64,000 nucleotides of DNA, taken from Bacteroidota bacterium (GTDB lineage Bacteria; Bacteroidota; Bacteroidia; Bacteroidales; JACABE01). Below, in pieces: positions 1 through 64,000 of the stretch; positions within the stretch are counted from its first letter, which is position 1; every line of letters begins with the position of its first letter. The stretch covers positions 62,001 through 126,000 of the forward strand of contig JAPLDQ010000005.1 in assembly GCA_026391675.1 (NCBI GenBank). Direction: 5' to 3'. The notes under the pieces were generated by a model, which did no database searches, was not told where the DNA came from, and saw only the letters and a program-made list of their open reading frames with translations. The position numbers and the translations under genes were made by a program.

Positions 1-36
1 CTTTACGAAATTTTGAGGTAAAAGTTCTGCTATTTT

Positions 37-369
37 TTAAGGCAATTCAATAAAACAGTAATTTCCGCTGAAGAAATAATCCTCATAACCAATATCATAG
101 GCTTCTTTGGTGTTTTTTATCCGGTAAAAGTCAAAATGAAACACACTTTCATCTTCAGCAGTATGGTATTCATTAACAATGGCAAAGGTTGGACTGCAAA
201 CAATATCATCAACATTTAAATAATGACAGATTTCCTTAATCAAAGTAGTTTTGCCAACACCCATATTGCCAAAAAAGGCAAAAATCCTTTCTTCTTTATA
301 AAAACATATAATCTCTTCAGCTAGTTGTGCAAGCTGGTTTTGAGTAATTTTTTGAAAATTCAGACTCAT
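37..369 (-). CDS. tsaE: TsaE, tRNA t6A biosynthesis ATPase, interrupted by an in-frame stop
   Basis: P-loop ATPase that works with TsaB and TsaD to make threonylcarbamoyl-adenosine at position 37 of ANN-decoding tRNAs. The Walker A motif GNMGVGKTT is near residues 34-42, followed by a SPTFAIVNEY segment and HFDFYR, as in the family. The frame stops after FIELP at 110 residues; the family is usually 135-155. Beyond the TAA the same frame reads K-I-A-E-L-L-P-Q-N-F-V-K to the window edge, which is the expected family tail, so one GAA-to-TAA change would explain the stop. The usual Trp of the IEWP motif is Leu here. It lies 43 bp downstream of porX on the same strand. Identification is firm; whether the product works is open. 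Confidence 0.85.
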   Translation of the reverse strand: MSLNFQKITQNQLAQLAEEIICFYKEERIFAFFGNMGVGKTTLIKEICHYLNVDDIVCSPTFAIVNEYHTAEDESVFHFDFYRIKNTKEAYDIGYEDYFFSGNYCFIELP

Positions 370-412
370 TTCTCTTCTTAAGTATTGCTACAAAAGTACG
401 AAATTTAAAAGA

Positions 413-1969
413 TTATTTATTCTTTAAAGTAATTATTGGTATCAACATTTCTTCCATCGAAATTCCACCATGCTGAAAGGTGTTCAGATAATAACTTACA
501 TAATAGTTATAGTTGTTGGGATAGGCAAAAAAATCATTGTTTTTTGAGAAAATATAGGAGGAACTTACATTTAATTTTGGCAGATAAGCATCCTGTGGAT
601 TCTTAATCACAAATACTTCTCTTTCATTATAATCCAGCATTTTGCCAATTTTAAAACGCAGATTGGTATTGGTGGTTTTATCACCTTTAACTTTAATAGG
701 ATTGTTTACTTTAATTGAACCATGATCGGTGGTAATCACAACATTTACATTCTTTCCGCTCAAAAATTTAATAATATCAAACAGTGGAGAATGCTCGAAC
801 CATGATAAAGTTAAGGAACGGTATGCCGGTTCATCATCAGCCAGTTCGCGGATTATATCCATTTCAGTACGGGCATGGGAAAGCATATCCACAAAATTGT
901 AAACAATTACATTCAGTTTGTTCGACATTAAGTTGGGCAGATTATCCACAAGTTTTCTTCCGAAATTAAGATTCAGTACTTTATGATAGGATGTTTTTAT
1001 ATCGATACCAAAACGATGTAAATACTCTTTCAGCAAATCAGGTTCAAACTGGTTTTTTGTTCCTTCTTCGTCTTCATTGAGCCATAGCTGGGGATATTTC
1101 TTTTCTATTTCAGACGGCAATAATCCTGCAAATAATGCATTACGGGCATATTGGGTAACAGAAGGTATTATACTGTAATATATTTCATCTTTTTCAACCC
1201 TTAAATGCTCTTCAATCAATGGTTGTAATGTCTTCCACTGATCGTATCTCAGGTTATCAACTACCAGTAAAAAGCAGGGTTTATCTTCCTTTAACAATGG
1301 GAAAACCTTTTCTTTTAAAATAGTATGCGATTGAATGGGTTTTTCGTTGGTTGAAGTTTTTAACCAATCCACATAATTGCGTTCAATATATTTGCTGAAT
1401 TGCTGGTTGGCTTCATTCTTCTGCATTTTTAGAATTTCGATAATGCCGCTATCCTGTGATTTAACCAGTTCAATTTCCCAATGAACTATCTTTTTATATA
1501 CTTCTATCCATTCTTCAAAATTTAAACGGCCCGAAACATCCATGCTGATTTTGCGGAACTCCTGCTGATAGGAGTGTGAAGCCTTTTCGCTCTGCAGGCG
1601 TTTTGTATCCAGATTTTTCTTTAAACAAAGTAAAATCTGATTCGGATTTACAGGTTTTATGAGGTAATCGGATATTTTAGAACCAATAGCATCTTCCATG
1701 ATGGATTCTTCCTCACTTTTTGTAATCATCACTACAGGAATGTTAGGAACTATATTTTTCATCTGAATCAATGTTTCTATGCCTGATAATCCGGGCATTT
1801 GTTCATCAAGAAAAATAATATCAACATCATTGGATTTTACCAAATCTATAGCTTCGCCGCCACTGTTGGAAGTAATTACATTATAACCTTTTGCGGTTAA
1901 AAATAGTACATGGGGTTTCAATAAATCAATTTCATCATCAGCCCAAAGGATAGTTATGTTATCTGCCAT
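413..1969 (-). CDS. porX: PorX-type response regulator with PglZ domain
   Basis: Two-domain regulator of type IX secretion. Residues 1-120 are a receiver domain: acidic pair in ILWADDE, phosphoacceptor Asp in IIFLDEQMPG, Thr in MITKS and Lys in LIKPVNP. The C-terminal half is a PglZ domain of the alkaline-phosphatase superfamily, with LLVVDNLRYDQW and TTDHGSIK as likely metal-ligand motifs. The length of 518 residues matches PorX. In Porphyromonas gingivalis PorX acts with the PorY kinase and an ECF sigma factor (SigP) to control T9SS genes; this window also has four ECF sigma genes and many T9SS substrates. It is divergent from purD across 168 bp and probably co-transcribed with tsaE. Confidence 0.92.
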   Translation of the reverse strand: MADNITILWADDEIDLLKPHVLFLTAKGYNVITSNSGGEAIDLVKSNDVDIIFLDEQMPGLSGIETLIQMKNIVPNIPVVMITKSEEESIMEDAIGSKISDYLIKPVNPNQILLCLKKNLDTKRLQSEKASHSYQQEFRKISMDVSGRLNFEEWIEVYKKIVHWEIELVKSQDSGIIEILKMQKNEANQQFSKYIERNYVDWLKTSTNEKPIQSHTILKEKVFPLLKEDKPCFLLVVDNLRYDQWKTLQPLIEEHLRVEKDEIYYSIIPSVTQYARNALFAGLLPSEIEKKYPQLWLNEDEEGTKNQFEPDLLKEYLHRFGIDIKTSYHKVLNLNFGRKLVDNLPNLMSNKLNVIVYNFVDMLSHARTEMDIIRELADDEPAYRSLTLSWFEHSPLFDIIKFLSGKNVNVVITTDHGSIKVNNPIKVKGDKTTNTNLRFKIGKMLDYNEREVFVIKNPQDAYLPKLNVSSSYIFSKNNDFFAYPNNYNYYVSYYLNTFQHGGISMEEMLIPIITLKNK

Positions 1970-2137
1970 AGTTTTATTTTTTGTTGTAACTGAACGTGTA
2001 AAAGCGTAAATTGTTATAAGTAATCAAAAACAAAATTACTAAAAAATCTTAATGAGATTTTCCCATAAAGCGATGAAGGCGAAAAGATTTTCAAAAAATA
2101 AAGCATAAAATTTCGTTATTTTGCAAAAAAACAAAAT

Positions 2138-3415
2138 ATGAATATTCTTCTTTTAGGTTCCGGTGGCAGAGAACATGCACTGGCATGGAAAATAAAACAA
2201 AGCAAAAAATCAGGTAATCTTTATATTGCACCGGGAAATGCCGGCACTGCTCTGTGCGGTACCAATATTGCCATTGATACGGTAGATTTTAAAAAAATTA
2301 AATCTTTTGTATTGGAAAATAAAATTGAGATGGTTGTTGTTGGGCCTGAAACGCCATTGGTGGAAGGCATCCATGATTATTTTCTTGAAGATGCAGAATT
2401 ACATCATATTCCTGTGATAGGCCCGCAGAAAGCAGGGGCTATGCTCGAAGGCAGTAAGGATTTTTCCAAGAAATTCATGCAAAGGCATGGTATTCCTACT
2501 GCTGCATATAAGACTTTTACCAAAAACGAACTGCGTGATGGTGTTATTTTTATAAATTCACTTGAACCGCCTTATGTACTTAAAGCTGATGGACTGGCTG
2601 CCGGCAAGGGTGTAATCATTACCGAAAATCAGGGTGAAGCCGTTCAGGTTCTTAACTATATGCTGGCTGACGCAATGTTTGGCGAAGCTTCCTCAAAAGT
2701 AGTAATTGAAGAATATTTAAGTGGGATTGAACTATCTGTATTTGTTGCTACTGACGGAGATTCATATAAATTATTGCCTGTTGCCAAAGATTACAAACGA
2801 ATAGGAGAGGGCGATTCGGGTCCCAATACCGGTGGTATGGGTTCGGTAAGTCATGTTCCTTTTGCTGACAAGACCTTTATGCAAAAGGTAGAACAGAAGG
2901 TAGTAATCCCTACTATTAACGGTTTAAAGAAAGATAATATCCCTTATAAAGGTTTTATTTTTATTGGTTTGATGAATGTAAAGGGCGAGCCTTATGTAAT
3001 TGAATACAATGCGCGTTTAGGTGATCCTGAAACCGAGTCCGTTATACCCCGCATAAAATCGGATATCATCGATTTATTTGAAGGTATTGCTAATGGCAAT
3101 CTGAAAGAAAAGAAAATTGAATTTGATGAAAGAACTGCTGTATGTATTATGTTGGTTGCAAAGGGCTATCCTGACAGCTACGAAAAAGGGAAACTGATTA
3201 AAAATCTGGATAAAGTAACGGATAGTATGGTGTTTCATGCCGGAACTAAAACTGATGCAAACGGTAATACCATATCAAACGGGGGAAGGGTAATAGCCAT
3301 AACTTCATTTGGTAAGAATATTGAAGAAGCAAAGGCAATTTCATTAAAAAATGCTGAAATCATCGACTTTGAAGGGAAATATTACAGGAAAGATATTGGG
3401 AAGGATTTACTTTAA
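2138..3415 (+). CDS. purD: Phosphoribosylamine--glycine ligase
   Basis: ATP-grasp enzyme that joins glycine to 5-phosphoribosylamine in purine synthesis. The N-terminus LLLGSGGREHALAW is the typical PurD nucleotide-fold opening. The ATP-grasp core contains LKADGLAAGKGV and the GPNTGGMGSVS loop, and EYNARLGDPETE is the metal-binding segment. The 425 residues are normal for the family. The start follows an AT-rich leader with a TATTTTG element at 2117-2123 that may be the -7 box of its promoter. It stands alone on its strand. The end is followed at once by a 9-bp tandem array. Confidence 0.97.
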   Translation: MNILLLGSGGREHALAWKIKQSKKSGNLYIAPGNAGTALCGTNIAIDTVDFKKIKSFVLENKIEMVVVGPETPLVEGIHDYFLEDAELHHIPVIGPQKAGAMLEGSKDFSKKFMQRHGIPTAAYKTFTKNELRDGVIFINSLEPPYVLKADGLAAGKGVIITENQGEAVQVLNYMLADAMFGEASSKVVIEEYLSGIELSVFVATDGDSYKLLPVAKDYKRIGEGDSGPNTGGMGSVSHVPFADKTFMQKVEQKVVIPTINGLKKDNIPYKGFIFIGLMNVKGEPYVIEYNARLGDPETESVIPRIKSDIIDLFEGIANGNLKEKKIEFDERTAVCIMLVAKGYPDSYEKGKLIKNLDKVTDSMVFHAGTKTDANGNTISNGGRVIAITSFGKNIEEAKAISLKNAEIIDFEGKYYRKDIGKDLL

Positions 3416-3418
3416 AAA

Positions 3419-3454
3419 AGTACCTAGAGTACTTAAAGTACTTGGAGTGTTGGA
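3419..3454. repeat. Four 9-bp tandem units, AGTACTTAA type
   Basis: Four consecutive 9-mers (AGTACCTAG, AGTACTTAA, AGTACTTGG, AGTGTTGGA) directly after purD. A related AAGTACTTT array is at 54321-54356, after yebC. Confidence 0.75.
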
Positions 3455-3458
3455 CACT

Positions 3459-3527
3459 GAGCGAAATCGAAGTGTCAGTGCTTGTGATTTCGACTACGCT
3501 CAAACACCATGGAGCGAAGTCGATGTG
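3459..3527. repeat. Three copies of a GAGCGAARTCGAAGTG-like motif, one inverted
   Basis: Related 16-mers sit at 3459-3474 (+), 3486-3501 (inverted) and 3512-3527 (+). The first two can form a hairpin. The sequence resembles a dispersed palindromic repeat of the form CTTCGACTACGCTC that I recall from Bacteroidota genomes. It may also act as a terminator-like structure after purD. Confidence 0.6.
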
Positions 3528-3578
3528 TTCCGGATCAATAATTTATAATTCATAACTTATAACGTATAACTAAAAACC

Positions 3579-4436
3579 GTGTTCTATTTAACGCTTGTCA
3601 TACTTACTTCTACTTCGATACTGGTTTTGTTTAAGCTGTTTCCGAAGTATGACATTCATATATTGCAGGCTATAGTGGTAAACTATATAACTGCAGCTGT
3701 GCTGGGCTTTGCCATTCAATGGAATTCATTCAGTGTTGATACGGTTATTCACGAAGACTGGTTTGTATATGCCATTGTAATCGGATGTATCTTTATACTT
3801 ACCTTTCAGGTGTTTGCCTATTCATCGCAAACAGTTGGAGTTGCCATTACTGCTATCTCCAGTAAGATTTCAGTAGTTATTCCGGTTTTTATGGGAGCTT
3901 TTCTTTATGTAAACGAAAGTTTAAGCTTTTTAAAGATATTAGGTCTGGTTTTTGCCATCATTTCATTCCTGCTGGTATTCAATAACAATGCCAATTTTAA
4001 GATCAATCCCCGTTTTATCTTTCTGCCTGTATTACTTTTTGTGGTTAATGGCCTTAACGATGCCATGCAGACCTATGTGCAGCGTAAGTTCGACGGTTTT
4101 AATTCTATGCTCTTTGTTAGTTGTATTTTCTTCTTTTCACTGCTTGTTGGGGTAATCTGGTTAATTATTAATTATTTCAGACTGAAACAAAAATTATTGG
4201 GGCGAAATATAATAGCCGGCATCCTGCTGGGAATATTGAATTTTGTATCCACTTTTTATTTTTTCAAAGGAGTGGCAGTGGTGGAAAGCGCAGTGTTTTT
4301 CCCTGTGTTGAATACAGGCGTGGTAAGTTTATCCGCGATTACAGGCTTTTTTGTGTTTAAGGAAAAGTTTAATTTAATCAACTGGATAGGGATATTGGTG
4401 GCTATTGGGACTATTATATTTATTGCGTGGATATGA
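3579..4436 (+). CDS. EamA/DMT-superfamily permease
   Basis: Inner-membrane protein of 285 residues with about ten hydrophobic helices, the size and layout of drug/metabolite transporters with two EamA repeats. Supporting segments are FIGCIFILTFQVFAYSSQTVGVAIT in the first half and GVAVVESAVFFPVLNTGVVSLSAI in the second, the usual conserved helix around the inner gate. The start is GTG at 3579. The substrate cannot be told from sequence. It stands alone between two repeat tracts. Confidence 0.8.
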   Translation: MFYLTLVILTSTSILVLFKLFPKYDIHILQAIVVNYITAAVLGFAIQWNSFSVDTVIHEDWFVYAIVIGCIFILTFQVFAYSSQTVGVAITAISSKISVVIPVFMGAFLYVNESLSFLKILGLVFAIISFLLVFNNNANFKINPRFIFLPVLLFVVNGLNDAMQTYVQRKFDGFNSMLFVSCIFFFSLLVGVIWLIINYFRLKQKLLGRNIIAGILLGILNFVSTFYFFKGVAVVESAVFFPVLNTGVVSLSAITGFFVFKEKFNLINWIGILVAIGTIIFIAWI

Positions 4437-4454
4437 AATTAGGCAATAGGCATT

Positions 4455-4517
4455 AGTAAACAGTAAGCAGTAAGCAGTAAACAGTAAACAGTAAACAGTA
4501 AACAGTAAACAGTAAAT
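4455..4517. repeat. Nine 7-bp tandem units (AGTAAAC)
   Basis: Nine consecutive 7-mers: AGTAAAC six times, AGTAAGC twice and a final AGTAAAT. It lies in the gap between the DMT permease and the YigZ-like gene. Confidence 0.9.
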
Positions 4518-4563
4518 AAGATATAAGAGTTAGGAAAGAAGTTTGATATGAGTTTTTCCTAAT

Positions 4564-4593
4564 AGTCTAACAGTCTACAGTCTAATAGCCTAT
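4564..4593. repeat. AGTCTAA-type tandem units
   Basis: Units AGTCTAAC, AGTCTAC, AGTCTAAT and AGCCTATT follow each other. This is a second short array in the same gap, with a different unit that also starts AGT. Confidence 0.65.
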
Positions 4594-4620
4594 TTAAAAA
4601 CGATAAACCTAAATAAAAAG

Positions 4621-5235
4621 ATGTTATTCGAAGATACATACAAAACCATAAAACTACGTTCCGAAGGGATTTATAAGGAAAAAGGCAGTAAGTTTATTGC
4701 CATTGCCCTGCCTGTTTGCAGCGAGAATGATGTTAAGGAAGCATTGGCGCTGCTGCGGAAAGAATTTTATGATGCCCGCCACCATTGCTATGCTTATATA
4801 CTGGGTTTTGATAAATCTGCCTACCGCATCAATGATGACGGAGAACCATCCGGTACTGCCGGCCGTCCGATACACGGGCAACTGATGTCCAAAGATCTTA
4901 CCAATACACTGGTTGTGGTGGTCCGTTATTTCGGGGGTACCAAACTGGGTGTAAGTGGCTTGATCAATGCTTATAAAACAGCCACCAAAGAAGCGCTGGA
5001 ATCAGCTGAGATTATCGAAAAGATAGTTTGTGATATTTATGAAATCAGTTTTGATTACCTGCAGATGAATGATGTAATGAAACTGCTGAAAGATGAAAAC
5101 CTGCATCAGTTTGAGCAGGCATTTGAAACAGCCTGCAGTCTTAAGTTTACCGTTCGTAAAAACAACAGCGATCGCCTTTATGAAGCCTTTCGTAAGATAG
5201 AGGGTTTAAAGATTAAGTTTCTGAGGACGGAATAA
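4621..5235 (+). CDS. YigZ/IMPACT family protein
   Basis: Protein of 204 residues matching the UPF0029/IMPACT fold. The N-terminal domain has EKGSKFIAIA, the RHHCYAY segment, the DDGEPSGTAGRPI loop and VVVRYFGGTKLGVSGLI, all family signatures. A C-terminal alpha/beta domain of about 70 residues follows. Members have been linked to ribosome or translation regulation, but the bacterial function is not settled. It is a single gene without an obvious operon partner. Confidence 0.9.
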   Translation: MLFEDTYKTIKLRSEGIYKEKGSKFIAIALPVCSENDVKEALALLRKEFYDARHHCYAYILGFDKSAYRINDDGEPSGTAGRPIHGQLMSKDLTNTLVVVVRYFGGTKLGVSGLINAYKTATKEALESAEIIEKIVCDIYEISFDYLQMNDVMKLLKDENLHQFEQAFETACSLKFTVRKNNSDRLYEAFRKIEGLKIKFLRTE

Positions 5236-5292
5236 TCATTGCTATCGCTATTTTATTAATTATATAATTTTTTTTGTATTTTTGATGCTATC

Positions 5293-5355
5293 TTTCGGTG
5301 GACAGTATAGACCATTTTGACAGATTGTCAATACTGTCACTAAGGTCAACCGAAA
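5293..5355. promoter_or_regulatory. Nested inverted-repeat leader upstream of the four-helix gene
   Basis: Three concentric pairs of arms: TTTCGGT/ACCGAAA (5293-5299, 5349-5355), GACAGTAT/ATACTGTC (5301-5308, 5331-5338) and TTGACA/TGTCAA (5317-5322, 5326-5331). A TATTTTTG box, a fit to the Bacteroidota -7 element, is at 5277-5284, so the structure would lie in the transcribed leader of the gene at 5380. Confidence 0.7.
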
Positions 5356-5379
5356 TAACTACAAACAACTAAAACAACT

Positions 5380-5952
5380 ATGGATAAAGAATACAACAAA
5401 CATGGGTTTATCCCTAAACACGGTGGTTACGAGAAACTGATTACCTACCAGAAATCTGAAATAATTTATGATGGCACGTATTACTTTTGTAAAAAGTACT
5501 TAAGCCCTTATGACCGTACTGTCGATCAAATGATACAGGCAGCCCGTTCGGGTAAGCAGAATATTGCCGAAGGCAGTATGGCCTCAGGAACTTCTAAGGA
5601 AACAGAAATAAAACTTACCAATGTAGCCCGTGCTTCACTTGAAGAGTTATTGATAGATTACAAAGATTTTTTACGCACCCGTAAACTGAATTTCTGGGAT
5701 AAAAAGCATCCCTATTATTCAAAATTATCTGAATTACATACCAGGCATGAAAGTAAATACTCAACTTATAAAAAAGGGATAGAAAGTAAAGATGCTGAAG
5801 TTGCAGCCAACGTTTTAATAAGTCTGATTAATATAACTTCTTATTTGCTTGCACAACAAATAAAAGAACTTGAAAAAGCTTTTCTTATGGAAGGTGGTTT
5901 ACGTGAACGGATGTCACAGGCAAGAATTAATATCAGAAAGAATCAGATTTAA
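5380..5952 (+). CDS. Four-helix-bundle protein with suffix domain
   Basis: Protein of 190 residues resembling the S23/avd-like four-helix-bundle family, the type with an N-terminal extension and a longer C-terminal 'suffix'. The segment MIQAARSGKQNIAEGSMASGT is the conserved core, followed by NVARASLEELLIDYKDFLR. Small relatives are encoded in 23S rRNA intervening sequences or serve diversity-generating retroelements, but there is no rRNA or reverse transcriptase here. It is preceded by a leader that could fold into a long nested stem. The function is unknown; a nucleic-acid partner is an inference. Confidence 0.8.
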   Translation: MDKEYNKHGFIPKHGGYEKLITYQKSEIIYDGTYYFCKKYLSPYDRTVDQMIQAARSGKQNIAEGSMASGTSKETEIKLTNVARASLEELLIDYKDFLRTRKLNFWDKKHPYYSKLSELHTRHESKYSTYKKGIESKDAEVAANVLISLINITSYLLAQQIKELEKAFLMEGGLRERMSQARINIRKNQI

Positions 5953-5996
5953 TAATGATAAATGTCAGATTGTTTCTAATAAAAACAAGAATAACC

Positions 5997-7895
5997 TTAT
6001 TCCTCTGCCACAGCGCCGCCTTTAAACAATAAGGCTTTGTATTTTAAGGAAGGAGAAGGAATAAACTCACCCAATCCCAGTTTAGCCCATTTTTCATCCA
6101 CGGCTTTAATAGTTTCATCGTCCACCACTACCACATTGGGCCAGGGGCGTTTAAAATCATCAAAGGCTAATGTCTTTCTTGTACCATCTATTACCAAACA
6201 TTCGTATTTACTGCCGTCTTCATTGAGCGGAATAAATGCATCGCGGTCAGGGTCGATGTTATTGGCAAACAACCATACTACATCCTTAATATCTGCAGCT
6301 TTTACATTTTCATCCATCCATAATATGGCTTTGTAATGACTGACTAGCCCTTCTTCAAGCAATTGAACGGTTAATTTACGGATAACGCCCTTTCTTTTCT
6401 TTTCCACAAAGAGGAGTAAGAAGGGAAGTCCGGCATCATCCATGCGTTTTATGGCTTTTATTTCGGGGAATAACTGCAAAATATTAGCTTCCTTAAGTTT
6501 AGGCAATGGTATTTTAGCTGCATCTGTATACTTTTCTTCAGCTGATTTAAAAGTAGCATCAATTCCCAGTTTGCTTCCATAGGCAAAGCGGCTGCTCGAA
6601 TGATCCAGTACATCTACCGGTCCTTTGGAGAAATGGATATCCAACGTTGGCATTACATTATCAGCCACAGCCATAATAACTTCTGTATAATTCTGAATAT
6701 TAATATCACCATCAACCACAATAAGTATTTTGTTGAACATCATTTGTCCGGCACCCCATAAGGCATTCATCACCTTGGCGGCATGTCCGGGATAATCTTT
6801 CTTTATCTTTACGATTACGATATTGTGGAAGACGCCTTCTACCGGCATCACCATATCGATAATTTCAGGCAACATCGCCATGCGTATGGGTGTGAGGAAT
6901 ATTCTTTCAGTAGCTTTGCCGATATAGGCATCTTCCTGAGGAGGTATGCCTACTATGGTTGCTGGATAAACCGCATCCCTGCGGTGGGTGATACAGGTAA
7001 TGTGAAACTTTGGATAATAATCCTGCAAGGAATAATAACCGGTATGGTCGCCGAAAGGACCTTCGATGACAAGCTCTTCCATCGGGTCAACATAGCCTTC
7101 AATCACAAAATCTGCATCAGCAGGCACTTCTAAATCGTTGGTGATACATTTTACCAGTTCCACCTTTTGTTTGCGCAGAAAGCCTGCCAGCATATATTCA
7201 TCCACATTGTCAGGCAGAGGAGCAGTGGCGGCATAGGTATAGGCAGGATCACCGCCCAACACTACACTAACCGGCATGCGTTGCCCCAATTTCTTGTATT
7301 CGTGGTAATGACGGGCAGAATTCTTATGCAGATGCCAGTGCATTCCTGTAGTTTCTTTATCAAAGACCTGCATACGGTACATTCCAACGTTTCGTTTTCC
7401 GGTTAATGGATCTTTAGTATTCACAACGGGCAGGGTAATAAAAGGGCCACCATCGTGTATCCAGCATTTGAGTACCGGCAACAGGGATAAATCAGGATTT
7501 TCTATAATTTGCTGCTGGCATTCGCCTTTTCCTTTGCGTGATTTGGGCATCCATGAAGCAATATTGCTGAGCATGGGCAGCATCCGCAGTTTATCCGTAA
7601 ACGAAGCAGGGGAGGAGGTAAGCTGAATAAATATTTTTTCGATTTCACCACCGATTTCATCCAGCTTTTGCACACCCAATGCCATGCACATTCTTTTATA
7701 AGTACCCATTGAATTGATAAGGACAGGAAAGGCTGTGCCGGTATTTTCAAACAATAAAGCCTTACCACCGGCTTTCGAAATCCTGTCGGCTATTTCTGCA
7801 ATTTCAAGTTCAGGTGAAACAAATTCCTTAATGCGGATCAATTCTCCGGCATCTTCCAGTGTTTGTATAAAATGGGATAGATTTTTAAAAGCCAT
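5997..7895 (-). CDS. UbiD-family decarboxylase (menaquinone type)
   Basis: Prenylated-FMN-dependent decarboxylase of 632 residues, the length of the long UbiD branch often assigned to menaquinone synthesis in Bacteroidota. Visible family segments: the opening LSHFIQTLEDAGELIRIKEFVSPELEIAEI, the GMYRMQVFDKETTGMHWHLHKNSARH region, the GPFGDHTGYYSLQDYYP metal/cofactor segment, and DHSSSRFAYGSKLGIDATFK near the C-terminus. No ubiX/flavin prenyltransferase gene is next to it. The exact substrate is inferred. Confidence 0.88.
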   Translation of the reverse strand: MAFKNLSHFIQTLEDAGELIRIKEFVSPELEIAEIADRISKAGGKALLFENTGTAFPVLINSMGTYKRMCMALGVQKLDEIGGEIEKIFIQLTSSPASFTDKLRMLPMLSNIASWMPKSRKGKGECQQQIIENPDLSLLPVLKCWIHDGGPFITLPVVNTKDPLTGKRNVGMYRMQVFDKETTGMHWHLHKNSARHYHEYKKLGQRMPVSVVLGGDPAYTYAATAPLPDNVDEYMLAGFLRKQKVELVKCITNDLEVPADADFVIEGYVDPMEELVIEGPFGDHTGYYSLQDYYPKFHITCITHRRDAVYPATIVGIPPQEDAYIGKATERIFLTPIRMAMLPEIIDMVMPVEGVFHNIVIVKIKKDYPGHAAKVMNALWGAGQMMFNKILIVVDGDINIQNYTEVIMAVADNVMPTLDIHFSKGPVDVLDHSSSRFAYGSKLGIDATFKSAEEKYTDAAKIPLPKLKEANILQLFPEIKAIKRMDDAGLPFLLLFVEKKRKGVIRKLTVQLLEEGLVSHYKAILWMDENVKAADIKDVVWLFANNIDPDRDAFIPLNEDGSKYECLVIDGTRKTLAFDDFKRPWPNVVVVDDETIKAVDEKWAKLGLGEFIPSPSLKYKALLFKGGAVAEE

Positions 7896-7906
7896 AAATC
7901 AGTTGA

Positions 7907-7994
7907 AAGTAATAAAGTAAAAAGTTTGTAAAGTTCGGGGAATTATACAAGAAATTTGTTAAACTCTTAATTCCTATTTCCTAATTCCTATTTG
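7907..7994. repeat. Two short tandem tracts between ubiD-like and LEA-like genes
   Basis: 7907-7937 holds AGT-headed units of 7-9 bp (AGTAATAA, AGTAAAA, AGTTTGTAA, AGTTC). 7966-7994 holds 7-bp units alternating CTAATTC and CTATTTC. Confidence 0.6.
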
Positions 7995-7999
7995 ATTTT

Positions 8000-8590
8000 T
8001 TATTTTCCGAATTCAGTTCTGATGGTAATATAATCAGGATAAGGAACAGTTGTGTTACCAATTAATATAGAAGGTTTTGCCTTAAGGGCAATACGGCTGG
8101 GCCTGTTACCTTCGCCGGCAAGATTCAGTCCGAAGTTGGTTACAGCTTCTGCTGATTTGCCTGTAAGTACTTTTCTAAGGTCGCAGCCAATGGTAACTGG
8201 CATCATAGCCGTCTGGTTATTGGGCAATACCTCTATGCGCTGGTCTATCCTGCCGCTGGTCATTTCAATATCGTCGATGAGTAAAATCCATTCCATACCA
8301 TTCATTACAGCAGCTTTATTGTTTGGATTTCTTACTTCAACATTCAGGGTTAATTCCAAAGGCAATTTGTTTGAAGCAATCGCAGCTGTAATTTTTGCTG
8401 CATCAAAAAAATTTAAATCTGATATTTTCTGAGCTTTCTGCACATTAACACCGGCCAGGCTGATGTTATCCGAAGATTTCAGACGGAAATCGCATTTGGT
8501 AAAGTTATACAGGCTGGAAGCTTCTTTTAATACATCACAGGCTGATAGTGATACTACAAGGATAAGTATTGTAAGTTTAATTTTATTCAT
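8000..8590 (-). CDS. LEA-like lipoprotein
   Basis: Lipoprotein of 196 residues. The N-terminus ends in the lipobox LSAC with Cys18, so it should be lipid-anchored. The mature part resembles the LEA14/WHy-type beta-sandwich: LAGVNVQKAQKISDLNFFDA and LELTLNVEVRNPNNKAAVMNGMEWILLIDD. The function is not known in bacteria; a role in envelope stress is often suggested for the family. It lies upstream of the UbiD gene on the same strand, with a 104-bp gap. Confidence 0.75.
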   Translation of the reverse strand: MNKIKLTILILVVSLSACDVLKEASSLYNFTKCDFRLKSSDNISLAGVNVQKAQKISDLNFFDAAKITAAIASNKLPLELTLNVEVRNPNNKAAVMNGMEWILLIDDIEMTSGRIDQRIEVLPNNQTAMMPVTIGCDLRKVLTGKSAEAVTNFGLNLAGEGNRPSRIALKAKPSILIGNTTVPYPDYITIRTEFGK

Positions 8591-8665
8591 GGGATTTGTT
8601 TTTTTGATTTTAAAAACGATGATCTTAAGTATTTAGTACAAAAGTAAAAAATATTCTCTTAGGAA

Positions 8666-9580
8666 TTACTTTAAATGCACATCAAGATAATCCAGAATTT
8701 CATCAGGCTTATCCGCTTCAAACCATTCAATATCGTTATAACGGGTAAACCATGTTAACTGGCGTTTGGCATATCTGCGGCTGTTTACCTTTATTTTATC
8801 AATGGCTTGGTTTAAGCTGTATTCATTATTAAAATAAGCGAATAATTCCTTGTAACCCACAGTATTTAATGCATTCAGATGCTGATAGGGAAGCATGGCC
8901 CGGGCTTCATCCAGTAAACCGGTTTCCAGCATTATATCCACCCGTTTATTGATCATTTCATATAAATCTTCCCGCTTGCGGTTTAATCCGATTTTAATGA
9001 TGTTGAACAGACGGGGTTCTTGTTGGTTTAAACGTAATGATGAAAAAGGCTTGCCAGTGCATAAACAGACTTCGAGGGCCCGCATGATGCGTTTGGGATT
9101 GGCCAGGTCAACCTGATGATAATAATCTGGGTCGAGAACTTTTAACCGGGAACGTAATGCCTCTATACCTTCTTTTGCAAACAACTGCTTGATATCTTCA
9201 CGGAGTTCTTCATCAGGATCGGGCAATTCGTCTATACCTTTGCAAACAGCATCAATATATAAACCGCTGCCACCAACCAGTACTGCAGCATCTTTGGTTT
9301 GAAATATGTTTTCCAGACATAGTAAAGCCTCAGTTTCGAACTTTGAAACATTATAAGCTTCGGTAATGCTGATATTTCCTATGAAATGATGGGTAGCAGC
9401 AGCTAATTCCTCATTCGAAGGTTTAGCTACTCCTATGTTAAGTTCCTTATAAAACTGCCGTGAATCTGCTGAAATAATTTCTGTGGCAAAATGCTGTGCA
9501 ATACGAATGGCCATTGCTGTTTTTCCAACAGCAGTGGGGCCTGTGATGACGATTAGGGTTTTAGTTTTTTTCGGATTCAT
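8666..9580 (-). CDS. miaA: tRNA dimethylallyltransferase
   Basis: Transfers a dimethylallyl group to A37 of tRNAs that read U-starting codons. The P-loop GPTAVGKTAMA begins near residue 14; ISADSRQFYKELNIGVAKP is the substrate-binding stretch. LVGGSGLYIDAVCKGID and LNTVGYKELF are further family motifs. The 304 residues are normal. A RAYT palindrome lies 26 bp upstream of the start, so the insertion of that element may have moved or replaced the native promoter. Confidence 0.96.
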   Translation of the reverse strand: MNPKKTKTLIVITGPTAVGKTAMAIRIAQHFATEIISADSRQFYKELNIGVAKPSNEELAAATHHFIGNISITEAYNVSKFETEALLCLENIFQTKDAAVLVGGSGLYIDAVCKGIDELPDPDEELREDIKQLFAKEGIEALRSRLKVLDPDYYHQVDLANPKRIMRALEVCLCTGKPFSSLRLNQQEPRLFNIIKIGLNRKREDLYEMINKRVDIMLETGLLDEARAMLPYQHLNALNTVGYKELFAYFNNEYSLNQAIDKIKVNSRRYAKRQLTWFTRYNDIEWFEADKPDEILDYLDVHLK

Positions 9581-9605
9581 ATTTATATTTATCCCTTCTA
9601 AACTT

Positions 9606-9638
9606 AAACCTGACAGGTTTTTAAAACCTGTCAGGTTT
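9606..9638. repeat. RAYT palindrome, copy 1
   Basis: 33-bp palindrome with arms AAACCTGACAGG and CCTGTCAGGTTT around a TTTTTAAAA centre. It begins 5 bp beyond the transposase stop codon, between it and miaA. Confidence 0.9.
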
Positions 9639-9642
9639 GAAA

Positions 9643-10245
9643 TTAAATTTCCAGAAATTTTTCAATTGCTGTTTGTTCAATTACTTGATCATGACTTGTT
9701 TTAAAATTCTGAACATCTTCAAACCAATTGATAATTGTTGTGCGCTGGAGCTTGGTTGGCTTTTCAGAAATACAACTTATATAGCTACTCCAGGGATAAT
9801 CCAATGGAGATTCACAAAAACCATGATGAACTGGATTTGTATGAATATAAAGAATAAGTCTTTTTAGATATTTTTCGTTATTAATTAATTTACGTTTAAA
9901 TGCACGTTCAAATAAGCTGCCATGTCTGTTGTATTTTTTGTTAAATGCTTTTGTATAAGCGTTAAATAAATTAGAAAAATATTTATAAGTTGGTTTTAAA
10001 CCTGACATGTTTTCAAAACCTGTCAGATTTAGAATTTCATTTTTTTCTTTTACCCTTATTAATAAATGAAAGTGATTAGGCATTAAAACCCATGCATAAG
10101 TGTCTGCAATAGGTGAAATATATTTATCATATAAATTAAGAAAATATTCATAATTTTCATTTTCTTTAAATAAATCGCAACTATTTATACCTCTATTATA
10201 AATATGATAATATTTTCCGTATATAATAGTTTCTAATTGTTGCAT
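9643..10245 (-). CDS. REP-associated tyrosine transposase (RAYT, Y1/TnpA_REP)
   Basis: HUH-type single-strand endonuclease of 200 residues. YYHIYNRGINSCDLF is the N-terminal family motif. The HUH pair is in MPNHFHLLIRV (His58 and His60) and the probable nucleophile is the Tyr in LILYIHTNPVHH. The C-terminus has YPWSSY. The gene is flanked by two near-identical palindromes and has a third, degenerate copy in frame, making residues 73-83 (NLTGFENMSGL). These enzymes are thought to spread REP palindromes and become resident genes. The fold is intact, so activity is possible. Confidence 0.93.
   Translation of the reverse strand: MQQLETIIYGKYYHIYNRGINSCDLFKENENYEYFLNLYDKYISPIADTYAWVLMPNHFHLLIRVKEKNEILNLTGFENMSGLKPTYKYFSNLFNAYTKAFNKKYNRHGSLFERAFKRKLINNEKYLKRLILYIHTNPVHHGFCESPLDYPWSSYISCISEKPTKLQRTTIINWFEDVQNFKTSHDQVIEQTAIEKFLEI
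9998..10030. repeat. RAYT palindrome copy inside the transposase gene
   Basis: 33 bp with arms AAACCTGACATG and CCTGTCAGATTT. It is a slightly diverged copy of the two flanking palindromes. The length is exactly 11 codons and it keeps the reading frame. Confidence 0.85.
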
Positions 10246-10292
10246 TAATAAATCAATTTTGATTAATTTGTTTTTTAATAATATTTGGGATT

Positions 10293-10324
10293 AAACCTGA
10301 CAGGTTTTTAAAACCTGTCAGGTT
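10293..10324. repeat. RAYT palindrome, copy 2
   Basis: Same palindrome as at 9606-9638, here 48 bp upstream of the RAYT start and 31 bp from the end of the CCA-adding gene. A lone half (AAACCTGTCAGGT) overlaps the dus stop at 43413-43425. Confidence 0.9.
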
Positions 10325-10354
10325 AGATTTTTTTGCTAACAGCAGCATTGAGTA

Positions 10355-11776
10355 CTATTTTTTTCTCTTCAACCCCAGTCTTTCACCTTCTCTTATCATC
10401 AGCTCCCAGGCTTCGTCATGATCGTTATGAATGATACCATCCATGATAGCATCTTTAATGGTATTCTTAATGATGCCTACTTCTCGGCATGGCTGAAGAC
10501 CAAAGGTTAGCATTATATCTTCTCCGCTTACCGGTGGCTGGAAGTTACGTACCTTGTCCTTTTCTTCGATTTCCTTCAGCTTTTCACGTACAATCTCAAA
10601 ATTGCTGAGGTATTTTTTAACCTTAACCGGATTTTTTGAAGTAATATCGGCTTCACATAAAAGCATCAGATCGTCAATGTCATCACCGGCTTCAAACAAT
10701 AATCTTCTTACGGCTGAATCGCTGACAATATCTTCGGCCAGCACTATCGGACGCAAATGAAGCAATACCAGTTTTTCGACATACTTCATTTTTTCGTTCA
10801 TGGGCAATTTCAGATTGCGGAAGATACGTCCAACCATTTTAGAACCAATAAATTCATGGGCATGAAAGGTCCATCCTGTGCCTTTTATAAATTTCTTGGT
10901 CTGGGGTTTGGCAATATCATGCAATATAGCCGACCAACGCAACCATAGGTTATCAGTATTTTTTGACAAATTGTCCAGTACTTCCAGCGTATGCAGGAAA
11001 TTATCCTTATGACCCTTACCTTCAATATATTCAGCACCTTTCAATGCAAGCATTTCAGGAAAAATAATTTGTAACAATCCACAATCGGATAATAATAAAA
11101 AGCCAACAGAAGGTTTTGGTGACAAAATAAGCTTATTTAACTCTTCTGATACCCTTTCGCCAGAAACGATTTTAATGCGTTCTGCATTACGTTTAATGGC
11201 TTCCAGTGTTTCATCCACAATAGTGAAGTTAAGCTGGGATGCAAAACGTATAGCCCGCATCATACGCAGAGGGTCATCGGAAAAAGTAATATCAGGGTCA
11301 AGCGGAGTTTTTAACAAACGGTTTTCAATAGCTGCAACGCCATTAAAAGGATCGAGTAAAGTCCCGAAATTTTCTTTGTTTAAACTAAAAGCAAGGGCAT
11401 TTATAGTGAAATCACGTCTTTTCTGGTCATCGTCGAGGGAACCGTTTTCAACTATCGGTTTGCGGGAATCGGTCCTGTAGGATTCCTTACGGGCACCCAC
11501 AAACTCAATCTGCCAGTTTTTGTTATCATAATAATAATGAAACATGGCTGTTCCGAAATTTTTAAAAACACTTACATTGATATCCCTGCTGATTTTTTCT
11601 GCTACTTTCTGAGCCAGTTCAATTCCGCTGCCCAAAACCACAATATCAATATCAACAGAAGGACGCTGCATGATGATATCTCTCACATATCCACCCACAG
11701 TATAGCATTTAAGCTGCATTTCATCAGCAACATCTGATATTATTTTAAATATAGGATGGGATAGGTCGTAATTCAA
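10355..11776 (-). CDS. cca: CCA-adding tRNA nucleotidyltransferase with HD domain
   Basis: Class II poly(A) polymerase/CCA-adding enzyme of 473 residues. The nucleotidyltransferase head has the GGYVRDIIM motif and the catalytic DIDIVVLG. KRRDFTINALAF is the next signature, followed by DPLRMMRAIRFASQLNF. A C-terminal HD domain begins around AILHDIAKPQTK. It adds or repairs the CCA end of tRNAs; the HD part may remove 2',3'-cyclic phosphates or phosphate from damaged ends. The upstream 185 bp is AT-rich and has no other gene. Confidence 0.93.
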   Translation of the reverse strand: MNYDLSHPIFKIISDVADEMQLKCYTVGGYVRDIIMQRPSVDIDIVVLGSGIELAQKVAEKISRDINVSVFKNFGTAMFHYYYDNKNWQIEFVGARKESYRTDSRKPIVENGSLDDDQKRRDFTINALAFSLNKENFGTLLDPFNGVAAIENRLLKTPLDPDITFSDDPLRMMRAIRFASQLNFTIVDETLEAIKRNAERIKIVSGERVSEELNKLILSPKPSVGFLLLSDCGLLQIIFPEMLALKGAEYIEGKGHKDNFLHTLEVLDNLSKNTDNLWLRWSAILHDIAKPQTKKFIKGTGWTFHAHEFIGSKMVGRIFRNLKLPMNEKMKYVEKLVLLHLRPIVLAEDIVSDSAVRRLLFEAGDDIDDLMLLCEADITSKNPVKVKKYLSNFEIVREKLKEIEEKDKVRNFQPPVSGEDIMLTFGLQPCREVGIIKNTIKDAIMDGIIHNDHDEAWELMIREGERLGLKRKK

Positions 11777-11961
11777 TACTTTAAAATTTTTTGCAAAAAT
11801 AGTATAAATATGCTATTATAACTGCATAACTTAATTTATAATAATAAAAAATGACTCGTTTCAGTTAAAAAAAAATTAAAATTAAAATTATTGAAATTTT
11901 TATAAATTTGTAGAAAATTCAGCACTAATAATACAAATTTATTAATTGCAAAATAAGTATT

Positions 11962-13434
11962 ATGGAATATATTTTTAAGAAAAAAAATTTTAATAATCAA
12001 TATAAATACACGAATAATACTTTTAAAATATTTGTATTTTCAATATTTTTAATATTGATTTTACCAAAAATATTTATGGATGGTCTTTTTATGGACGGGT
12101 TGATCTATTCTTCTATTGGTAATAATTTAGCAATTCATCTTGGGACTTTTTTTTCACCTAGATTTTCATCTACATTGTTTTCTAGCTTTCATGAGCATCC
12201 TCCATTGGTTTTTGGTATAGAAAGTCTTTTTTTTAAATTGTTTGGGAATGCGTTTTATATTGAAAAAATATATTCAGGTATTACAGCTTTATTAACAGCT
12301 TTAATTATTATTTTGATATGGAAAAAAACGACAAAATACCCAGAATTATATTGGTTGCCAATATTATTCTGGATTACAATTGAAAGAGTTTTTTGGTCAT
12401 TTAATAACAATATGCTGGAAAATACTTTGGGTCTTTTTTCAATTACCTCTATTTATGTATTAATATTAAGCATTAAAAATGTTGGTCTAAAAAAAAATAT
12501 TTATATTTTTATAGCTAGCTTTCTTTTATTTTTAAGTTTTTTATCGAAAGGCTTCACCGGCTTATTTCCATTGGGGTTTTATTTTTTATATTTTATTGCC
12601 AATTATAGATATTATAGTATAAAGAAGGTAATATTTAATACTTTTTTATTAATAATTTTGTTTTTAAGTGTTATTTTAATTTTTTTTCTTATTTTCCCTC
12701 AAGCCTATGAAAGTATATCTAAATATATTGAAACACAGGTTGTGAGTAGTATTGCCGGAAAAAATCGGGTTGGTTCAAGATTTTCATTTATTTGCGGGTT
12801 TTTCGAAGAATTAATACTTATATTATTGATTTGTACTTTTTTTATTTTAATAAACATAAAAAGAATTAAAATTTTTATGTCTGATTTAAAAGAGAATAAA
12901 ACTCATTTAATTTTTTTCCTATTCATCGGTTTGTCTGCTTTCATCCCATTAATGGTTAGTCCGAAGTTGTCATTATTTTATATGGTTCCATCTTTCCCTT
13001 ATTTTGCAATATTCTTTTCAATTCTTATAGGCGATATAATAAATAATTATATTAATCATCTTAATAAATACTCACTAAGCATTAAACTATTTAGGGTTTT
13101 TATTTATTTAATTATAGTATCTACTATTATTTTTACTGTTCTTAATTTTGGAAAACCATATAGGGATAAGGACTTGATAACTGATATTAATATTATTGGC
13201 AACTATTTACCTGAACATATGGTTATTTCCGTTCCTCCCGCATATAATCAGCAATTTACGATGTTTGCTTATTTTCAGAGGAAACATCACATTAACATTA
13301 ACTGTTCAAATGAATATGATGAATTTGTATTGTTAAAAAAAGATGAACCAGATATTAACGGATATAAAAATTGTTATTTAAATTTAATTAATTTTAAACT
13401 TTTAAAAAAGCAATCAATAATTCCACATAAATAG
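11962..13434 (+). CDS. ArnT/GT39-like membrane glycosyltransferase
   Basis: Integral membrane protein of 490 residues with about 11 hydrophobic helices. The N-terminal loop MDGLIYSSIGNNLAIHLGTFF followed by FHEHPPLVFGIESLFFKLFG matches the first periplasmic loop of ArnT-like lipid-to-acceptor glycosyltransferases (GT-C fold), where an acidic residue is catalytic. The donor and acceptor are unknown; lipid A or surface glycan is an inference. The gene is much more AT-rich than its neighbours, with long runs of A and T, so it may have been acquired by transfer. Confidence 0.78.
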   Translation: MEYIFKKKNFNNQYKYTNNTFKIFVFSIFLILILPKIFMDGLFMDGLIYSSIGNNLAIHLGTFFSPRFSSTLFSSFHEHPPLVFGIESLFFKLFGNAFYIEKIYSGITALLTALIIILIWKKTTKYPELYWLPILFWITIERVFWSFNNNMLENTLGLFSITSIYVLILSIKNVGLKKNIYIFIASFLLFLSFLSKGFTGLFPLGFYFLYFIANYRYYSIKKVIFNTFLLIILFLSVILIFFLIFPQAYESISKYIETQVVSSIAGKNRVGSRFSFICGFFEELILILLICTFFILINIKRIKIFMSDLKENKTHLIFFLFIGLSAFIPLMVSPKLSLFYMVPSFPYFAIFFSILIGDIINNYINHLNKYSLSIKLFRVFIYLIIVSTIIFTVLNFGKPYRDKDLITDINIIGNYLPEHMVISVPPAYNQQFTMFAYFQRKHHININCSNEYDEFVLLKKDEPDINGYKNCYLNLINFKLLKKQSIIPHK

Positions 13435-13492
13435 ATTATAATAACTATTATTACTTGACTATCGATTTTGCTATATTAAATGATTTTAAAGC

Positions 13493-13523
13493 TTTGTTAT
13501 TCTGAAAATCTATTGTATTTTTG
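13493..13523 (+). promoter_or_regulatory. Housekeeping promoter of the isocitrate dehydrogenase gene
   Basis: TTTG at 13493-13496, then exactly 19 bp, then TATTTTTG at 13516-13523. This is a full match to the Bacteroidota primary-sigma promoter TTTG-N19-TAnnTTTG. It predicts a short leader of roughly 40 nt. Confidence 0.75.
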
Positions 13524-13569
13524 ATGCCTGTTTCTGGATGAAAATTACTTATATAAATTATATAAAAAT

Positions 13570-14763
13570 ATGGGAAAAAGAACAATTGTATCGATGCCTG
13601 GCGATGGTATCGGAAAAGTAGTACTTGAAGAAACAATCAGAGTACTTGATGCAGCTGGTTTTGAAGCTGAGTATGTTAATGGTGATATTGGCTGGGAATT
13701 CTGGTGTAAAGAAGGCAATCCATTGCCTGACCGGACAATAGCCTTGCTTGAAAAACATAAAATTGGTTTGTTTGGAGCCATTACTTCCAAACCCAAAGAT
13801 AAGGCAATGGCTGAATTAGATCCAGATCTTAAAGATAAAGGTTATGTTTATTACAGCCCAATCGTAGCCATGCGTCAGCATTTTGGTATGGATATCTGTA
13901 TGCGTCCCTGCAAAACATTTAAAGGCAATCCTTTAAATTTTATCCGCAAAGGGCCAAACAATACCATCGAAGAACCAATGGTTGATGCCATGATATTCCG
14001 TCAGAATACCGAAGGATTATATGGCGGTGTTGAATGGACCAATCCACCTGATAAAGTATATGATGCCCTGATGACACATCCTAAATTTAAAGAAAATTTC
14101 GACTGGTGTCCCAGAGAAGAGCTGGCAGTTTCAACCCGTATATTATCTAAAAAATATTGTAGCCGCATCATCAAAGCAGGTTTTGAATATGCCAGGGAAA
14201 AAGGATATAAAGGAATTACGATTTGTGAAAAACCAAATGTAGTTCGTGAAACTTCAGGTATGATGCTTAAAATTGCACAGGAAATGAGCAAAAAGGAATA
14301 TCCTGACATAGCAGTTTGGGATACCAATATTGATGCACAAATGATGTGGCTGACCAAAAATCCTGAAGATTATAATGTTTTGGTAGCCAGTAATATGTTT
14401 GGCGATATTATTTCTGACGGTTTTGCCGGATTAATCGGTGGATTAGGTTTTGCATGCAGTGCACAGTTTAGTGAAAATGGTGTAGCCGTATTTGAACCTA
14501 CCCATGGTTCAGCTCCTAAATATGCTGATTATGAAGTTTCTATCGTTAATCCTATTGCCATGATAATGTCAGCCTGTATGATGTTGGATTATTTAGGCGA
14601 AAAAGCAATATCTGATAAAATTCAAAAAGCTATTGCAACTGTTGTTGAAGAAGGCAAAGTACAAAGTTATGATATGAAGAAATTGCGTGGTTCGCAGGAT
14701 GCAATCAATCAGGGTGCAGCTTCCACCAAACAAATGGCAGATGCCATCATAGCTAAATTATGA
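13570..14763 (+). CDS. icd: Isocitrate dehydrogenase (isocitrate/isopropylmalate family)
   Basis: Oxidative decarboxylase of 397 residues. The start MPGDGIGKVVLEE is the family opening; FRQNTEGLYGGVEW is the substrate loop; DTNIDAQMMWL and NMFGDIISDGFAGLIGGLGF contain the metal-binding aspartates of the family signature. VFEPTHGSAPKYA is the cofactor-binding loop. The aconitase-family gene 3.4 kb downstream on the same strand supports isocitrate rather than isopropylmalate as substrate. NAD versus NADP preference cannot be read with certainty. Confidence 0.88.
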   Translation: MGKRTIVSMPGDGIGKVVLEETIRVLDAAGFEAEYVNGDIGWEFWCKEGNPLPDRTIALLEKHKIGLFGAITSKPKDKAMAELDPDLKDKGYVYYSPIVAMRQHFGMDICMRPCKTFKGNPLNFIRKGPNNTIEEPMVDAMIFRQNTEGLYGGVEWTNPPDKVYDALMTHPKFKENFDWCPREELAVSTRILSKKYCSRIIKAGFEYAREKGYKGITICEKPNVVRETSGMMLKIAQEMSKKEYPDIAVWDTNIDAQMMWLTKNPEDYNVLVASNMFGDIISDGFAGLIGGLGFACSAQFSENGVAVFEPTHGSAPKYADYEVSIVNPIAMIMSACMMLDYLGEKAISDKIQKAIATVVEEGKVQSYDMKKLRGSQDAINQGAASTKQMADAIIAKL

Positions 14764-14897
14764 TGCCACAAAGGCACAAAAACACTAAGAATATTTAAAT
14801 CTTAGTACAGTATAAAACTGATATTTAAACAACATATAATGCCACAAAGGCACAAAGACACCTTTTTAAAACTTTGTGCCTTTGTGACTTAGTGGCA
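14763..14897. repeat. Repeats of the ATGCCACAAAGGCACAAA type, direct and inverted
   Basis: Direct copies are at 14763-14780 and 14839-14857, and an inverted longer copy at 14872-14897 (CTTTGTGCCTTTGTGACTTA and on). The second and third form a strong hairpin, which could end icd transcription. Confidence 0.75.
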
Positions 14898-14906
14898 AAT
14901 TAGAAA

Positions 14907-15755
14907 ATGATTAAAATAAAAAGAATTTTGATAATATTGTTGATTTTAAGTAATCAATTTAGTCTTATTGCAAAAATACCTCCGAAATTAAAAAAAATTG
15001 AGTGGAAATTACTCGAAAAAGGATTGTATCTGGCTGAGGTTAAAGCACCACGAATTACAAAAATCAGCGATTCTAAAGTTACCATATTAAAGATAGACCC
15101 TAAATTCTTTTCATTTCATTTGATATCAGCATCTGAACATGATAGTATGCAGCGCACAGTTAAAGAGTGGAGCGAAATGAACGGATTGATTGCAGCCATC
15201 AATGCAGGGATGTATGGCGGGAAAAGTCATATATCAAATGTCGGATTTATGAAAAATCATAATCATGTTAACAATCCTGAATTAAAACCGGGCTTTTTGG
15301 CTGTGGCAGCCTTTAATCCTGTTGATTCTACATTACCACCTTTTAAGATTATTGATTTACAAAACGAAAGCTGGGAAACCTATAAAGATAAATATAACTC
15401 ATTTTCACAATCCATGCGAATGATTGACAATCAGCGTAAACCACTGGAATGGATTCAAAAACGGAAAATGCGCAGCAGTATGGTAGTGCTGGCAACGGAT
15501 AAAAAAGGGAATGTTCTGTTTATTTTTACCCGTTCACCTTATACTCCCAATGAATTTATTAAAATCATGCTTAAAATGCCTGTTGATATACAATCTGCCA
15601 TGTATCTGGAAGGGGGACCTGAATCTTCTTTATATGTAAATGATGCCGGTGTTGTGGTTGAAAAAATCGGAAGTTACGTTAGCAGAACATTTGCCCATGA
15701 CAGAAACATGGAATTCAGAAAAATGCCGAATGTTATCGGGATTAAGCGAAAATAA
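14907..15755 (+). CDS. Secreted phosphodiester-glycosidase-like protein (NAGPA/DUF2233)
   Basis: Protein of 282 residues with an N-terminal signal peptide (about residues 1-23). The fold resembles the NAGPA domain of N-acetylglucosamine-1-phosphodiester alpha-N-acetylglucosaminidase: AAINAGMYGGKSHISNVGFMKN near residue 92, and MYLEGGPESSLYVND near the C-terminus. Bacterial members are periplasmic or surface proteins believed to act on phosphodiester-linked sugars in envelope polymers. It begins directly after a hairpin repeat, so it should have its own promoter. Confidence 0.8.
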   Translation: MIKIKRILIILLILSNQFSLIAKIPPKLKKIEWKLLEKGLYLAEVKAPRITKISDSKVTILKIDPKFFSFHLISASEHDSMQRTVKEWSEMNGLIAAINAGMYGGKSHISNVGFMKNHNHVNNPELKPGFLAVAAFNPVDSTLPPFKIIDLQNESWETYKDKYNSFSQSMRMIDNQRKPLEWIQKRKMRSSMVVLATDKKGNVLFIFTRSPYTPNEFIKIMLKMPVDIQSAMYLEGGPESSLYVNDAGVVVEKIGSYVSRTFAHDRNMEFRKMPNVIGIKRK

Positions 15756-15839
15756 TAATAGAATGTTAATAATCAGTAACTTAAATTTGTAAAAACTAAT
15801 AAAAATTTTGCTATTTTTGCCAAAAATTAAATTAATAAT

Positions 15840-16949
15840 ATGCTTGAAAAAATAAAATCGAATAAAAAGCTTAGCATTACAATTAAAATTGCTGTATTGG
15901 CTTTTGCTCTTATTGGATTTGTACTTACAACTTCATTTTTTGCCATTAAACTTCATTTATTTAATGATCCGGGAGCTGTTGACTATAATGATCGTTATTT
16001 TAGTAAAAATTCAGAAAAAGATTACGAATTATTATTAAAAGATACTTCTATTGCTGAGGTTGCAAAAATTGCAAAATTTTATTACAAATTAATGTTACTG
16101 AATGAGTATTATCCTCAGAATGCTACATTAATACATAATGCTTTTTTACAACATCATAACATAGCCATTGCCGAAAAAATGTTTGATGCAGCTAATCTGC
16201 GTTTGCATGATGTAAATCAGTTACAGAATAAAATTGCTTCGATTGATCCGCTTTTTAACGAAAATAAGAAAAGTGATTCGGGCATGATAAATTTATTTGA
16301 ATGGATGAATATCAGCGAATGGCAGGACTTTAAAATTTCTGTAGTAAAAGATGTAAAATTAATTGACAGCGTTGCCCGCGTTGTAAAAGTTGAACCCAGA
16401 CTTATTGTAGCTGTATTATTAGGTGAGCAGATGCGTTTGTTTAACTCAAAGCGCGAAGTGTTCAAAAAAGTTATCAGTCCATTGAAAATATTATCTGTTG
16501 AATCCAAATTTTCATTAGGTGTAACCGGTATTAAAGAAGAAACTGCCATTAAAGTCGAGAAATTTTTAAAGGACAGTCTCTCTCCTTTCTTTTTAGGGGA
16601 TAAATACCGGAATTTGCTTGATTTTAATACAAAAGACCCCAAAGAGCGGTTTGACAGGCTGGTTGATTACAGAAATCATTATTATTCCTATCTGTATGCG
16701 GCAATAATTATCAGACAAGTAAGGGAACAATGGCTGAAAGCCGGATTTGATATTTCTGAACGACCTGAAATACTGGCAACACTCTATAATGTCGGTTTTG
16801 AATATTCAAAACCTGGTCCTTCACCAAGAGTAGGAGGCTCTCATATTAATATTAATGATAAATCCTATACTTTTGGAGCATTAGCCTATGAATTTTATTA
16901 TTCAGGTGAGTTGTTGAAAGAATTTCCGTTTAAACCGAAATTTTGGTAA
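15840..16949 (+). CDS. Single-pass membrane protein, lysozyme-like/DUF1402-like
   Basis: Protein of 369 residues with one N-terminal transmembrane helix (about residues 14-36) and a large outside domain. The segment VEPRLIVAVLLGEQMRLFNS looks like the catalytic-Glu helix of lysozyme-like transglycosylases, and RPEILATLYNVGFEYSKPGPSP fits the DUF1402-type C-terminus. I infer a peptidoglycan-active enzyme, without certainty. The upstream sequence has a TATTTTTG box at 15812-15819, close to the start. Confidence 0.55.
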   Translation: MLEKIKSNKKLSITIKIAVLAFALIGFVLTTSFFAIKLHLFNDPGAVDYNDRYFSKNSEKDYELLLKDTSIAEVAKIAKFYYKLMLLNEYYPQNATLIHNAFLQHHNIAIAEKMFDAANLRLHDVNQLQNKIASIDPLFNENKKSDSGMINLFEWMNISEWQDFKISVVKDVKLIDSVARVVKVEPRLIVAVLLGEQMRLFNSKREVFKKVISPLKILSVESKFSLGVTGIKEETAIKVEKFLKDSLSPFFLGDKYRNLLDFNTKDPKERFDRLVDYRNHYYSYLYAAIIIRQVREQWLKAGFDISERPEILATLYNVGFEYSKPGPSPRVGGSHININDKSYTFGALAYEFYYSGELLKEFPFKPKFW

Positions 16950-16958
16950 ATGAGTGAA

Positions 16959-16985
16959 AAGTTTATAAAGTTTATAAAGTAAAAA
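16959..16985. repeat. AAGTTTATA 9-bp tandem units
   Basis: Two exact 9-mers AAGTTTATA followed by a degenerate third (AAGTAAAAA). Close relatives are at 25152-25187 and 58728-58763. Confidence 0.65.
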
Positions 16986-17009
16986 GTCATCGAATAAAAT
17001 ATGTAATTT

Positions 17010-17555
17010 ATGAATCAGCAAGTATTAGAATTATGGCCTGAACTTTTATGGATAAAAGATCAGGATTTAAGAGAAAAAACAGCAAAAACATGGGAGCTGG
17101 CATTGGAAAAAAGTGTGCTGACACCCGAAGATTTAAACACTATTCCATTTACATTGCTTTGCGGACCTGATATGAAAGTGAGCTTTATGGCACATAAACG
17201 TTGTGTAGTGCATGTTGCCAGAGATGCAGGCGAAAAAATGAATGATTTTTTTAAAACTGATTTACCTGTTGACATGGATGTTTTAATTGCAGGCGCTATC
17301 CTTGCAGATGTTGGTAAATTACTAGAATATGAACTGAAGGATGGTAAATCTGTTCAGGGAAAATATGGAAAATACCTGCGTCATCCGTTTTCTGGAGTTT
17401 CTTTGGCAGAGCAATGCGGTGTTCCTGCAGAAGTTTGTCATATCATTGCAACACATGCCGGCGAAGGCGATATGGTAAAACGTACAACAGAGGCTTTTGT
17501 AGTACATCATGCTGATTTTATGACGTTTGAACCTTTCAAGGATAGATTGAAGTAA
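17010..17555 (+). CDS. HD-domain protein with altered HD motif
   Basis: Protein of 181 residues with an HD-type helical fold: HKRCVVHVARDAGEKMN, then GAILADVGKLLEYE, then HPFSGVSLAEQCGVPAEVCHIIATHAGEG and VVHHADF. The usual metal-binding pair HD before VGK is A99-D100 here, so one ligand is missing. The remaining His residues are in place. Either another residue completes the site or the protein binds without hydrolysing. Known HD proteins cleave phosphate esters such as nucleotides or cyclic dinucleotides; no substrate can be named. Confidence 0.75.
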   Translation: MNQQVLELWPELLWIKDQDLREKTAKTWELALEKSVLTPEDLNTIPFTLLCGPDMKVSFMAHKRCVVHVARDAGEKMNDFFKTDLPVDMDVLIAGAILADVGKLLEYELKDGKSVQGKYGKYLRHPFSGVSLAEQCGVPAEVCHIIATHAGEGDMVKRTTEAFVVHHADFMTFEPFKDRLK

Positions 17556-17557
17556 TT

Positions 17558-17589
17558 AGTTATTAAGTTATTAAGTTATTAAGTTATTT
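17558..17589. repeat. Left array: four 8-bp units AGTTATTA
   Basis: Three exact AGTTATTA units and a fourth ending in T. It lies 100 bp before the small four-helix-bundle gene and is the reverse complement of the array on its other side. Confidence 0.85.
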
Positions 17590-17689
17590 TTTGCAACAAA
17601 ATAATAGCTTAAAACAAAATTATTATTTTTGTTAATTAAGATTTTTATTCATAAACTTATAAACCAATAACAAAATAACTATTTGAAAT

Positions 17690-18067
17690 ATGAATAGTTT
17701 TGAAGAATTAGAAGTTTGGAAAGCTTCACAAGCATTAAGAAATAGCATTTGGAAATTAACAAAAACTTTTCCTAAAGAAGAACTTTATCGCTTATCAGAC
17801 CAATTAATAAGAGCATCAAGGTCAGTCTCTGCTAATATAGCTGAAGGATTCGGAAGATTTCATTTTCAGGAGAATATACAGTTTTGCCGCCAGGAAAGAG
17901 GTTCTTTGTTTGAAATGCTTGAACATATTATCTGTTCTTATGACATAAATTATATTCAGGAAAATGAGTATATTGCTTATAGAAATCAAATATTTAATTG
18001 CATAAAAATTTTAAATGGTTATATTTTATATTTAAAGAAAGCCAAATTAGAAGAAAATATAAAATAA
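17690..18067 (+). CDS. Four-helix-bundle (S23/IVP-like) protein
   Basis: Protein of 125 residues of the four-helix-bundle family found in 23S rRNA intervening sequences. Core signatures are FEELEVWKASQALRNSIWKLTKTFP and DQLIRASRSVSANIAEGFGR. There is no rRNA nearby, so this is a free-standing copy. It is bracketed by two inverted arrays of four 8-bp units, which suggests a mobile or passenger unit. It separates the HD gene from the aconitase gene. The function is unknown. Confidence 0.88.
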   Translation: MNSFEELEVWKASQALRNSIWKLTKTFPKEELYRLSDQLIRASRSVSANIAEGFGRFHFQENIQFCRQERGSLFEMLEHIICSYDINYIQENEYIAYRNQIFNCIKILNGYILYLKKAKLEENIK

Positions 18068-18076
18068 CGTTGAATT

Positions 18077-18108
18077 TAATAACTTAATAACCCAATAACC
18101 TAATAACT
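18077..18108. repeat. Right array: four 8-bp units TAATAACT
   Basis: Units TAATAACT, TAATAACC, CAATAACC and TAATAACT. It is the inverted counterpart of 17558-17589 and ends 9 bp before the aconitase start. Confidence 0.85.
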
Positions 18109-18117
18109 ATTTTCAAA

Positions 18118-19926
18118 ATGAACATAATAGAAAAAATCCTCGCTTCTCATTCCAACCAGTCTGTTGTGAAAGCAAATGATATTATAGATGTTTTTATTGA
18201 TGCACGTGCTGCCCGCGATTTTGGTGGTGCTAATGTTGTGAAGAACATCATCGACAATGGTTTAACTGTTGCTGATGCTTCAAGAACCTGTTTTACCTTC
18301 GACTGTAATCCCGGTGGCAGCGACCAGAAATATGCCGCAAACCAGCAGTATTGCCGTTTATATGCCCGCGAAAATGATATTGCTGTGTATGATGTTGATG
18401 CCGGTATAGGAACACATATTGCCATTGACAAAGGTTTGGCCTATCCGGGAAGTACTTTTGTGTCAACTGATTCTCATGCCAATATTATGGGTGCTATCGC
18501 ATGTTTCGGTCAGGGTATGGGCGATCAGGATATTGCTGCAGCCTGGGCTAAAGGTTCGGTTTGGTTTAAAGTTCCTGAATCTGTTACATTAAATTTTAAA
18601 GGTGAATGCCCTGCCAATGTAAGTGCCAAAGATATTGTACTTAATCTCTTATCGATTTTCGGAGCCAATAAATTATTGGGTTATTCTGTCGAATTATATG
18701 GTGAAGCCATAGATAAATTAAGTCTGGATGAACGCATTACCATAGCTTCTATGGCTACAGAAATGGGTGCCATTATATTGCTGTTCACGCCAACACCTGA
18801 AATAATTGATGAGTTGGAACGCATTTCAGGAAAGCGTCATCAGATAATTACTGCTGATGCAGATGCAGTTTATTTAAATGAACTTGAAATAGATATTTCA
18901 AAATTTACAACTATGGTTGCCAAACCAGGGCATCCACATGATGATACATCAGTAGAGAGTGTAAAAGGAGTAAAAATAGACTCTGCTTTTATAGGCAGTT
19001 GTACCAATGGACGTATCGAAGATTTAAGAATTGCTGCTTCAATATTAAAAGATCGGAAAGTAGCTCCTGGTGTGGTATTGAAAGTGGTTCCCTCAACAGA
19101 TGCCATCTGGAATCAGGCGTTGGACGAAGGTCTGGTAAAGATATTCAAGGACGCAGGCGCTATGCTTTCCAATGCAGGCTGTGCAGGTTGTGCTGCCGGA
19201 CAAGTTGGCCAAAACGGGCCGGAAGAAGTTACCATAAGCAGCGGAAACCGTAATTTTGAAGGCAAACAGGGCAAAGGCTATGTTTATCTGGCTTCGCCTG
19301 CTACTGTGGCAGCTTCTGCCATTTCAGGCTATATTACTACAGCTGATGATCTGGCGATAGAGCCCGCTCTTTTTCATAAAAAGGGAAATCTTAAAACTAC
19401 CGAAGCTAAAGCTAAATCAGCAAAAGAAGAAAAGAAAACAGAAGTGGAAGGCAGGGTATGGTTTATTAAAAAAGATGATATTGATACCGATATGATTTTC
19501 CATAACCGTTATCTGGCCATTACTGATATCAAAGAAATGGGACAATATACCTTTGATAACCTCAAGGGCTATGAAGATTTTGCAAAAAAAGCCAAAGCCG
19601 GCGACATCCTGGTTACCACCAAGAATTTTGGTGCCGGAAGTTCACGCCAGCAGGCGGTGGATTGCTTTACCTCTTTAGGAGTCCAGTGCATCATAGCCGA
19701 ATCTTATGGCGCCATTTACGAACGCAATGCCATTAATGCAGCCTTGCCAATATTAACCTATCAGGAAGGAACTTTGGAAAGCATAGACTTACAGAATGGC
19801 GATAATATCAGAGTTAATTTTATATCAGGTACAATTACGAATCTCAGAAACTCAAAAACCGCCCGACTGAATAAATTCTACGATGCCCAGTTGCAGATTT
19901 ATAAGAATGGTGGATTGTTGGGGTAA
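18118..19926 (+). CDS. Single-chain aconitase/IPM-dehydratase-family enzyme
   Basis: Fe-S hydro-lyase of 602 residues with LeuC-like and LeuD-like parts on one chain. The large part has TFVSTDSHANIMGAIACFGQG and cluster ligands in GSCTNGR and in NAGCAGCAAG. A Lys/Ala/Glu-rich linker near residues 425-442 leads to the swivel domain: WFIKKDDIDTDMIFHNRYLA and FGAGSSRQQAVDCFTSLG. By context (icd upstream, no leuA or leuB in view) it is likely the citrate-cycle aconitase, but isopropylmalate isomerase activity cannot be ruled out from sequence. Confidence 0.82.
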   Translation: MNIIEKILASHSNQSVVKANDIIDVFIDARAARDFGGANVVKNIIDNGLTVADASRTCFTFDCNPGGSDQKYAANQQYCRLYARENDIAVYDVDAGIGTHIAIDKGLAYPGSTFVSTDSHANIMGAIACFGQGMGDQDIAAAWAKGSVWFKVPESVTLNFKGECPANVSAKDIVLNLLSIFGANKLLGYSVELYGEAIDKLSLDERITIASMATEMGAIILLFTPTPEIIDELERISGKRHQIITADADAVYLNELEIDISKFTTMVAKPGHPHDDTSVESVKGVKIDSAFIGSCTNGRIEDLRIAASILKDRKVAPGVVLKVVPSTDAIWNQALDEGLVKIFKDAGAMLSNAGCAGCAAGQVGQNGPEEVTISSGNRNFEGKQGKGYVYLASPATVAASAISGYITTADDLAIEPALFHKKGNLKTTEAKAKSAKEEKKTEVEGRVWFIKKDDIDTDMIFHNRYLAITDIKEMGQYTFDNLKGYEDFAKKAKAGDILVTTKNFGAGSSRQQAVDCFTSLGVQCIIAESYGAIYERNAINAALPILTYQEGTLESIDLQNGDNIRVNFISGTITNLRNSKTARLNKFYDAQLQIYKNGGLLG

Positions 19927-19961
19927 ATTAATTAACAATTATCTACAGACACTATAACTAG

Positions 19962-21644
19962 CTATTTTCTCTCGAATATAAAAACAGTATTTGTACCTTT
20001 TGGTGAATAATTCTGTGCTTCGTTATACCAAAGATAAATTGTATTAAAATTATCAACCATATCCACAAAGCCAACTAGCTTATAGTATTGACCAATATAT
20101 TCATAAGACCATTTGAATATTCTTTGGTCAGTATTTGGTTGAACAAATAAAGATATTGGATTCTGAAAGCATACGAAATATCTTGGTTTTGCTTTTTCGA
20201 CATCAGCAATAAATTCTTTTTGCCATTGACGATGTTCAGGAATGTTATTTACTACTGCAGAAAAATAGGCATGTCTGGTTGGACAATCTTTTTTTGTATA
20301 AAAATATATTTCCGGTTCAGAACCAAAAACAATTACTTTATCTTCAGGTTTTGAATTTTTTATGATGAAATCTGATATTACCCGTGCTTCAGGGAAAGGG
20401 TTGCTCCCATATGTTTGCCTTAAGATCTTATAAAAATTAGGTTTAAAATAGTATGAATTGTTTGAATTAAGGTTTGTATAAACGACAGCACTAAAAAAAA
20501 TAAATGAAAAAACAGCAACTAATCGTTTATCAATATATTTTGAAGCATAAAAATAAATTGTATAAAAGAAAATTCCAATAAATAATGCAAGTGTTGGAAG
20601 TAGCATGATAAAGTAATGGCTATAGAAATGATAACCGGGGACTATTGACAAAAAAGAAAAAAATGCCAATAGTATAAAAATGATTTTTACTTCCAATTTT
20701 AATTTTAATATAAAAATAGAAACAAATCCTAGTAGCCCTAATATCCAGAAAAACAAATAATTATTTAATATTCCTTTAAATGAAAAGATAAAATAGGTAA
20801 CTCCTTTGTTAAAAGGGATATCAGAAATATAAGATTTAGGGATAGTATACGACCAGAAAAACATATCTTTTAATGCTCCCTTCGAAATAATCAATAATAT
20901 AAAAAAGGCAAAAATTATAAAAAACCCGATAGAATATACTAACGGAAAAATGAAAAAATCTTTCCATTTGAAGGGCTTTTGAAAGAGCAAATAAACTAAA
21001 ATTGATATTCCTCCAAATAATACAAAGAACATTCCATTCGTTTTTGTAAGCATTGCCATACCTAAAAAAAGTCCTGCTAAAAAATAGTATAATAATTTCT
21101 TTTTCTTAAAAACAATAAATAAAAAGAAAATCCCAATACTGGCAAACATTATAGTTATATGTTCTGACTGTACTGTAAACCCTGAAAGTGATGGAGTTAA
21201 TGATAATATGGAAAAACTTATTGCAGCAGTTAATCCACAAAGTGAGTTAAATGTTTTTTTGCCAATAAAAAATATGGTAATTGTTGTTATAACATTGATA
21301 AAAATAAATCCCATATGCATACCCCTGACGGTAGCCCCAAATAATAATACAATAGCTGCATAACTATAAAAAATACCTGGTAGCTTTTGTTCGTAAAAAT
21401 CTTTATATGGAATTTTCCCGTCAAGCAAAAGCTTCCCGTAATAGCTGTATGCACCCTCATCACGTTCAAAAGGCATTTCCAGAAATTTTAATCTGATTAT
21501 AAAGATTAATAAAATATCAAAAGCAAGAACTATATATGGAATATATTTAAAGAATTTATCAAAATTAATTGATGTATTCTTTTCTTTTTTTTGAATTTTA
21601 GCTTTAGTATAGGATTGTACTTTTTTATGTTTCATTGAAATCAA
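19962..21644 (-). CDS. GT39-like membrane glycosyltransferase
   Basis: Membrane protein of 560 residues with a basic N-terminal tail and about 11 hydrophobic helices. FERDEGAYSYYGKLLLDGKIPYKDFYEQKLPGIFYSYAA is the first outside loop, with the acidic pair and the QKLPG segment typical of the PMT/ArnT-like GT-C family. A soluble C-terminal part follows (DFIIKNSKPEDKVIVFGSEPEIYFYTKKD). Donor and acceptor are unknown. It is AT-rich and convergent with the aconitase gene 35 bp away. Confidence 0.78.
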   Translation of the reverse strand: MISMKHKKVQSYTKAKIQKKEKNTSINFDKFFKYIPYIVLAFDILLIFIIRLKFLEMPFERDEGAYSYYGKLLLDGKIPYKDFYEQKLPGIFYSYAAIVLLFGATVRGMHMGFIFINVITTITIFFIGKKTFNSLCGLTAAISFSILSLTPSLSGFTVQSEHITIMFASIGIFFLFIVFKKKKLLYYFLAGLFLGMAMLTKTNGMFFVLFGGISILVYLLFQKPFKWKDFFIFPLVYSIGFFIIFAFFILLIISKGALKDMFFWSYTIPKSYISDIPFNKGVTYFIFSFKGILNNYLFFWILGLLGFVSIFILKLKLEVKIIFILLAFFSFLSIVPGYHFYSHYFIMLLPTLALFIGIFFYTIYFYASKYIDKRLVAVFSFIFFSAVVYTNLNSNNSYYFKPNFYKILRQTYGSNPFPEARVISDFIIKNSKPEDKVIVFGSEPEIYFYTKKDCPTRHAYFSAVVNNIPEHRQWQKEFIADVEKAKPRYFVCFQNPISLFVQPNTDQRIFKWSYEYIGQYYKLVGFVDMVDNFNTIYLWYNEAQNYSPKGTNTVFIFERK

Positions 21645-21747
21645 TTTTAGTTTTGTAAGAACCTATAATATAAGATTTTGAATATTTATATTCTAAAGTA
21701 TATACTTATATATTTAAAAATTGATAAAATAATTAATACGATTGCAA

Positions 21748-23517
21748 TTATTTATTATTAACAGTTCTGGCTAATTGATCAAATTCATGAGCTTTTTCTT
21801 TCATCCCTAAATTATTATAACCAGCAGATATGTTTCTCAATAAGACAGTATCATTTTTATTGATTTCATAGGCCTTGAGAAAATAGTCAAGAGATCTTTG
21901 GAAATTGCCTTTTATACCAAAACCAACCCCTAAATTTGTAAGCACAGAAGAATTTTTAGGATTTACTTTATATGCTTTCTCGAGATTTTCGATTGCTTTG
22001 TCAATATCATTAAGATGCTGACCATAAATACTGCCTATTCGTTCAAATGCATTATCATTAGCAGGTTCAAAAACTGTAATAGACTTATAATCGGCCAAAG
22101 CAGCTTCATACTGATCCTTTTCCATATATTTCCTTGCTCTCTTTTCATATATAAAACTCAACCGGCTATCAGGATATTGATGAATAGCATTTGACCATAA
22201 AATAATATCATTCTTCCATAATTTAGTCCTTTCATAAGTATTAAAAGAAAAGACAATCGTCAAAATCAACGATGCAGATATCAAAACATAAGCGATATTC
22301 TTCATTGAAGATTTTTTGTTAATATAAAAATCAATCAGCATCCCTATTATAAAAGAAAGGCCAATATAGGGAATATAGCTGTAACGGTCGGCCATAATAG
22401 CTTTGCCTACAGAAAGGAATTGTAAAACCATGGCAATGGTAAAGAAATAAAATAGTATACCAAAAACAATAATACGGTTAATCTCAGCTTTTCTTGTTGA
22501 CAGCCATATTAAGATAATGGCAATAACTGCACAAATAAATGGAGCTATTCTGAATGAAACCGGCAAGAGCCCTGTATCAGTTATTGAAGGATAAGGATAA
22601 AAAGCTGACAGATTAGAAGGATTTATGAATTTAATAATATATGCAATAAAGCCATAAGAAGCATGCATTATGCGCTGGTACAGTGTGAAAGTTTCGAATT
22701 TATTAATTGCACTTGTTGATTGTAGGTGAAAAGACATAAACCCAATTAATAAAGCTATGGCAAAGAAAGGGATTTTCTCAACTAAAGTTTTCCATGTGAA
22801 TTTTCTTTTTTGATAATAATCAATTAAAAGTAATATTATTGGGAAGGGGACAGCCATGGCTTTAGAAAGGCATGATAATATAAAAAGTAAAATCGTAAAA
22901 CATAATTTCCAAACCTTTTTATCTTCCAGATACTTTAGATATACAATTAAACCTGCAAGAAAAAAGAAGGTATACAGCACATCTTTACGTTCAGAAACCC
23001 ATGCTACAGACTCTACATGCATTGGATGGACAGCAAATAATAATCCGGCAATTATTGCTGGCCATATCTTCCTGTTGCTCAGCAAATAAACGAATAGAAA
23101 TACGAGCATTGCATTTAATCCATGAAAAATAAGATTGGTTAAATGATAAGATGTGGGTGATAATCCGGATATTTTGTAGTTTAAAGCAAGAGAAAAGGTA
23201 GTTATTGGATGATAATTATTTATAAGCATTTGAAATTTATCTCCATAGGTAAATATATTGATAATTCCTTTCCATGAAAGATCATGTAATATGTTATTCT
23301 GAATTACATAGATTCCATCGTCCCAGGTTTCGATAAAACCGTTATTAAGCATAGGCGAAAACGTGACTATACTTAATAAGAAAAGTAATAACATTGAACC
23401 GTAAAACAGATATATTTTGTTTTTATCTTTCGATAGATCAGGTTTAGTGATTGTTTTAGCCTTTGAAGGGGGAGATTGTTTTCGAATAGCCTGCTTGTTT
23501 ATATTCTGCTGTTTCAT
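21748..23517 (-). CDS. TMTC-like membrane protein with C-terminal TPR repeats
   Basis: Protein of 589 residues: a basic tail, about ten hydrophobic helices and then TPR repeats (about residues 455-585). GFIETWDDGIYVIQNN and HPMHVESVAWVSERKDVLYTFF are hallmark segments of the TMTC-like GT-C group, which in animals are O-mannosyltransferases. The TPR part (for example DKAIENLEKAYKVNPKNSSVLTNLGVGFG) probably binds protein partners or acceptors. A role in protein O-glycosylation, common for secreted Bacteroidota proteins, is an inference. It shares strand with the gene at 19962. Confidence 0.78.
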   Translation of the reverse strand: MKQQNINKQAIRKQSPPSKAKTITKPDLSKDKNKIYLFYGSMLLLFLLSIVTFSPMLNNGFIETWDDGIYVIQNNILHDLSWKGIINIFTYGDKFQMLINNYHPITTFSLALNYKISGLSPTSYHLTNLIFHGLNAMLVFLFVYLLSNRKIWPAIIAGLLFAVHPMHVESVAWVSERKDVLYTFFFLAGLIVYLKYLEDKKVWKLCFTILLFILSCLSKAMAVPFPIILLLIDYYQKRKFTWKTLVEKIPFFAIALLIGFMSFHLQSTSAINKFETFTLYQRIMHASYGFIAYIIKFINPSNLSAFYPYPSITDTGLLPVSFRIAPFICAVIAIILIWLSTRKAEINRIIVFGILFYFFTIAMVLQFLSVGKAIMADRYSYIPYIGLSFIIGMLIDFYINKKSSMKNIAYVLISASLILTIVFSFNTYERTKLWKNDIILWSNAIHQYPDSRLSFIYEKRARKYMEKDQYEAALADYKSITVFEPANDNAFERIGSIYGQHLNDIDKAIENLEKAYKVNPKNSSVLTNLGVGFGIKGNFQRSLDYFLKAYEINKNDTVLLRNISAGYNNLGMKEKAHEFDQLARTVNNK

Positions 23518-23751
23518 ATTAGGAATAAATATTAATGAAAATCAAGGATTAAAATAAAATTAAATTTATCAAAAGTCATATTGATGGTAAATTATATGAT
23601 TCCTTTTTTAATCAGACAAATTTATAATAAAAATTCACTTGGTGTTTAAATTTTTAAATTTTTCATTGTCAGCACATCAGCAAATTAACATCTCTTTGTC
23701 TATAAAAAGACTAATTTTGCATTTTATTACCATTATACAAAGAAATAGCTG

Positions 23752-25131
23752 ATGAAAAAATCGTTACTTATATGTTGCTTTTTATTTTATGCCTTGCTTT
23801 CATGGTCACAGACCCCAAAGATTAAATGTTATTTCAGCCGTCCGGTAAATAATGCTGTTTCAAATGGAAGTAATGCTGTTTATTTAAATCAGTTGATCGA
23901 TGATACCTTAATTGCTTATATAAACAGAGCCCGGCATACAATTGATATAGCCATGTATAGTTATACTGAAACTTCTGCTATTTCTGGTATTGCTTCAGCA
24001 ATAAACAATGCTTATTCCAATGGAGTGGCTGTCCGCTGGATTTATGATGGCAGCAGTACCAATACTTCACTGGCGTTACTGGATACTAATATTAAAAAAC
24101 TGGTAAGTCCGACCTCTGCTTTGTATGGCATTATGCATAATAAATTTATGGTTATTGATGCCAGTTCAACCAATACAACTGAACCCATTGTATGGACCGG
24201 TTCAACAAATTTTACTGCAGCTCAGATCAATACCGATGCAAATAATGTAATGATTATTCAGGATGCAGCAGTAGCACAGGTATACACAGCCGAGTTTAAC
24301 GAAATGTGGGGCAGTACAGGCTTAACTCCAAATCAGACCAATGCTAAATTCGGACCCGATAAAACAGATAATACTACCCATCTTTTTAATGTGGACGGAA
24401 CTGCTGTTGAAGTATATTTTAGCCCTACTGACGGCGCCAATACAAGATTGCTGCAAGCCATTGAAAGTGCCGGAACTGATTTATATTTTGGTATCTATTC
24501 ATTTACCATAGGAACTGACGCTGATTCCATTGCAAGCAGGATTCAAAATAATGTTTATGTTGCCGGAATAATGGATCCTACGAGCCAGAGCTATACGCCT
24601 TATACCACACTGTCCCCGATAATGGGTACTAATCTTATCAAAGATAACATAACAGGACTTTACCATAACAAAATGCTCATCGTTGACCCTTCAGCACCCG
24701 ATTCCGATCCTATGGTGTTAACCGGTTCTTTCAACTGGTCGGTTTCGGCAGATACCAAAAATGATGAAAATCTTGTAGTCATTCATAGCGCCAGCATTGC
24801 CAATCAATATTATCAATCATTTTATCAGAATTTTTCGGATGAAGGTGGTACACTTATTTTACAAACTGGAATTAATACTAATCCAAACCCTTTGGATATA
24901 TCAATTTATCCTGTTCCTGCTAAAGATTTTATTACTGTCAAGTCAAACGGAATCAGGATAAACGGAATCAAAGGCCTGAATTATCTGGGACAACAACAAT
25001 TCAGTAAAACAAATCAGCAAAACGAAAAAGAATTTACAATAAATGTAAGCAACTTATCATCTGGAATCTACTTTATGCAATTACAAACTGCTAAAGGTAT
25101 AGTTGTTAAGAAGTTTATAGTTGGCAGATAA
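23752..25131 (+). CDS. Secreted phospholipase-D-like protein with T9SS tail
   Basis: Protein of 459 residues: signal peptide (1-19), two PLD domains and a type A sorting domain. The HKD motifs are HNKFMVID (His129) and HNKMLIVD (His305), each followed by TGSTNFT and TGSFNWS, so the active site is complete. The tail from about residue 382 reads ISIYPVPAKDFITVKSNG and ends in SGIYFMQLQTAKGIVVKKFIVGR, a typical T9SS signal. Substrate could be phospholipid or nucleic acid. Export to the cell surface or medium is expected. Confidence 0.9.
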   Translation: MKKSLLICCFLFYALLSWSQTPKIKCYFSRPVNNAVSNGSNAVYLNQLIDDTLIAYINRARHTIDIAMYSYTETSAISGIASAINNAYSNGVAVRWIYDGSSTNTSLALLDTNIKKLVSPTSALYGIMHNKFMVIDASSTNTTEPIVWTGSTNFTAAQINTDANNVMIIQDAAVAQVYTAEFNEMWGSTGLTPNQTNAKFGPDKTDNTTHLFNVDGTAVEVYFSPTDGANTRLLQAIESAGTDLYFGIYSFTIGTDADSIASRIQNNVYVAGIMDPTSQSYTPYTTLSPIMGTNLIKDNITGLYHNKMLIVDPSAPDSDPMVLTGSFNWSVSADTKNDENLVVIHSASIANQYYQSFYQNFSDEGGTLILQTGINTNPNPLDISIYPVPAKDFITVKSNGIRINGIKGLNYLGQQQFSKTNQQNEKEFTINVSNLSSGIYFMQLQTAKGIVVKKFIVGR

Positions 25132-25151
25132 ATAAATCACCATATTATTTC

Positions 25152-25187
25152 AGTTTATAAAGTTTATAAAGTTCATAAAGTTAAATT
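25152..25187. repeat. AGTTTATAA 9-bp tandem units
   Basis: AGTTTATAA twice, then AGTTCATAA and AGTTAAATT. It lies after the PLD gene. The rest of the gap to 25318 has a weak CCGCATTA-like repetition and no gene. Confidence 0.75.
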
Positions 25188-25318
25188 TGACTTGAATTTT
25201 CATTGTAAATCTGTATAAATCAGCGTTATCTTTTTCCCAATATTCTTAATATAAATCAAATAATTGCAACATCACCGCATTATCGTATTACCGCATTAAA
25301 AATATTTCACCCTTCATA

Positions 25319-25347
25319 CAACCATTTTTTTAATTTCATACTCTTTA
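25319..25347 (+). promoter_or_regulatory. Putative ECF promoter, class 1, sigma gene of cluster A
   Basis: CAACC at 25319-25323, 16 bp, then ACTCTTTA at 25340-25347. The flank CATACAACC is identical at 29611-29618, upstream of the PKD protein gene in the same cluster. The same layout occurs at 47900 and 49905. It would make the sigma gene self-regulated. Confidence 0.75.
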
Positions 25348-25365
25348 TAAAAAGCACTTAATAAA

Positions 25366-25917
25366 TTGGACGTCTATTTGGAATCAACTTACGATTTGTC
25401 AATAGAAGAGCTTAATTTGCTGGAAGGTTGTCTTAAGCATGACCGACTGATGCAAAAAAGGCTCTATTATAAATATTGCGATGCAATGTTTACCTTGGCA
25501 TATCGTATTCTGAACGATAATGATGAAGCCAATGATGCTTTACAGGATGCATTTTTGCAAGTGTTTCAGAAAATGGATCAATTCAAAAGACAATCTACTT
25601 TAGGAAGTTGGATAAAGACCATCGTTATCAGAACAGCCATTAAGCATCTGAAAAATTTACAGTTATTTGATAGTTTTCAGGAACAGAAACATGATAGTAT
25701 AACACTTAATAACACTGAAATTGATGGAAAAATACTTGAAAAAGTTATTTTATCATTACCTGACGGATACCGTACTATTTTTATACTGGCTGAAGTGGAA
25801 GGTTACAAACACCGCGAAATAGCTGAAATGCTTAATATTTCAGAAGGTACTTCAAAATCACAGCTTTTTAATGCAAAAAAAATGCTGAAAGTTATACTTA
25901 AAAATGATTGGTTATAA
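25366..25917 (+). CDS. ECF sigma factor, cluster A
   Basis: Sigma-70 family factor of 183 residues with region 2 (ANDALQDAFLQVFQKMDQFK, then STLGSWIKTIVIRTAIKHL) and region 4 (LPDGYRTIFILAEVEGYKHREIAEMLNISEGTSKSQLFNAKKML). The start is probably TTG at 25366; no ATG precedes the conserved part. It is closely similar to the sigma factor at 47973. Its stop overlaps the start of the next gene by one base (TAATG), so the two should be co-translated. A class 1 ECF promoter lies 18 bp upstream of the start. Confidence 0.92.
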   Translation: MDVYLESTYDLSIEELNLLEGCLKHDRLMQKRLYYKYCDAMFTLAYRILNDNDEANDALQDAFLQVFQKMDQFKRQSTLGSWIKTIVIRTAIKHLKNLQLFDSFQEQKHDSITLNNTEIDGKILEKVILSLPDGYRTIFILAEVEGYKHREIAEMLNISEGTSKSQLFNAKKMLKVILKNDWL

Positions 25918-27464
25918 TGGAAAATAATTCAAATATAAATTGGTCTGATCTGCCGGTTCATAAACCTGATACGGATTTATGGAACAGGATAGAGACTGAA
26001 TTGGAGATCCAGCCAATTATCGGGAATATTGATGAGCTCCCGCTCCATAACCCAAAGACTACATTGTGGAATACCATCAATAATCGATTGAATTTTTATA
26101 AATATGCCAGATATGCTTTATATACAGGGATTGCACTTACTATTGTTGTTTTGGTTTATTTGTTTACTGATAAATCAACTACAAATAAACCAACTGTAAA
26201 CCCTGAAAATAAACTCACAGAAACAATTAAGATTAAAGAAAATACTGTAAATAATGCGCTTACTGTGAATTCTTCAAAATCAGAAAATCAATCACATATA
26301 GCTAAATCTATCAATAATGCTAAAGCTGAAAATGAAGTAATTACAGAAAAATTTGTTAAGCATGAAAACCCGCTTGCTAAAAATCATTTGATTGCTTTGC
26401 ATGATAATACTACTAAAAAAGCTGAAAATAAACCAGTTAAACCAGTTTTGTCAAAACATGAAACGGCAAAAACAAATCCTGCAGTTCAAATTGAAACCCA
26501 AACCAATATAAATGCTGTTGAGTCGAAAAATGTATCAGATGCCAATTTACCTTTAAAAGAAAAAAATATTGCTGAACCAACAAAGGAGAAAGTAAACACG
26601 AAAATTGATAATCAGTCAAACACGATTGAAACCAATCCTCTGCCACCACAAGCTGTAGCTAAAACTGAGGTAAAGCCATTACCGACGAATGATAAAACTG
26701 CCAAAGATGAAGAAGATGTATTGCGGTCAAAGCTGAAATCGGCAACTGTGGTAAGTGAAAAAGCATTATATTCTATTGGTATTGATTATACCTATAGCAA
26801 AATATATAATGCTGAAAAATTCTCCTATTCAGCTAATAATCAGTTGAGCCAGTTTGGGATTAGCTTAAAATACAATTACAGAAAATGGATCATTCAAACC
26901 GGATTAAATTTTAGCAGTTTCTCTGATAATTTCACATACAACTCCGATCAGCAACTGAATCAGTTTAAGACTTATCATTATGTTGATTCTGTTATTTATA
27001 ATCCACAGGGAAATATCATCCAATATATTACCCATCCTGTTACTATAAATGATTCAGTGCTTTATCAGCAATTACTTTCCATAAGCAGAAAATATACAAT
27101 GCTGAATATTCCATTAGTTATTGGTTATCAGCTTAATTACGGCAAGTTTTCAGTTGGTTTAAAAGCAGGAGTTTTATGTTCAGTTATTATTGCAGAAAAG
27201 GAATCCATGAAATTGCCCGATAATCCTGCTGTTTCAATTTTAAAAATTTATTCAACCAATAATTCAGTTAATAAAGTCAATTGGGGAACAATTTTAGCTG
27301 CAGAATTTGACTATAATTTTACAAAAAGACTGGGCTTTTCGACAGAGCCTGTTCTGCAATATTACTTTAAATCATTATATAAAGAAATGGATATCAACTC
27401 TGTTTCCTATAGTCAAAAACCTTATTTGCTTGGTGTTAAATTTGGTTTGTATTATAAATTTTAA
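25917..27464 (+). CDS. Anti-sigma-like protein with outer-membrane beta-barrel
   Basis: Protein of 515 residues using the ATG that overlaps the sigma stop; a TTG nine bases earlier is less likely. The cytosolic part (1-62) has two copies of a motif: LPVHKPDTDLWNRIETEL and LPLHNPKTTLWNTINNRL. One helix (about 66-84) crosses the inner membrane. A Lys/Asn/Thr-rich, probably disordered linker of about 200 residues follows, then a domain from about 290 rich in alternating beta strands ending in YYKF, typical of an outer-membrane barrel. It could physically link the outer membrane to the sigma factor. The anti-sigma role is inferred from position and layout. Confidence 0.75.
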   Translation: MENNSNINWSDLPVHKPDTDLWNRIETELEIQPIIGNIDELPLHNPKTTLWNTINNRLNFYKYARYALYTGIALTIVVLVYLFTDKSTTNKPTVNPENKLTETIKIKENTVNNALTVNSSKSENQSHIAKSINNAKAENEVITEKFVKHENPLAKNHLIALHDNTTKKAENKPVKPVLSKHETAKTNPAVQIETQTNINAVESKNVSDANLPLKEKNIAEPTKEKVNTKIDNQSNTIETNPLPPQAVAKTEVKPLPTNDKTAKDEEDVLRSKLKSATVVSEKALYSIGIDYTYSKIYNAEKFSYSANNQLSQFGISLKYNYRKWIIQTGLNFSSFSDNFTYNSDQQLNQFKTYHYVDSVIYNPQGNIIQYITHPVTINDSVLYQQLLSISRKYTMLNIPLVIGYQLNYGKFSVGLKAGVLCSVIIAEKESMKLPDNPAVSILKIYSTNNSVNKVNWGTILAAEFDYNFTKRLGFSTEPVLQYYFKSLYKEMDINSVSYSQKPYLLGVKFGLYYKF

Positions 27465-27473
27465 GCAAAATAA

Positions 27474-29516
27474 ATGCTGATTAAAAGACTGACATATTAT
27501 TTATTGTTTTTTCAACTGATGGCTTTCACCGCTTTTTCTCAGACTAATCTGCATTGGGATTGGGTGAGAACAGCTGGCGGGAATCTTTACCAATATGCTT
27601 CTTCAATAGCTGTCGATAACAATAAAAATATATTTATTGCCGCTACTTTTAACAGTAATACTATTTCAATCGGAACCAACAATGTGATACTTACCTCCAA
27701 TGATACTGCCGGGATTTCGAATTTTTTTGTTGCAAAATACAATCAGAGTGGACAGGTAATCTGGGCAAAAAAGGCTATTTCAACTGCTGCAATGTCTTCA
27801 AACAAAGTAATTACAGATAACAGTGGCAATATTTATGCCTGTGGCTATTTAAATTCAAATAGTGCAATTCAAACTGTTTCTTTTGACGGAATTAATACAT
27901 ATGCAATAAACGGAGGCAAATCTTTTGTTGTAAAGTACAATTCATCAGGGAATACTCAATGGGTTATATTTACAAAAAATTCAGTTTATGATACTATTTC
28001 TGGTTTAAAATGGGATGCATTAACCAATTCAGTTATTATTGCCGGATATTGCAGGACTGATACTGTGAAAGTTGGCAATATAATGATTCCAAATTCAGGA
28101 ATAAATACGTATAATTCATATGTTGCCAAAATAAATAACTTACAGGGCAATGTTGATTGGGTAAAAGCTTCCAAAGGCAGCCCGAGTTTCTGCAGAATCA
28201 ATGATATGTGTATTGATACCATTGGGAATATATATACAGCTGCATCCTTTAGCAGTAGAACTTTTTTTATTTCAACTTCAACTTCTGATTCTGTCAGCAA
28301 CAGTAATGTCTCTACCGGAATAATATCTGTTGAAGGATATATTGCAAAATACAGCTTAAGTGGCTTTTTATATTGGTGGCGTAAAGGGATTTGCCTTGCC
28401 GATGATGAATTTACAACTATTACATTTAAGAATAATAGCAGACTGGTTGCAGGAGGCTATAATACTGCACAAATTACCATTGGTGGAACAGTTTTAAATA
28501 CAGCCAATTATATAACTGAATATAATGATCAGGGCGTTTTTATTTCCGGAGTGAGTTTTCCTTCAACAATAAAAACACTTAATGCCAATAAAATAGGCAA
28601 TGGCTTTGTTATTGGCGGTATTTTTAATTCAGATACACTAAGTATTGGAAGTTCTATACTTCTAAAAAAAGGGGCAGGTAATCCCAATCCAAATATTTTT
28701 ATTGCAAAAGCTGATAATTTGGGAACATATACCCATGCTGTATCAGCAGGAGGTGTTGGCTCTGCTTATTTAAATTCTATGGCTATTGGCGATTCCAATG
28801 AAATATATTGCAGTGGTTCCTTTAATCAATCATCCGTTTATTTTGATACCATTCAATATTTTATTCATGGTCAAACAGATTTGTATCTGGCAAAATTAAC
28901 AACTGCAACTGTTTTGCCTATTCCCTTTAAATATAACCTGGGAGGAACTGTTTTTGCAGGAAACTTGCCGGCAGATCTTGCAAAAGTTTATTTATTAGAT
29001 TCCTCACTCACTATTGTTGATAGTTGTAATGTTGATACCCTCGGATTTTATAGCTTTTATCAGAAACCAATCGGGAATTATAAAGTCAATGCTACTTTAT
29101 TACCTGCATCAGTGTATTTTATGCAGAACTATATTACAACATTTTATCCTGATCAATTATCACCAGCTACCGCGTCTAATATTTATTTAAACTTAAATGC
29201 CTGGGCTAAAGATATTTATTTACAAAAATCAAATCAAATTTCAGAAATAAAAAACTACGATAAAAACTTAATAATTTATCCTGATCCTGCTGTAAATGAG
29301 TTATTTATTTCAATAAATACTGAAAATAAAGCGAATGCTGAATTGAAAATTTTCAATAGTAATGGACAACTTGTTTATAATCTTCATCATAAATTAAATG
29401 CAGGGAAAGATGTAATTAAATTAAATATTCGTGATTTTAAAAGCGGATTATATTTTGTAGTAATCAAAACCAATGAAAATACTGTATTAAAAAGCCGCTT
29501 TATTAAAGCTGAATAA
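27474..29516 (+). CDS. Secreted repeat protein with T9SS tail
   Basis: Protein of 680 residues with a signal peptide (about 1-22). The body has repeats of the SBBP/beta-propeller kind, with segments such as VDNNKNIFIAATF, DNSGNIYACGYL and DTIGNIYTAASF spaced 60-70 residues apart. A small carboxypeptidase-regulatory-like domain (YNLGGTVFAGNLPADLAKVYL) precedes the type A sorting tail (NLIIYPDPAVNELFISINTENK to LKSRFIKAE). It begins 9 bp after the barrel gene, so it belongs to the sigma operon. Its ligand is not known. Confidence 0.82.
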   Translation: MLIKRLTYYLLFFQLMAFTAFSQTNLHWDWVRTAGGNLYQYASSIAVDNNKNIFIAATFNSNTISIGTNNVILTSNDTAGISNFFVAKYNQSGQVIWAKKAISTAAMSSNKVITDNSGNIYACGYLNSNSAIQTVSFDGINTYAINGGKSFVVKYNSSGNTQWVIFTKNSVYDTISGLKWDALTNSVIIAGYCRTDTVKVGNIMIPNSGINTYNSYVAKINNLQGNVDWVKASKGSPSFCRINDMCIDTIGNIYTAASFSSRTFFISTSTSDSVSNSNVSTGIISVEGYIAKYSLSGFLYWWRKGICLADDEFTTITFKNNSRLVAGGYNTAQITIGGTVLNTANYITEYNDQGVFISGVSFPSTIKTLNANKIGNGFVIGGIFNSDTLSIGSSILLKKGAGNPNPNIFIAKADNLGTYTHAVSAGGVGSAYLNSMAIGDSNEIYCSGSFNQSSVYFDTIQYFIHGQTDLYLAKLTTATVLPIPFKYNLGGTVFAGNLPADLAKVYLLDSSLTIVDSCNVDTLGFYSFYQKPIGNYKVNATLLPASVYFMQNYITTFYPDQLSPATASNIYLNLNAWAKDIYLQKSNQISEIKNYDKNLIIYPDPAVNELFISINTENKANAELKIFNSNGQLVYNLHHKLNAGKDVIKLNIRDFKSGLYFVVIKTNENTVLKSRFIKAE

Positions 29517-29613
29517 ATTACATAAAGCTAAGATATTTAAATAAATATAAGAATATTATTTAGATTTTAACAATAATTATTATTAACTTTGTAAATATTT
29601 TTTTAAACACATA

Positions 29614-29642
29614 CAACCTTTTTTCGAGAAAATAACTCTATA
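29614..29642 (+). promoter_or_regulatory. Putative ECF promoter, class 1, PKD protein gene of cluster A
   Basis: CAACC at 29614-29618, 16 bp, then ACTCTATA at 29635-29642. The -35 flank CATACAACC equals that of the cluster A sigma gene. This points to the gene at 29675 as its target. Confidence 0.75.
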
Positions 29643-29674
29643 CTATATATAAATTTATTTAATAATCAAAAGTC

Positions 29675-32602
29675 ATGAAAAAAATAGCTTTACTTTTTAC
29701 ATTTGTCCTTTTGAGTTTTGTATGTCTCCAGGCTCAGGTTTTATATACCATCAGCGGATATGTTACAAATCTCAGTAATGTTGCAATCCCAAATCATACA
29801 GTTTATGTAATGTCTGACAGCACTTTAACACCAATGTTCTATGCTTCAGCCAATACAAACTCCAATGGATTTTATACAGCTTCAGTTTCAAGTGTTTCAC
29901 CAGTTGGTACACCTGTAGTTTTTCATGTATATACCTATGATTGTAATAATGTTGGTCATTACGCCACTGTTATTGTCAGCAGCACCAGTCCGAGTGGTGT
30001 GGCAAATTTCTCTATTTGTGATTCATCCACTGCTACAGGATGCCACGCAAATTTTAACTATACAGTGTCCGGTACCAATAGTTATACGTACAATTTTTTA
30101 AGTACATCAACAGGTAACCCGATTTCATATTTATGGAATTTTGGGGATGGAACCACATCAAATGCGCAAAATCCTACACATGCCTATAATTCTAATGGAA
30201 TTAAAATCATTTGTCTGACTATAACTACGGCTAATAATTGTACATCTACCCATTGTGATTCAGTTTACATTACAGGCGGTACTACAAATACCTGCCATGC
30301 TAATTTTAGTTTTTATACAGATTCTTTAAATTACCATAAAAGATATTTTACCAATACTTCAACCACAACATATACAGGTTTACAAATTCAGTATTTATGG
30401 AATTTTGGTGACGGAACTACCTCAACCAATGCTAATCCTGACCATATCTTCCCAACTACTACTGCTGCAACTACATATAATGTTTGTTTAACAATGAAAC
30501 TTGTAAATTCTGCATCTGTTATTGAATGCCAGAATACTACCTGTTATTCAGTTACTATTGCAGGAACTACTGCAAGTAGCTGTCAGGCTTATTTCTATTT
30601 TTATAAAGATTCTTTATTATTAACAAATACCTATCATTTTCAAAACTATTCAACTACAACTTATACCGGTATGCAAGTTTCCTATGAATGGAATTTTGGT
30701 GACGGAACTACTTCTACACTTCAGAACCCTGTTCATACTTATCCTGTAAATACTGCCGCTATAACTTACAATGTTTGTTTAATCATGAAAGTTAAAGATT
30801 CTTCCAACGTTATTATATGTACAAACACTTACTGTAAAGCTCTTGTAATTGCAGCTCCTGTATCAGGATGTCAGAATTCATTTACTTTTACTCACCAGAA
30901 TTTGAATTATGCATTTGCCGGAACTATTAATACAGCAGGTACTACAACATATTATTGGAATTTCGGAGACGGTTCTACAGCCACAGGTCAAAATGTAACC
31001 CATACATTTGCATTACCTTCACCGGGAACCACAGGATATCATGTTTGTTTAACCACTGTTACCATATACAATAATATACCATGCTCTGATACCACCTGCG
31101 CTTTTGTTACTGTTTCAAATACTACAAATACTTGTCAGGCATATTTCTCTTATTATAAAGATTCTTTATTAACCACTAATACTTATCATTTTGTAAACTA
31201 TTCCACAACAACATATACCGGATTACAGATTACCTATGAATGGAATTTTGGTGACGGAACTACTTCCACACTGCAAAATCCTGTACATACCTATCCAGCT
31301 ACATCAGCATCGGTTACTTATAATGTTTGTTTAATCATGAAAGTTTTAAATGCATCAGCAGTTATTGAATGCCAGAGTACTTATTGCAAAAACCTTGTTA
31401 TCGGAACACCTGTAACTTCTTGCCAGAATTCCTATACTTATACACATCAGAATTTAGTATATAGTTTTGCAGGTCAGATTAACTCAAGTTATCCTACAAC
31501 TTACTACTGGAATTTTGGTGACGGCTCAACAGCCAGTGGACAATTTGTATCTCATACATATGTTCAGCCACCTGTCGGAACGCTGGGATACCATGTGTGT
31601 TTAACTACTGTTACTACTGCTAATGGAGTTAGCTGTACCGATACAACCTGCAATTTTATAACCATATCCAATACTTCCGGCGGTTCAATTATTCAGGGTT
31701 ATGTTACAGCTGGTAACAGTTCTGTTTATAACGGTTATGTATTGTTATACCAGGCCAATAATGCCACCATGTCATGGAATCTTATAGATACACTGGCACT
31801 GGATTCATTAGGATACTATATCTATAATTATATGGCTGTTCCTCCTGTAACTCCTGCATTCCTTGTTAAAGCAGTATTGAATTCATCTTCTTCACTTTAC
31901 AACATGTTTGCACCAACATTCTATAATCATGCGATCAACTGGTTCGCAGCAACGCCAGTTTATCCTTCAGCAACTACAGTATTTTATAATATCAGTATGA
32001 TAGCATTACCAACTCCTGTTATCGGCAGCGGTAATGTTACCGGAAGTGTTACCAACAATGGTATTAAAGCTACAAATGGCGTTCCATTAGCCGGTGCTGA
32101 GTTGATTTTAACTGACGAATTCGATAGTCCACTGGCTGTTAATTATTCAGCAGCAAACGGTCAGTTTAGTTTTAGCAGTTTACCTTATGGAAACTATAAA
32201 TTACACCTTGAAGTTGCCGGTGTAAATTACGAAGCCTATGCATTTACTTTAAGTGCCGATATGCCTTCAATAACCAATATTAATGTTACCATCACCAGCA
32301 CAGGTGCCATTATTACAGCTATTGAAAATGACGTTCAAAAGAATGTTTCAACCATCAGCCAGATTTATCCAAATCCAGCTTCAGCTGATGCTTATCTTGA
32401 CATAAAAACTACTAAAGCTGATCGTTTTGTAATTTCAATCTACGAAAGTACAGGTATCAGAATATCAGCCAATGAATATAAAATAAATGGCAGCCAGCGC
32501 ATTAACCTGAACAGCGCACATCTGGCTACAGGTATTTATTTTATTAAGATAGAAACTTCCGGTGGCGTCAATTCTATCAGGAAACTGGTGATTTCGAAAT
32601 AA
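29675..32602 (+). CDS. Secreted protein with six PKD domains and T9SS tail
   Basis: Protein of 975 residues with a signal peptide. An opening carboxypeptidase-like beta domain (about 22-112) is followed by six PKD domains, each marked by a WNFGDG[TS]T core. Domains 3+4 and 5+6 are near copies, so a two-domain unit has been duplicated. Two more beta domains (about 655-880) precede the type A tail (ISQIYPNPASADAYLDIKTT to GVNSIRKLVISK). It is likely a surface adhesin or glycan-binding protein. It has its own ECF-like promoter and a strong terminator. Confidence 0.88.
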   Translation: MKKIALLFTFVLLSFVCLQAQVLYTISGYVTNLSNVAIPNHTVYVMSDSTLTPMFYASANTNSNGFYTASVSSVSPVGTPVVFHVYTYDCNNVGHYATVIVSSTSPSGVANFSICDSSTATGCHANFNYTVSGTNSYTYNFLSTSTGNPISYLWNFGDGTTSNAQNPTHAYNSNGIKIICLTITTANNCTSTHCDSVYITGGTTNTCHANFSFYTDSLNYHKRYFTNTSTTTYTGLQIQYLWNFGDGTTSTNANPDHIFPTTTAATTYNVCLTMKLVNSASVIECQNTTCYSVTIAGTTASSCQAYFYFYKDSLLLTNTYHFQNYSTTTYTGMQVSYEWNFGDGTTSTLQNPVHTYPVNTAAITYNVCLIMKVKDSSNVIICTNTYCKALVIAAPVSGCQNSFTFTHQNLNYAFAGTINTAGTTTYYWNFGDGSTATGQNVTHTFALPSPGTTGYHVCLTTVTIYNNIPCSDTTCAFVTVSNTTNTCQAYFSYYKDSLLTTNTYHFVNYSTTTYTGLQITYEWNFGDGTTSTLQNPVHTYPATSASVTYNVCLIMKVLNASAVIECQSTYCKNLVIGTPVTSCQNSYTYTHQNLVYSFAGQINSSYPTTYYWNFGDGSTASGQFVSHTYVQPPVGTLGYHVCLTTVTTANGVSCTDTTCNFITISNTSGGSIIQGYVTAGNSSVYNGYVLLYQANNATMSWNLIDTLALDSLGYYIYNYMAVPPVTPAFLVKAVLNSSSSLYNMFAPTFYNHAINWFAATPVYPSATTVFYNISMIALPTPVIGSGNVTGSVTNNGIKATNGVPLAGAELILTDEFDSPLAVNYSAANGQFSFSSLPYGNYKLHLEVAGVNYEAYAFTLSADMPSITNINVTITSTGAIITAIENDVQKNVSTISQIYPNPASADAYLDIKTTKADRFVISIYESTGIRISANEYKINGSQRINLNSAHLATGIYFIKIETSGGVNSIRKLVISK

Positions 32603-32625
32603 ATAATTTCTGCAATCATTCACTA

Positions 32626-32660
32626 AGAGAGGCTTCCGAAAGGGAGCCTCTCTTTTTTTT
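32626..32660 (+). terminator. Rho-independent terminator after the PKD protein gene
   Basis: Perfect 9-bp stem AGAGAGGCT/AGCCTCTCT, 10-nt loop, then a run of seven T. Confidence 0.9.
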
Positions 32661-32713
32661 AAGTATTAATAATGCCTTAAAAGTATTGATTTATCAAATC
32701 TTAATTCTAAAAT

Positions 32714-32921
32714 CGTTAATCGTTGTTCTAAAATCAAAAAAATGCGATTAACGATTAACGAATGAAGAAGTTTGAAGAATGACCAGATGGAATGATTTGT
32801 GTAATGAAATTATTTTCTAAATTTTTATAAACATTTTCCTGCAGATATTCGCTGATGAATACGCAAATTAGAGCAGAAATCTGCTTTATAGTGATAGTTT
32901 CACTTTAAGTGAAGCTATCAC
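32714..32921. promoter_or_regulatory. Two palindromes in a 430-bp gene-free stretch
   Basis: The gap 32603-33034 has no gene. CGTTAATCGTT (32714-32724) pairs with AACGATTAACG (32750-32760). GTGATAGTTTCACTT (32891-32905) pairs, with one mismatch and a one-base centre, with AAGTGAAGCTATCAC (32907-32921). The second looks like an operator for a dimeric regulator, or a near-perfect hairpin. Confidence 0.55.
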
Positions 32922-33034
32922 TTTGGATTAAAAGAAAGTTTCTCTTTTTTTGTTAATAACAACTCAAATATATATCTTTTGTAGATGCTGCTTGAGTAGA
33001 TTATTTTATATATTTGTTGTATAAATATTGTTTT

Positions 33035-33415
33035 ATGAATGTACTATATTACTACTACTTTTTATTTTATACTAAGATACTTCCCGATGATGAACCTCAT
33101 GCAACAACTATTTTTACTCTAAGTCTGTCAGAATCATTCCTTATCAATGTAATTATTGATATTTTAATATCTTATTTTTATTGTACATTTATTAGTAAAT
33201 GGACAATGATTGTAATTACATTATTTATCATGGTAATTAATTATTTTTTATTTTACAGAACCGGGAAGGCAAAAAATATTATTAAGTTAAAACCCAAAAT
33301 ATTTAATAGTAATTCTCTTTCTATCGTATTTGTTATATTATTTTTTATAATTACTTCCTCATTTTTGTTTTGGGGGCCAATTTTAGTAAAGCAGATATTA
33401 GCAAATTGTAAATAA
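33035..33415 (+). CDS. Small hydrophobic membrane protein, unknown
   Basis: Predicted 126 residues from the ATG at 33035; a TTG seven codons earlier is possible. It has about three hydrophobic helices (near residues 28-50, 54-72 and 94-115) and no motif I recognise. It ends 12 bp before the S41 peptidase gene and may share its transcript. The AT-rich composition means it could be non-coding, but the even spacing of the helices argues for a real gene. Confidence 0.5.
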   Translation: MNVLYYYYFLFYTKILPDDEPHATTIFTLSLSESFLINVIIDILISYFYCTFISKWTMIVITLFIMVINYFLFYRTGKAKNIIKLKPKIFNSNSLSIVFVILFFIITSSFLFWGPILVKQILANCK

Positions 33416-33427
33416 AATAAACAATAT

Positions 33428-35647
33428 ATGAAAAATCTAATTTTATCATTATTATTACTATTTTTTGCATTTACATCCTATTCACAGACAAAACAAACAA
33501 ACTCAATATTAAATCTCAACTTCGAAGTTACCGAAAATGGTAAACCTATTGGATGGAAAGATTTTGGGAATTCTGATTACAAATTTGCACTCGACTCTAT
33601 CAATGTAAAAAACGGAAAATATGCTGTCACTATTGAATTTAATGGAGAAATCCCGAAACGCAAAGCTGTATCTTATATCCTTCCAAACAACTATGACGGT
33701 AAAAAGATTACACTTTCCGGTTTTATAAAAACTGAAAATGTAACGGCAGGTTATGCCGGACTATTGATGAGCATTGAACCTTATCTTGCATTTGACAATA
33801 TGTTTAAAAATGGAATAAAAGGGACATCCGACTGGACTAAATATGAAATTACCCTTGATATGAACCCTGAGAAAACACAACAAATTTTAATCGGAGGTTT
33901 ATTGACAGGAAAAGGTAAAATGTGGATGGACGATTTAAAAGTCACTATTGACGGGAAAGATATTAAAGACCTGAAACCATTTGAAAAGAAACCTTTACCG
34001 GCAGATACTGATTATCAGTATGACAGATGTTCTCAAATTGCTATGATTTTATTGGATAAAAAGAATATTGAAAATTTAAAATCACTTGGCTTAATCTGGG
34101 GCTTTTTAAAATATTATCATCCAAGCATTGCCAAAGGAACATACAACTGGGATTATGAACTTTTCAGGATACTCCCTAAAATACTTAATTCAGAAAACAA
34201 AAAAAAGCGGGATGAATTGCTGGTACAATGGATAAGCGGTTTGGGCCAGTTCACTGAAGATACGGTTGTTAAGGCTGACACTGCAAAAGTGAAATTTGCC
34301 CCGGATTTAGATTGGATCAAACATTCAGATTTTTCTGATGAACTCGTCACTTTACTGTTGAATGTCAAAAAGGCAAACAGAACAAAGGAGCATTATTACA
34401 TTGGATTATATGCTGGAATTAGCAATCCGGAATTTAAAAATGAATATCCTTATATATCAATGAAATATCCTGATCCTGGTTTTCGTTTGTTGACATTATT
34501 CAGATATTGGAATATCATTCAATATTATTTCCCTTATAAAAATCTGATAGAAGAAGACTGGAAAAATGTATTGGAAGAATTTATTCCGAAAATAATTAAT
34601 GCAAAGAATGAAAAGGAATATACACTTTGCGTTTTAGAACTGATAGCAAGGGTTCACGACACTCATGCCAATTTCTGGAGCTGGAATGAAGTAATGAATC
34701 ATTTTTATGGTATAAACTATGCTGCTGTTGAACTGACGTTTATTGAGAACAAAGCAGTTGTTACAGGCTTTTACAATAAAAAATACGGTAAGGAAAGCGG
34801 TATGGAAATTGGTGATATAATTACTGTTATTAACAATGAAACTATAGCTGAAATTATAAAGAAAAAACTAAAATATACCCCTGCATCCAATTATCCAACG
34901 CAATTAAGAAATATTGCATACAATCTTTTAAGATCAAATGATTCAATCATTAATATTGAATTTATCAGAAATGATAAAACAGAGAAAAAAGCATTAAAAA
35001 CATTTTCAGAAAATAAATTAAATATCAACGATAAATATGATGTTAAAGATAGTTGTTTCAGACTCATAAATAAGGATATTGCCTATATCAATAATGGCAG
35101 TCTTAAAAAAGCATACCTGTCTGGAATCTGGAAAGTAATGGAAAAAACGAAAGGTCTGATTATCGACATCAGAAATTATCCTTCTGATTTCCCAATTTAT
35201 GATTTGAGTAATTATTTGATGCCCAAAAGTAAAGCCTTTGTTAAAATAACAAATTGTAGCATTGAAGATCCCGGACTTTTTATTTTTACAAAAGCATTAA
35301 ATACTGGTAAGCTTAACAATAACTATTACAAAGGCAAGGTAATAATATTGGTAAATGAAAATACTCAAAGTTCAGCAGAGTTTAATGCAATGGCATACAG
35401 GGTTCATCCCAATGCAATTGTAATTGGCTCAACAACTGCCGGTGCTGACGGTAATGTATCCGGATTTTCATTACCCGGTGGAATTTCAACAATGATTAGT
35501 GGTACCGGAATTTATTATCCTGATGGTAAAGAGACACAAAGAATCGGCATTGTTCCTGATATTGTTGTAAAACCAACAATTCAGGGAATTAAAAAAGGAC
35601 AGGACGAATTATTGCAGAAAGCAATTGATATTATCAACGGACATTAA
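33428..35647 (+). CDS. Secreted S41-family (tail-specific-type) peptidase
   Basis: Protein of 739 residues with a signal peptide (1-19). Residues about 25-190 form a beta-sandwich like a carbohydrate-binding or galactose-binding fold (NLNFEVTENGKPIGWKDFG). A helical region and a PDZ-like segment (GMEIGDIITVINNETIAEI) precede the S41 core: KGLIIDIRNYPSD and ENTQSSAEFNAMAYR, with the likely catalytic Ser near residue 648. TVGADG-like and GIVPDIVVKPT segments close the fold. It probably works in the periplasm or outside. Confidence 0.87.
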   Translation: MKNLILSLLLLFFAFTSYSQTKQTNSILNLNFEVTENGKPIGWKDFGNSDYKFALDSINVKNGKYAVTIEFNGEIPKRKAVSYILPNNYDGKKITLSGFIKTENVTAGYAGLLMSIEPYLAFDNMFKNGIKGTSDWTKYEITLDMNPEKTQQILIGGLLTGKGKMWMDDLKVTIDGKDIKDLKPFEKKPLPADTDYQYDRCSQIAMILLDKKNIENLKSLGLIWGFLKYYHPSIAKGTYNWDYELFRILPKILNSENKKKRDELLVQWISGLGQFTEDTVVKADTAKVKFAPDLDWIKHSDFSDELVTLLLNVKKANRTKEHYYIGLYAGISNPEFKNEYPYISMKYPDPGFRLLTLFRYWNIIQYYFPYKNLIEEDWKNVLEEFIPKIINAKNEKEYTLCVLELIARVHDTHANFWSWNEVMNHFYGINYAAVELTFIENKAVVTGFYNKKYGKESGMEIGDIITVINNETIAEIIKKKLKYTPASNYPTQLRNIAYNLLRSNDSIINIEFIRNDKTEKKALKTFSENKLNINDKYDVKDSCFRLINKDIAYINNGSLKKAYLSGIWKVMEKTKGLIIDIRNYPSDFPIYDLSNYLMPKSKAFVKITNCSIEDPGLFIFTKALNTGKLNNNYYKGKVIILVNENTQSSAEFNAMAYRVHPNAIVIGSTTAGADGNVSGFSLPGGISTMISGTGIYYPDGKETQRIGIVPDIVVKPTIQGIKKGQDELLQKAIDIINGH

Positions 35648-35715
35648 ATTAATTAGCTTAATTAGTTCCGGCGGGATTAAATAACATTATTAAAAAATAA
35701 CTAAAAACCAAAAAC

Positions 35716-37290
35716 ATGAAAAAAATCTGTTTACTCATTTCCCTGCTTGTATTCATTGCAATTACAGGCTTTGCCCAAAAAACCTCAGTTAAGGATTTTG
35801 ACTCCAAATACCTGAACTGGTATAACCTTGACCCGACTGATGATGGCGTATTGGGCACAAGTGTCGATAAAGCCTACAAAGAACTGTTGAAGGACAAAAA
35901 GCCCAGGAAAATTGTTACGGTAGCCATTATTGATGGCGGAGTTGATATTAGCATTGATGATTTAAAGGGAATGATATGGATAAACCCTAAGGAAACAGCC
36001 GGGAATGCTATGGATGATGATCACAATGGATATATTGATGATATGCATGGATGGAATTATATAGGTAATGCAAAAGGTGAAAATATTATTTATGAGAATT
36101 ATGAGTACACAAGAATTTACAAATTGGGTATAAATAACAAGGATTACAAAATAGCAGAAAAATTCTACAATGAAGAACTCACCAAAAGGATGAGTGATAA
36201 GGTTAATTTTGACAAATTCGAAGAAAAGTTAAATACTTCTAAACAGCTGGTTAAAGATAAATTCGGGATTGAAGTAACAAAGGCTGAAGATCTTAAAGAC
36301 TTAAGTTCTAAGGATAAAAAGCTGGCAGAAGCCATCAGTTTTTTAAAGGAGAAGTATGAAGATGGATTTACCGAAGAAGGATTTGCTAGGGTAAAGAACA
36401 GGAATTATGAGTTCCTGCAGAAATTCCTGAATTTAAAGTATAGTCCACGGACTATTGTGGGCGATAATCCAGAAGATATGACCAGTCTTAATTATGGAAA
36501 TGCAGATGTATGCGGACCAAGGGCAAATCACGGTACCTGTCTGGCTGGTATCATAGCCGGAATCAGAGATAATGGTACAGGTGTAAATGGAATTGCTGCA
36601 AGTGTAAGGATAATGGCGCTGAGAACCACTCCCAGCGGCGACGAAAGGGATAAGGATGTTGCATTGGCCATCAGGTATGCAGTGGATAACGGTGCTGATA
36701 TTATAAATATGAGTTTTGGAAAAATAATGTCGCCCCAAAAGAAATTTGTGGATGATGCCATCCGGTATGCCGAAAGTAAAAATGTGCTGATTATCCATGC
36801 AGCAGGCAATTCGGGAGAAGATATTGAAGAATTCGTTCATTATCCGAGTGCAATATATCTCGATAAAAAGGAGGCAACAAATTTTATTTCAGTAGGTTCC
36901 TGCGGTATGGAAAAAGGTGAAAATATGGCATCAATATTTTCAAATTACAGTAAGGATTATGTTGATATATTTGCTCCGGGAGAAAACATAGTTTCCCTTG
37001 ATACCAGCAATACTTATTCAGTACATAGTGGTACCAGTCAGGCGGCACCTGTGGTTACAGGCATAGCAGCCCTGGTTTTATCCTATTATCCTGAGCTTTC
37101 GCCTCAGGATTTAAAGGAAATACTACTTGAATCCTCCTTAAATCTTAAAAAGCAGGAGGTATTGATTCCTGATCTTAAGAACAAGGAAAGAAAGAAAGTA
37201 AGCTTCGGTAAATTGTCCAAATGCGGAGGTATAGTTAATGCATATAATGCATTAAAAAAAGCAGAGACCTTTAAGAAAAAGAAGAAATAA
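35716..37290 (+). CDS. Secreted subtilisin-like S8 peptidase
   Basis: Serine peptidase of 524 residues with a signal peptide (1-20). The triad is visible: Asp73 in VAIIDGGVD, His272 in RANHGTCLAGI and Ser441 in HSGTSQAAPVVTG. About 199 residues separate Asp and His, much more than in subtilisin; the extra part (about 110-240) is highly charged and helical. The oxyanion Asn is in HAAGNSGED. There is no T9SS tail, so it may stay in the periplasm. It lies 68 bp after the S41 gene, with similar orientation. Confidence 0.92.
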   Translation: MKKICLLISLLVFIAITGFAQKTSVKDFDSKYLNWYNLDPTDDGVLGTSVDKAYKELLKDKKPRKIVTVAIIDGGVDISIDDLKGMIWINPKETAGNAMDDDHNGYIDDMHGWNYIGNAKGENIIYENYEYTRIYKLGINNKDYKIAEKFYNEELTKRMSDKVNFDKFEEKLNTSKQLVKDKFGIEVTKAEDLKDLSSKDKKLAEAISFLKEKYEDGFTEEGFARVKNRNYEFLQKFLNLKYSPRTIVGDNPEDMTSLNYGNADVCGPRANHGTCLAGIIAGIRDNGTGVNGIAASVRIMALRTTPSGDERDKDVALAIRYAVDNGADIINMSFGKIMSPQKKFVDDAIRYAESKNVLIIHAAGNSGEDIEEFVHYPSAIYLDKKEATNFISVGSCGMEKGENMASIFSNYSKDYVDIFAPGENIVSLDTSNTYSVHSGTSQAAPVVTGIAALVLSYYPELSPQDLKEILLESSLNLKKQEVLIPDLKNKERKKVSFGKLSKCGGIVNAYNALKKAETFKKKKK

Positions 37291-37300
37291 AGATATTTAT

Positions 37301-38389
37301 ATGAAACAATTAAAGTATCATCAGATAATATTAATTTCAATCTTAATTTTTCTTTTAAATGGGTGTATTCCATATACATCGAACTATCCAATTGCCGGAA
37401 AAGGAAAAGAAAAGATTGACGGGAGATTAATTGGCGAATGGAATTTAAAAAGCGAATTAGGTATTTATAAAATATTTATAGCTCCTTTTAATGATACAAT
37501 CTGGATTGGAAGCTATTACAGACTTTATGAAAAAAATAATCAAATGACCAATATGAATACAGCTTATGGATTCAATACAAAAATCAATGATATCCTCTAT
37601 TTAAATGTTCAAGCTGTATTTGGTGATACTTTAACTAAAGGAAAGTTTGTTTTTTTTAAATATAATATTATTTCAAAAGACTCTATTGAATTATTCTTTT
37701 TATCAGGATTAAAATTTGATACAAAATTTGATAGTTCAAAAGATTTAGAGGATTTTATTACATCAAATCAGGATAGTGTTAAGTTATTATTTGACCGTGC
37801 AGGAATTGCTACCAGAGATATTCCTGATGAAACAGATCCTCCGGTTACAAGTTTGGCTCAATCCATGGATTTTATGTCTCCAACAATATTTCCTGATGAA
37901 GTTAAAGAAGCCTTCAGCTTAAATAAAAATAAAATAAATGATGCAAAACACTATTTTAAATCAATTCTTCCTGAAAAAATTAATATATATGTTGAATTCA
38001 AAGATTATCAAAAAATAGATTTTTGGGTGTTTAAAACGAAAGGTGAAAATCTGGAAAAGATAATTGAAGTTTGGGATGCTGATATTTATAATAATGAAAT
38101 TCAAAAAGTATTAAAACAACTGAATTGGAATGCTTATGAATTGATTATTTTAAGAGAGAAATTATACCATGCAAACTGCATTTCAATTTCTAATTTAAAA
38201 AACGCTATTGAAGTAGGATATAAGAGAAGTGGTATGGGGAAATATAGTTTTGATTTATTTGAAACTCCTATACCAGCCGAAAATTGGGAAAAATATAATG
38301 ATAGTTGCATGTATATTATGATTGACAATTTAAATGTATTAGAATACGGTGGACCAGCATTTGGTTCACAATGCATGCCTAAGCGTTAA
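37301..38389 (+). CDS. Lipoprotein of unknown function
   Basis: Protein of 362 residues with a signal peptide ending in a lipobox (FLLNGC, Cys near residue 22), so it should be lipid-anchored. The body has alternating charged and aromatic strands and no motif I can assign. GKEKIDGRLIGEWNL and IWIGSYYRLYEKNN resemble the openings of lipocalin-like beta-barrels, which is only a hint. It starts 10 bp after the S8 peptidase gene and is probably co-transcribed. Confidence 0.7.
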   Translation: MKQLKYHQIILISILIFLLNGCIPYTSNYPIAGKGKEKIDGRLIGEWNLKSELGIYKIFIAPFNDTIWIGSYYRLYEKNNQMTNMNTAYGFNTKINDILYLNVQAVFGDTLTKGKFVFFKYNIISKDSIELFFLSGLKFDTKFDSSKDLEDFITSNQDSVKLLFDRAGIATRDIPDETDPPVTSLAQSMDFMSPTIFPDEVKEAFSLNKNKINDAKHYFKSILPEKINIYVEFKDYQKIDFWVFKTKGENLEKIIEVWDADIYNNEIQKVLKQLNWNAYELIILREKLYHANCISISNLKNAIEVGYKRSGMGKYSFDLFETPIPAENWEKYNDSCMYIMIDNLNVLEYGGPAFGSQCMPKR

Positions 38390-38470
38390 ATTGAATAAAA
38401 TCAGTGTATTATCCATTAAAAAGAGGAGATGTTTAAAAAAAGAAGTAAGAATAAACAAATATTAATTTAT

Positions 38471-38896
38471 ATGTCAGAAAAGAAATCAAAACTGGTAGAA
38501 ATCAAAACAAAGCCAACTTCAGTTAATGTTGAGGATTTTATTAATTCGATACAGGACGAACAAAAGCGCAAAGACAGTTTTGTACTGCTGGAAATGATGA
38601 AAAAAGCCAGCGGTCAGGAACCGGTATTATGGAGCAATTCTATCATCGGTTTTGGAATAAAAAGGTATAAAAGTCCCGCTACCGGCAGGGAAGTGGATTG
38701 GCTGCTGATAGGTTTCGCTCCCCGTAAGGCCAATATCTCCATTAACCTTGCTACTCATATCGACCAGCATACTGCAGCCCTTGAAAAGCTGGGAAAACAT
38801 AAGTGCGGTGTTGGTTGTCTATACATAAACAAGCTGGCTGATATCAGTCTGGATGTGCTGAAGGGGATGATAGAAGCATCATTAAAAGCAGTATAA
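38471..38896 (+). CDS. DUF1801 (YdhG-like) protein
   Basis: Small soluble protein of about 141 residues from the ATG at 38471. The upstream in-frame ATG at 38429 would add a basic stretch not seen in the family. DUF1801 segments: VEDFINSIQDEQKRKDSFVLLEMM, PVLWSNSIIGFG and KCGVGCLYINKLADI. Relatives occur near metal or iron chaperone genes, but their function is not established. Confidence 0.85.
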   Translation: MSEKKSKLVEIKTKPTSVNVEDFINSIQDEQKRKDSFVLLEMMKKASGQEPVLWSNSIIGFGIKRYKSPATGREVDWLLIGFAPRKANISINLATHIDQHTAALEKLGKHKCGVGCLYINKLADISLDVLKGMIEASLKAV

Positions 38897-38952
38897 AGAA
38901 CAAATAACATGCAATGCCTTTTAGCAGGCAAAAGAAAATTAAATTTAGCTAT

Positions 38953-39531
38953 ATGAAAAGATTAATAATATTATTTCTATTAGTATCAATACAAAACATT
39001 TATGCCCAGAACAAAAATAATTCAGTTTCGAATCAAAAAACAGTTTTGTCTGATTCAGCTAAGACAGCCAACAGGGCAAGGGCGAACAACAACCATAAAG
39101 GAGAAGTATTCCCTGAATTTGAATTTAAAATCAACGACTCAGTTACAATAAGCAAAGCCGGTTTAATGGGTAAAGTTACATTTATCAATTTCTGGTTTGA
39201 GAGTTGTCATCCCTGTATAGCCGAACTTGACGGCTTAAGCCAGATGTACGATTTGCTTAAAATCAATAAAGACTTCCGCTATTTCTCTTTTAGTATCGAT
39301 AATGATAAAATGATAGCTGAAAATATCATTAAATTTAAGATTCCATATACTGTTTATCATCTGAACAGAGATGATTGTGGTAAAATTTTATGTGGTAGTT
39401 TTCCAACCAGTATTATTATTGATAGAAACGGCAAAATTATTCAACTTTTTCACAGTGGTTTTTTAGATAAAGAAAAAGCAACAAAAATGGTAATGGAGGA
39501 AATATATCCCAAGATACAGACGGAATTTTAG
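38953..39531 (+). CDS. TlpA/ResA-like thioredoxin-fold protein
   Basis: Protein of 192 residues from the ATG at 38953, which gives a clean signal peptide (cleaved near NIYAQ). The thioredoxin fold holds the active-site motif FWFESCHPCIAEL (C-H-P-C) and the cis-Pro segment GSFPTSIIID. Members reduce or oxidise thiols in the periplasm, for example in cytochrome c maturation or redox stress. The N-terminal extension after the signal is Asn/Lys rich. It is probably transcribed alone. Confidence 0.88.
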   Translation: MKRLIILFLLVSIQNIYAQNKNNSVSNQKTVLSDSAKTANRARANNNHKGEVFPEFEFKINDSVTISKAGLMGKVTFINFWFESCHPCIAELDGLSQMYDLLKINKDFRYFSFSIDNDKMIAENIIKFKIPYTVYHLNRDDCGKILCGSFPTSIIIDRNGKIIQLFHSGFLDKEKATKMVMEEIYPKIQTEF

Positions 39532-39600
39532 AACGGAAATCACAATTGATTTTATATAAAATTTAAGTTCTTGGCGAAAGCCTTTCTCCTGAATGCACTG

Positions 39601-39760
39601 ATTAGAGTCTGTCTCAAAAGTCTTTGTGAACCTCTAAGTTTTCTCTGTGTAACTCTGTGCAAATTATTAAATATTTATTACACAGAGTATTAATGAGAAG
39701 TCACAGAGTTACACAGAGGTTGAAAAGCAAGTAAATTATACTTTTGAGACAGCCTCTAAT
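39601..39760. mobile_element. 160-bp MITE-like element with 21-bp terminal inverted repeats
   Basis: Termini ATTAGAGTCTGTCTCAAAAG (39601 on) and its inverse at 39740-39760 match over 21 bp with one mismatch. A second inverted pair lies inside (39642-39659 and 39702-39718, TCTCTGTGTAACTCTGTG type). There is no coding capacity. The ends resemble those of some insertion sequences with GAGGCTGTCTCAAAAG termini. A short palindrome TGGGCTTTAGCCCA follows at 39777-39790. Confidence 0.85.
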
Positions 39761-39977
39761 GAATATATTTATAAAATGGGCTTTAGCCCAAATAGTTTTG
39801 CCGGTCAATAGTGAAAAAAATAAACAAAAAATAAGCTAAATTATTAGTTTATTTCAGGGATATTTATTATACTCTGTTAATATCCAGCCACTCAATTTTC
39901 CACCATTTTATTAAGCTCACTTTAATTTTTAACCCTATATTTTTATAAATTTGTGCTTTATTTTAAAATGAAAAGTT

Positions 39978-40547
39978 ATGACAAAAGATATAAAAAAGGA
40001 ATTATCACCAAAAGAAGGCGAAGCGCTGCTCAGCTTGCTGCAAGCCCGTTATGAGAAGAATAAGAATCGCCACAAAGGCCTTGAATGGGGCAACGTAAAA
40101 GCAAAATTACTGTCCAAACCCGTAAAATTATGGACCCTCAATGAAATGGAAAAAACAGGAGGTGAACCGGATGTTGTTGCACTGGATAAAAAAACAAACG
40201 AATACATTTTTTTTGATTGTTCACCCGAAAGTCCTAAAGGCCGCAGAAGCCTTTGCTACGACCGCGATGGACTGGATTCACGAAAAGAATTTAAACCGGC
40301 TGACAATGCCGTCGATTACATGGATGCAATGGGCGCAGCAATGTTAACCGAAGAACAATACAGGGAATTGCAGCAATTGGGAGATTTTGATACCAAATCA
40401 TCAAGCTGGCTGAAAACACCTGATAATATCAGAAAACTGGGCGGCGCCATCTTCGCTGAATTTCGTTACAATACAGTCTTTGTGTTTCATAACAGCGCAC
40501 CTTCTTATTACGCAATAAGGGGTGTAAGAGGATGTCTCAGGGTCTGA
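39978..40547 (+). CDS. DUF4256 protein
   Basis: Soluble protein of 189 residues with DUF4256 features: EALLSLLQARYEKNKNRHKGLEW at the N-terminus, GGEPDVVALDKKTNEYIFFDCSPESP, and SLCYDRDGLDSRKEFKP followed by AVDYMDAMGAAMLTEEQYRELQ. The many acidic and cysteine-flanking motifs are conserved in the family, but no function is known. A TAAATTTG box at 39946-39953 may be its -7 element. It is a single gene between a MITE and a 21-bp array. Confidence 0.88.
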   Translation: MTKDIKKELSPKEGEALLSLLQARYEKNKNRHKGLEWGNVKAKLLSKPVKLWTLNEMEKTGGEPDVVALDKKTNEYIFFDCSPESPKGRRSLCYDRDGLDSRKEFKPADNAVDYMDAMGAAMLTEEQYRELQQLGDFDTKSSSWLKTPDNIRKLGGAIFAEFRYNTVFVFHNSAPSYYAIRGVRGCLRV

Positions 40548-40571
40548 TGTGTTTTATTTATGCTAAATATG

Positions 40572-40760
40572 GATAATAAGCAATGTAATTTAGATAATGC
40601 ACATCGTACATTAGATAATGAGCTCCGTATATTAGATAATGAGCTAAGTGATTAAGATAATTGACAATGTTATTGAGATAATGAGCTAAGTAATTAAGAT
40701 AATTGACAACGTGACTGAGATAATTAACATATTGACTGAAATAATGAACAATTAATTCTT
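40572..40760. repeat. Nine 21-bp direct repeats (GATAATGAGCT type)
   Basis: Units start at 40572, 40593, 40614, 40635, 40656, 40677, 40698, 40719 and 40740, each exactly 21 bp and opening with GATAAT (AATAAT in the last). Several contain GAGCTAAGT or TTGACAA. The regular period equals two helical turns. There is no gene in the gap 40548-40841. Confidence 0.9.
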
Positions 40761-40791
40761 AATAATCCAATAACTTAATAACATAATAACT
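40760..40791. repeat. Four 8-bp units TAATAACT
   Basis: Units TAATAATC, CAATAACT, TAATAACA and TAATAACT. It has the same unit, count and phase as the array at 18077-18108, with no four-helix gene nearby. Confidence 0.85.
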
Positions 40792-40841
40792 TATTACTCT
40801 AAAATCTGGCAGATTAATTTGCAATCATAAAGAATAAATGT

Positions 40842-41384
40842 ATGAAAAACCTTAAAATAATAATTATAGCGATAATACTTTTTGCAGCCTGTAAATCGAC
40901 AAATAATATAAATGATAAAATAGATGAAAGCTCGAAAAAAGTAACGGACAATATTGTTGTGAACGACACCACACCAAAGGTTACAGGTATAGGAGGCATA
41001 TTCTTCTTTTCTGATAATCCTAAGAAAACGAAAGAATGGTATGCTAAGAATCTGGGTCTGGAAACCAACGAATGGGGTTCTACTTTTGAATCAAGAAATG
41101 CCAACCACCCCGGTGAAATCAATTATCTGCAGTGGAGTCCTTTTAAAACAGGGAATAAATATTTTGCACCTTCCAAAAAGGATTTTATGATTAATTATCG
41201 TGTTCAGCATATCGATGCTTTGGTAAAAAACTTAAAAGCCAATGGTGTAATTGTTCTTGATACAATTGAAAGTTACGATTACGGTAAATTTGTCCATATT
41301 ATGGATGCCGACAGCAACAAGATTGAACTCTGGGAACCTGTTGACAGCGTTCTTACAAAAATTGGCAGTAAAACTACAAAATAG
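40842..41384 (+). CDS. VOC/glyoxalase-fold lipoprotein
   Basis: Protein of 180 residues. The signal peptide ends in the lipobox FAAC (Cys near residue 13). After a spacer the VOC fold reads GIGGIFFFSDNPKKTKEWYAKNLGLE, NYLQWSPFK, NYRVQHIDALVKNLKANGVIV and GKFVHIMDADSNKIELWEP, with the final E as a likely metal ligand. VOC proteins include lyases, dioxygenases and binding proteins; a lipid-anchored one is unusual, since most are cytosolic. The substrate is unknown. Confidence 0.82.
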   Translation: MKNLKIIIIAIILFAACKSTNNINDKIDESSKKVTDNIVVNDTTPKVTGIGGIFFFSDNPKKTKEWYAKNLGLETNEWGSTFESRNANHPGEINYLQWSPFKTGNKYFAPSKKDFMINYRVQHIDALVKNLKANGVIVLDTIESYDYGKFVHIMDADSNKIELWEPVDSVLTKIGSKTTK

Positions 41385-41480
41385 TTGAATGTTCAATTTC
41401 ATTTTAAATTTAAACTTAAACTTCAACAATTTCTGTTAAAAATGGTTGATAAATTAAATGATTTTTAAATTTAATTTATC

Positions 41481-42059
41481 ATGAAAGATTTAATGTTTAT
41501 TCAAACCATTTCAGAAGCTGAAGCTGAAGGCAAGCTCCGCGATATATATCAGGGAGATAATAAAAATATGGGCTATGTACCCAATCATGCAAAGGTTTTT
41601 AGCCTGCGACCTGAAGTTCTGGAAACATGGCGGGCTTTTCAGGGCAGTATTCGCAAAAATCTCAGGTTAAGGCGATATGAATTGGTAACTTTCGCCGCAG
41701 CAATGGCTTTGAATTGCCGTTATTGTCTGCTCGCTCACGGTACAATTCTTATCAATAATGGCATTAGTTTAGCGCAACTTCGTTTGATTTTAAAGAATTT
41801 CAATGAGGCAGGACTGGAAGAGGATGAGATAACGATGATGGCTTTTGCACAAAAGATTATCCGTAATGCTAACGAAATAAAGCAGTCTGATATAGATGTC
41901 CTTCGTGCGCATAAACTGGACGATGCCGAGATTCTGGACATAACACTTACAGCAACTATGCGCAGCTTTGCCAGCAAAACCTTTGATGCACTTGGAGCTG
42001 AACCCGATGCTGTTTACAAAGAACTGGAGCTTCAGCTTGCTGATTTACTGCCGGCATAG
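41481..42059 (+). CDS. Carboxymuconolactone-decarboxylase/AhpD-like peroxidase-related protein
   Basis: Helical protein of 192 residues of the peroxidase-related branch. GYVPNHAKVFSLRPEVLETWRAFQ is the usual N-terminal stretch, and LNCRYCLLAHG supplies the C-x2-C-x3-H redox motif of AhpD-like enzymes. It may reduce peroxides with a thiol partner. There is no alkyl-hydroperoxide reductase gene beside it. It is transcribed alone, with an AT-rich leader. Confidence 0.88.
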   Translation: MKDLMFIQTISEAEAEGKLRDIYQGDNKNMGYVPNHAKVFSLRPEVLETWRAFQGSIRKNLRLRRYELVTFAAAMALNCRYCLLAHGTILINNGISLAQLRLILKNFNEAGLEEDEITMMAFAQKIIRNANEIKQSDIDVLRAHKLDDAEILDITLTATMRSFASKTFDALGAEPDAVYKELELQLADLLPA

Positions 42060-42198
42060 TCTGATTTGCATAAAAATGGCACACAGATCAGACAGATTGA
42101 TAATGATTAAAACAGTTAAATGATTGAGAACTCAAGCTTTAAGTACTTCTTTTTACTAAGAAGCCGTACCGACCTCAAATACTTACGCTACAAAACAA

Positions 42199-42382
42199 GC
42201 ATTTTAAATAGCGGTGGCACTGGCAAGCAATACAGAAGTAACGAAGTTTCACAGTTGTAATAAAGCTTTAAAGTTTATTTCGTTACGGCTTGTATTGCGC
42301 TGGGATTTAAAATGCATAGTTTTGAAGTAAAGGATTTGAAGTTTTGAATTTTTATTTACTTTTTGTTCAAGCAAAAAGTAAA
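42199..42382. repeat. Imperfect inverted-repeat element plus hairpin
   Basis: In the gene-free stretch 42060-42463, arms GCATTTTAAAT, GCAATAC and GTAACGAA on the left (42199-42245) are mirrored by TTCGTTAC, GTATTGC and ATTTAAAATGC on the right (42279-42315). A separate perfect hairpin TTTACTTTTTG/CAAAAAGTAAA lies at 42355-42382. It has no coding capacity and looks like a decayed small mobile element. Confidence 0.6.
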
Positions 42383-42450
42383 ATATAAATAAGATAATTA
42401 GGAATTTAACATACAATCTTCTTTTTATGAAAAAAGAGCATCAAAATCAT

Positions 42451-42458
42451 TAATTTTG
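42451..42458 (+). promoter_or_regulatory. Candidate -7 element of the dus gene
   Basis: TAATTTTG lies only 5 bp before the ATG at 42464, so the transcript would be almost leaderless. No clear -33 TTTG is seen at the right distance, so the call is weak. Confidence 0.35.
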
Positions 42459-42463
42459 CAATC

Positions 42464-43414
42464 ATGATTATACTAGCTCCCTTACATGGCTATACTGATG
42501 TTGTTTTCCGCAATGTTTATGCAAGGCATTATCAGGGTATTGATATAGCAGTAAGTCCCTTTGTATCCTTAACACACGGCGATAAGATAAATCCCCGCAA
42601 ACTAAGGGATTTACTGCCTGAGCACAATGTATCCATGCCGGTAATCCCTCAGATATTAGGTAAAGAACCTGAATTGTTTATTCAAATGGCTGATTATTTA
42701 TACGATTGGGGTTACGAAACAATAAACTGGAACCTGGGCTGCCCCATAAAGGGTATAGCAAAAAACGACAGAGGTTCTGGTTTGCTTACAAAACCTGATT
42801 TGCTGAAATCAATACTGGATAAAATAGTTCCGGGGATTAAACAGAAATTATCTCTTAAAATCCGGCTGGGTTATTTTGATGCCGATGAAATATTTGCCTT
42901 AATTCCCATATTTAATAATTATCCTTTAGCTGATATTTGCATTCATCCACGCATAGGTATGCAGATGTATGAAGGTGAAATTATGCACGATGTTTTACTC
43001 CGGATTTTGCCTGAATTTAAAGCTGAAATCATTTATAATGGCGATATTTTCAACTTAAAAGATTATAAGGAAATGCAAAAGAAATATCCTTCTGTAAACC
43101 AATGGATGTTGGGCAGGGGAGTCTTTTACAATCCATTATTACCCATTCAGATTAAAAGAAATGATGAAAAATGTACTGAAACGGAAGAATTGGAATTTAG
43201 CTTGTTTCTACTTGATTTATATCAGGAACTGCAGATAAATAAATCAGAACATCAGGCTTTAAATAAGATAAAGGATCATTGGCATTTGTTCAGTATGGGT
43301 TTCGAAAACAGGGATGAGGTCTTAAACCGGATTATTCATGCAGATAATATTGCCGGTTTAATTGAAACCAGCAATGATATCGTTCTTACCGAAAAAAGGA
43401 AATTATCACCTTAA
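42464..43414 (+). CDS. tRNA-dihydrouridine synthase
   Basis: FMN enzyme of 316 residues that reduces uridine in the tRNA D-arm or related sites. The opening is LAPLHGYTDVVFRN and the catalytic Cys is in NWNLGCPIKGIAKNDRGSGLL. LKIRLGYFD and ICIHPRIGMQMYEG are FMN or tRNA contacts, and IIYNGDIFN closes the barrel. It is closest in look to the DusC-like branch, but the position it modifies cannot be fixed. The stop codon overlaps a half copy of the RAYT palindrome (43413-43425). Confidence 0.9.
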   Translation: MIILAPLHGYTDVVFRNVYARHYQGIDIAVSPFVSLTHGDKINPRKLRDLLPEHNVSMPVIPQILGKEPELFIQMADYLYDWGYETINWNLGCPIKGIAKNDRGSGLLTKPDLLKSILDKIVPGIKQKLSLKIRLGYFDADEIFALIPIFNNYPLADICIHPRIGMQMYEGEIMHDVLLRILPEFKAEIIYNGDIFNLKDYKEMQKKYPSVNQWMLGRGVFYNPLLPIQIKRNDEKCTETEELEFSLFLLDLYQELQINKSEHQALNKIKDHWHLFSMGFENRDEVLNRIIHADNIAGLIETSNDIVLTEKRKLSP

Positions 43415-43469
43415 ACCTGTCAGGTATCTGAAAACAGCAGTATTATGTTTTAATAATGCTTATGTAGAT

Positions 43470-43742
43470 AACAGGACGCACCTAAGGTGCTGTTCATATG
43501 ATGCGGCTTTATATTATTAACAGTATGCTACTACGTAGCAAAAGAAAAAGATAAAATCTTGTTTCCTTAATTCCAAAATAAATAATTGTTTAGTTCTTTT
43601 CTCAAATTGATAATTTGAACATTAAAAAAGATTAAATTAAAATAGAATGTTCTTAGATATCTGAGTATATATAAGTCCGTAGGACTTTACTGTTAATAAC
43701 AAAAAAAGTAAATAAAACTAAGCTGCATAGCAGCGTCCTGTT
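43470..43742. repeat. 273-bp element with nested inverted repeats and four hairpins
   Basis: Outer ends AACAGGACGC and GCGTCCTGTT, inner pair TTATTAACAGTA (43514-43525) and TACTGTTAATAA (43688-43699). Four small hairpins sit symmetrically: GCACCTAAGGTGC (43478), TGCTACTACGTAGCA (43526), AAGTCCGTAGGACTT (43673) and GCTGCATAGCAGC (43722). There is no gene between 43415 and 43848. Confidence 0.8.
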
Positions 43743-43848
43743 TTAACCCATTCAAGGCATAGAAGGGATATGAAAACGCCGTTTTAAATTTAATTAACAA
43801 GCAATTTTCAAAATTTATTGCTAATTTTGAAAGCTAAATACCTGCATT

Positions 43849-44484
43849 ATGGGCACAAAATTGAATATCCATTCCAAAAATCTCCTGAATTACTTTTTAC
43901 AGGGTTTGTTGTATATAACTCCTTTGGGGGCAACCATATTTATCATTTATTATACCTTTAATCTGATTGATACCAAAGCCAATGATTTATTTGATCACAT
44001 ACTCAGCATTAGAATTCCCGGTTTGGGCATATTGTTAACCGTAACAGTTATTACTATTGTTGGTTATTTTGGGAAAAGCATTATTGCCAAACCTTTGGTA
44101 TCGCTGATAAATTCTGTAATGGAAAAGGTTCCCTTTATAAAGGTGATTTATTCATCTACCAAGGATTTTATGTCGGCTTTTGTGGGACAAAAGAAAAAGT
44201 TTACCGAAACCGTTATGGTAAAAATGAACGACGATGCCGAAATTTATAAACTGGGATTTGTTACCCAAAAAGACTTAAGTAATATCGGAATTAAAGAAGG
44301 AATGATAGCGGTTTATCTTCCCCATTCCTATAATTTCTCAGGCAATTTATTCATAGTTCCTGCTGCAAATGTTACACCCATAAATGCGCCTTCTGCTGAG
44401 ATGATGAAGTTTATTGTTAGCGGTGGTATTACTGAAATAAATAAAAATGCTGAACATGAAGAAATACAGGATATTAATAACTAA
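43849..44484 (+). CDS. DUF502 membrane protein
   Basis: Protein of 211 residues with two transmembrane helices (about 18-40 and 60-82) and an outside or cytosolic tail. Family segments: FLQGLLYITPLGATIFIIYYTF, IPGLGILLTVTVITIVGYFGKSI, VPFIKVIYSSTKDFMSAF and MIAVYLPHSYNFSGNLFIVP. DUF502 function is not established; plant relatives (LCV-like) take part in membrane regulation. It overlaps surE by 29 bp, so it opens the surE-lpxB cluster. A TAATTTTG box at 43822-43829 may be its -7 element. Confidence 0.85.
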   Translation: MGTKLNIHSKNLLNYFLQGLLYITPLGATIFIIYYTFNLIDTKANDLFDHILSIRIPGLGILLTVTVITIVGYFGKSIIAKPLVSLINSVMEKVPFIKVIYSSTKDFMSAFVGQKKKFTETVMVKMNDDAEIYKLGFVTQKDLSNIGIKEGMIAVYLPHSYNFSGNLFIVPAANVTPINAPSAEMMKFIVSGGITEINKNAEHEEIQDINN

Positions 44485-45226
44485 CGATGACAGTGTAGAA
44501 GCACCGGGTATCAGGAAACTCATTGCATTAATGCGCCAGTTGGGCGATGTAATTGTAATGGCACCTGATAAACCACAGTCGGGGATGGGACATGCAATTA
44601 CGGTGTCATCTCCCTTACGTATGAGGCTGCTACATAAGGAACATGGATACGAAGAATACAGTTGCAGCGGGACGCCGGTTGACTGTATTAAAATTGCCGA
44701 GAAAACGGTTATTAAAGGTAAACCTGATTTAATTGTTTCAGGCATTAATCATGGTTCCAATGCATCAATTAATGTTGTTTATTCCGGTACTATTGCTGCA
44801 GCTATTGAAGGTTGTATTGAAGGAATTAATTCCATCGGATTTTCACTGGATGATTATTCATGGAGTGCAGATTTCAGCCATGTTGATGAATATATACTGA
44901 AGATATGCAGAGAAGTGCTGGAAAAAGGCTTACCTAAAGATACCTGCTTAAATGTAAATATTCCTGCTCAAAACGGAAGTCCGGTTAAAGGTATGATGTT
45001 ATGCCGTCAGGCCCGTGCCAGCTGGGTTGAAAGTTTCGATGCCCGTAAAGATCCCCACAACAAGGATTATTACTGGTTAACCGGAGTATTCCACAGCGAT
45101 GATTTAGCAGAAGATACCGATCAGTGGGCCTTGAAGAATAATTTTGTTGCCATTGTTCCTTTACATTTTGATTTAACTGCCCATCACCATCTCAAAACAC
45201 TGCATACATATGACTGGAAGATTTAA
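44456..45226 (+). CDS. surE: 5'/3'-nucleotidase SurE
   Basis: Metal-dependent nucleotidase of 256 residues from the ATG at 44456 (an ATG at 44447 is also in frame). ILITNDDSVEAPGIRKL has the metal-binding Asp pair, and DLIVSGINHGSNASINVVYSGTIAAA is the second signature. The enzyme removes phosphate from nucleoside monophosphates and short polyphosphate. It overlaps the genes on both sides, pointing to a single transcript with lpxB. Confidence 0.95.
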   Translation: MKKYRILITNDDSVEAPGIRKLIALMRQLGDVIVMAPDKPQSGMGHAITVSSPLRMRLLHKEHGYEEYSCSGTPVDCIKIAEKTVIKGKPDLIVSGINHGSNASINVVYSGTIAAAIEGCIEGINSIGFSLDDYSWSADFSHVDEYILKICREVLEKGLPKDTCLNVNIPAQNGSPVKGMMLCRQARASWVESFDARKDPHNKDYYWLTGVFHSDDLAEDTDQWALKNNFVAIVPLHFDLTAHHHLKTLHTYDWKI

Positions 45227-45488
45227 GAAAGATAGTAACCTATTTGGATCAATACTTGGTATAACTACAATAGTTATTTCATTTTTACTTGTATTTATTA
45301 CAGTTCAATTCATTGAATTTGATAATACCATAATGAGAACAAAACTTTTTTTGTTGTGTATTATACCTAATATCTTTTTAATCCGTTATTATCTCAAGGT
45401 TTTGTATTTCGAAAAAACCGGAAAATCCATATTATTCATAAGTTTCCTTTATTTGATGGCCTTTTTTATCTATTATTTTAAAAGATGA
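45210..45488 (+). CDS. Small membrane protein of unknown function
   Basis: 92 residues with three hydrophobic helices (about 11-33, 42-58 and 68-88) and a basic start. It overlaps surE by 17 bp and lpxB by 4 bp (ATGA), so it is likely translated with both. I see no family motif. The tight overlaps make it more likely real than a chance frame, and suggest a membrane role linked to lipid A synthesis. Confidence 0.7.
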   Translation: MTGRFKKDSNLFGSILGITTIVISFLLVFITVQFIEFDNTIMRTKLFLLCIIPNIFLIRYYLKVLYFEKTGKSILFISFLYLMAFFIYYFKR

Positions 45489-46603
45489 AGTATTACGTTA
45501 TTGCCGGGGAGGCTTCCGGTGATTTACATGCCTCAAACTTAATAAGAGCATTAAAGAATGCTGACAATGCTGCTGAATTCAGGGCATGGGGTGGCGATTT
45601 AATGCAGGAGCAGGGCGCAACGCTGGTTAAACATTACCGCAATCTGGCTTTTATGGGTTTTATTGAAGTAGTTGCCAATCTAAGAACGATACTCAACAAC
45701 ATTAAGTTTTGCAAAAAAGATATAGATAATTATAAGCCTGATGCTATAATTTTGGTCGATTATCCGGGTTTTAACCTTCGTATTGCTGAATGGGCTCATG
45801 AAAAGGGATATAAGGTCTTTTATTATATTGCGCCTCAGGTTTGGGCCTGGCATCAGTCGAGAGTTAATAAAATGAAGAGAGTAATTGACCATCTGTTTGT
45901 TATTCTTCCTTTTGAAAAAGATTTTTTCAAATTACATGGACTGGAAGCCGATTTTGTTGGACATCCCTTACTGGATGCCATCGAAAACCATTCGCTTGAA
46001 AAAACAAATGCAGCGTTAGAGTTAAAAAGTGATAAACCACTTATTGCCTTATTGCCTGGTAGCCGTAAACAGGAAGTTAATACTGTTCTTCCGCTCTTGC
46101 TTGAAATAACGCGTGACTATCCTCAATATCAGTTTATCATTGCCGGCGTTAATACACTTCCGCATCAATTCTATAAGGATATACTGAAAGATTCATCTAT
46201 CGAGATAGTGTACGGACAAACCTATAATTTACTGAAACAGGCTTATGCAGCTATTGTAACTTCAGGTACAGCCACGCTGGAAACAGCATTGCTGAATGTA
46301 CCTCAGGTTGTTTGTTATCAGGCCAGTAAAATATCGTATTTTATTGCTCGTAAGTTCGTTACCGTAAAATATATTTCACTGGTAAATCTTATCATGGATA
46401 AAAAGGTAATAACCGAACTCATACAGCATGATTTCAATATTAAAGATTTGAAAATTGAATTTGAAAAGATTACTAATGATACTAACTACAGGGAACATCT
46501 CTTGGCTGAATATCAGCAATTAAAAGTGAAGCTGGGATGCAGGGGAGCCTCTGAAAATACTGCACAACTCATTGTAAAATACTTAACGGATACAAAAAAC
46601 TAG
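45485..46603 (+). CDS. lpxB: Lipid-A-disaccharide synthase
   Basis: GT19 enzyme of 372 residues that joins UDP-2,3-diacyl-GlcN and lipid X in lipid A synthesis on the inner face of the inner membrane. The start MKYYVIAGEASGDLHASNLI is the family opening. Then come AFMGFIEVVANL, DYPGFNLRIAEWA, YYIAPQVWAWHQSRV, FVGHPLLD and ALLPGSRKQEV, and TSGTATLETAL in the nucleotide-binding half. All are intact. No lpxA or lpxD lies in the window. Confidence 0.96.
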   Translation: MKYYVIAGEASGDLHASNLIRALKNADNAAEFRAWGGDLMQEQGATLVKHYRNLAFMGFIEVVANLRTILNNIKFCKKDIDNYKPDAIILVDYPGFNLRIAEWAHEKGYKVFYYIAPQVWAWHQSRVNKMKRVIDHLFVILPFEKDFFKLHGLEADFVGHPLLDAIENHSLEKTNAALELKSDKPLIALLPGSRKQEVNTVLPLLLEITRDYPQYQFIIAGVNTLPHQFYKDILKDSSIEIVYGQTYNLLKQAYAAIVTSGTATLETALLNVPQVVCYQASKISYFIARKFVTVKYISLVNLIMDKKVITELIQHDFNIKDLKIEFEKITNDTNYREHLLAEYQQLKVKLGCRGASENTAQLIVKYLTDTKN

Positions 46604-46612
46604 TTTATATTA

Positions 46613-47761
46613 ATGAAAAAAAGAGTCATCATATTTTTAACATTACTTACAGTTTCTGCTGTAATATTTGCTTCGGATTTTAATGTGAGGATATTCTCAC
46701 AGGACAATATCAAATCGGTTACCATTACTTCATTGGTTGGAAAATATACCATCAGTGGAAACGAAGCGAATGTTACTACTATTGAAAAAGGGGAGGCTGT
46801 AACATTAAGCATTGAAAAGACCAAAATCAGGATTAAAAGGGATAATAAAGATGTCGGATTATTCAATAATATTCAGATTGAAGGTGATGGACTCAAAAAT
46901 ATTTTTAAAATCAAACCTTTAAATCAGGATCTGAACGAACGCATTTATGATGATGATCTGGAATTATCCATTGAAAAAGGCATGCTTAAAATTGTCAATA
47001 ATGTAAATATTGAACATTATGTTGCAGGGGTGGTGCAATCTGAAATTTTAGGCAGCTGCGATTCACTTGAGTTCTTTAAAATACAGGCCATTATATCGAG
47101 GACTTATGCTATCAATAATATGATGAAACATTATAAGGAAGGCTATAATTTGTGCGATGATGTGCATTGTCAGGTATATAAAAGCCGTTGTAACAATTAT
47201 CAGATTCTTATGGCAACAACCTTAACCACAGGCGATGTTATAGTTGATAAAACCAAACGTATGATTTCAGCAGCTTTTTGTTCAAATTCAGGTGGTGAAA
47301 CCATAAACTCTGAAGAATTATGGTCCATTTCAACTACCTATTTAAAAGCTGTAGTGGATACTTTTTCCAATGGCATGCGCAACAGCAGCTGGGAGAAGAA
47401 AATGCCCGTCCGCGAATGGCTGAACTACCTTAAAACGACGTATAAGTATCCTGTGGAAGATACCGCTATGCGGCATAAGGCATTAAATTTTGAGCAAACA
47501 ACGCGTAAAATGTATTTCCCTGACAGCATTCCTTTAAAAAGTATCAGAAAAGACATGGATTTTAAATCTACTTTCTTTTCTGTTAAAAAAGAAGGCGATA
47601 ATGTAATCATAAAAGGCAAAGGCTATGGACATGGTGTTGGCCTGAGCCAGGAAGGTGCCATCAAAATGGTAAGATATAAATACAAAGCCAGTCAGATCCT
47701 GAAATTTTATTATAAAGACGTAGATATCATTAACTACGAAGAGATAAAGAAGATTGATTGA
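46613..47761 (+). CDS. SpoIID/LytB-domain protein
   Basis: Secreted or periplasmic protein of 382 residues with a signal peptide (about 1-19). The SpoIID part has IEHYVAGVVQSEILGSCDSLEFFKIQAIISRTYAI, then DDVHCQVYKSRC and ISAAFCSNSGGETIN; GKGYGHGVGLSQEGAIKMV is the terminal signature. SpoIID is a lytic transglycosylase acting on denuded glycan; members outside spore formers act on peptidoglycan in division. It starts 9 bp after lpxB and probably ends its operon. Confidence 0.9.
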   Translation: MKKRVIIFLTLLTVSAVIFASDFNVRIFSQDNIKSVTITSLVGKYTISGNEANVTTIEKGEAVTLSIEKTKIRIKRDNKDVGLFNNIQIEGDGLKNIFKIKPLNQDLNERIYDDDLELSIEKGMLKIVNNVNIEHYVAGVVQSEILGSCDSLEFFKIQAIISRTYAINNMMKHYKEGYNLCDDVHCQVYKSRCNNYQILMATTLTTGDVIVDKTKRMISAAFCSNSGGETINSEELWSISTTYLKAVVDTFSNGMRNSSWEKKMPVREWLNYLKTTYKYPVEDTAMRHKALNFEQTTRKMYFPDSIPLKSIRKDMDFKSTFFSVKKEGDNVIIKGKGYGHGVGLSQEGAIKMVRYKYKASQILKFYYKDVDIINYEEIKKID

Positions 47762-47899
47762 CGTTTATATTTTAAACTTCAGTCTTCCGAACTTCAAATT
47801 CCGGATTCCTCTGTTTTTTATTAACTGCTTTAAAACTGTTAATTATTTTCCTTTAATCATTAATATAAATACTTATTTTTGAAAAAATATATTTTGATG

Positions 47900-47928
47900 C
47901 AACATTTTGCCTCATTTATTACTCTTTA
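47900..47928 (+). promoter_or_regulatory. Putative ECF promoter, class 1, sigma gene of cluster B
   Basis: CAACA at 47900-47904, 16 bp, then ACTCTTTA at 47921-47928. The flank TGCAACATTTT is shared with the LamG gene promoter at 49905, and differs from cluster A. Confidence 0.75.
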
Positions 47929-47972
47929 ATAAAATACCAAAAATTGATTTATAAACTAAGCTGAAATCTAAC

Positions 47973-48494
47973 GTGCAAGTTGATGAGGAAGTGCTAATTG
48001 ACGGTTGTCTTAAGGATGACCGTCGAATACAGAAACTATTATACGATAAGTATTGTAAAGCCATGTACACAACAGCTTATAGAATACTAAAAGATTATGA
48101 TGATGCAAATGATGCATTACAGGAGTCGTTTATTAAGGTATTTAAAAACATTAGCCAATTTAAAGGAGAATCTACGTTAGGTGCATGGATAAAAATGATA
48201 GTTGTCCGAACCACTCTGAAATATTTAAAAGAAAAAAGAACTTTTATTACATTAGACGATTATACTGAAGATGATGTTAATATTATTTCTGATTCTATTG
48301 ATGGTATGAAATTACATCATGCTATTCTTTCATTGCCGGAGGGTTATCGTACAATATTCTTACTTACCGAAGTAGAAGGCTATAAACACAGAGAAGTTGC
48401 TGAAATGTTAAATATATCAATAGAAACTTCAAAATCGCAACTTTGTCGTGCAAAGAAATTACTTAAAGAAATGTTGATTAGCGAAATAAGATAA
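47973..48494 (+). CDS. ECF sigma factor, cluster B
   Basis: Factor of 173 residues starting at GTG. Region 2 reads ANDALQESFIKVFKNISQFK and STLGAWIKMIVVRTTLKYLKE; region 4 reads LPEGYRTIFLLTEVEGYKHREVAEMLNISIETSKSQLCRAKKLLKEML. It is a close paralogue of the cluster A factor at 25366. Its stop overlaps the next start (TAATG). A class 1 promoter lies 44 bp upstream of the start, suggesting self-activation. Confidence 0.93.
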   Translation: MQVDEEVLIDGCLKDDRRIQKLLYDKYCKAMYTTAYRILKDYDDANDALQESFIKVFKNISQFKGESTLGAWIKMIVVRTTLKYLKEKRTFITLDDYTEDDVNIISDSIDGMKLHHAILSLPEGYRTIFLLTEVEGYKHREVAEMLNISIETSKSQLCRAKKLLKEMLISEIR

Positions 48495-49846
48495 TGATAA
48501 GTCCTTCAGATAATATATGGTCCAAACTTCCTGAGTTTGATCCCAGTCCGGATTTATGGAACAGGATTGATCTTGATCTTGATTTTGAATCAGTATCTGA
48601 AAATATAAATCACTTACCTGAATTTGCTCCCAAAACAAATCTTTGGGAATCTATCAGCAGAAAACTTTTCTTTCATAAATATTACGGATATATATATATT
48701 GCGCTTATTCTTTTAATTATTTTGCTTATATCCTTTTTAAATTATAATGATAAAGCAAAAAATGTTAATAATTTGACTTCAAACATTTTAAATCAAAAAA
48801 TGCTAAATTATAAGAATCATCATAATACTACAAATCCTGAAAAACTTATATCACAATATCACAATATTAATAATCTGGAAAAGGGTGAAGACCGAATTAG
48901 AAATTCAGAACCAAATTATTATAATCCTTTAAAAGGCTTAATTGCATGGTATCCATTTAATTCAAATGCCAATGATTTAAGTGGTAACGGAAACAATGGC
49001 TTTGTTCATAATGCTGTTCTGACTACAGATAGATTTGGAAATCCTAATAGTGCATATTATTTTAATGGCTACGACAGTTATATTGAAGTGGCTAATTCAT
49101 CATCACTAAATCCAACAAATGCTTTAAGCCTTTGTGCCTGGTATAAGCCTGAAGCTTTTTCAAATGATGGCAGTTCAGGAATTCTTGACAAAGGGTTTAC
49201 ATCTTTTGAACCACCTTATTATCAGTATCGCTTTGCCACTCCCGGAGACTATAGTACAACAACTTATGATATGTTTTCCTTTAGTGTAACAAACAATGAT
49301 AAATCAAAAGGATTTAATACGCCAAATTATTTTTATACTATAGGTAAATGGTATTTTTTAGTAGGTATTTATGATGGAAGTACTTTGAAATTTTATGTAA
49401 ACAATAAATTGATTCAATCTATGCCATTAACAGCTAAACTTAATACTTATAATTCGCCGCTTTATATTGGTAGAAATTCTGTTGATTCTACTGGTCTTTT
49501 AAAAGGGACAGTTGATGATATAAGAATTTATAACAGAGCAATTACTGCATCAGAAGCTGAGAATTTATACAATGAAACTGCTGAAAATGGGATTAAAAGT
49601 GAATTTACTCAGGATATTATAAATTTGGTTGTTAATCAGGATTTTATTAATAAAAAATTAACTGTTGAAACCAATTCTAATGCTAAACAAAATTTAGAAA
49701 TTATAAATCTTAAAGGACAGCCCTTCTATTCAGCAATAATTAATAAGAAAACAGTTGTTGATATATCAGGATTTCCGAAAGGTGTTTATAAATTAAAAGT
49801 CTTTACTGATAGAGAAATGCATATTGAGATGTTTGTAAAACAGTAA
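48494..49846 (+). CDS. Anti-sigma-like protein with LamG sensor and T9SS-like tail
   Basis: Protein of 450 residues with no signal peptide. The cytosolic part has LPEFDPSPDLWNRIDLDL and LPEFAPKTNLWESISRKL, the same double motif as the cluster A partner. One helix (about 64-83) and a short linker lead to a LamG/concanavalin-like domain (about 150-365). The tail from about 375 (KKLTVETNSNAKQNLEIINL to KGVYKLKVFTDREMHIEMFVKQ) looks like a divergent type A sorting domain. The LamG domain is almost the same as that of the next gene. A sensor for the same ligand is inferred. Confidence 0.8.
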   Translation: MISPSDNIWSKLPEFDPSPDLWNRIDLDLDFESVSENINHLPEFAPKTNLWESISRKLFFHKYYGYIYIALILLIILLISFLNYNDKAKNVNNLTSNILNQKMLNYKNHHNTTNPEKLISQYHNINNLEKGEDRIRNSEPNYYNPLKGLIAWYPFNSNANDLSGNGNNGFVHNAVLTTDRFGNPNSAYYFNGYDSYIEVANSSSLNPTNALSLCAWYKPEAFSNDGSSGILDKGFTSFEPPYYQYRFATPGDYSTTTYDMFSFSVTNNDKSKGFNTPNYFYTIGKWYFLVGIYDGSTLKFYVNNKLIQSMPLTAKLNTYNSPLYIGRNSVDSTGLLKGTVDDIRIYNRAITASEAENLYNETAENGIKSEFTQDIINLVVNQDFINKKLTVETNSNAKQNLEIINLKGQPFYSAIINKKTVVDISGFPKGVYKLKVFTDREMHIEMFVKQ

Positions 49847-49904
49847 TAATACCTCTAAATTTATTCAGGAAATATCATAATCTGATAATTTTTTTTCATA
49901 CGTG

Positions 49905-49933
49905 CAACATTTTTAATTAAAAAAAACTCTTTA
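49905..49933 (+). promoter_or_regulatory. Putative ECF promoter, class 1, LamG protein gene of cluster B
   Basis: CAACA at 49905-49909, 16 bp, then ACTCTTTA at 49926-49933. The flank TGCAACATTTT is identical to that of the cluster B sigma gene. Confidence 0.75.
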
Positions 49934-49972
49934 TATTAAAAATTAATAAAAAACCAATTAAAAACTCACATT

Positions 49973-51220
49973 ATGAAAAAGACATTAACTATTATGATTA
50001 TGCTCACTTTATTTGGAATGAGCAGTATTTTCGCACAAATAAACCTGGATAGCGGACTTGTAGCCAAGTATAACTTTAATGGCAATGCCAATGATTCGAG
50101 TGGCTATGGAAATCATGGGCTGGTTTATGGTGCAACACTAACAGCAGATAGATTTGGTAACCCAAATAGTGCGTATCATTTTAATGGTTTAAATAATTAT
50201 ATTCTGGTTGCAAATTCAGCTTCATTAAATCCAACGAATGCAATAACTTTATGTGCCTGGTATAAACCAGAATCATTTTCAAATGATGGTAGTACCGGTA
50301 TTATTGATAAGGGATATACATCCTATAATCCACCTTATTATCAGTATCGTTTTGCTACACCGGGTGAATACAGTTCTGCAACTTATGATATGTTTTCATT
50401 TAGTGTTACATCAAACAATATTTCAAACGGGTTTAATACCCCAAATCATTTTTACACAGTTGGAAACTGGTATTTTTTAGTTGGAACCTATGATGGAACT
50501 ACATTGAAATTTTATATCAATAATGTGTTGATTCAGTCAATGCCAATGAGCGGACCACTCAATGCGTATAATACGCCTTTATATATCGGAAGAAATTCGA
50601 TAGATCCTACGGGCTTTTTAAAAGGAACGGTTGATAATGTCCGTATTTATGACCGTGCTTTATCAGTTCCGGAAATTAATGTACTTTATATCGAAAATAA
50701 TTGTTCGAATATGCCAGTTGTTAGTTATAGTGGTTTAAATTCAATGTATACAACCGGTGACAGTGCTGTTATATTAACAGGTTCTCCTGCTGGTGGTAGT
50801 TTTTATGGTGTTGGTGTAAGCGGAAATACATTTAGTCCTGCCATTGCCGGTGCTGGAACACATACAATAGTTTATGTATATAGCATTGGTGGTTGCAGTA
50901 AAGCTTATTGCAATACTGCTACTGTTGCACAAGGTCAAATAAAAGTACCTGTAATTCAAAGTTCAGCTACTGATATTAAAATTATTCCAAATCCAAATAA
51001 TGGTAAATTTAATCTTAATTTTACCAATGAATATTCCGAGAATATTAGCATTCAGATATTTAATATGTTGGGTGAATTGGTTTATAATGAATCTAAACAT
51101 CAATATAAAGGCATTTATAATGATAATATAGATATCAGCAAATTATCAAATGGAATATATAGTATAAATATTAAAATAGGTGAACGTAAAACTACTGAAA
51201 AAATAGTAGTTTCAAAATAA
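49973..51220 (+). CDS. Secreted LamG-domain protein with T9SS tail
   Basis: Protein of 415 residues with a signal peptide (about 1-21). LamG domain (about 25-240) with SAYHFNGLNNYILVANSASLN, FYINNVLIQSMP and LYIGRNS segments shared with the preceding anti-sigma-like protein. A linking beta domain (about 240-320) is followed by a classical type A tail (IKIIPNPNNGKFNLNFTNEY to ERKTTEKIVVSK). LamG domains often bind glycans or proteins. It has its own class 1 ECF promoter and a terminator, so it is the likely target of the cluster B sigma factor. Confidence 0.9.
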   Translation: MKKTLTIMIMLTLFGMSSIFAQINLDSGLVAKYNFNGNANDSSGYGNHGLVYGATLTADRFGNPNSAYHFNGLNNYILVANSASLNPTNAITLCAWYKPESFSNDGSTGIIDKGYTSYNPPYYQYRFATPGEYSSATYDMFSFSVTSNNISNGFNTPNHFYTVGNWYFLVGTYDGTTLKFYINNVLIQSMPMSGPLNAYNTPLYIGRNSIDPTGFLKGTVDNVRIYDRALSVPEINVLYIENNCSNMPVVSYSGLNSMYTTGDSAVILTGSPAGGSFYGVGVSGNTFSPAIAGAGTHTIVYVYSIGGCSKAYCNTATVAQGQIKVPVIQSSATDIKIIPNPNNGKFNLNFTNEYSENISIQIFNMLGELVYNESKHQYKGIYNDNIDISKLSNGIYSINIKIGERKTTEKIVVSK

Positions 51221-51280
51221 CATTTAAAATAAGTCTAATATAGCTCAGATTATTGTTTTGTTTTAGTTGATTTAATGAAA

Positions 51281-51330
51281 GAAAGAAGTCCGATTTTAGT
51301 AAGTTTACTAATTTCGGACTTCTTTCATTT
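51281..51330. terminator. Bidirectional terminator between convergent genes
   Basis: GAAAGAAGTCCGA (51281-51293) pairs with TCGGACTTCTTTC (51314-51326), and the stem extends inward with mismatches (TAGTAA/TTACTA). It lies between the + LamG gene and the - SBBP gene. Confidence 0.85.
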
Positions 51331-51387
51331 ATGATATCTGGTAATGCAGCTAAAATGGGGTTGTTTCTTTCTGTTCCATTTAAATCT

Positions 51388-54201
51388 TTATTTCAATACC
51401 GTTAATGAGCCTTTTAACATGCTTTCTGTTCCGTTTCCGTCTGTATAAATAATTATCCAGTAATAGACTCCATCAGAAACAAGTTTCCCTTTATATTTGC
51501 CATCCCATTCAATATTAATATTATCAGTTTCATACAATAGATTACCCCAACGATTAAAAATCTTAGTATTCATCTTTTCAATATTCTTCTTTAGTAATGG
51601 AATAAACATATCATTAATTCCGTCATTATTGGGCGTGATGATATTGGGAAGTTCGAGAATAAATTGACAATCATTAACAAAAATCGTAATTGTATCACAT
51701 TTTGAAATTCCACAATTACTTTCCCAACGGGCATAATATGTAATGGTTTTTATAGGGGAAGGAATGATTAAAGGTGTATTTTGACCAATATAATTTTGGC
51801 CACAACCATTTGAAAACCATTTTAAAGTATCACCAATTCCTCCATATGCAATTAATTTAATATTTACCTTAGAATTATTACAAATATTATTAATATCTGA
51901 AAGTAGAGATGCCGTTTTTTGAATGTTACATGGAATTGAAAATTTCATAATATAACTATCTTCGCTGCCTGATGAACTATTCACATAATAAGAACCATTA
52001 CCCTGATTAACTGTAAAAGCCCCGTCATCCCAAAATTCACCAATAAAATATACATTATTTTGATTATCAATAGAAATACCTCTGCAAAAGTCTATTTTAT
52101 CTGTTCCATAATAAGTAGCCCAAATTCTAACACCCTGATTGCTAAATTTTAAAATAAAAGCATCAGAAAAACCAGCATTTGTTGGTTGCCAAAACTCACC
52201 TGTTAAATTTTCAGTCGGAAAATCTATTGAATATGTACTACTCGATATATAGATGTTATCCTGTTTATCAATGCAAATTAATTTGGATGCAAAATTCCAA
52301 TTAAAATATTCATCTTTACTTCCTCCATAAAAAGTCGACCAAATAATTTTACCTGGTTTATCTAATTTAATTATAAATATATCATAACCACCTGCAATAG
52401 ATGATTGCCAATAAGTACCTGCTAATTGGTGTAAAGGAAAATTAGTAGAATTCGTAAACCCAGTAAAAAAAATATTGTTATGGCTATCTATGCATATTGA
52501 AGAACCCTTGTCATCATTTACACCCCCGAAATAAGTGGCCCATAACCTTAAACCTTGATTATTAAATTTAATTAGAAAAGCATCTATATCTCCAGCATTA
52601 TTGGGCTGCCAATAAGAACCTATTGATTGTTTAGTAGGTAAATCTTGCGAATCCGTATAACCTGTTATGTAAATATTATCATCATTATCATTGCATACAA
52701 ACAATGGATAATCTAGACCATTTCCTCCATAATAAGTCGACCATAGTATTACTCCTGAACTATTTAATTTTAAAATAAAACCATCAAAATTTCCAGCTTT
52801 ATTAGGTTGCCAATATGCTCCAGTTAATTGTTGAGTATAAATGTTTGATTCTGTCTGTCCAACAATAAATATATTATCATGGCTATCAATACAGATTGAA
52901 CTTATATTATCGTCAAGACTTCCTCCAAAATAAGTTGCCCATAATCTTATGCCTAAGTTATTAAACTTTATTAGAAATCCATCAGAAAACCCAGCATTAT
53001 TAGGCTGCCAATAAGCTCCTGCTAATTGCTGTATAGGGAAATTTATCGAGGAAGTGTATCCTGAAACATAAATATTTTCATGACTATCTAAGTAAATATT
53101 ATTACTTAATTCATAATTAGTTCCTCCATAACATGTTGACCATTGCCTCACACCTTGATTATTAAATTTTAAGATAATTACATCTACTATTCCATTATTA
53201 AATTGTTGCCAATAGGCTCCCGCTAAATGAAATGTTGGAAACCCTGATGAAAAAGTATATCCTGAAATATAAATATTATCCTGACTATCGACACAGATTG
53301 AATAAAATCCATCTAATTGATCATCTCCATAATATGTAGCCCAAACTAAAGGGTCAATAATAAGAGTTTTAGTTGTATCATAAGCAGCAATTTCAAACCT
53401 AATCACACTATCTTTACCAATGATATATTTGCTTTGGATTTCATCATTATTTTTAGTTTGGTAAGATAACAACTTTCCCTCTTCTAAAGTACCGGCTATT
53501 GTATGAATTTTAAGATTACTTTCATTATTAAACAAGCTTAAACTGTCAGCATTTGTAAATTTTATCTTAATATCCGTATAGTCAGCTTGAGGATGTACTA
53601 TAAAATCATATTTTAAAGCATGATCCTTAGAGCCTGTATTTGTATATATTACCCAGTCAATTCCATTATAAATATTTTTAATGGTAATCTTTCGGTATCC
53701 TTTTACATTATAAATACCTTCGGGACAATGGGCGTAAAAATAATTGTGATGACCCTGCTTGCTTTCATCATCTTTAGTAATATTTTCTTTACTGATATGT
53801 GCACCTTCCAGATTCATATCCATTCGGTAATAAGTAGCTTTTTCGTTTTCTTCTTTATTGCTTTTACCAAATTTGCTTTCTTTATCTTTTAACTCTTCAT
53901 TTTCATCTTTTTCTTCTTCAATTTTTACAAAAACATAGCTTAATCCTTTATCGGTAATATAGATATCACAATTTCCATAGCTGGCTTTAAAAAATACATT
54001 ATCAGCAGGCTTTCCTTCTGTATTAGTAAATTGTCCTTTATTTTCAATAAACTCCAAAGGCTGATTTTTAATCATCTCCAGGACTTTTGCTTCTTTGGTT
54101 TTATCGGCTTTGTTGTTGCCGGCAAATAATGTAAAGGATATAAGACTGAGTAAAATGAGTACTATTTTCTTCATGCTCTCAATTGTGATTGACAGATACA
54201 A
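51388..54201 (-). CDS. Secreted SBBP-repeat protein with CHU_C (type B) T9SS tail
   Basis: Protein of 937 residues. The start adds ten residues before MKKIVLILLSLISFTLFAG, so the ATG at 54171 may be the true start. An N-terminal domain (about 40-280) with ENKGQFTNTEGKPADNVFFKA matches the DUF7948-like head of such proteins. About eight repeats of 60-67 residues follow, each with W[AS]TYYGG, DSxDNIYISGYT and AGAYWQPNNAG segments, likely a beta-propeller. The tail LPNIITPNNDGINDMFIPL to LKGSLTVLK is the gliding-associated CHU_C domain. Export by T9SS is expected; the ligand is unknown. Confidence 0.9.
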   Translation of the reverse strand: MYLSITIESMKKIVLILLSLISFTLFAGNNKADKTKEAKVLEMIKNQPLEFIENKGQFTNTEGKPADNVFFKASYGNCDIYITDKGLSYVFVKIEEEKDENEELKDKESKFGKSNKEENEKATYYRMDMNLEGAHISKENITKDDESKQGHHNYFYAHCPEGIYNVKGYRKITIKNIYNGIDWVIYTNTGSKDHALKYDFIVHPQADYTDIKIKFTNADSLSLFNNESNLKIHTIAGTLEEGKLLSYQTKNNDEIQSKYIIGKDSVIRFEIAAYDTTKTLIIDPLVWATYYGDDQLDGFYSICVDSQDNIYISGYTFSSGFPTFHLAGAYWQQFNNGIVDVIILKFNNQGVRQWSTCYGGTNYELSNNIYLDSHENIYVSGYTSSINFPIQQLAGAYWQPNNAGFSDGFLIKFNNLGIRLWATYFGGSLDDNISSICIDSHDNIFIVGQTESNIYTQQLTGAYWQPNKAGNFDGFILKLNSSGVILWSTYYGGNGLDYPLFVCNDNDDNIYITGYTDSQDLPTKQSIGSYWQPNNAGDIDAFLIKFNNQGLRLWATYFGGVNDDKGSSICIDSHNNIFFTGFTNSTNFPLHQLAGTYWQSSIAGGYDIFIIKLDKPGKIIWSTFYGGSKDEYFNWNFASKLICIDKQDNIYISSSTYSIDFPTENLTGEFWQPTNAGFSDAFILKFSNQGVRIWATYYGTDKIDFCRGISIDNQNNVYFIGEFWDDGAFTVNQGNGSYYVNSSSGSEDSYIMKFSIPCNIQKTASLLSDINNICNNSKVNIKLIAYGGIGDTLKWFSNGCGQNYIGQNTPLIIPSPIKTITYYARWESNCGISKCDTITIFVNDCQFILELPNIITPNNDGINDMFIPLLKKNIEKMNTKIFNRWGNLLYETDNINIEWDGKYKGKLVSDGVYYWIIIYTDGNGTESMLKGSLTVLK

Positions 54202-54320
54202 AGATATGTAATAAACGATTGAAAATCACAGATAATTAACAAATACGTAAATTAGATGAAGGCAGAATTCAGAAGTTAGAATTCAGGAACCAAAATTTAG
54301 AAAATAAATATTTTAACTTT

Positions 54321-54356
54321 AAGTACTTTAAGTACTTTAAGTATTCTAAGTACTCA
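54321..54356. repeat. AAGTACTTT 9-bp tandem units
   Basis: Units AAGTACTTT twice, AAGTATTCT and AAGTACTCA. It lies 20 bp beyond the yebC stop and resembles the array after purD (3419-3454). Confidence 0.8.
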
Positions 54357-54375
54357 AGGCACTTCATCCTACAGC

Positions 54376-55122
54376 CTATTTTTCAAGTTCCGCCATCAGT
54401 TCGTCACTCATTTCCATATTGTGGAAAACGTTAACCACGTCATCATCTTCCTCAATAACATCAATAAGTTTCATTACTTTTTTGGCATCTTCAACACTGA
54501 TTTTTTCCATGTTTTTTGGAATTCTTTGCAGTTCGGCGCTTTCAACAGCTATGTTTAATTCTTCCAGTTTTTTGACCATGGCACCAAAATCTTCCAAAAC
54601 CGTGGTAATGGTGTAGAAGTCATCTTCCAGCGAAATATCTTCGGCTCCTGCATCAATCAAATCCAGTTCAACTTCTTCTAAATTCAGATTTGCCTGTGGT
54701 ATTGTAAAAATTCCTTTTCTGTCGAATAAAAAACTTAAAGAACCATTGGTACCCAATGTTCCGTTGTATTTGTTGAAATAAGAACGGATATTGCTGATGG
54801 TACGCTGCAAATTGTCGGTTGTACACTCAATAAATATAGCGATACCGTGAGGTGCATAACATTCGTAAGTGGTTTCAGAGAAGCTTGCAGAATCTTTGTC
54901 TGAAGCCTTGTTGATGGCACGCAACAGATTTTCTTTGGGCATATTTGCCCCTTTAGCATTTGAAATAGCTAAACGTAAACGTGGGTTGCCGTCAGGATCG
55001 GCTCCACCTTCTCTAACAGCAACAGCTATTTCCTTAATAATTCTTGAAAATATTTTAGAACGTTTTGAGTCTAAAGCTCCTTTTTTACGTTTAATGGTTG
55101 ACCATTTATTATGTCCTGACAT
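54376..55122 (-). CDS. yebC: YebC/PmpR-family protein
   Basis: Protein of 248 residues from the ATG that gives MSGHNKWSTIKRKKGALDSKRSKIFSRI; an in-frame ATG 30 codons upstream would add a hydrophobic stretch not seen in the family. Other segments are GGADPDGNPRLRLAISNAKGANMPK and ECYAPHGIAIFIECTTDN. Members were described as DNA-binding regulators and, more recently, as translation factors that help ribosomes at poly-proline stretches. Confidence 0.95.
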   Translation of the reverse strand: MSGHNKWSTIKRKKGALDSKRSKIFSRIIKEIAVAVREGGADPDGNPRLRLAISNAKGANMPKENLLRAINKASDKDSASFSETTYECYAPHGIAIFIECTTDNLQRTISNIRSYFNKYNGTLGTNGSLSFLFDRKGIFTIPQANLNLEEVELDLIDAGAEDISLEDDFYTITTVLEDFGAMVKKLEELNIAVESAELQRIPKNMEKISVEDAKKVMKLIDVIEEDDDVVNVFHNMEMSDELMAELEK

Positions 55123-55175
55123 ATAGTTTTGATTTTGTGTGAACTTAATATTGAAGAATATTTTATGCAAATATA

Positions 55176-55208
55176 AAAAAAAGTGCCAAAAATATGACAC
55201 TTTTTTTA
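55176..55208 (-). terminator. Terminator after the DUF2807/beta-barrel gene
   Basis: AAAAAAAGTG (55176-55185) pairs with CACTTTTTTT (55198-55207), with a T-rich tail on either strand. It separates the gene at 55381 from yebC. Confidence 0.7.
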
Positions 55209-55260
55209 ACAAACTTAACTAATTGTGAGAAATAGCTTTCGGAAACAAAGCTATATTTTT

Positions 55261-55338
55261 TACCGATAGGAAATATGTAGTAGTCCAATTCGTTTTTTTT
55301 CTCTCTTGTACTACAACATATTTCTGATCGGCATTATA
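55261..55338 (+). repeat. 78-bp palindromic element, copy 1
   Basis: Starts TACCGATAGGAAATATGTAG and ends in CTGATCGGCATTATA. Its two halves are inverted copies of each other. It matches the reverse complement of 58092-58170 nearly throughout. Confidence 0.85.
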
Positions 55339-55380
55339 CCTTATTTTTAAGAACTGATTTATTAGTCATTTTTATATAAA

Positions 55381-56925
55381 TCACCAGCTTGCCAGTGTAA
55401 TCCCAATCATATAGGGATATAATTCAGGACCTTTATTCTTTTCAAACATTTGGGTAAACGAATAACTTGCAAATAAATTTATGGGACCCCAGCCAATCCT
55501 TACTTCACCATCCAGTTTTACCGGGTTCAGATAGAAGTCGTTATAAATTTTATCATAGTTTCTTTCGCCGCCTTCATAATTAACTTGTTTGGAGTGGGAA
55601 TCAATTTTATAGCCAAAAACACCGCCTACTGCGACATGGAATTGTTTCCATTTGCGTTTGGCTGTCTGGTATTCGAGGAATAATGGAACCCTTACCCAGC
55701 ATTCAACCAGTTTGCTTTTCAGATAGCTGTTGATATTTGTATTGTGATAACCGTAAATTCTGCCTGAATCGGGGAGTAGTACTACATCACGGTCGAAACG
55801 GAAATTATTCCACTGGATTCCGATGCCGGAAACCAGTCCGAATCTGTTGTTGATAATGTTGGCATTTAATTCAAAAAGATTAATATTCACACCAACTGAC
55901 TTGGTTCTGTTCAGTTCAAGGAAAGCATACTGTGATGGAATTGCATTACTCAAATTTTTATCTACATAGCCGTTATATGCCAGTTCAAATCCGGCCCAAT
56001 GTCCGTGAAAATGATGGACATAGTTTTTATTACTATCTTTTTTCTTAATATGAACACTGCCTTTTTTGTCAACTATCATTTCTGTATTTCCGATTGATAT
56101 TCTGGTATCTTCACCATCAACTACTTCCACTCCGCTTCCCAATATTGAAACTTTGGTTGTATCTTTCTTTGCATTCGAAATACTGTTGACATCTTTATCA
56201 ATATTAATTACACCCATATCGTCGGGCATATTGTTTCGCGATAAGGTATTATTATTTGTCAGAACAGTATCCGGTGATTTCTCATAATGTACAGTACTTA
56301 AGCCTGATAGCTGACCGCTTATTTTACTTTTTACATTTACTTCTGCTTTTGCCACACCACTGCCTTTAACTTCCATTTCATTTACGTTGAGTTCTTTGGC
56401 ATTGATTTTGGCAGCTCCGCTCATGTTTGATATATGCTGTAAGGCATTGCCTTTCAATGTAATTTTAGTAGCACCGGATGCATCTGTTTTTAATTTTTTT
56501 GTATCAATATTCAAATCAATTTTAGAGGCTCCACTACCTGATATATAAATTGATGCTGCTTTTATTATTACAACATCCTGTGATTGTGCACGGGATACTC
56601 CGCCCACTTTAAGGTAATTCAACACAGGGCAGGTGATATAAATTTTTTCATTATTCAGTTTAAGATTTTCACCATCAGTAGTATGTTTGATTTCAAGTAT
56701 ACTGTCTTTAACTTTAAAAATTGTTGTTCTGTCTTCATCTTCGTCTTTTTCAATTTTTAAACTCTGGGGGCTTCCGATTGTAATGTAAACATTTGACAAA
56801 CTTCCGGCATCAATTCCGTTAAAAGCAGGTACAGCATATTCTTCCAGTTTTTGATTATTATCTTGCGATCTCGTATAAGATGCCATTGTAATGCATAGGA
56901 TAATAATCAGATAAATTCTTTTCAT
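55381..56925 (-). CDS. DUF2807 (head-GIN) and beta-barrel protein
   Basis: Protein of 514 residues with a signal peptide (about 1-20). Residues about 30-215 match the DUF2807 right-handed beta-helix-like domain: FNGIDAGSLSNVYITIGSPQSLKIE, YLKVGGVSRAQSQDV and MSGAAKINAKELNVNEMEVKGSGVAKAEV. After a hydrophilic part, residues about 310-514 look like an outer-membrane barrel ending in IGITLASW. It is the last gene of ECF cluster C and has its own GTAAC-N17-CGTC promoter. It may be a target of that sigma factor, as an adhesin or envelope-stress protein. Confidence 0.82.
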   Translation of the reverse strand: MKRIYLIIILCITMASYTRSQDNNQKLEEYAVPAFNGIDAGSLSNVYITIGSPQSLKIEKDEDEDRTTIFKVKDSILEIKHTTDGENLKLNNEKIYITCPVLNYLKVGGVSRAQSQDVVIIKAASIYISGSGASKIDLNIDTKKLKTDASGATKITLKGNALQHISNMSGAAKINAKELNVNEMEVKGSGVAKAEVNVKSKISGQLSGLSTVHYEKSPDTVLTNNNTLSRNNMPDDMGVINIDKDVNSISNAKKDTTKVSILGSGVEVVDGEDTRISIGNTEMIVDKKGSVHIKKKDSNKNYVHHFHGHWAGFELAYNGYVDKNLSNAIPSQYAFLELNRTKSVGVNINLFELNANIINNRFGLVSGIGIQWNNFRFDRDVVLLPDSGRIYGYHNTNINSYLKSKLVECWVRVPLFLEYQTAKRKWKQFHVAVGGVFGYKIDSHSKQVNYEGGERNYDKIYNDFYLNPVKLDGEVRIGWGPINLFASYSFTQMFEKNKGPELYPYMIGITLASW

Positions 56926-56969
56926 GGTATTCAGTTTTATAGTTATAAAATATTTTGTTTTTTTAATGT

Positions 56970-56995
56970 GACGGATAAATCTGTTGATTTGTTAC
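56970..56995 (-). promoter_or_regulatory. Putative ECF promoter, class 2, DUF2807/beta-barrel gene
   Basis: On the minus strand GTAAC (56991-56995), 17 bp, then CGTC (56970-56973). Same spacing and boxes as the sigma promoter at 58686-58711. Confidence 0.7.
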
Positions 56996-57002
56996 AACCT
57001 GA

Positions 57003-58049
57003 TTATTTTCCTTCTATTTTTTTATCAACAGCCTGATAGGTATTGTTTGCAAAAGTGCTGATTTCCTCAGCTTTAGAGAATGCATTAACTGCATAATATT
57101 TTAAAAATCCACCCACCTGAGCCAATGGATTTTCTTTATACAATTTTTCATCAATATCAAAACGACGGCTTTCTTTTGTTTGAGGTTTTTCAGTAGCTAC
57201 GTTTTCAGCTATTTGTTCTTCAGCTAATACCAGGAGTTTACAAAGTAATAAATTTTCGTTTCTGACTTCATTCTGAATCTGGACTGTTTGTAATTCCAGT
57301 TGATTTTTAACAGGAATTGAAGCTATTTCATGCATAACTTCTGTTTGTCTTACAATAGCCGGCTGATTTTGTACAGATTCTTTTACTGTTTGATGATTTA
57401 CCGGATTTGAAGCATTGATTTTTGAATCAGCCATCAAATTTATCGGTTCAGTATTAGGTTTATTGTTTTTAATCAGGGGTTTGCTGATTTCCTGTGCTGT
57501 GTTAAAGCTTTGTTTTATAATATCTTTTTGGTTGAAGAAATATAAAGAAACACTGATCAGGATTAAAAATGATGAAGCAATGGCTAAGCTCTGATAAATC
57601 AGCTTCTTATTGATGGCAGTATTGAACAGTATAAACTTTTTAAGCTGTCGTTTATTTTCAAATACAATATTTTTGTCTGCTGTTAATTTTGTAAGTTGAA
57701 ATAAATGAAATTCTTCATTTAAATCAGGATGTTGTAAAAGGAAAATATCCAGTTGTTTTTTTTGCGCTGGGGTTAAATCAGCTTCAACAGCAGCAATAAA
57801 ATAGTTTTTATAGTTCGTTTGATTGATAATAAGAGGGGAGGAGGTATCCGGTTTTTTTAAGCTATCCTTTAATTCAAAATGAATAGTATCATTTTCAGCT
57901 ATGCTGATATTTTCGAAGGATTCAAATTCTGCTTTAATTTCAGGATTGGCATCCAAAAATGCAAGTAAAGCCTGTTCTTCAGCCTGATTGAGCCTGCCCT
58001 CGTAATAGTCGAGTATAAAAATTTCGTAGTTTTCTTTGTTTATTTCCAT
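57003..58049 (-). CDS. Anti-sigma-like membrane protein, cluster C
   Basis: Protein of 348 residues from the ATG giving MEINKENYEIFILDYYEGRL; a longer frame upstream runs into a repeat element and is unlikely. The cytosolic part has two copies of one unit: NYEIFILDYYEGRLNQAEEQALLAFLDANPEIKAEF (about 6-41) and NYKNYFIAAVEADLTPAQKKQLDIFLLQHPDLNEEF (about 81-116). One membrane helix (about 172-192) leads to a Gln/Asn-rich outside tail. This layout is common for anti-sigma factors in Bacteroidota. It lacks the zinc-finger motif of classical ones. Confidence 0.82.
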   Translation of the reverse strand: MEINKENYEIFILDYYEGRLNQAEEQALLAFLDANPEIKAEFESFENISIAENDTIHFELKDSLKKPDTSSPLIINQTNYKNYFIAAVEADLTPAQKKQLDIFLLQHPDLNEEFHLFQLTKLTADKNIVFENKRQLKKFILFNTAINKKLIYQSLAIASSFLILISVSLYFFNQKDIIKQSFNTAQEISKPLIKNNKPNTEPINLMADSKINASNPVNHQTVKESVQNQPAIVRQTEVMHEIASIPVKNQLELQTVQIQNEVRNENLLLCKLLVLAEEQIAENVATEKPQTKESRRFDIDEKLYKENPLAQVGGFLKYYAVNAFSKAEEISTFANNTYQAVDKKIEGK

Positions 58050-58091
58050 CTTATACAAAATGATTTCTAAATTAGTTAATTCGCAATTTGT

Positions 58092-58170
58092 ATTATGCCG
58101 ATCAGAAAGATGTTGTAGTTCCAAGAACGATAGTGAATTGGACTACTACATATTTCATTTCGGTATTATA
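58092..58170 (-). repeat. 78-bp palindromic element, copy 2 (inverted)
   Basis: Inverted copy of 55261-55338. It lies between the sigma gene and the anti-sigma gene, and its edge carries the sigma stop codon. The two copies enclose the anti-sigma and the DUF2807 genes. Confidence 0.85.
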
Positions 58171-58651
58171 AAACCCTTTCCATTTCTCCTATGTATGATT
58201 TTAAAAATAATCTTGCCCTGTAAATATATACTTTTACCTGTGATTCGTTTAAATTGGTGATTTCACCGATTTCTTCATAGCTGTAACCTTCGTAATCCCT
58301 TAATAAAATAACCGATTTTTGAATTTCGGGTAATTTCTGCAAAGCTGCATCCAGCACTTCTTTTAAATCGGAATATTGATCTTCGTGTTTCAGGTCTCTG
58401 ATAAAAACTTCTTCAAGACTCGTTTGCTTTTTCTCCCTTCTGATCTGGTCAATCATGGTATGATAAGCAGTTGTGAACAAATAAGAACGGGCTTTTTCAA
58501 AACTAATATCGGCTGCTTTATCCCACATCTTTATAAATGAATCCTGTACAATATCCTTTGCTTTCTCTTCATCTCTGGTTTGTTTAAGGATAAAGCGATA
58601 TACACTGTCTGCAAAATCATCCACACAAAGATTGTATTCAGCTGTAGTCAT
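58166..58651 (-). CDS. ECF sigma factor, cluster C
   Basis: Factor of 161 residues. Region 2: AKDIVQDSFIKMWDKAADISFEKARSYLFTTAYHTMIDQIRREK. Region 4: LPEIQKSVILLRDYEGYSYEEIGEITNLNESQVKVYIYRARLFLK. It belongs to a different ECF subgroup from those of clusters A, B and D. A GTAAC-N17-CGTC promoter lies upstream. The anti-sigma-like gene follows on the same strand, beyond the repeat element. Confidence 0.94.
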   Translation of the reverse strand: MTTAEYNLCVDDFADSVYRFILKQTRDEEKAKDIVQDSFIKMWDKAADISFEKARSYLFTTAYHTMIDQIRREKKQTSLEEVFIRDLKHEDQYSDLKEVLDAALQKLPEIQKSVILLRDYEGYSYEEIGEITNLNESQVKVYIYRARLFLKSYIGEMERVL

Positions 58652-58685
58652 TTAATAAAATTATTTCTCACAAAGTTACTCATCA

Positions 58686-58711
58686 GACGAAGAAGGATGT
58701 CAAAAAGTTAC
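58686..58711 (-). promoter_or_regulatory. Putative ECF promoter, class 2, sigma gene of cluster C
   Basis: On the minus strand GTAAC (58707-58711), 17 bp, then CGTC (58686-58689), 35 bp before the sigma start. GTAAC/CGTC boxes are a known form for ECF factors. It matches the element at 56970-56995. Confidence 0.7.
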
Positions 58712-58727
58712 AGGAAAAGTTCAAAAA

Positions 58728-58763
58728 AGTTTATAAAGTTTGTAAAGTTTGTAAAGTTAATAA
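58728..58763. repeat. AGTTTATAA/AGTTTGTAA 9-bp tandem units
   Basis: AGTTTATAA, AGTTTGTAA twice and AGTTAATAA, just upstream of the class 2 promoter on the minus strand. Confidence 0.75.
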
Positions 58764-58827
58764 TTTAGAGGAATCGTATTTTTATATGACTTTCTGACTT
58801 AAATATTTTTAATATCCGCATCCCATA

Positions 58828-58861
58828 AAAAAAGCTTACCCAAATGAATGAATAAGCTTTT
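58828..58861 (-). terminator. Terminator of glyA
   Basis: On the minus strand an AAAAGCTTA/TAAGCTTTT stem (arms 58853-58861 and 58830-58838) with a 14-nt loop, followed by a T run. It is 23 bp past the glyA stop. Confidence 0.85.
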
Positions 58862-58883
58862 AATATTAGTGTCTTATTAGCTT

Positions 58884-60164
58884 TTAGTAAGCGTACAAAG
58901 GAAATGGTTTCATGAATTCATTTACACGTTTACGAACGGATAAAATCACCTCTTCATTATCGATGTTTGATATAACTTCGTCAACCAGATTTACTATGGT
59001 TTCCATGTGTTCTTCCTTTAAACCGCGGGTTGTAACAGCAGGAGAACCAACCCTTAAACCTGAAGTCTGGAATGGTGAACGGCTGTCGAAGGGTACCATG
59101 TTTTTGTTGATGGTGATATCGGCTTTTACCAATGTATTTTCAACTACTTTACCTGTAATATCAGGGAATTTGCTTCTTAAATCAATCAGCATTAAATGAT
59201 TGTCGGTTCCGCCCGAAATTACTTTATATCCTTTGGCCATAAATAATTCAGCCATTTTAGCTGCATTCTTTTTCACCTGTTTGATATATTCCAGATAGCT
59301 GTCAGATAAGGCTTCGCCAAATGCAACTGCTTTTGCAGCAATTATATGTTCAAGCGGACCACCCTGTATGCCGGGGAAAACTGCTGAATCCAGCAATGCT
59401 GACATCATCTTTGTTTCTCCCTTTGGTGTTTTTAAACCCCATGGGTTTTCGAAATCCTTGCCAATAAGGATTAATCCGCCTCTTGGACCTCTCAATGTCT
59501 TATGAGTTGTGGTTGTAATGATATGGCAATGGGGAACAGGATTATTTAATAATCCTTTTGCTATCAATCCTGCAGGATGTGATATATCAGCCATTAAAAT
59601 AGCTCCGATTTTATCGGCAATGGCACGCATACGTGCAAAATCCCAGTCTCTGGAATAGGCAGAAGCACCGGCAATAATCAGTTTAGGTCTTTCTCTGACA
59701 GCTGTTTCTTCCATGATATCGTAATTGATAACACCTGTTGCTTCTTCTACACTATAATCAATGGCTTTGTAAAGAATACCCGATGAATTTACAGGAGATC
59801 CGTGCGAAAGATGACCTCCATGTGATAAGTTCAGTCCCATAAAAGTATCGCCCGGTTGTAAACATGCAAGCATAACAGCCATATTGGCCTGTGCACCTGA
59901 ATGTGGTTGAACATTAGCCCATTCAGCTCCAAAAAGCGCTTTGGCTCTGTCGATGGCGATTTGTTCCGTCTGGTCTACTATCTGGCAACCACCATAATAT
60001 CTTTTGCCCGGATAGCCTTCGGCATATTTATTGGTTAAAACTGAACCCATAGCTTCGAGCACCTGGGGGCTTACAAAATTTTCAGAAGCAATAAGCTCAA
60101 TGCCATGCATCTGACGCTGACGTTCTTGTTCAATCAGGTCAAAAATTTGCGTATCTCTTTGCAT
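58884..60164 (-). CDS. glyA: Serine hydroxymethyltransferase
   Basis: PLP enzyme of 426 residues that swaps serine and glycine with tetrahydrofolate. [22 protein letters not shown] is the N-terminal signature, followed by [16 protein letters not shown]. The PLP lysine lies in [14 protein letters not shown] (the motif is complete). [25 protein letters not shown] and [10 protein letters not shown] are further family segments. The gene is alone, with a terminator downstream and a TAATTTTG box upstream. Confidence 0.97.
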
Positions 60165-60194
60165 AATTCTATGATTATTAATTTTTCAATATTG

Positions 60195-60222
60195 CAAAAT
60201 TATAAATTTATTTTGAAAACAA
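60195..60222 (-). promoter_or_regulatory. Candidate promoter of glyA
   Basis: On the minus strand TAATTTTG (60195-60202) matches the TAnnTTTG -7 box, with TTG 17 bp upstream (60220-60222). Spacing is shorter than the usual 19. Confidence 0.4.
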
Positions 60223-60311
60223 GATTTTTTAATAATCTTTAGTTATTTACTGAAATCAGCGCAATATCATCTGATATAAATCACTATTTTTGTAAATCAA
60301 AAATAAGATAT

Positions 60312-61550
60312 ATGATAGCTTTTGAAAAATTCATACTGAATAACGGACTGAAATTGATTGTTCATAAAGATGACAGTACTCCCATTACGGCTGTTAATAT
60401 ACTTTACAATGTCGGAGCAAAAGATGAAAACCCCGATAAAACCGGATTTGCTCATTTGTTTGAACACCTTATGTTTGGTGGGTCAAAAAACATTCCTTCT
60501 TATGATGAACACATTGAAATGGTAGGTGGTGAGAATAATGCATTCACAAATAACGATATAACAAATTACTACTTATGCTTGCCACAACTCAGTCTGGAAA
60601 TTGCCTTCTGGTTGGAATCGGACCGTATGAATGAACTGGCTTTTTCTGAAAAAAGTCTGGAAGTACAGCGGAATGTGGTGATTGAAGAATTCAAGCAGCG
60701 CTATTTAAACCAGCCTTATGGCGATGTATGGCAAATCCTGCGTCCGTTGGCCTATACAACGCATCCCTATCAGTGGTCGACCATCGGAAAAGATATTTCG
60801 CATATTGAAAATGCTGTAATGGAAGATGTTAAGCGCTTTTTCTATAAATATTACCGTCCGGAAAATGCCATATTGGTAGTGGCAGGTAATGTTGATATTG
60901 AGCAAATAAAGCAACTTGCAGATAAATGGTTCGGAAATATTCCAGCCGGTCTGCCTTTTGAAAGAAATATTCCTTCAGAACCCAGACAAACCGAAGAAAG
61001 AATGCTGAGCGTTGAACGCGATGTCCCTTATGATGCTATTTATAAAACATACCATATGTGTAAACGCACTGATACTAATTATCATGCCTTTGATTTATTG
61101 TCGGATATTTTATCAAACGGTAAATCATCACGTTTTAACCGCGAACTGGTAAAAAAACAGCAATTATTCAGTGAAGTTAGTGCTTATATTTCAGGTGATA
61201 TTGATGAAGGCTTATTTATAATTTCCGGTAAACTGCACAAAGGAATTACGATGCAGCAGGCCGAAGAAGCTATTGATAATGAAATAGACAAGCTGAAAAA
61301 GAATTTTGTGGAAGCAAAAGAACTGCAAAAAGTGAAGAATAAAGCGGAAGCCTATCAGGTTTTTTCGCAAACCAAAGCCAGCGAAAAAGCCATGAATCTG
61401 GCTTATTTCGAATTATTGGGCGACGCCAATACCATAAATACCGAAATTGATAATTATTTAAAAGTTACCCAAGAACAAATAAAAGAATTGGTTATCAATA
61501 CATTTTGCAAGTGCAACTGTTCTAAGTTGTATTATTTTGCAAAAAAATAA
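60312..61550 (+). CDS. M16 zinc peptidase, catalytic subunit
   Basis: Peptidase of 412 residues. The inverted zinc motif HLFEH (His48, Glu51, His52) is intact and a second Glu follows in RNVVIEEFKQR. The two-lobed shape continues with RPENAILVVAGNVD and the C-terminal ARG/TYR-like segment SNGKSSRFNRELVKK. It probably pairs with the M16 protein at 63190, which lacks the zinc motif. An ECF sigma/anti-sigma cassette lies between them. The upstream TATTTTTG box (60285-60292) may be its -7 element. Confidence 0.92.
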   Translation: MIAFEKFILNNGLKLIVHKDDSTPITAVNILYNVGAKDENPDKTGFAHLFEHLMFGGSKNIPSYDEHIEMVGGENNAFTNNDITNYYLCLPQLSLEIAFWLESDRMNELAFSEKSLEVQRNVVIEEFKQRYLNQPYGDVWQILRPLAYTTHPYQWSTIGKDISHIENAVMEDVKRFFYKYYRPENAILVVAGNVDIEQIKQLADKWFGNIPAGLPFERNIPSEPRQTEERMLSVERDVPYDAIYKTYHMCKRTDTNYHAFDLLSDILSNGKSSRFNRELVKKQQLFSEVSAYISGDIDEGLFIISGKLHKGITMQQAEEAIDNEIDKLKKNFVEAKELQKVKNKAEAYQVFSQTKASEKAMNLAYFELLGDANTINTEIDNYLKVTQEQIKELVINTFCKCNCSKLYYFAKK

Positions 61551-61600
61551 CAGATATAGACACCAAAAATTAATCTATTATTGTCCTATAGTTGTATATG

Positions 61601-62137
61601 ATGTCTGAAGCGGAAATTATAAGCGGATGTATAAAAGGAGATAAAAAGGCTCAGAAAGCGCTGTACGACAAATATTCAGCTAAAATGCTCGGTGTTTGTT
61701 TAAGGTATTTCAAAAGCTCAGATGAAGCTGAAGATGCATTGCAGGAGGGATTTATCAGGGTTTTTAATAATATTGGTAAATTCCGGGGTGATGGTTCTTT
61801 TGATGGTTGGATTCGCAGAATTATTGTAAATACAGCATTAAATTTTTACAAAAGTAATTTAAAACATTATTATGCTGCAGATTACGATGATATTCAGGAA
61901 ACCACAGCTGATGTAAAATTAAGCTATGATACCTTATCTGTTGAGTATTTGTTAAAAGTTATACAGGCATTGCCTGAAGGTTACAAGCTGATTTTTAACT
62001 TATATGAAATTGAAGGTTACAGCCACAAAGAAATAGGACAGCTGCTCGGAATATCTATTAATACTTCAAAATCGCAACTGATGAAATCCAAAACATATAT
62101 ACAAAAAAAATTAATTAATAAAGAAAGCGTAATTTAA
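61601..62137 (+). CDS. ECF sigma factor, cluster D
   Basis: Factor of about 178 residues; ATG codons at 61598 and 61601 are both possible, and the TTG at 61592 is less likely. Region 2: AEDALQEGFIRVFNNIGKFRGDGSFDGWIRRIIVNTALNFYK. Region 4: LPEGYKLIFNLYEIEGYSHKEIGQLLGISINTSKSQLMKSKTYIQKKL. It is a more distant relative of the A and B factors. I found no class 1 or class 2 element upstream. It may be read from the M16 transcript, with a 50-bp gap. Confidence 0.92.
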   Translation: MSEAEIISGCIKGDKKAQKALYDKYSAKMLGVCLRYFKSSDEAEDALQEGFIRVFNNIGKFRGDGSFDGWIRRIIVNTALNFYKSNLKHYYAADYDDIQETTADVKLSYDTLSVEYLLKVIQALPEGYKLIFNLYEIEGYSHKEIGQLLGISINTSKSQLMKSKTYIQKKLINKESVI

Positions 62138-62144
62138 TACGGAA

Positions 62145-63185
62145 ATGAAGCAAGAAAACAATATAGGAGATTTATTTAGAGAAGCTTTCAAGGATTTTGA
62201 AAGAAAGCCATCTGATAAAATCTGGAATAACATCGAAAATAATGTTAAACCAAATCCAATAGCTAAACCCGATTATTTTAAACCTGTAAATCTGTTTATA
62301 GGAAGTGGCATTATTGCAGTACTTCTGATTACCTATTTTTTAAGCAAACCTGTAGCTGATAATAAATCTAAAACAACAACTGCTGTTGCTGTAAATGCTG
62401 TTGAAAAAACTGATCAAAACATTAAAAATATTGACGAAAACAAGACTAATCCATCTGATAATAATGTAAACCAAACTATTAAAACCAACAGTAATACTAA
62501 TTCTAATAACTTGTCTCAGCCAAATAAAACAAAGAGAATTAATATCAATGATTTGATTGCTCAGGCTGATACCAGACAAAATAATACAAATGAAACTGTT
62601 AATCCAATAAGCGTTAGCAGTATTTCACAAAAGCAGCATAAAAATGTTGATAAACAACCATTGGCTAATAATACAGTAATATCAGCCATTAAGAATGCTG
62701 GTGAAATTAAATTTTCTCCTGATCAGAATATTTGTAAAGGTGAAAAAGTACAGCTAAGTGTTATTGGTGGGGTAAATTTCCTTTGGAGTACGGGTGAAAT
62801 CTCACAATCAATTAATGTTAGTCCTGCAGCAACTACTGATTATAGTGTTGCAGCTTATGATGAGGCAGGAAATAAGAAAGTTGGATTGATTACCGTTAAT
62901 GTTACGGATTGTAATAAAATTTTTGTTCCTAATGCATTTACACCCAATGGTGACGGTGAATCGGACGTTTTTAAAGCTTACGGTACCAATATTACCAAAT
63001 TCGAAATTATTATTATATCACGGACTGGTCAGATTGTTTTTACATCTCAGAATATTAATGAAGGCTGGGATGGAACCTATAAAGGAAAGGCATTGCAGGA
63101 GGGTGTATATGTTTATAATATTAAATATACCAATGAACTTAATAAAGAACAAACTGTTACTGGTCATATAACGCTTATCAGATAA
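62145..63185 (+). CDS. Anti-sigma-like protein with Ig-like domain and CHU_C tail
   Basis: Protein of 346 residues without a signal peptide. The cytosolic part carries one copy of the motif seen in clusters A and B: FERKPSDKIWNNIENNV. One membrane helix (about 47-66) is followed by an Asn/Thr-rich linker (about 70-195), an Ig/PKD-like domain (NICKGEKVQLSVIGGVNFLWSTG) and a CHU_C tail (FVPNAFTPNGDGESDVFKAYG to GHITLIR). CHU_C is a T9SS export signal, which is odd on a protein anchored in the inner membrane. The anti-sigma role is inferred from position. Confidence 0.78.
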   Translation: MKQENNIGDLFREAFKDFERKPSDKIWNNIENNVKPNPIAKPDYFKPVNLFIGSGIIAVLLITYFLSKPVADNKSKTTTAVAVNAVEKTDQNIKNIDENKTNPSDNNVNQTIKTNSNTNSNNLSQPNKTKRININDLIAQADTRQNNTNETVNPISVSSISQKQHKNVDKQPLANNTVISAIKNAGEIKFSPDQNICKGEKVQLSVIGGVNFLWSTGEISQSINVSPAATTDYSVAAYDEAGNKKVGLITVNVTDCNKIFVPNAFTPNGDGESDVFKAYGTNITKFEIIIISRTGQIVFTSQNINEGWDGTYKGKALQEGVYVYNIKYTNELNKEQTVTGHITLIR

Positions 63186-63189
63186 TAAA

Positions 63190-64000
63190 ATGAATCAAAA
63201 TATAAAAAGAAGTATTCGCCCTGAAATACAAAACATCAATCCCGATTTATTCGGGATTGATAGTTTAATGCCGTTAAAGAAACTGTTTGACAATGAGATA
63301 CCTTATTATCAAATTAATAAGGGAACTCAGGATGTTGTAAGAGTTGACTTTATGTTTGAAGCTGGTACAGCAAAACAGTATGTGGTTTTTTCTGCTTTCT
63401 CTGCTATTCAATTACTTACCGAAGGCAGTTTAAATTTTTCTGCTGATCAGATTGCTGAAGCTTTTGATTTTTATGGCGCAAGCTTCGAAAAAGAAAGTGA
63501 AAGGGATTTTGCCTGTTTATCAGTTTATTCACTGACTAAACACCTGGAACATATTCTTCCATATGTAGAAGAAATCATTAAATGTCCGAGCTTTCCTGAA
63601 AATGAAATAGCTATTTTTAAAGAAAAACAAAAAACATTACTGGAGATAAATAATCAAAGAGTGAGCCATATTGCCAGAACAAAATTTCAGCAGCAATTAT
63701 TCGGGATAACTCATCCTTATGGCCAGATAGCAGAAATAGAAGATATTGAAAAGATTGAACGTAAGCATTTGGCTGAGTTTCACCAAAAGTATATACATTC
63801 TGGCAATTGTAAAATATTAATTTCAGGAAAAATTAATCAAAATGTAATTCAGCTGATCGGAAAATATTTTGGAAAAAACAGCTGGGGAAAACAATCGCGT
63901 ATAATAGAAAAAGATTATGCTGTTCAGGTTATTGGCAATAATAAATCATTTATCTTAAAAGATGATGCTGTTCAAACAGCTGTCAGAATCGGTAGTGCTA
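63190..64000 (+). CDS. M16 peptidase-like protein, non-catalytic subunit (partial)
   Basis: The first 270 residues; the gene runs off the window. It reads FMFEAGTAKQYVVFSAFSAIQLLTEGSLNFSADQIAEAFDFYGASFEKESERDFACLSVY, the M16 fold without the HxxEH motif, as in the beta-type partner of M16 pairs. It begins 4 bp after the CHU_C protein. An 11-bp-arm palindrome (63235-63261) lies in the coding region near the start and is translated as NINPDLFGID. Confidence 0.85.
   Translation, partial: MNQNIKRSIRPEIQNINPDLFGIDSLMPLKKLFDNEIPYYQINKGTQDVVRVDFMFEAGTAKQYVVFSAFSAIQLLTEGSLNFSADQIAEAFDFYGASFEKESERDFACLSVYSLTKHLEHILPYVEEIIKCPSFPENEIAIFKEKQKTLLEINNQRVSHIARTKFQQQLFGITHPYGQIAEIEDIEKIERKHLAEFHQKYIHSGNCKILISGKINQNVIQLIGKYFGKNSWGKQSRIIEKDYAVQVIGNNKSFILKDDAVQTAVRIGSA

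Follow-up and report, generated by a model that had tools for sequence, protein, structure and literature searches.

Dma/Das of Bacteroides thetaiotaomicron pairs an ECF21 sigma factor with a dual membrane-spanning anti-sigma factor (PMC13088901). The two genes are adjacent, and the anti-sigma factor consists of an N-terminal domain, a transmembrane (TM) helix, a long disordered tether and a C-terminal barrel. The term T9SS (type IX secretion) is absent from the main text of that paper. The SigI/RsgI pairs of Clostridium thermocellum sense biomass (PMC4711584). Several paralogous, autoregulated pairs exist, in which the anti-sigma factor displays a binding module outside and the targets are secreted. 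In Porphyromonas gingivalis, the T9SS CTD protein PorA influences the ECF sigma factor SigP, a regulator of secretion genes, through a two-component system (PorXY-SigP; PMC7712824). The SM6 promoters of Flavobacterium psychrophilum, which have been mapped, are of ECF type and contain a CGT box; they precede T9SS genes as well as a sigma/anti-sigma pair (PMC9723704).

We analysed a 64,000-nt stretch of DNA (the window) from a Bacteroidota bacterium (JACABE01; GCA_026391675.1, contig JAPLDQ010000005.1, forward strand 62,001-126,000), a case where candidate promoters, sigma factors, presumed inhibitors and cargo can be read together in one genome. Sigma genes A, B, C, D and E each adjoin a gene for a membrane anti-sigma-like partner. 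Pair C, like A and B, is inside the window (Table 1), and pairs D and E are elsewhere in the genome. The original prediction, which linked sigma genes A and B to two secreted-protein genes through a common promoter, overlooked the anti-sigma-like genes downstream, pairs C, D and E, and two further targets in the genome.

The pairs resemble Dma/Das in gene order and in the N-terminal domain, TM helix and long disordered tether predicted for the partner, and the Dma barrel has a probable counterpart in anti-sigma A (PMC13088901). Unlike Dma, anti-sigma B, C and D have a T9SS sorting domain at the C terminus in place of the barrel, with an additional LamG domain in B. No description of such T9SS-tailed partners was found in the literature searched. 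The likeness to SigI/RsgI is one of working, not of kinship: those pairs are Gram-positive, involve the sigma-I family and an RsgI N-terminal domain, and operate without an outer membrane or T9SS (PMC4711584). None of the five partners has the RsgI N-terminal domain among its Pfam matches. PorA is a surface protein in its own right, whereas here the anti-sigma factor itself would carry the CTD, and cargo genes rather than machinery are the predicted targets (PMC7712824). The SM6 promoters differ in their CGT -10 and machinery targets, and the CTC variant described below was not found in the available part of that report (PMC9723704).

Table 1. Features of the window, in window coordinates.
Feature	Position	Strand	Basis or remark
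A-type ECF promoter element of sigma A (ATACAACC ... ACTCTTTA)	25319..25347	+	Exact match; layout kept in 3/3 congeners, -10 variable
Sigma A, ECF sigma factor	25366..25917	+	Pfam Sigma70_r2, Sigma70_r4_2 above cut-off
Anti-sigma A (predicted): N-terminal domain, TM, disordered tether, predicted C-terminal beta barrel, Dma-like	25908..27464	+	
Beta-propeller (SBBP) protein, T9SS type A tail	27474..29516	+	Starts 9 nt past anti-sigma A
A-type promoter element, PKD target	29614..29642	+	Exact match; CTCTTTA at both readable orthologues (G002, G003)
PKD-repeat secreted protein, T9SS type A tail; predicted sigma A target	29675..32602	+	TIGR04183 39.3 bits (cut-off 23)
B-type promoter element of sigma B (TGCAACATTTT ... 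ACTCTTTA)	47900..47928	+	Exact match; near copy including leader at C27
Sigma B, ECF sigma factor	47973..48494	+	Pfam Sigma70_r2, Sigma70_r4_2 above cut-off; 58% identical to sigma A (168 aa)
Anti-sigma B (predicted): N-terminal domain, TM, linker, LamG domain, T9SS type A tail	48494..49846	+	
B-type promoter element, LamG target	49905..49933	+	Exact match
LamG secreted protein, T9SS type A tail; predicted sigma B target	49973..51220	+	Domain searches
Candidate sigma C promoter, CACC-N18-GTCC, weaker -35	61561..61586	+	Read from sequence
Third sigma paralogue, C (40% identity with sigma A)	61592..62137	+	Genome search with sigma A
Anti-sigma C (predicted): N-terminal domain, TM, Ig-like domain, T9SS type B sorting domain	62145..63185	+	

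The four reported sites of the form CAAC[CA]-N16-ACTCT[TA]TA are all exact, with position and spacing as claimed, and are the only exact matches in the window, versus none in 100 dinucleotide shuffles. At two mismatches the window holds no excess (11 found, 7.1 expected), so the exact motif is the informative form. Across the genome (4,043,372 bases, both strands), the exact pattern occurs seven times and its reversed control once. Six of the seven sit 18-89 nt upstream of a start codon. They precede both sigma genes and four genes for T9SS cargo, of which two are targets absent from the original prediction; in all four cargo genes a T9SS type A tail scores above the NCBIfam cut-off. The seventh match is antisense within an ORF judged by eye to be nucleotidyltransferase-like and is therefore probably due to chance. 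A two-mismatch search of the whole genome was rejected, as its 41 matches fell below the 71 of the control; exact or nearly exact forms were therefore used alone. A T-run form, CAACNWTTT-N12-ACTCTWTA, has six exact matches in the genome, namely the window four plus C13:181 and C27:139507.

The proposed division by flanking bases also survives the wider search, now with three sites of each type, as both added sites conform. Flank ATACAACC is found at the sigma A, PKD gene and C13 sites, and flank TGCAACATTTT at the sigma B, LamG gene and C27 sites. In congeners, a site of the same layout lies upstream of the sigma A gene (3/3) and of the PKD gene (2/2 readable orthologues), preserved though the surrounding sequence diverges. 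The -10 at these five sites reads CTCTTTA in four and the full ACTCTTTA in one; at the sigma A site of G001 the base preceding TC is A, not C. No sigma B orthologue was seen among the three congeners, so the footprint comparison covers the A sites.

Sigma A and sigma B have regions 2 and 4 as in ECF (group IV) sigma factors and match no Pfam domain for region 1 or 3; the TIGR02985 match, looked at with regard to ECF21, is below cut-off. Among 123 sigma genes of the family, 78 have CAAC-N18-[GAC]TC[TA] upstream (shuffle mean 1.27; reversed control 4), a count made at the single spacing N18, with 38 of the 123 genes lacking a scored site. Compared with this pattern, the A/B element seems to have been derived from the autoregulatory promoter that belongs to a phylum-wide ECF sigma family. 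In members with Asn at a -10-contacting position of region 2, TC is preceded by G or A; in A, B and closely related sigmas it is mostly preceded by C, and Arg occupies that position (6/123 sigmas, all in this group). C precedes TC in four of five scored Arg members versus none of 77 Asn members (Fisher's p 0.0005), although Arg and C are confined to one kin group and the association is effectively one event. The CTC -10 appears to be derived from the family G/ATC and occurs where region 2 of the sigma has changed from Asn to Arg. The A/B group may provide a natural example of joint change in a sigma factor and its -10 element. His and Thr variants at the Asn position were considered as added support. 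They accompany A preceding TC, which is also seen in 27 of the 77 Asn members, and so contribute none. A simple rule that Asn means G is false, since sigma E has Asn, A preceding TC and spacing N17; the surviving form, that C is seen with Arg alone, holds.

A hydrophobicity scan found a hydrophobic helix in all five partners, near residue 69 in anti-sigma A and near residue 64 in anti-sigma B, whose N-termini are 47% identical over 55 aa. A low-confidence stretch, probably disordered, is present in both structure models made, those of anti-sigma A and C (residues 68-182 in C). The anti-sigma A model has 10 C-terminal strands at a low mean pLDDT of 50.4 (other four models, 26-32), and the Pfam search returned no match, barrel families included. 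With low confidence, this module is probably a beta barrel resembling the published Dma proteins. The SBBP gene is probably in one operon with anti-sigma A. Anti-sigma E has a barrel-like C-terminus by eye, without Pfam or NCBIfam matches. The sorting domains of anti-sigma C and D score 64.6 and 40.7 bits with TIGR04131 (cut-off 35) and 66.1 and 72.5 with CHU_C (cut-off 27). The anti-sigma B tail scores 28.3 bits with TIGR04183 (cut-off 23) and misses the stricter Pfam tail cut-off (21.9 vs 27). Its LamG domain is 71-72% identical to that of the presumed target, whose next match in the genome is 34% identical. Across the phylum, a T9SS sorting domain ends 26 of 78 named Bacteroidota partners. 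The HMMs behind the class labels were seeded from within the set itself, so E-values of the seeds are circular; independent counts are 25 for CHU_C (Pfam) and 22 for TIGR04131 (NCBIfam). The partner classes have a common N-terminal domain (hhalign 98%; three column-shuffled controls <1%).

These data make it likely that the sites are promoters read by the sister ECF sigmas A and B, in an autoregulated two-circuit model with T9SS surface-protein targets. Each sigma would drive its own gene and the adjoining anti-sigma gene. Sigma A would also drive the PKD and C13 protein genes, and sigma B the LamG and C27 protein genes. Use of the sites by A and B, the specificity of each, the cognate assignment and the start sites are predictions from the computed features. 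Of the two self-regulating circuits first proposed, the ECF-type promoters, probable autoregulation and specific secreted targets thus stand, as predictions. The idea of a shared -10 with a changed -35 needs revision: the -10 looks derived along with sigma region 2 rather than merely shared, and the CAAC core of the -35 is identical in both circuits, the flanking bases alone differing. A single merged regulon, with all six sites open to both sigmas and the flank differences due to drift, is rather unlikely. With just two bases around CAAC separating the A from the B sites, cross-recognition is plausible; spacing is identical, the -10 is near-identical, both sigmas carry the region-2 Arg, and the PKD-gene site of G003, TGCAACC, is intermediate between the types. 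Against merging stand the clean three-and-three flank split, which extends to two sites outside the original prediction, and two region-4 helix residues, F/N in sigma A and C/R in sigma B. In the alignment these correspond to F175/R176 in E. coli sigma E, residues with a contact role. Use of the sites by another ECF sigma or the primary sigma, with A and B merely among the targets, is quite improbable. Sigma A has 14 matches in its own genome, itself included, and other T9SS-like genes have related GTC-type sites, but among scored sigma genes the CTC form is confined to A, B and close kin, the sole bearers of the region-2 Arg. Promoter pieces copied by descent rather than maintained would account for the sigma B and C27 promoters, which are 65/74 identical through the leader, so the C27 site is not independent of that of sigma B. 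The remaining site pairs have no comparable similarity in spacers or flanks, and the layout is kept in congeners amid differing sequence, leaving this account barely credible.

We infer that the partner gene products are the anti-sigma factors of the adjoining sigmas. Each would hold its sigma at the inner membrane through an N-terminal sigma-binding segment, followed by one membrane helix, a long linker and a C-terminal module facing the outer membrane or surface. In pair B this module consists of a T9SS tail and a LamG domain that nearly duplicates the one in the target. The sigma may then be freed when the module binds a ligand or is engaged by the T9SS. It is improbable that the T9SS-tailed partners are ordinary secreted proteins beside sigma genes, with the real inhibitors elsewhere. 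Like normal cargo, the B, C and D tails exceed NCBIfam cut-offs, but their most hydrophobic 19-mer starts only at residue 48-64, which speaks against a cleavable N-terminal signal peptide. The segment before the helix is homologous to that of barrel and short partners, and in 77 of 78 cases the partner ORF starts no more than 50 nt from the stop codon of the sigma gene (earliest start permitted, 45 nt before it). If the partners are indeed anti-sigma factors, we tentatively suggest, while leaning against it, that those with T9SS sorting domains form a phylum-wide class of tethered decoy cargo at the inner membrane. The export machinery or a surface ligand would pull on the module, the anti-sigma factor would be lost, and the sigma would make more of the matching cargo. 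The pair B sensor would then expose a close duplicate of the domain whose production it governs. For the question of how Bacteroidota match surface-protein synthesis to export, a sensing mechanism becomes testable here, as the presumed inhibitor carries a cargo-type export tag and, in B, the cargo's binding domain too.

Two further clues were set aside. SprA (PF14349) is present in all 26 genomes with CTD-class partners, 25 of 27 with barrel, 22 of 22 with short and 3 of 3 with unassigned partners; both negatives being barrel-class fits, yet separates nothing in a T9SS-rich sample. A Foldseek search with the anti-sigma C model gave mostly Ig-like matches, with PorU at rank 4, and was too unspecific. 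Upstream of sigma C orthologues, text similar to the candidate sigma C promoter was seen by eye.

The original prediction placed one ECF promoter element, CAAC[CA]-N16-ACTCT[TA]TA, before two sigma genes, A and B, and before genes for a PKD and a LamG protein, their predicted targets. All four sites are exact, and 100 shuffles of the window gave no match. On both strands of the 4.04-Mb genome the element occurs seven times, versus once for the pattern read backwards. Since one site (contig C16) lies antisense within an ORF and the other six precede genes, six of seven are upstream of a sigma gene or a gene with a type IX secretion (T9SS) tail. The TIGR04183 cut-off for the type A tail is passed by all four non-sigma targets.

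Coordinates of exact element sites and other features
Location	Feature	T9SS type A tail (TIGR04183)
Window 25319	Element, sigma A	
Window 29614	Element, PKD gene	
Window 47900	Element, sigma B	
Window 49905	Element, LamG gene (49973)	
C13:181	Element, 39 nt 5' of 600-aa InlB-repeat/PKD protein	58.9 bits, cut-off 23
C27:139507	Element, 89 nt 5' of 306-aa protein	53.0 bits
C16:215972	Element, antisense within nucleotidyltransferase-like ORF	
Window 60312-63999 and L049	Cluster C	
Window 58166-58651 (-)	Additional ECF sigma gene	
L047 4012-5547	Sigma D and anti-sigma D	
G000:C8:120517, C8:134915 (L056, L057)	Two closely similar genes	
L048 7002 (-), L049 6510 (+), L055, L066	N17 promoter set	

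The originally noted split of the flanks by cluster also held. ATACAACC is found at sigma A and the PKD gene, and TGCAACATTTT at sigma B and the LamG gene. The C13 and C27 sites, new relative to the original prediction, sort cleanly into the two types, with ATACAACC 5' of the element at C13 and TGCAACATTTT at C27. Because its promoter and leader match those of sigma B at 65 of 74 positions, the C27 site resembles a promoter cassette that was copied. No comparable similarity outside the elements was seen in the remaining site pairs.

A sigma B query matched 54 of 59 genomes, own genome counted, at E <= 1e-20. The top hit in each of three congeners is the sigma A orthologue (76-79% to A), and no B orthologue was seen with this query. 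The congener sigma A genes carry CAAC-N18-CTCTTTA (G002, G003) or CAAC-N18-ATCTTTA (G001), 44-46 nt 5' of the aligned start. The PKD-gene orthologues readable on the 5' side, in G002 and G003, both have CAAC-N18-CTCTTTA; the G001 contig ends earlier. The full ACTCTTTA is present at only one of these five sites (G003 sigma A). In a more distant relative, G016, CAAC-N18-CACTTTA at the sigma gene and CAAC-N18-CCCTTTA at a downstream T9SS-like gene were found by eye.

We pooled 123 distinct sigma proteins, leaving out duplicates and fragments under 140 aa: 80 named loci (the best 80 of 543), 38 other loci and 5 own. In this pool CAAC-N17-19-NTC[TA] lies upstream of 85 genes and the N18 form upstream of 78, versus shuffle averages of 6.4 and 1.3 and reversed-pattern counts of 13 and 4. 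Among the remaining spacings between 10 and 26, none exceeded 10. With family sites at N18 in 78 of 123, the ACTCTTTA element appears to be a local variant of a family promoter; by column counts in the pool, the latter most often reads about TGCAACCTTTT-N..-GTCT.

In M. tuberculosis sigma H, N88 hydrogen-bonds a -10 element thymine, and other ECFs of that species are described with His or Arg there (Li et al., PMC6411747). The equivalent column, placed by the spacing W-x3-I-x2-N, holds Asn in 113 of the same 123 proteins, Arg in 6, His in 2, and Tyr and Thr in 1 each. Arg is found in A and B, in three orthologues of A, and in the sigma of G016 (55% to A; absent from the sigma tree). Among the 77 Asn members scored, TC is preceded by G in 50 and by A in 27; four of the five Arg members scored have C there and one has A, and the sixth, G016, has no site of the scored form. 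The Arg/C link is limited to one group of kin and counts in effect as one event. Asn does not dictate G, because the sigma E lineage combines Asn with A before TC and N17.

Sigma genes A-E, five paralogues, are each followed by an anti-sigma-like partner gene; in the partners the most hydrophobic helix begins at residue 47-69. Anti-sigmas A and B are 47% identical over 55 N-terminal residues, and the C-terminal modules of the five are not alike. Anti-sigma A has a predicted barrel (mean pLDDT 50.4; other four models 26-32), and anti-sigma E is barrel-like by eye only, Pfam and NCBIfam scans giving no match. Anti-sigma B has a LamG domain (84.5 bits) and a type A tail (28.3 bits, cut-off 23; below Pfam's cut-off). 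Type B tails occur in C (64.6 bits, cut-off 35; CHU_C 66.1, cut-off 27) and D (40.7 and 72.5 bits, same cut-offs). Confidence in the C model (mean pLDDT 62.7) is very low for 68-182 and high for an Ig-like domain and the tail. The LamG domains of anti-sigma B and the 49973 gene are 72% identical, versus 34% for the latter's next genome match; sensor and presumed target thus share a relatively recent domain copy.

Of the 80 named loci, the best 80 among 543 confirmed places, 78 have a readable partner ORF. Local HMMs classed these as T9SS sorting domain (CTD, 26), barrel (27), short (22) or unassigned (3); independent scans gave CHU_C 25 and OMP_b-brl_2 19 (Pfam) and TIGR04131 22 (NCBIfam). Class against class, the N-terminal 48 residues align at 98% in hhalign, versus <1% in three column-shuffled controls of one pair. 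On a quick 83-row sigma tree, parsimony requires 15 changes among the three labels; starred branches by themselves force 2-3 per class. One starred set (100) unites A and its orthologues with B, and their partner modules differ. SprA is present in 76 of these 78 genomes, every one of the 26 CTD-class genomes among them, and in our own.

Most likely, each sigma would drive its own transcription and that of one to a few cargo genes, with the partner holding it at the membrane until the outer module is engaged. For anti-sigma B this could be ligand binding to LamG or tail docking at the T9SS. Apart from the Ig-like domain of C, anti-sigmas C and D show no obvious binding domain, which for them favours tail docking over a ligand. 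The nearest working analogue described is the RsgI proteins (PMC4711584). Dma proteins, encoded beside ECF21 sigma genes, have an N-terminal domain, TM, disordered tether and barrel (PMC13088901, whose main text does not use the term T9SS). In full-text searches of open-licence literature, whose hits include PMC7712824, PMC9723704 and PMC12045153, no title or abstract start among the papers listed presents T9SS-tailed anti-sigma factors, though absence there is not proof.

Cluster C reads M16 peptidase (Pfam), sigma C, T9SS-B-tailed anti-sigma, second M16-like peptidase and a T9SS-B cargo gene bearing a family promoter. The order sigma, anti-sigma, peptidase-like ORF (by eye), cargo was found again in L102, L106 and L108. 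Sigma D, with its T9SS-B-tailed anti-sigma, has the site ACAACC-N..-ACGTCTA, which by eye is also present in relatives L103, L107 and L109. The additional ECF sigma gene is distant from A-E (23% to A). A second promoter set, with N17 and ATC or GTC at -10, precedes sigma E and several T9SS-like genes and is perhaps the sigma E regulon. The two C8 genes, 14.4 kb apart, share a 28-nt promoter core, CAACCTTTTTTAGTTTTTTGCGTCTATA, in which the spacing is N17.
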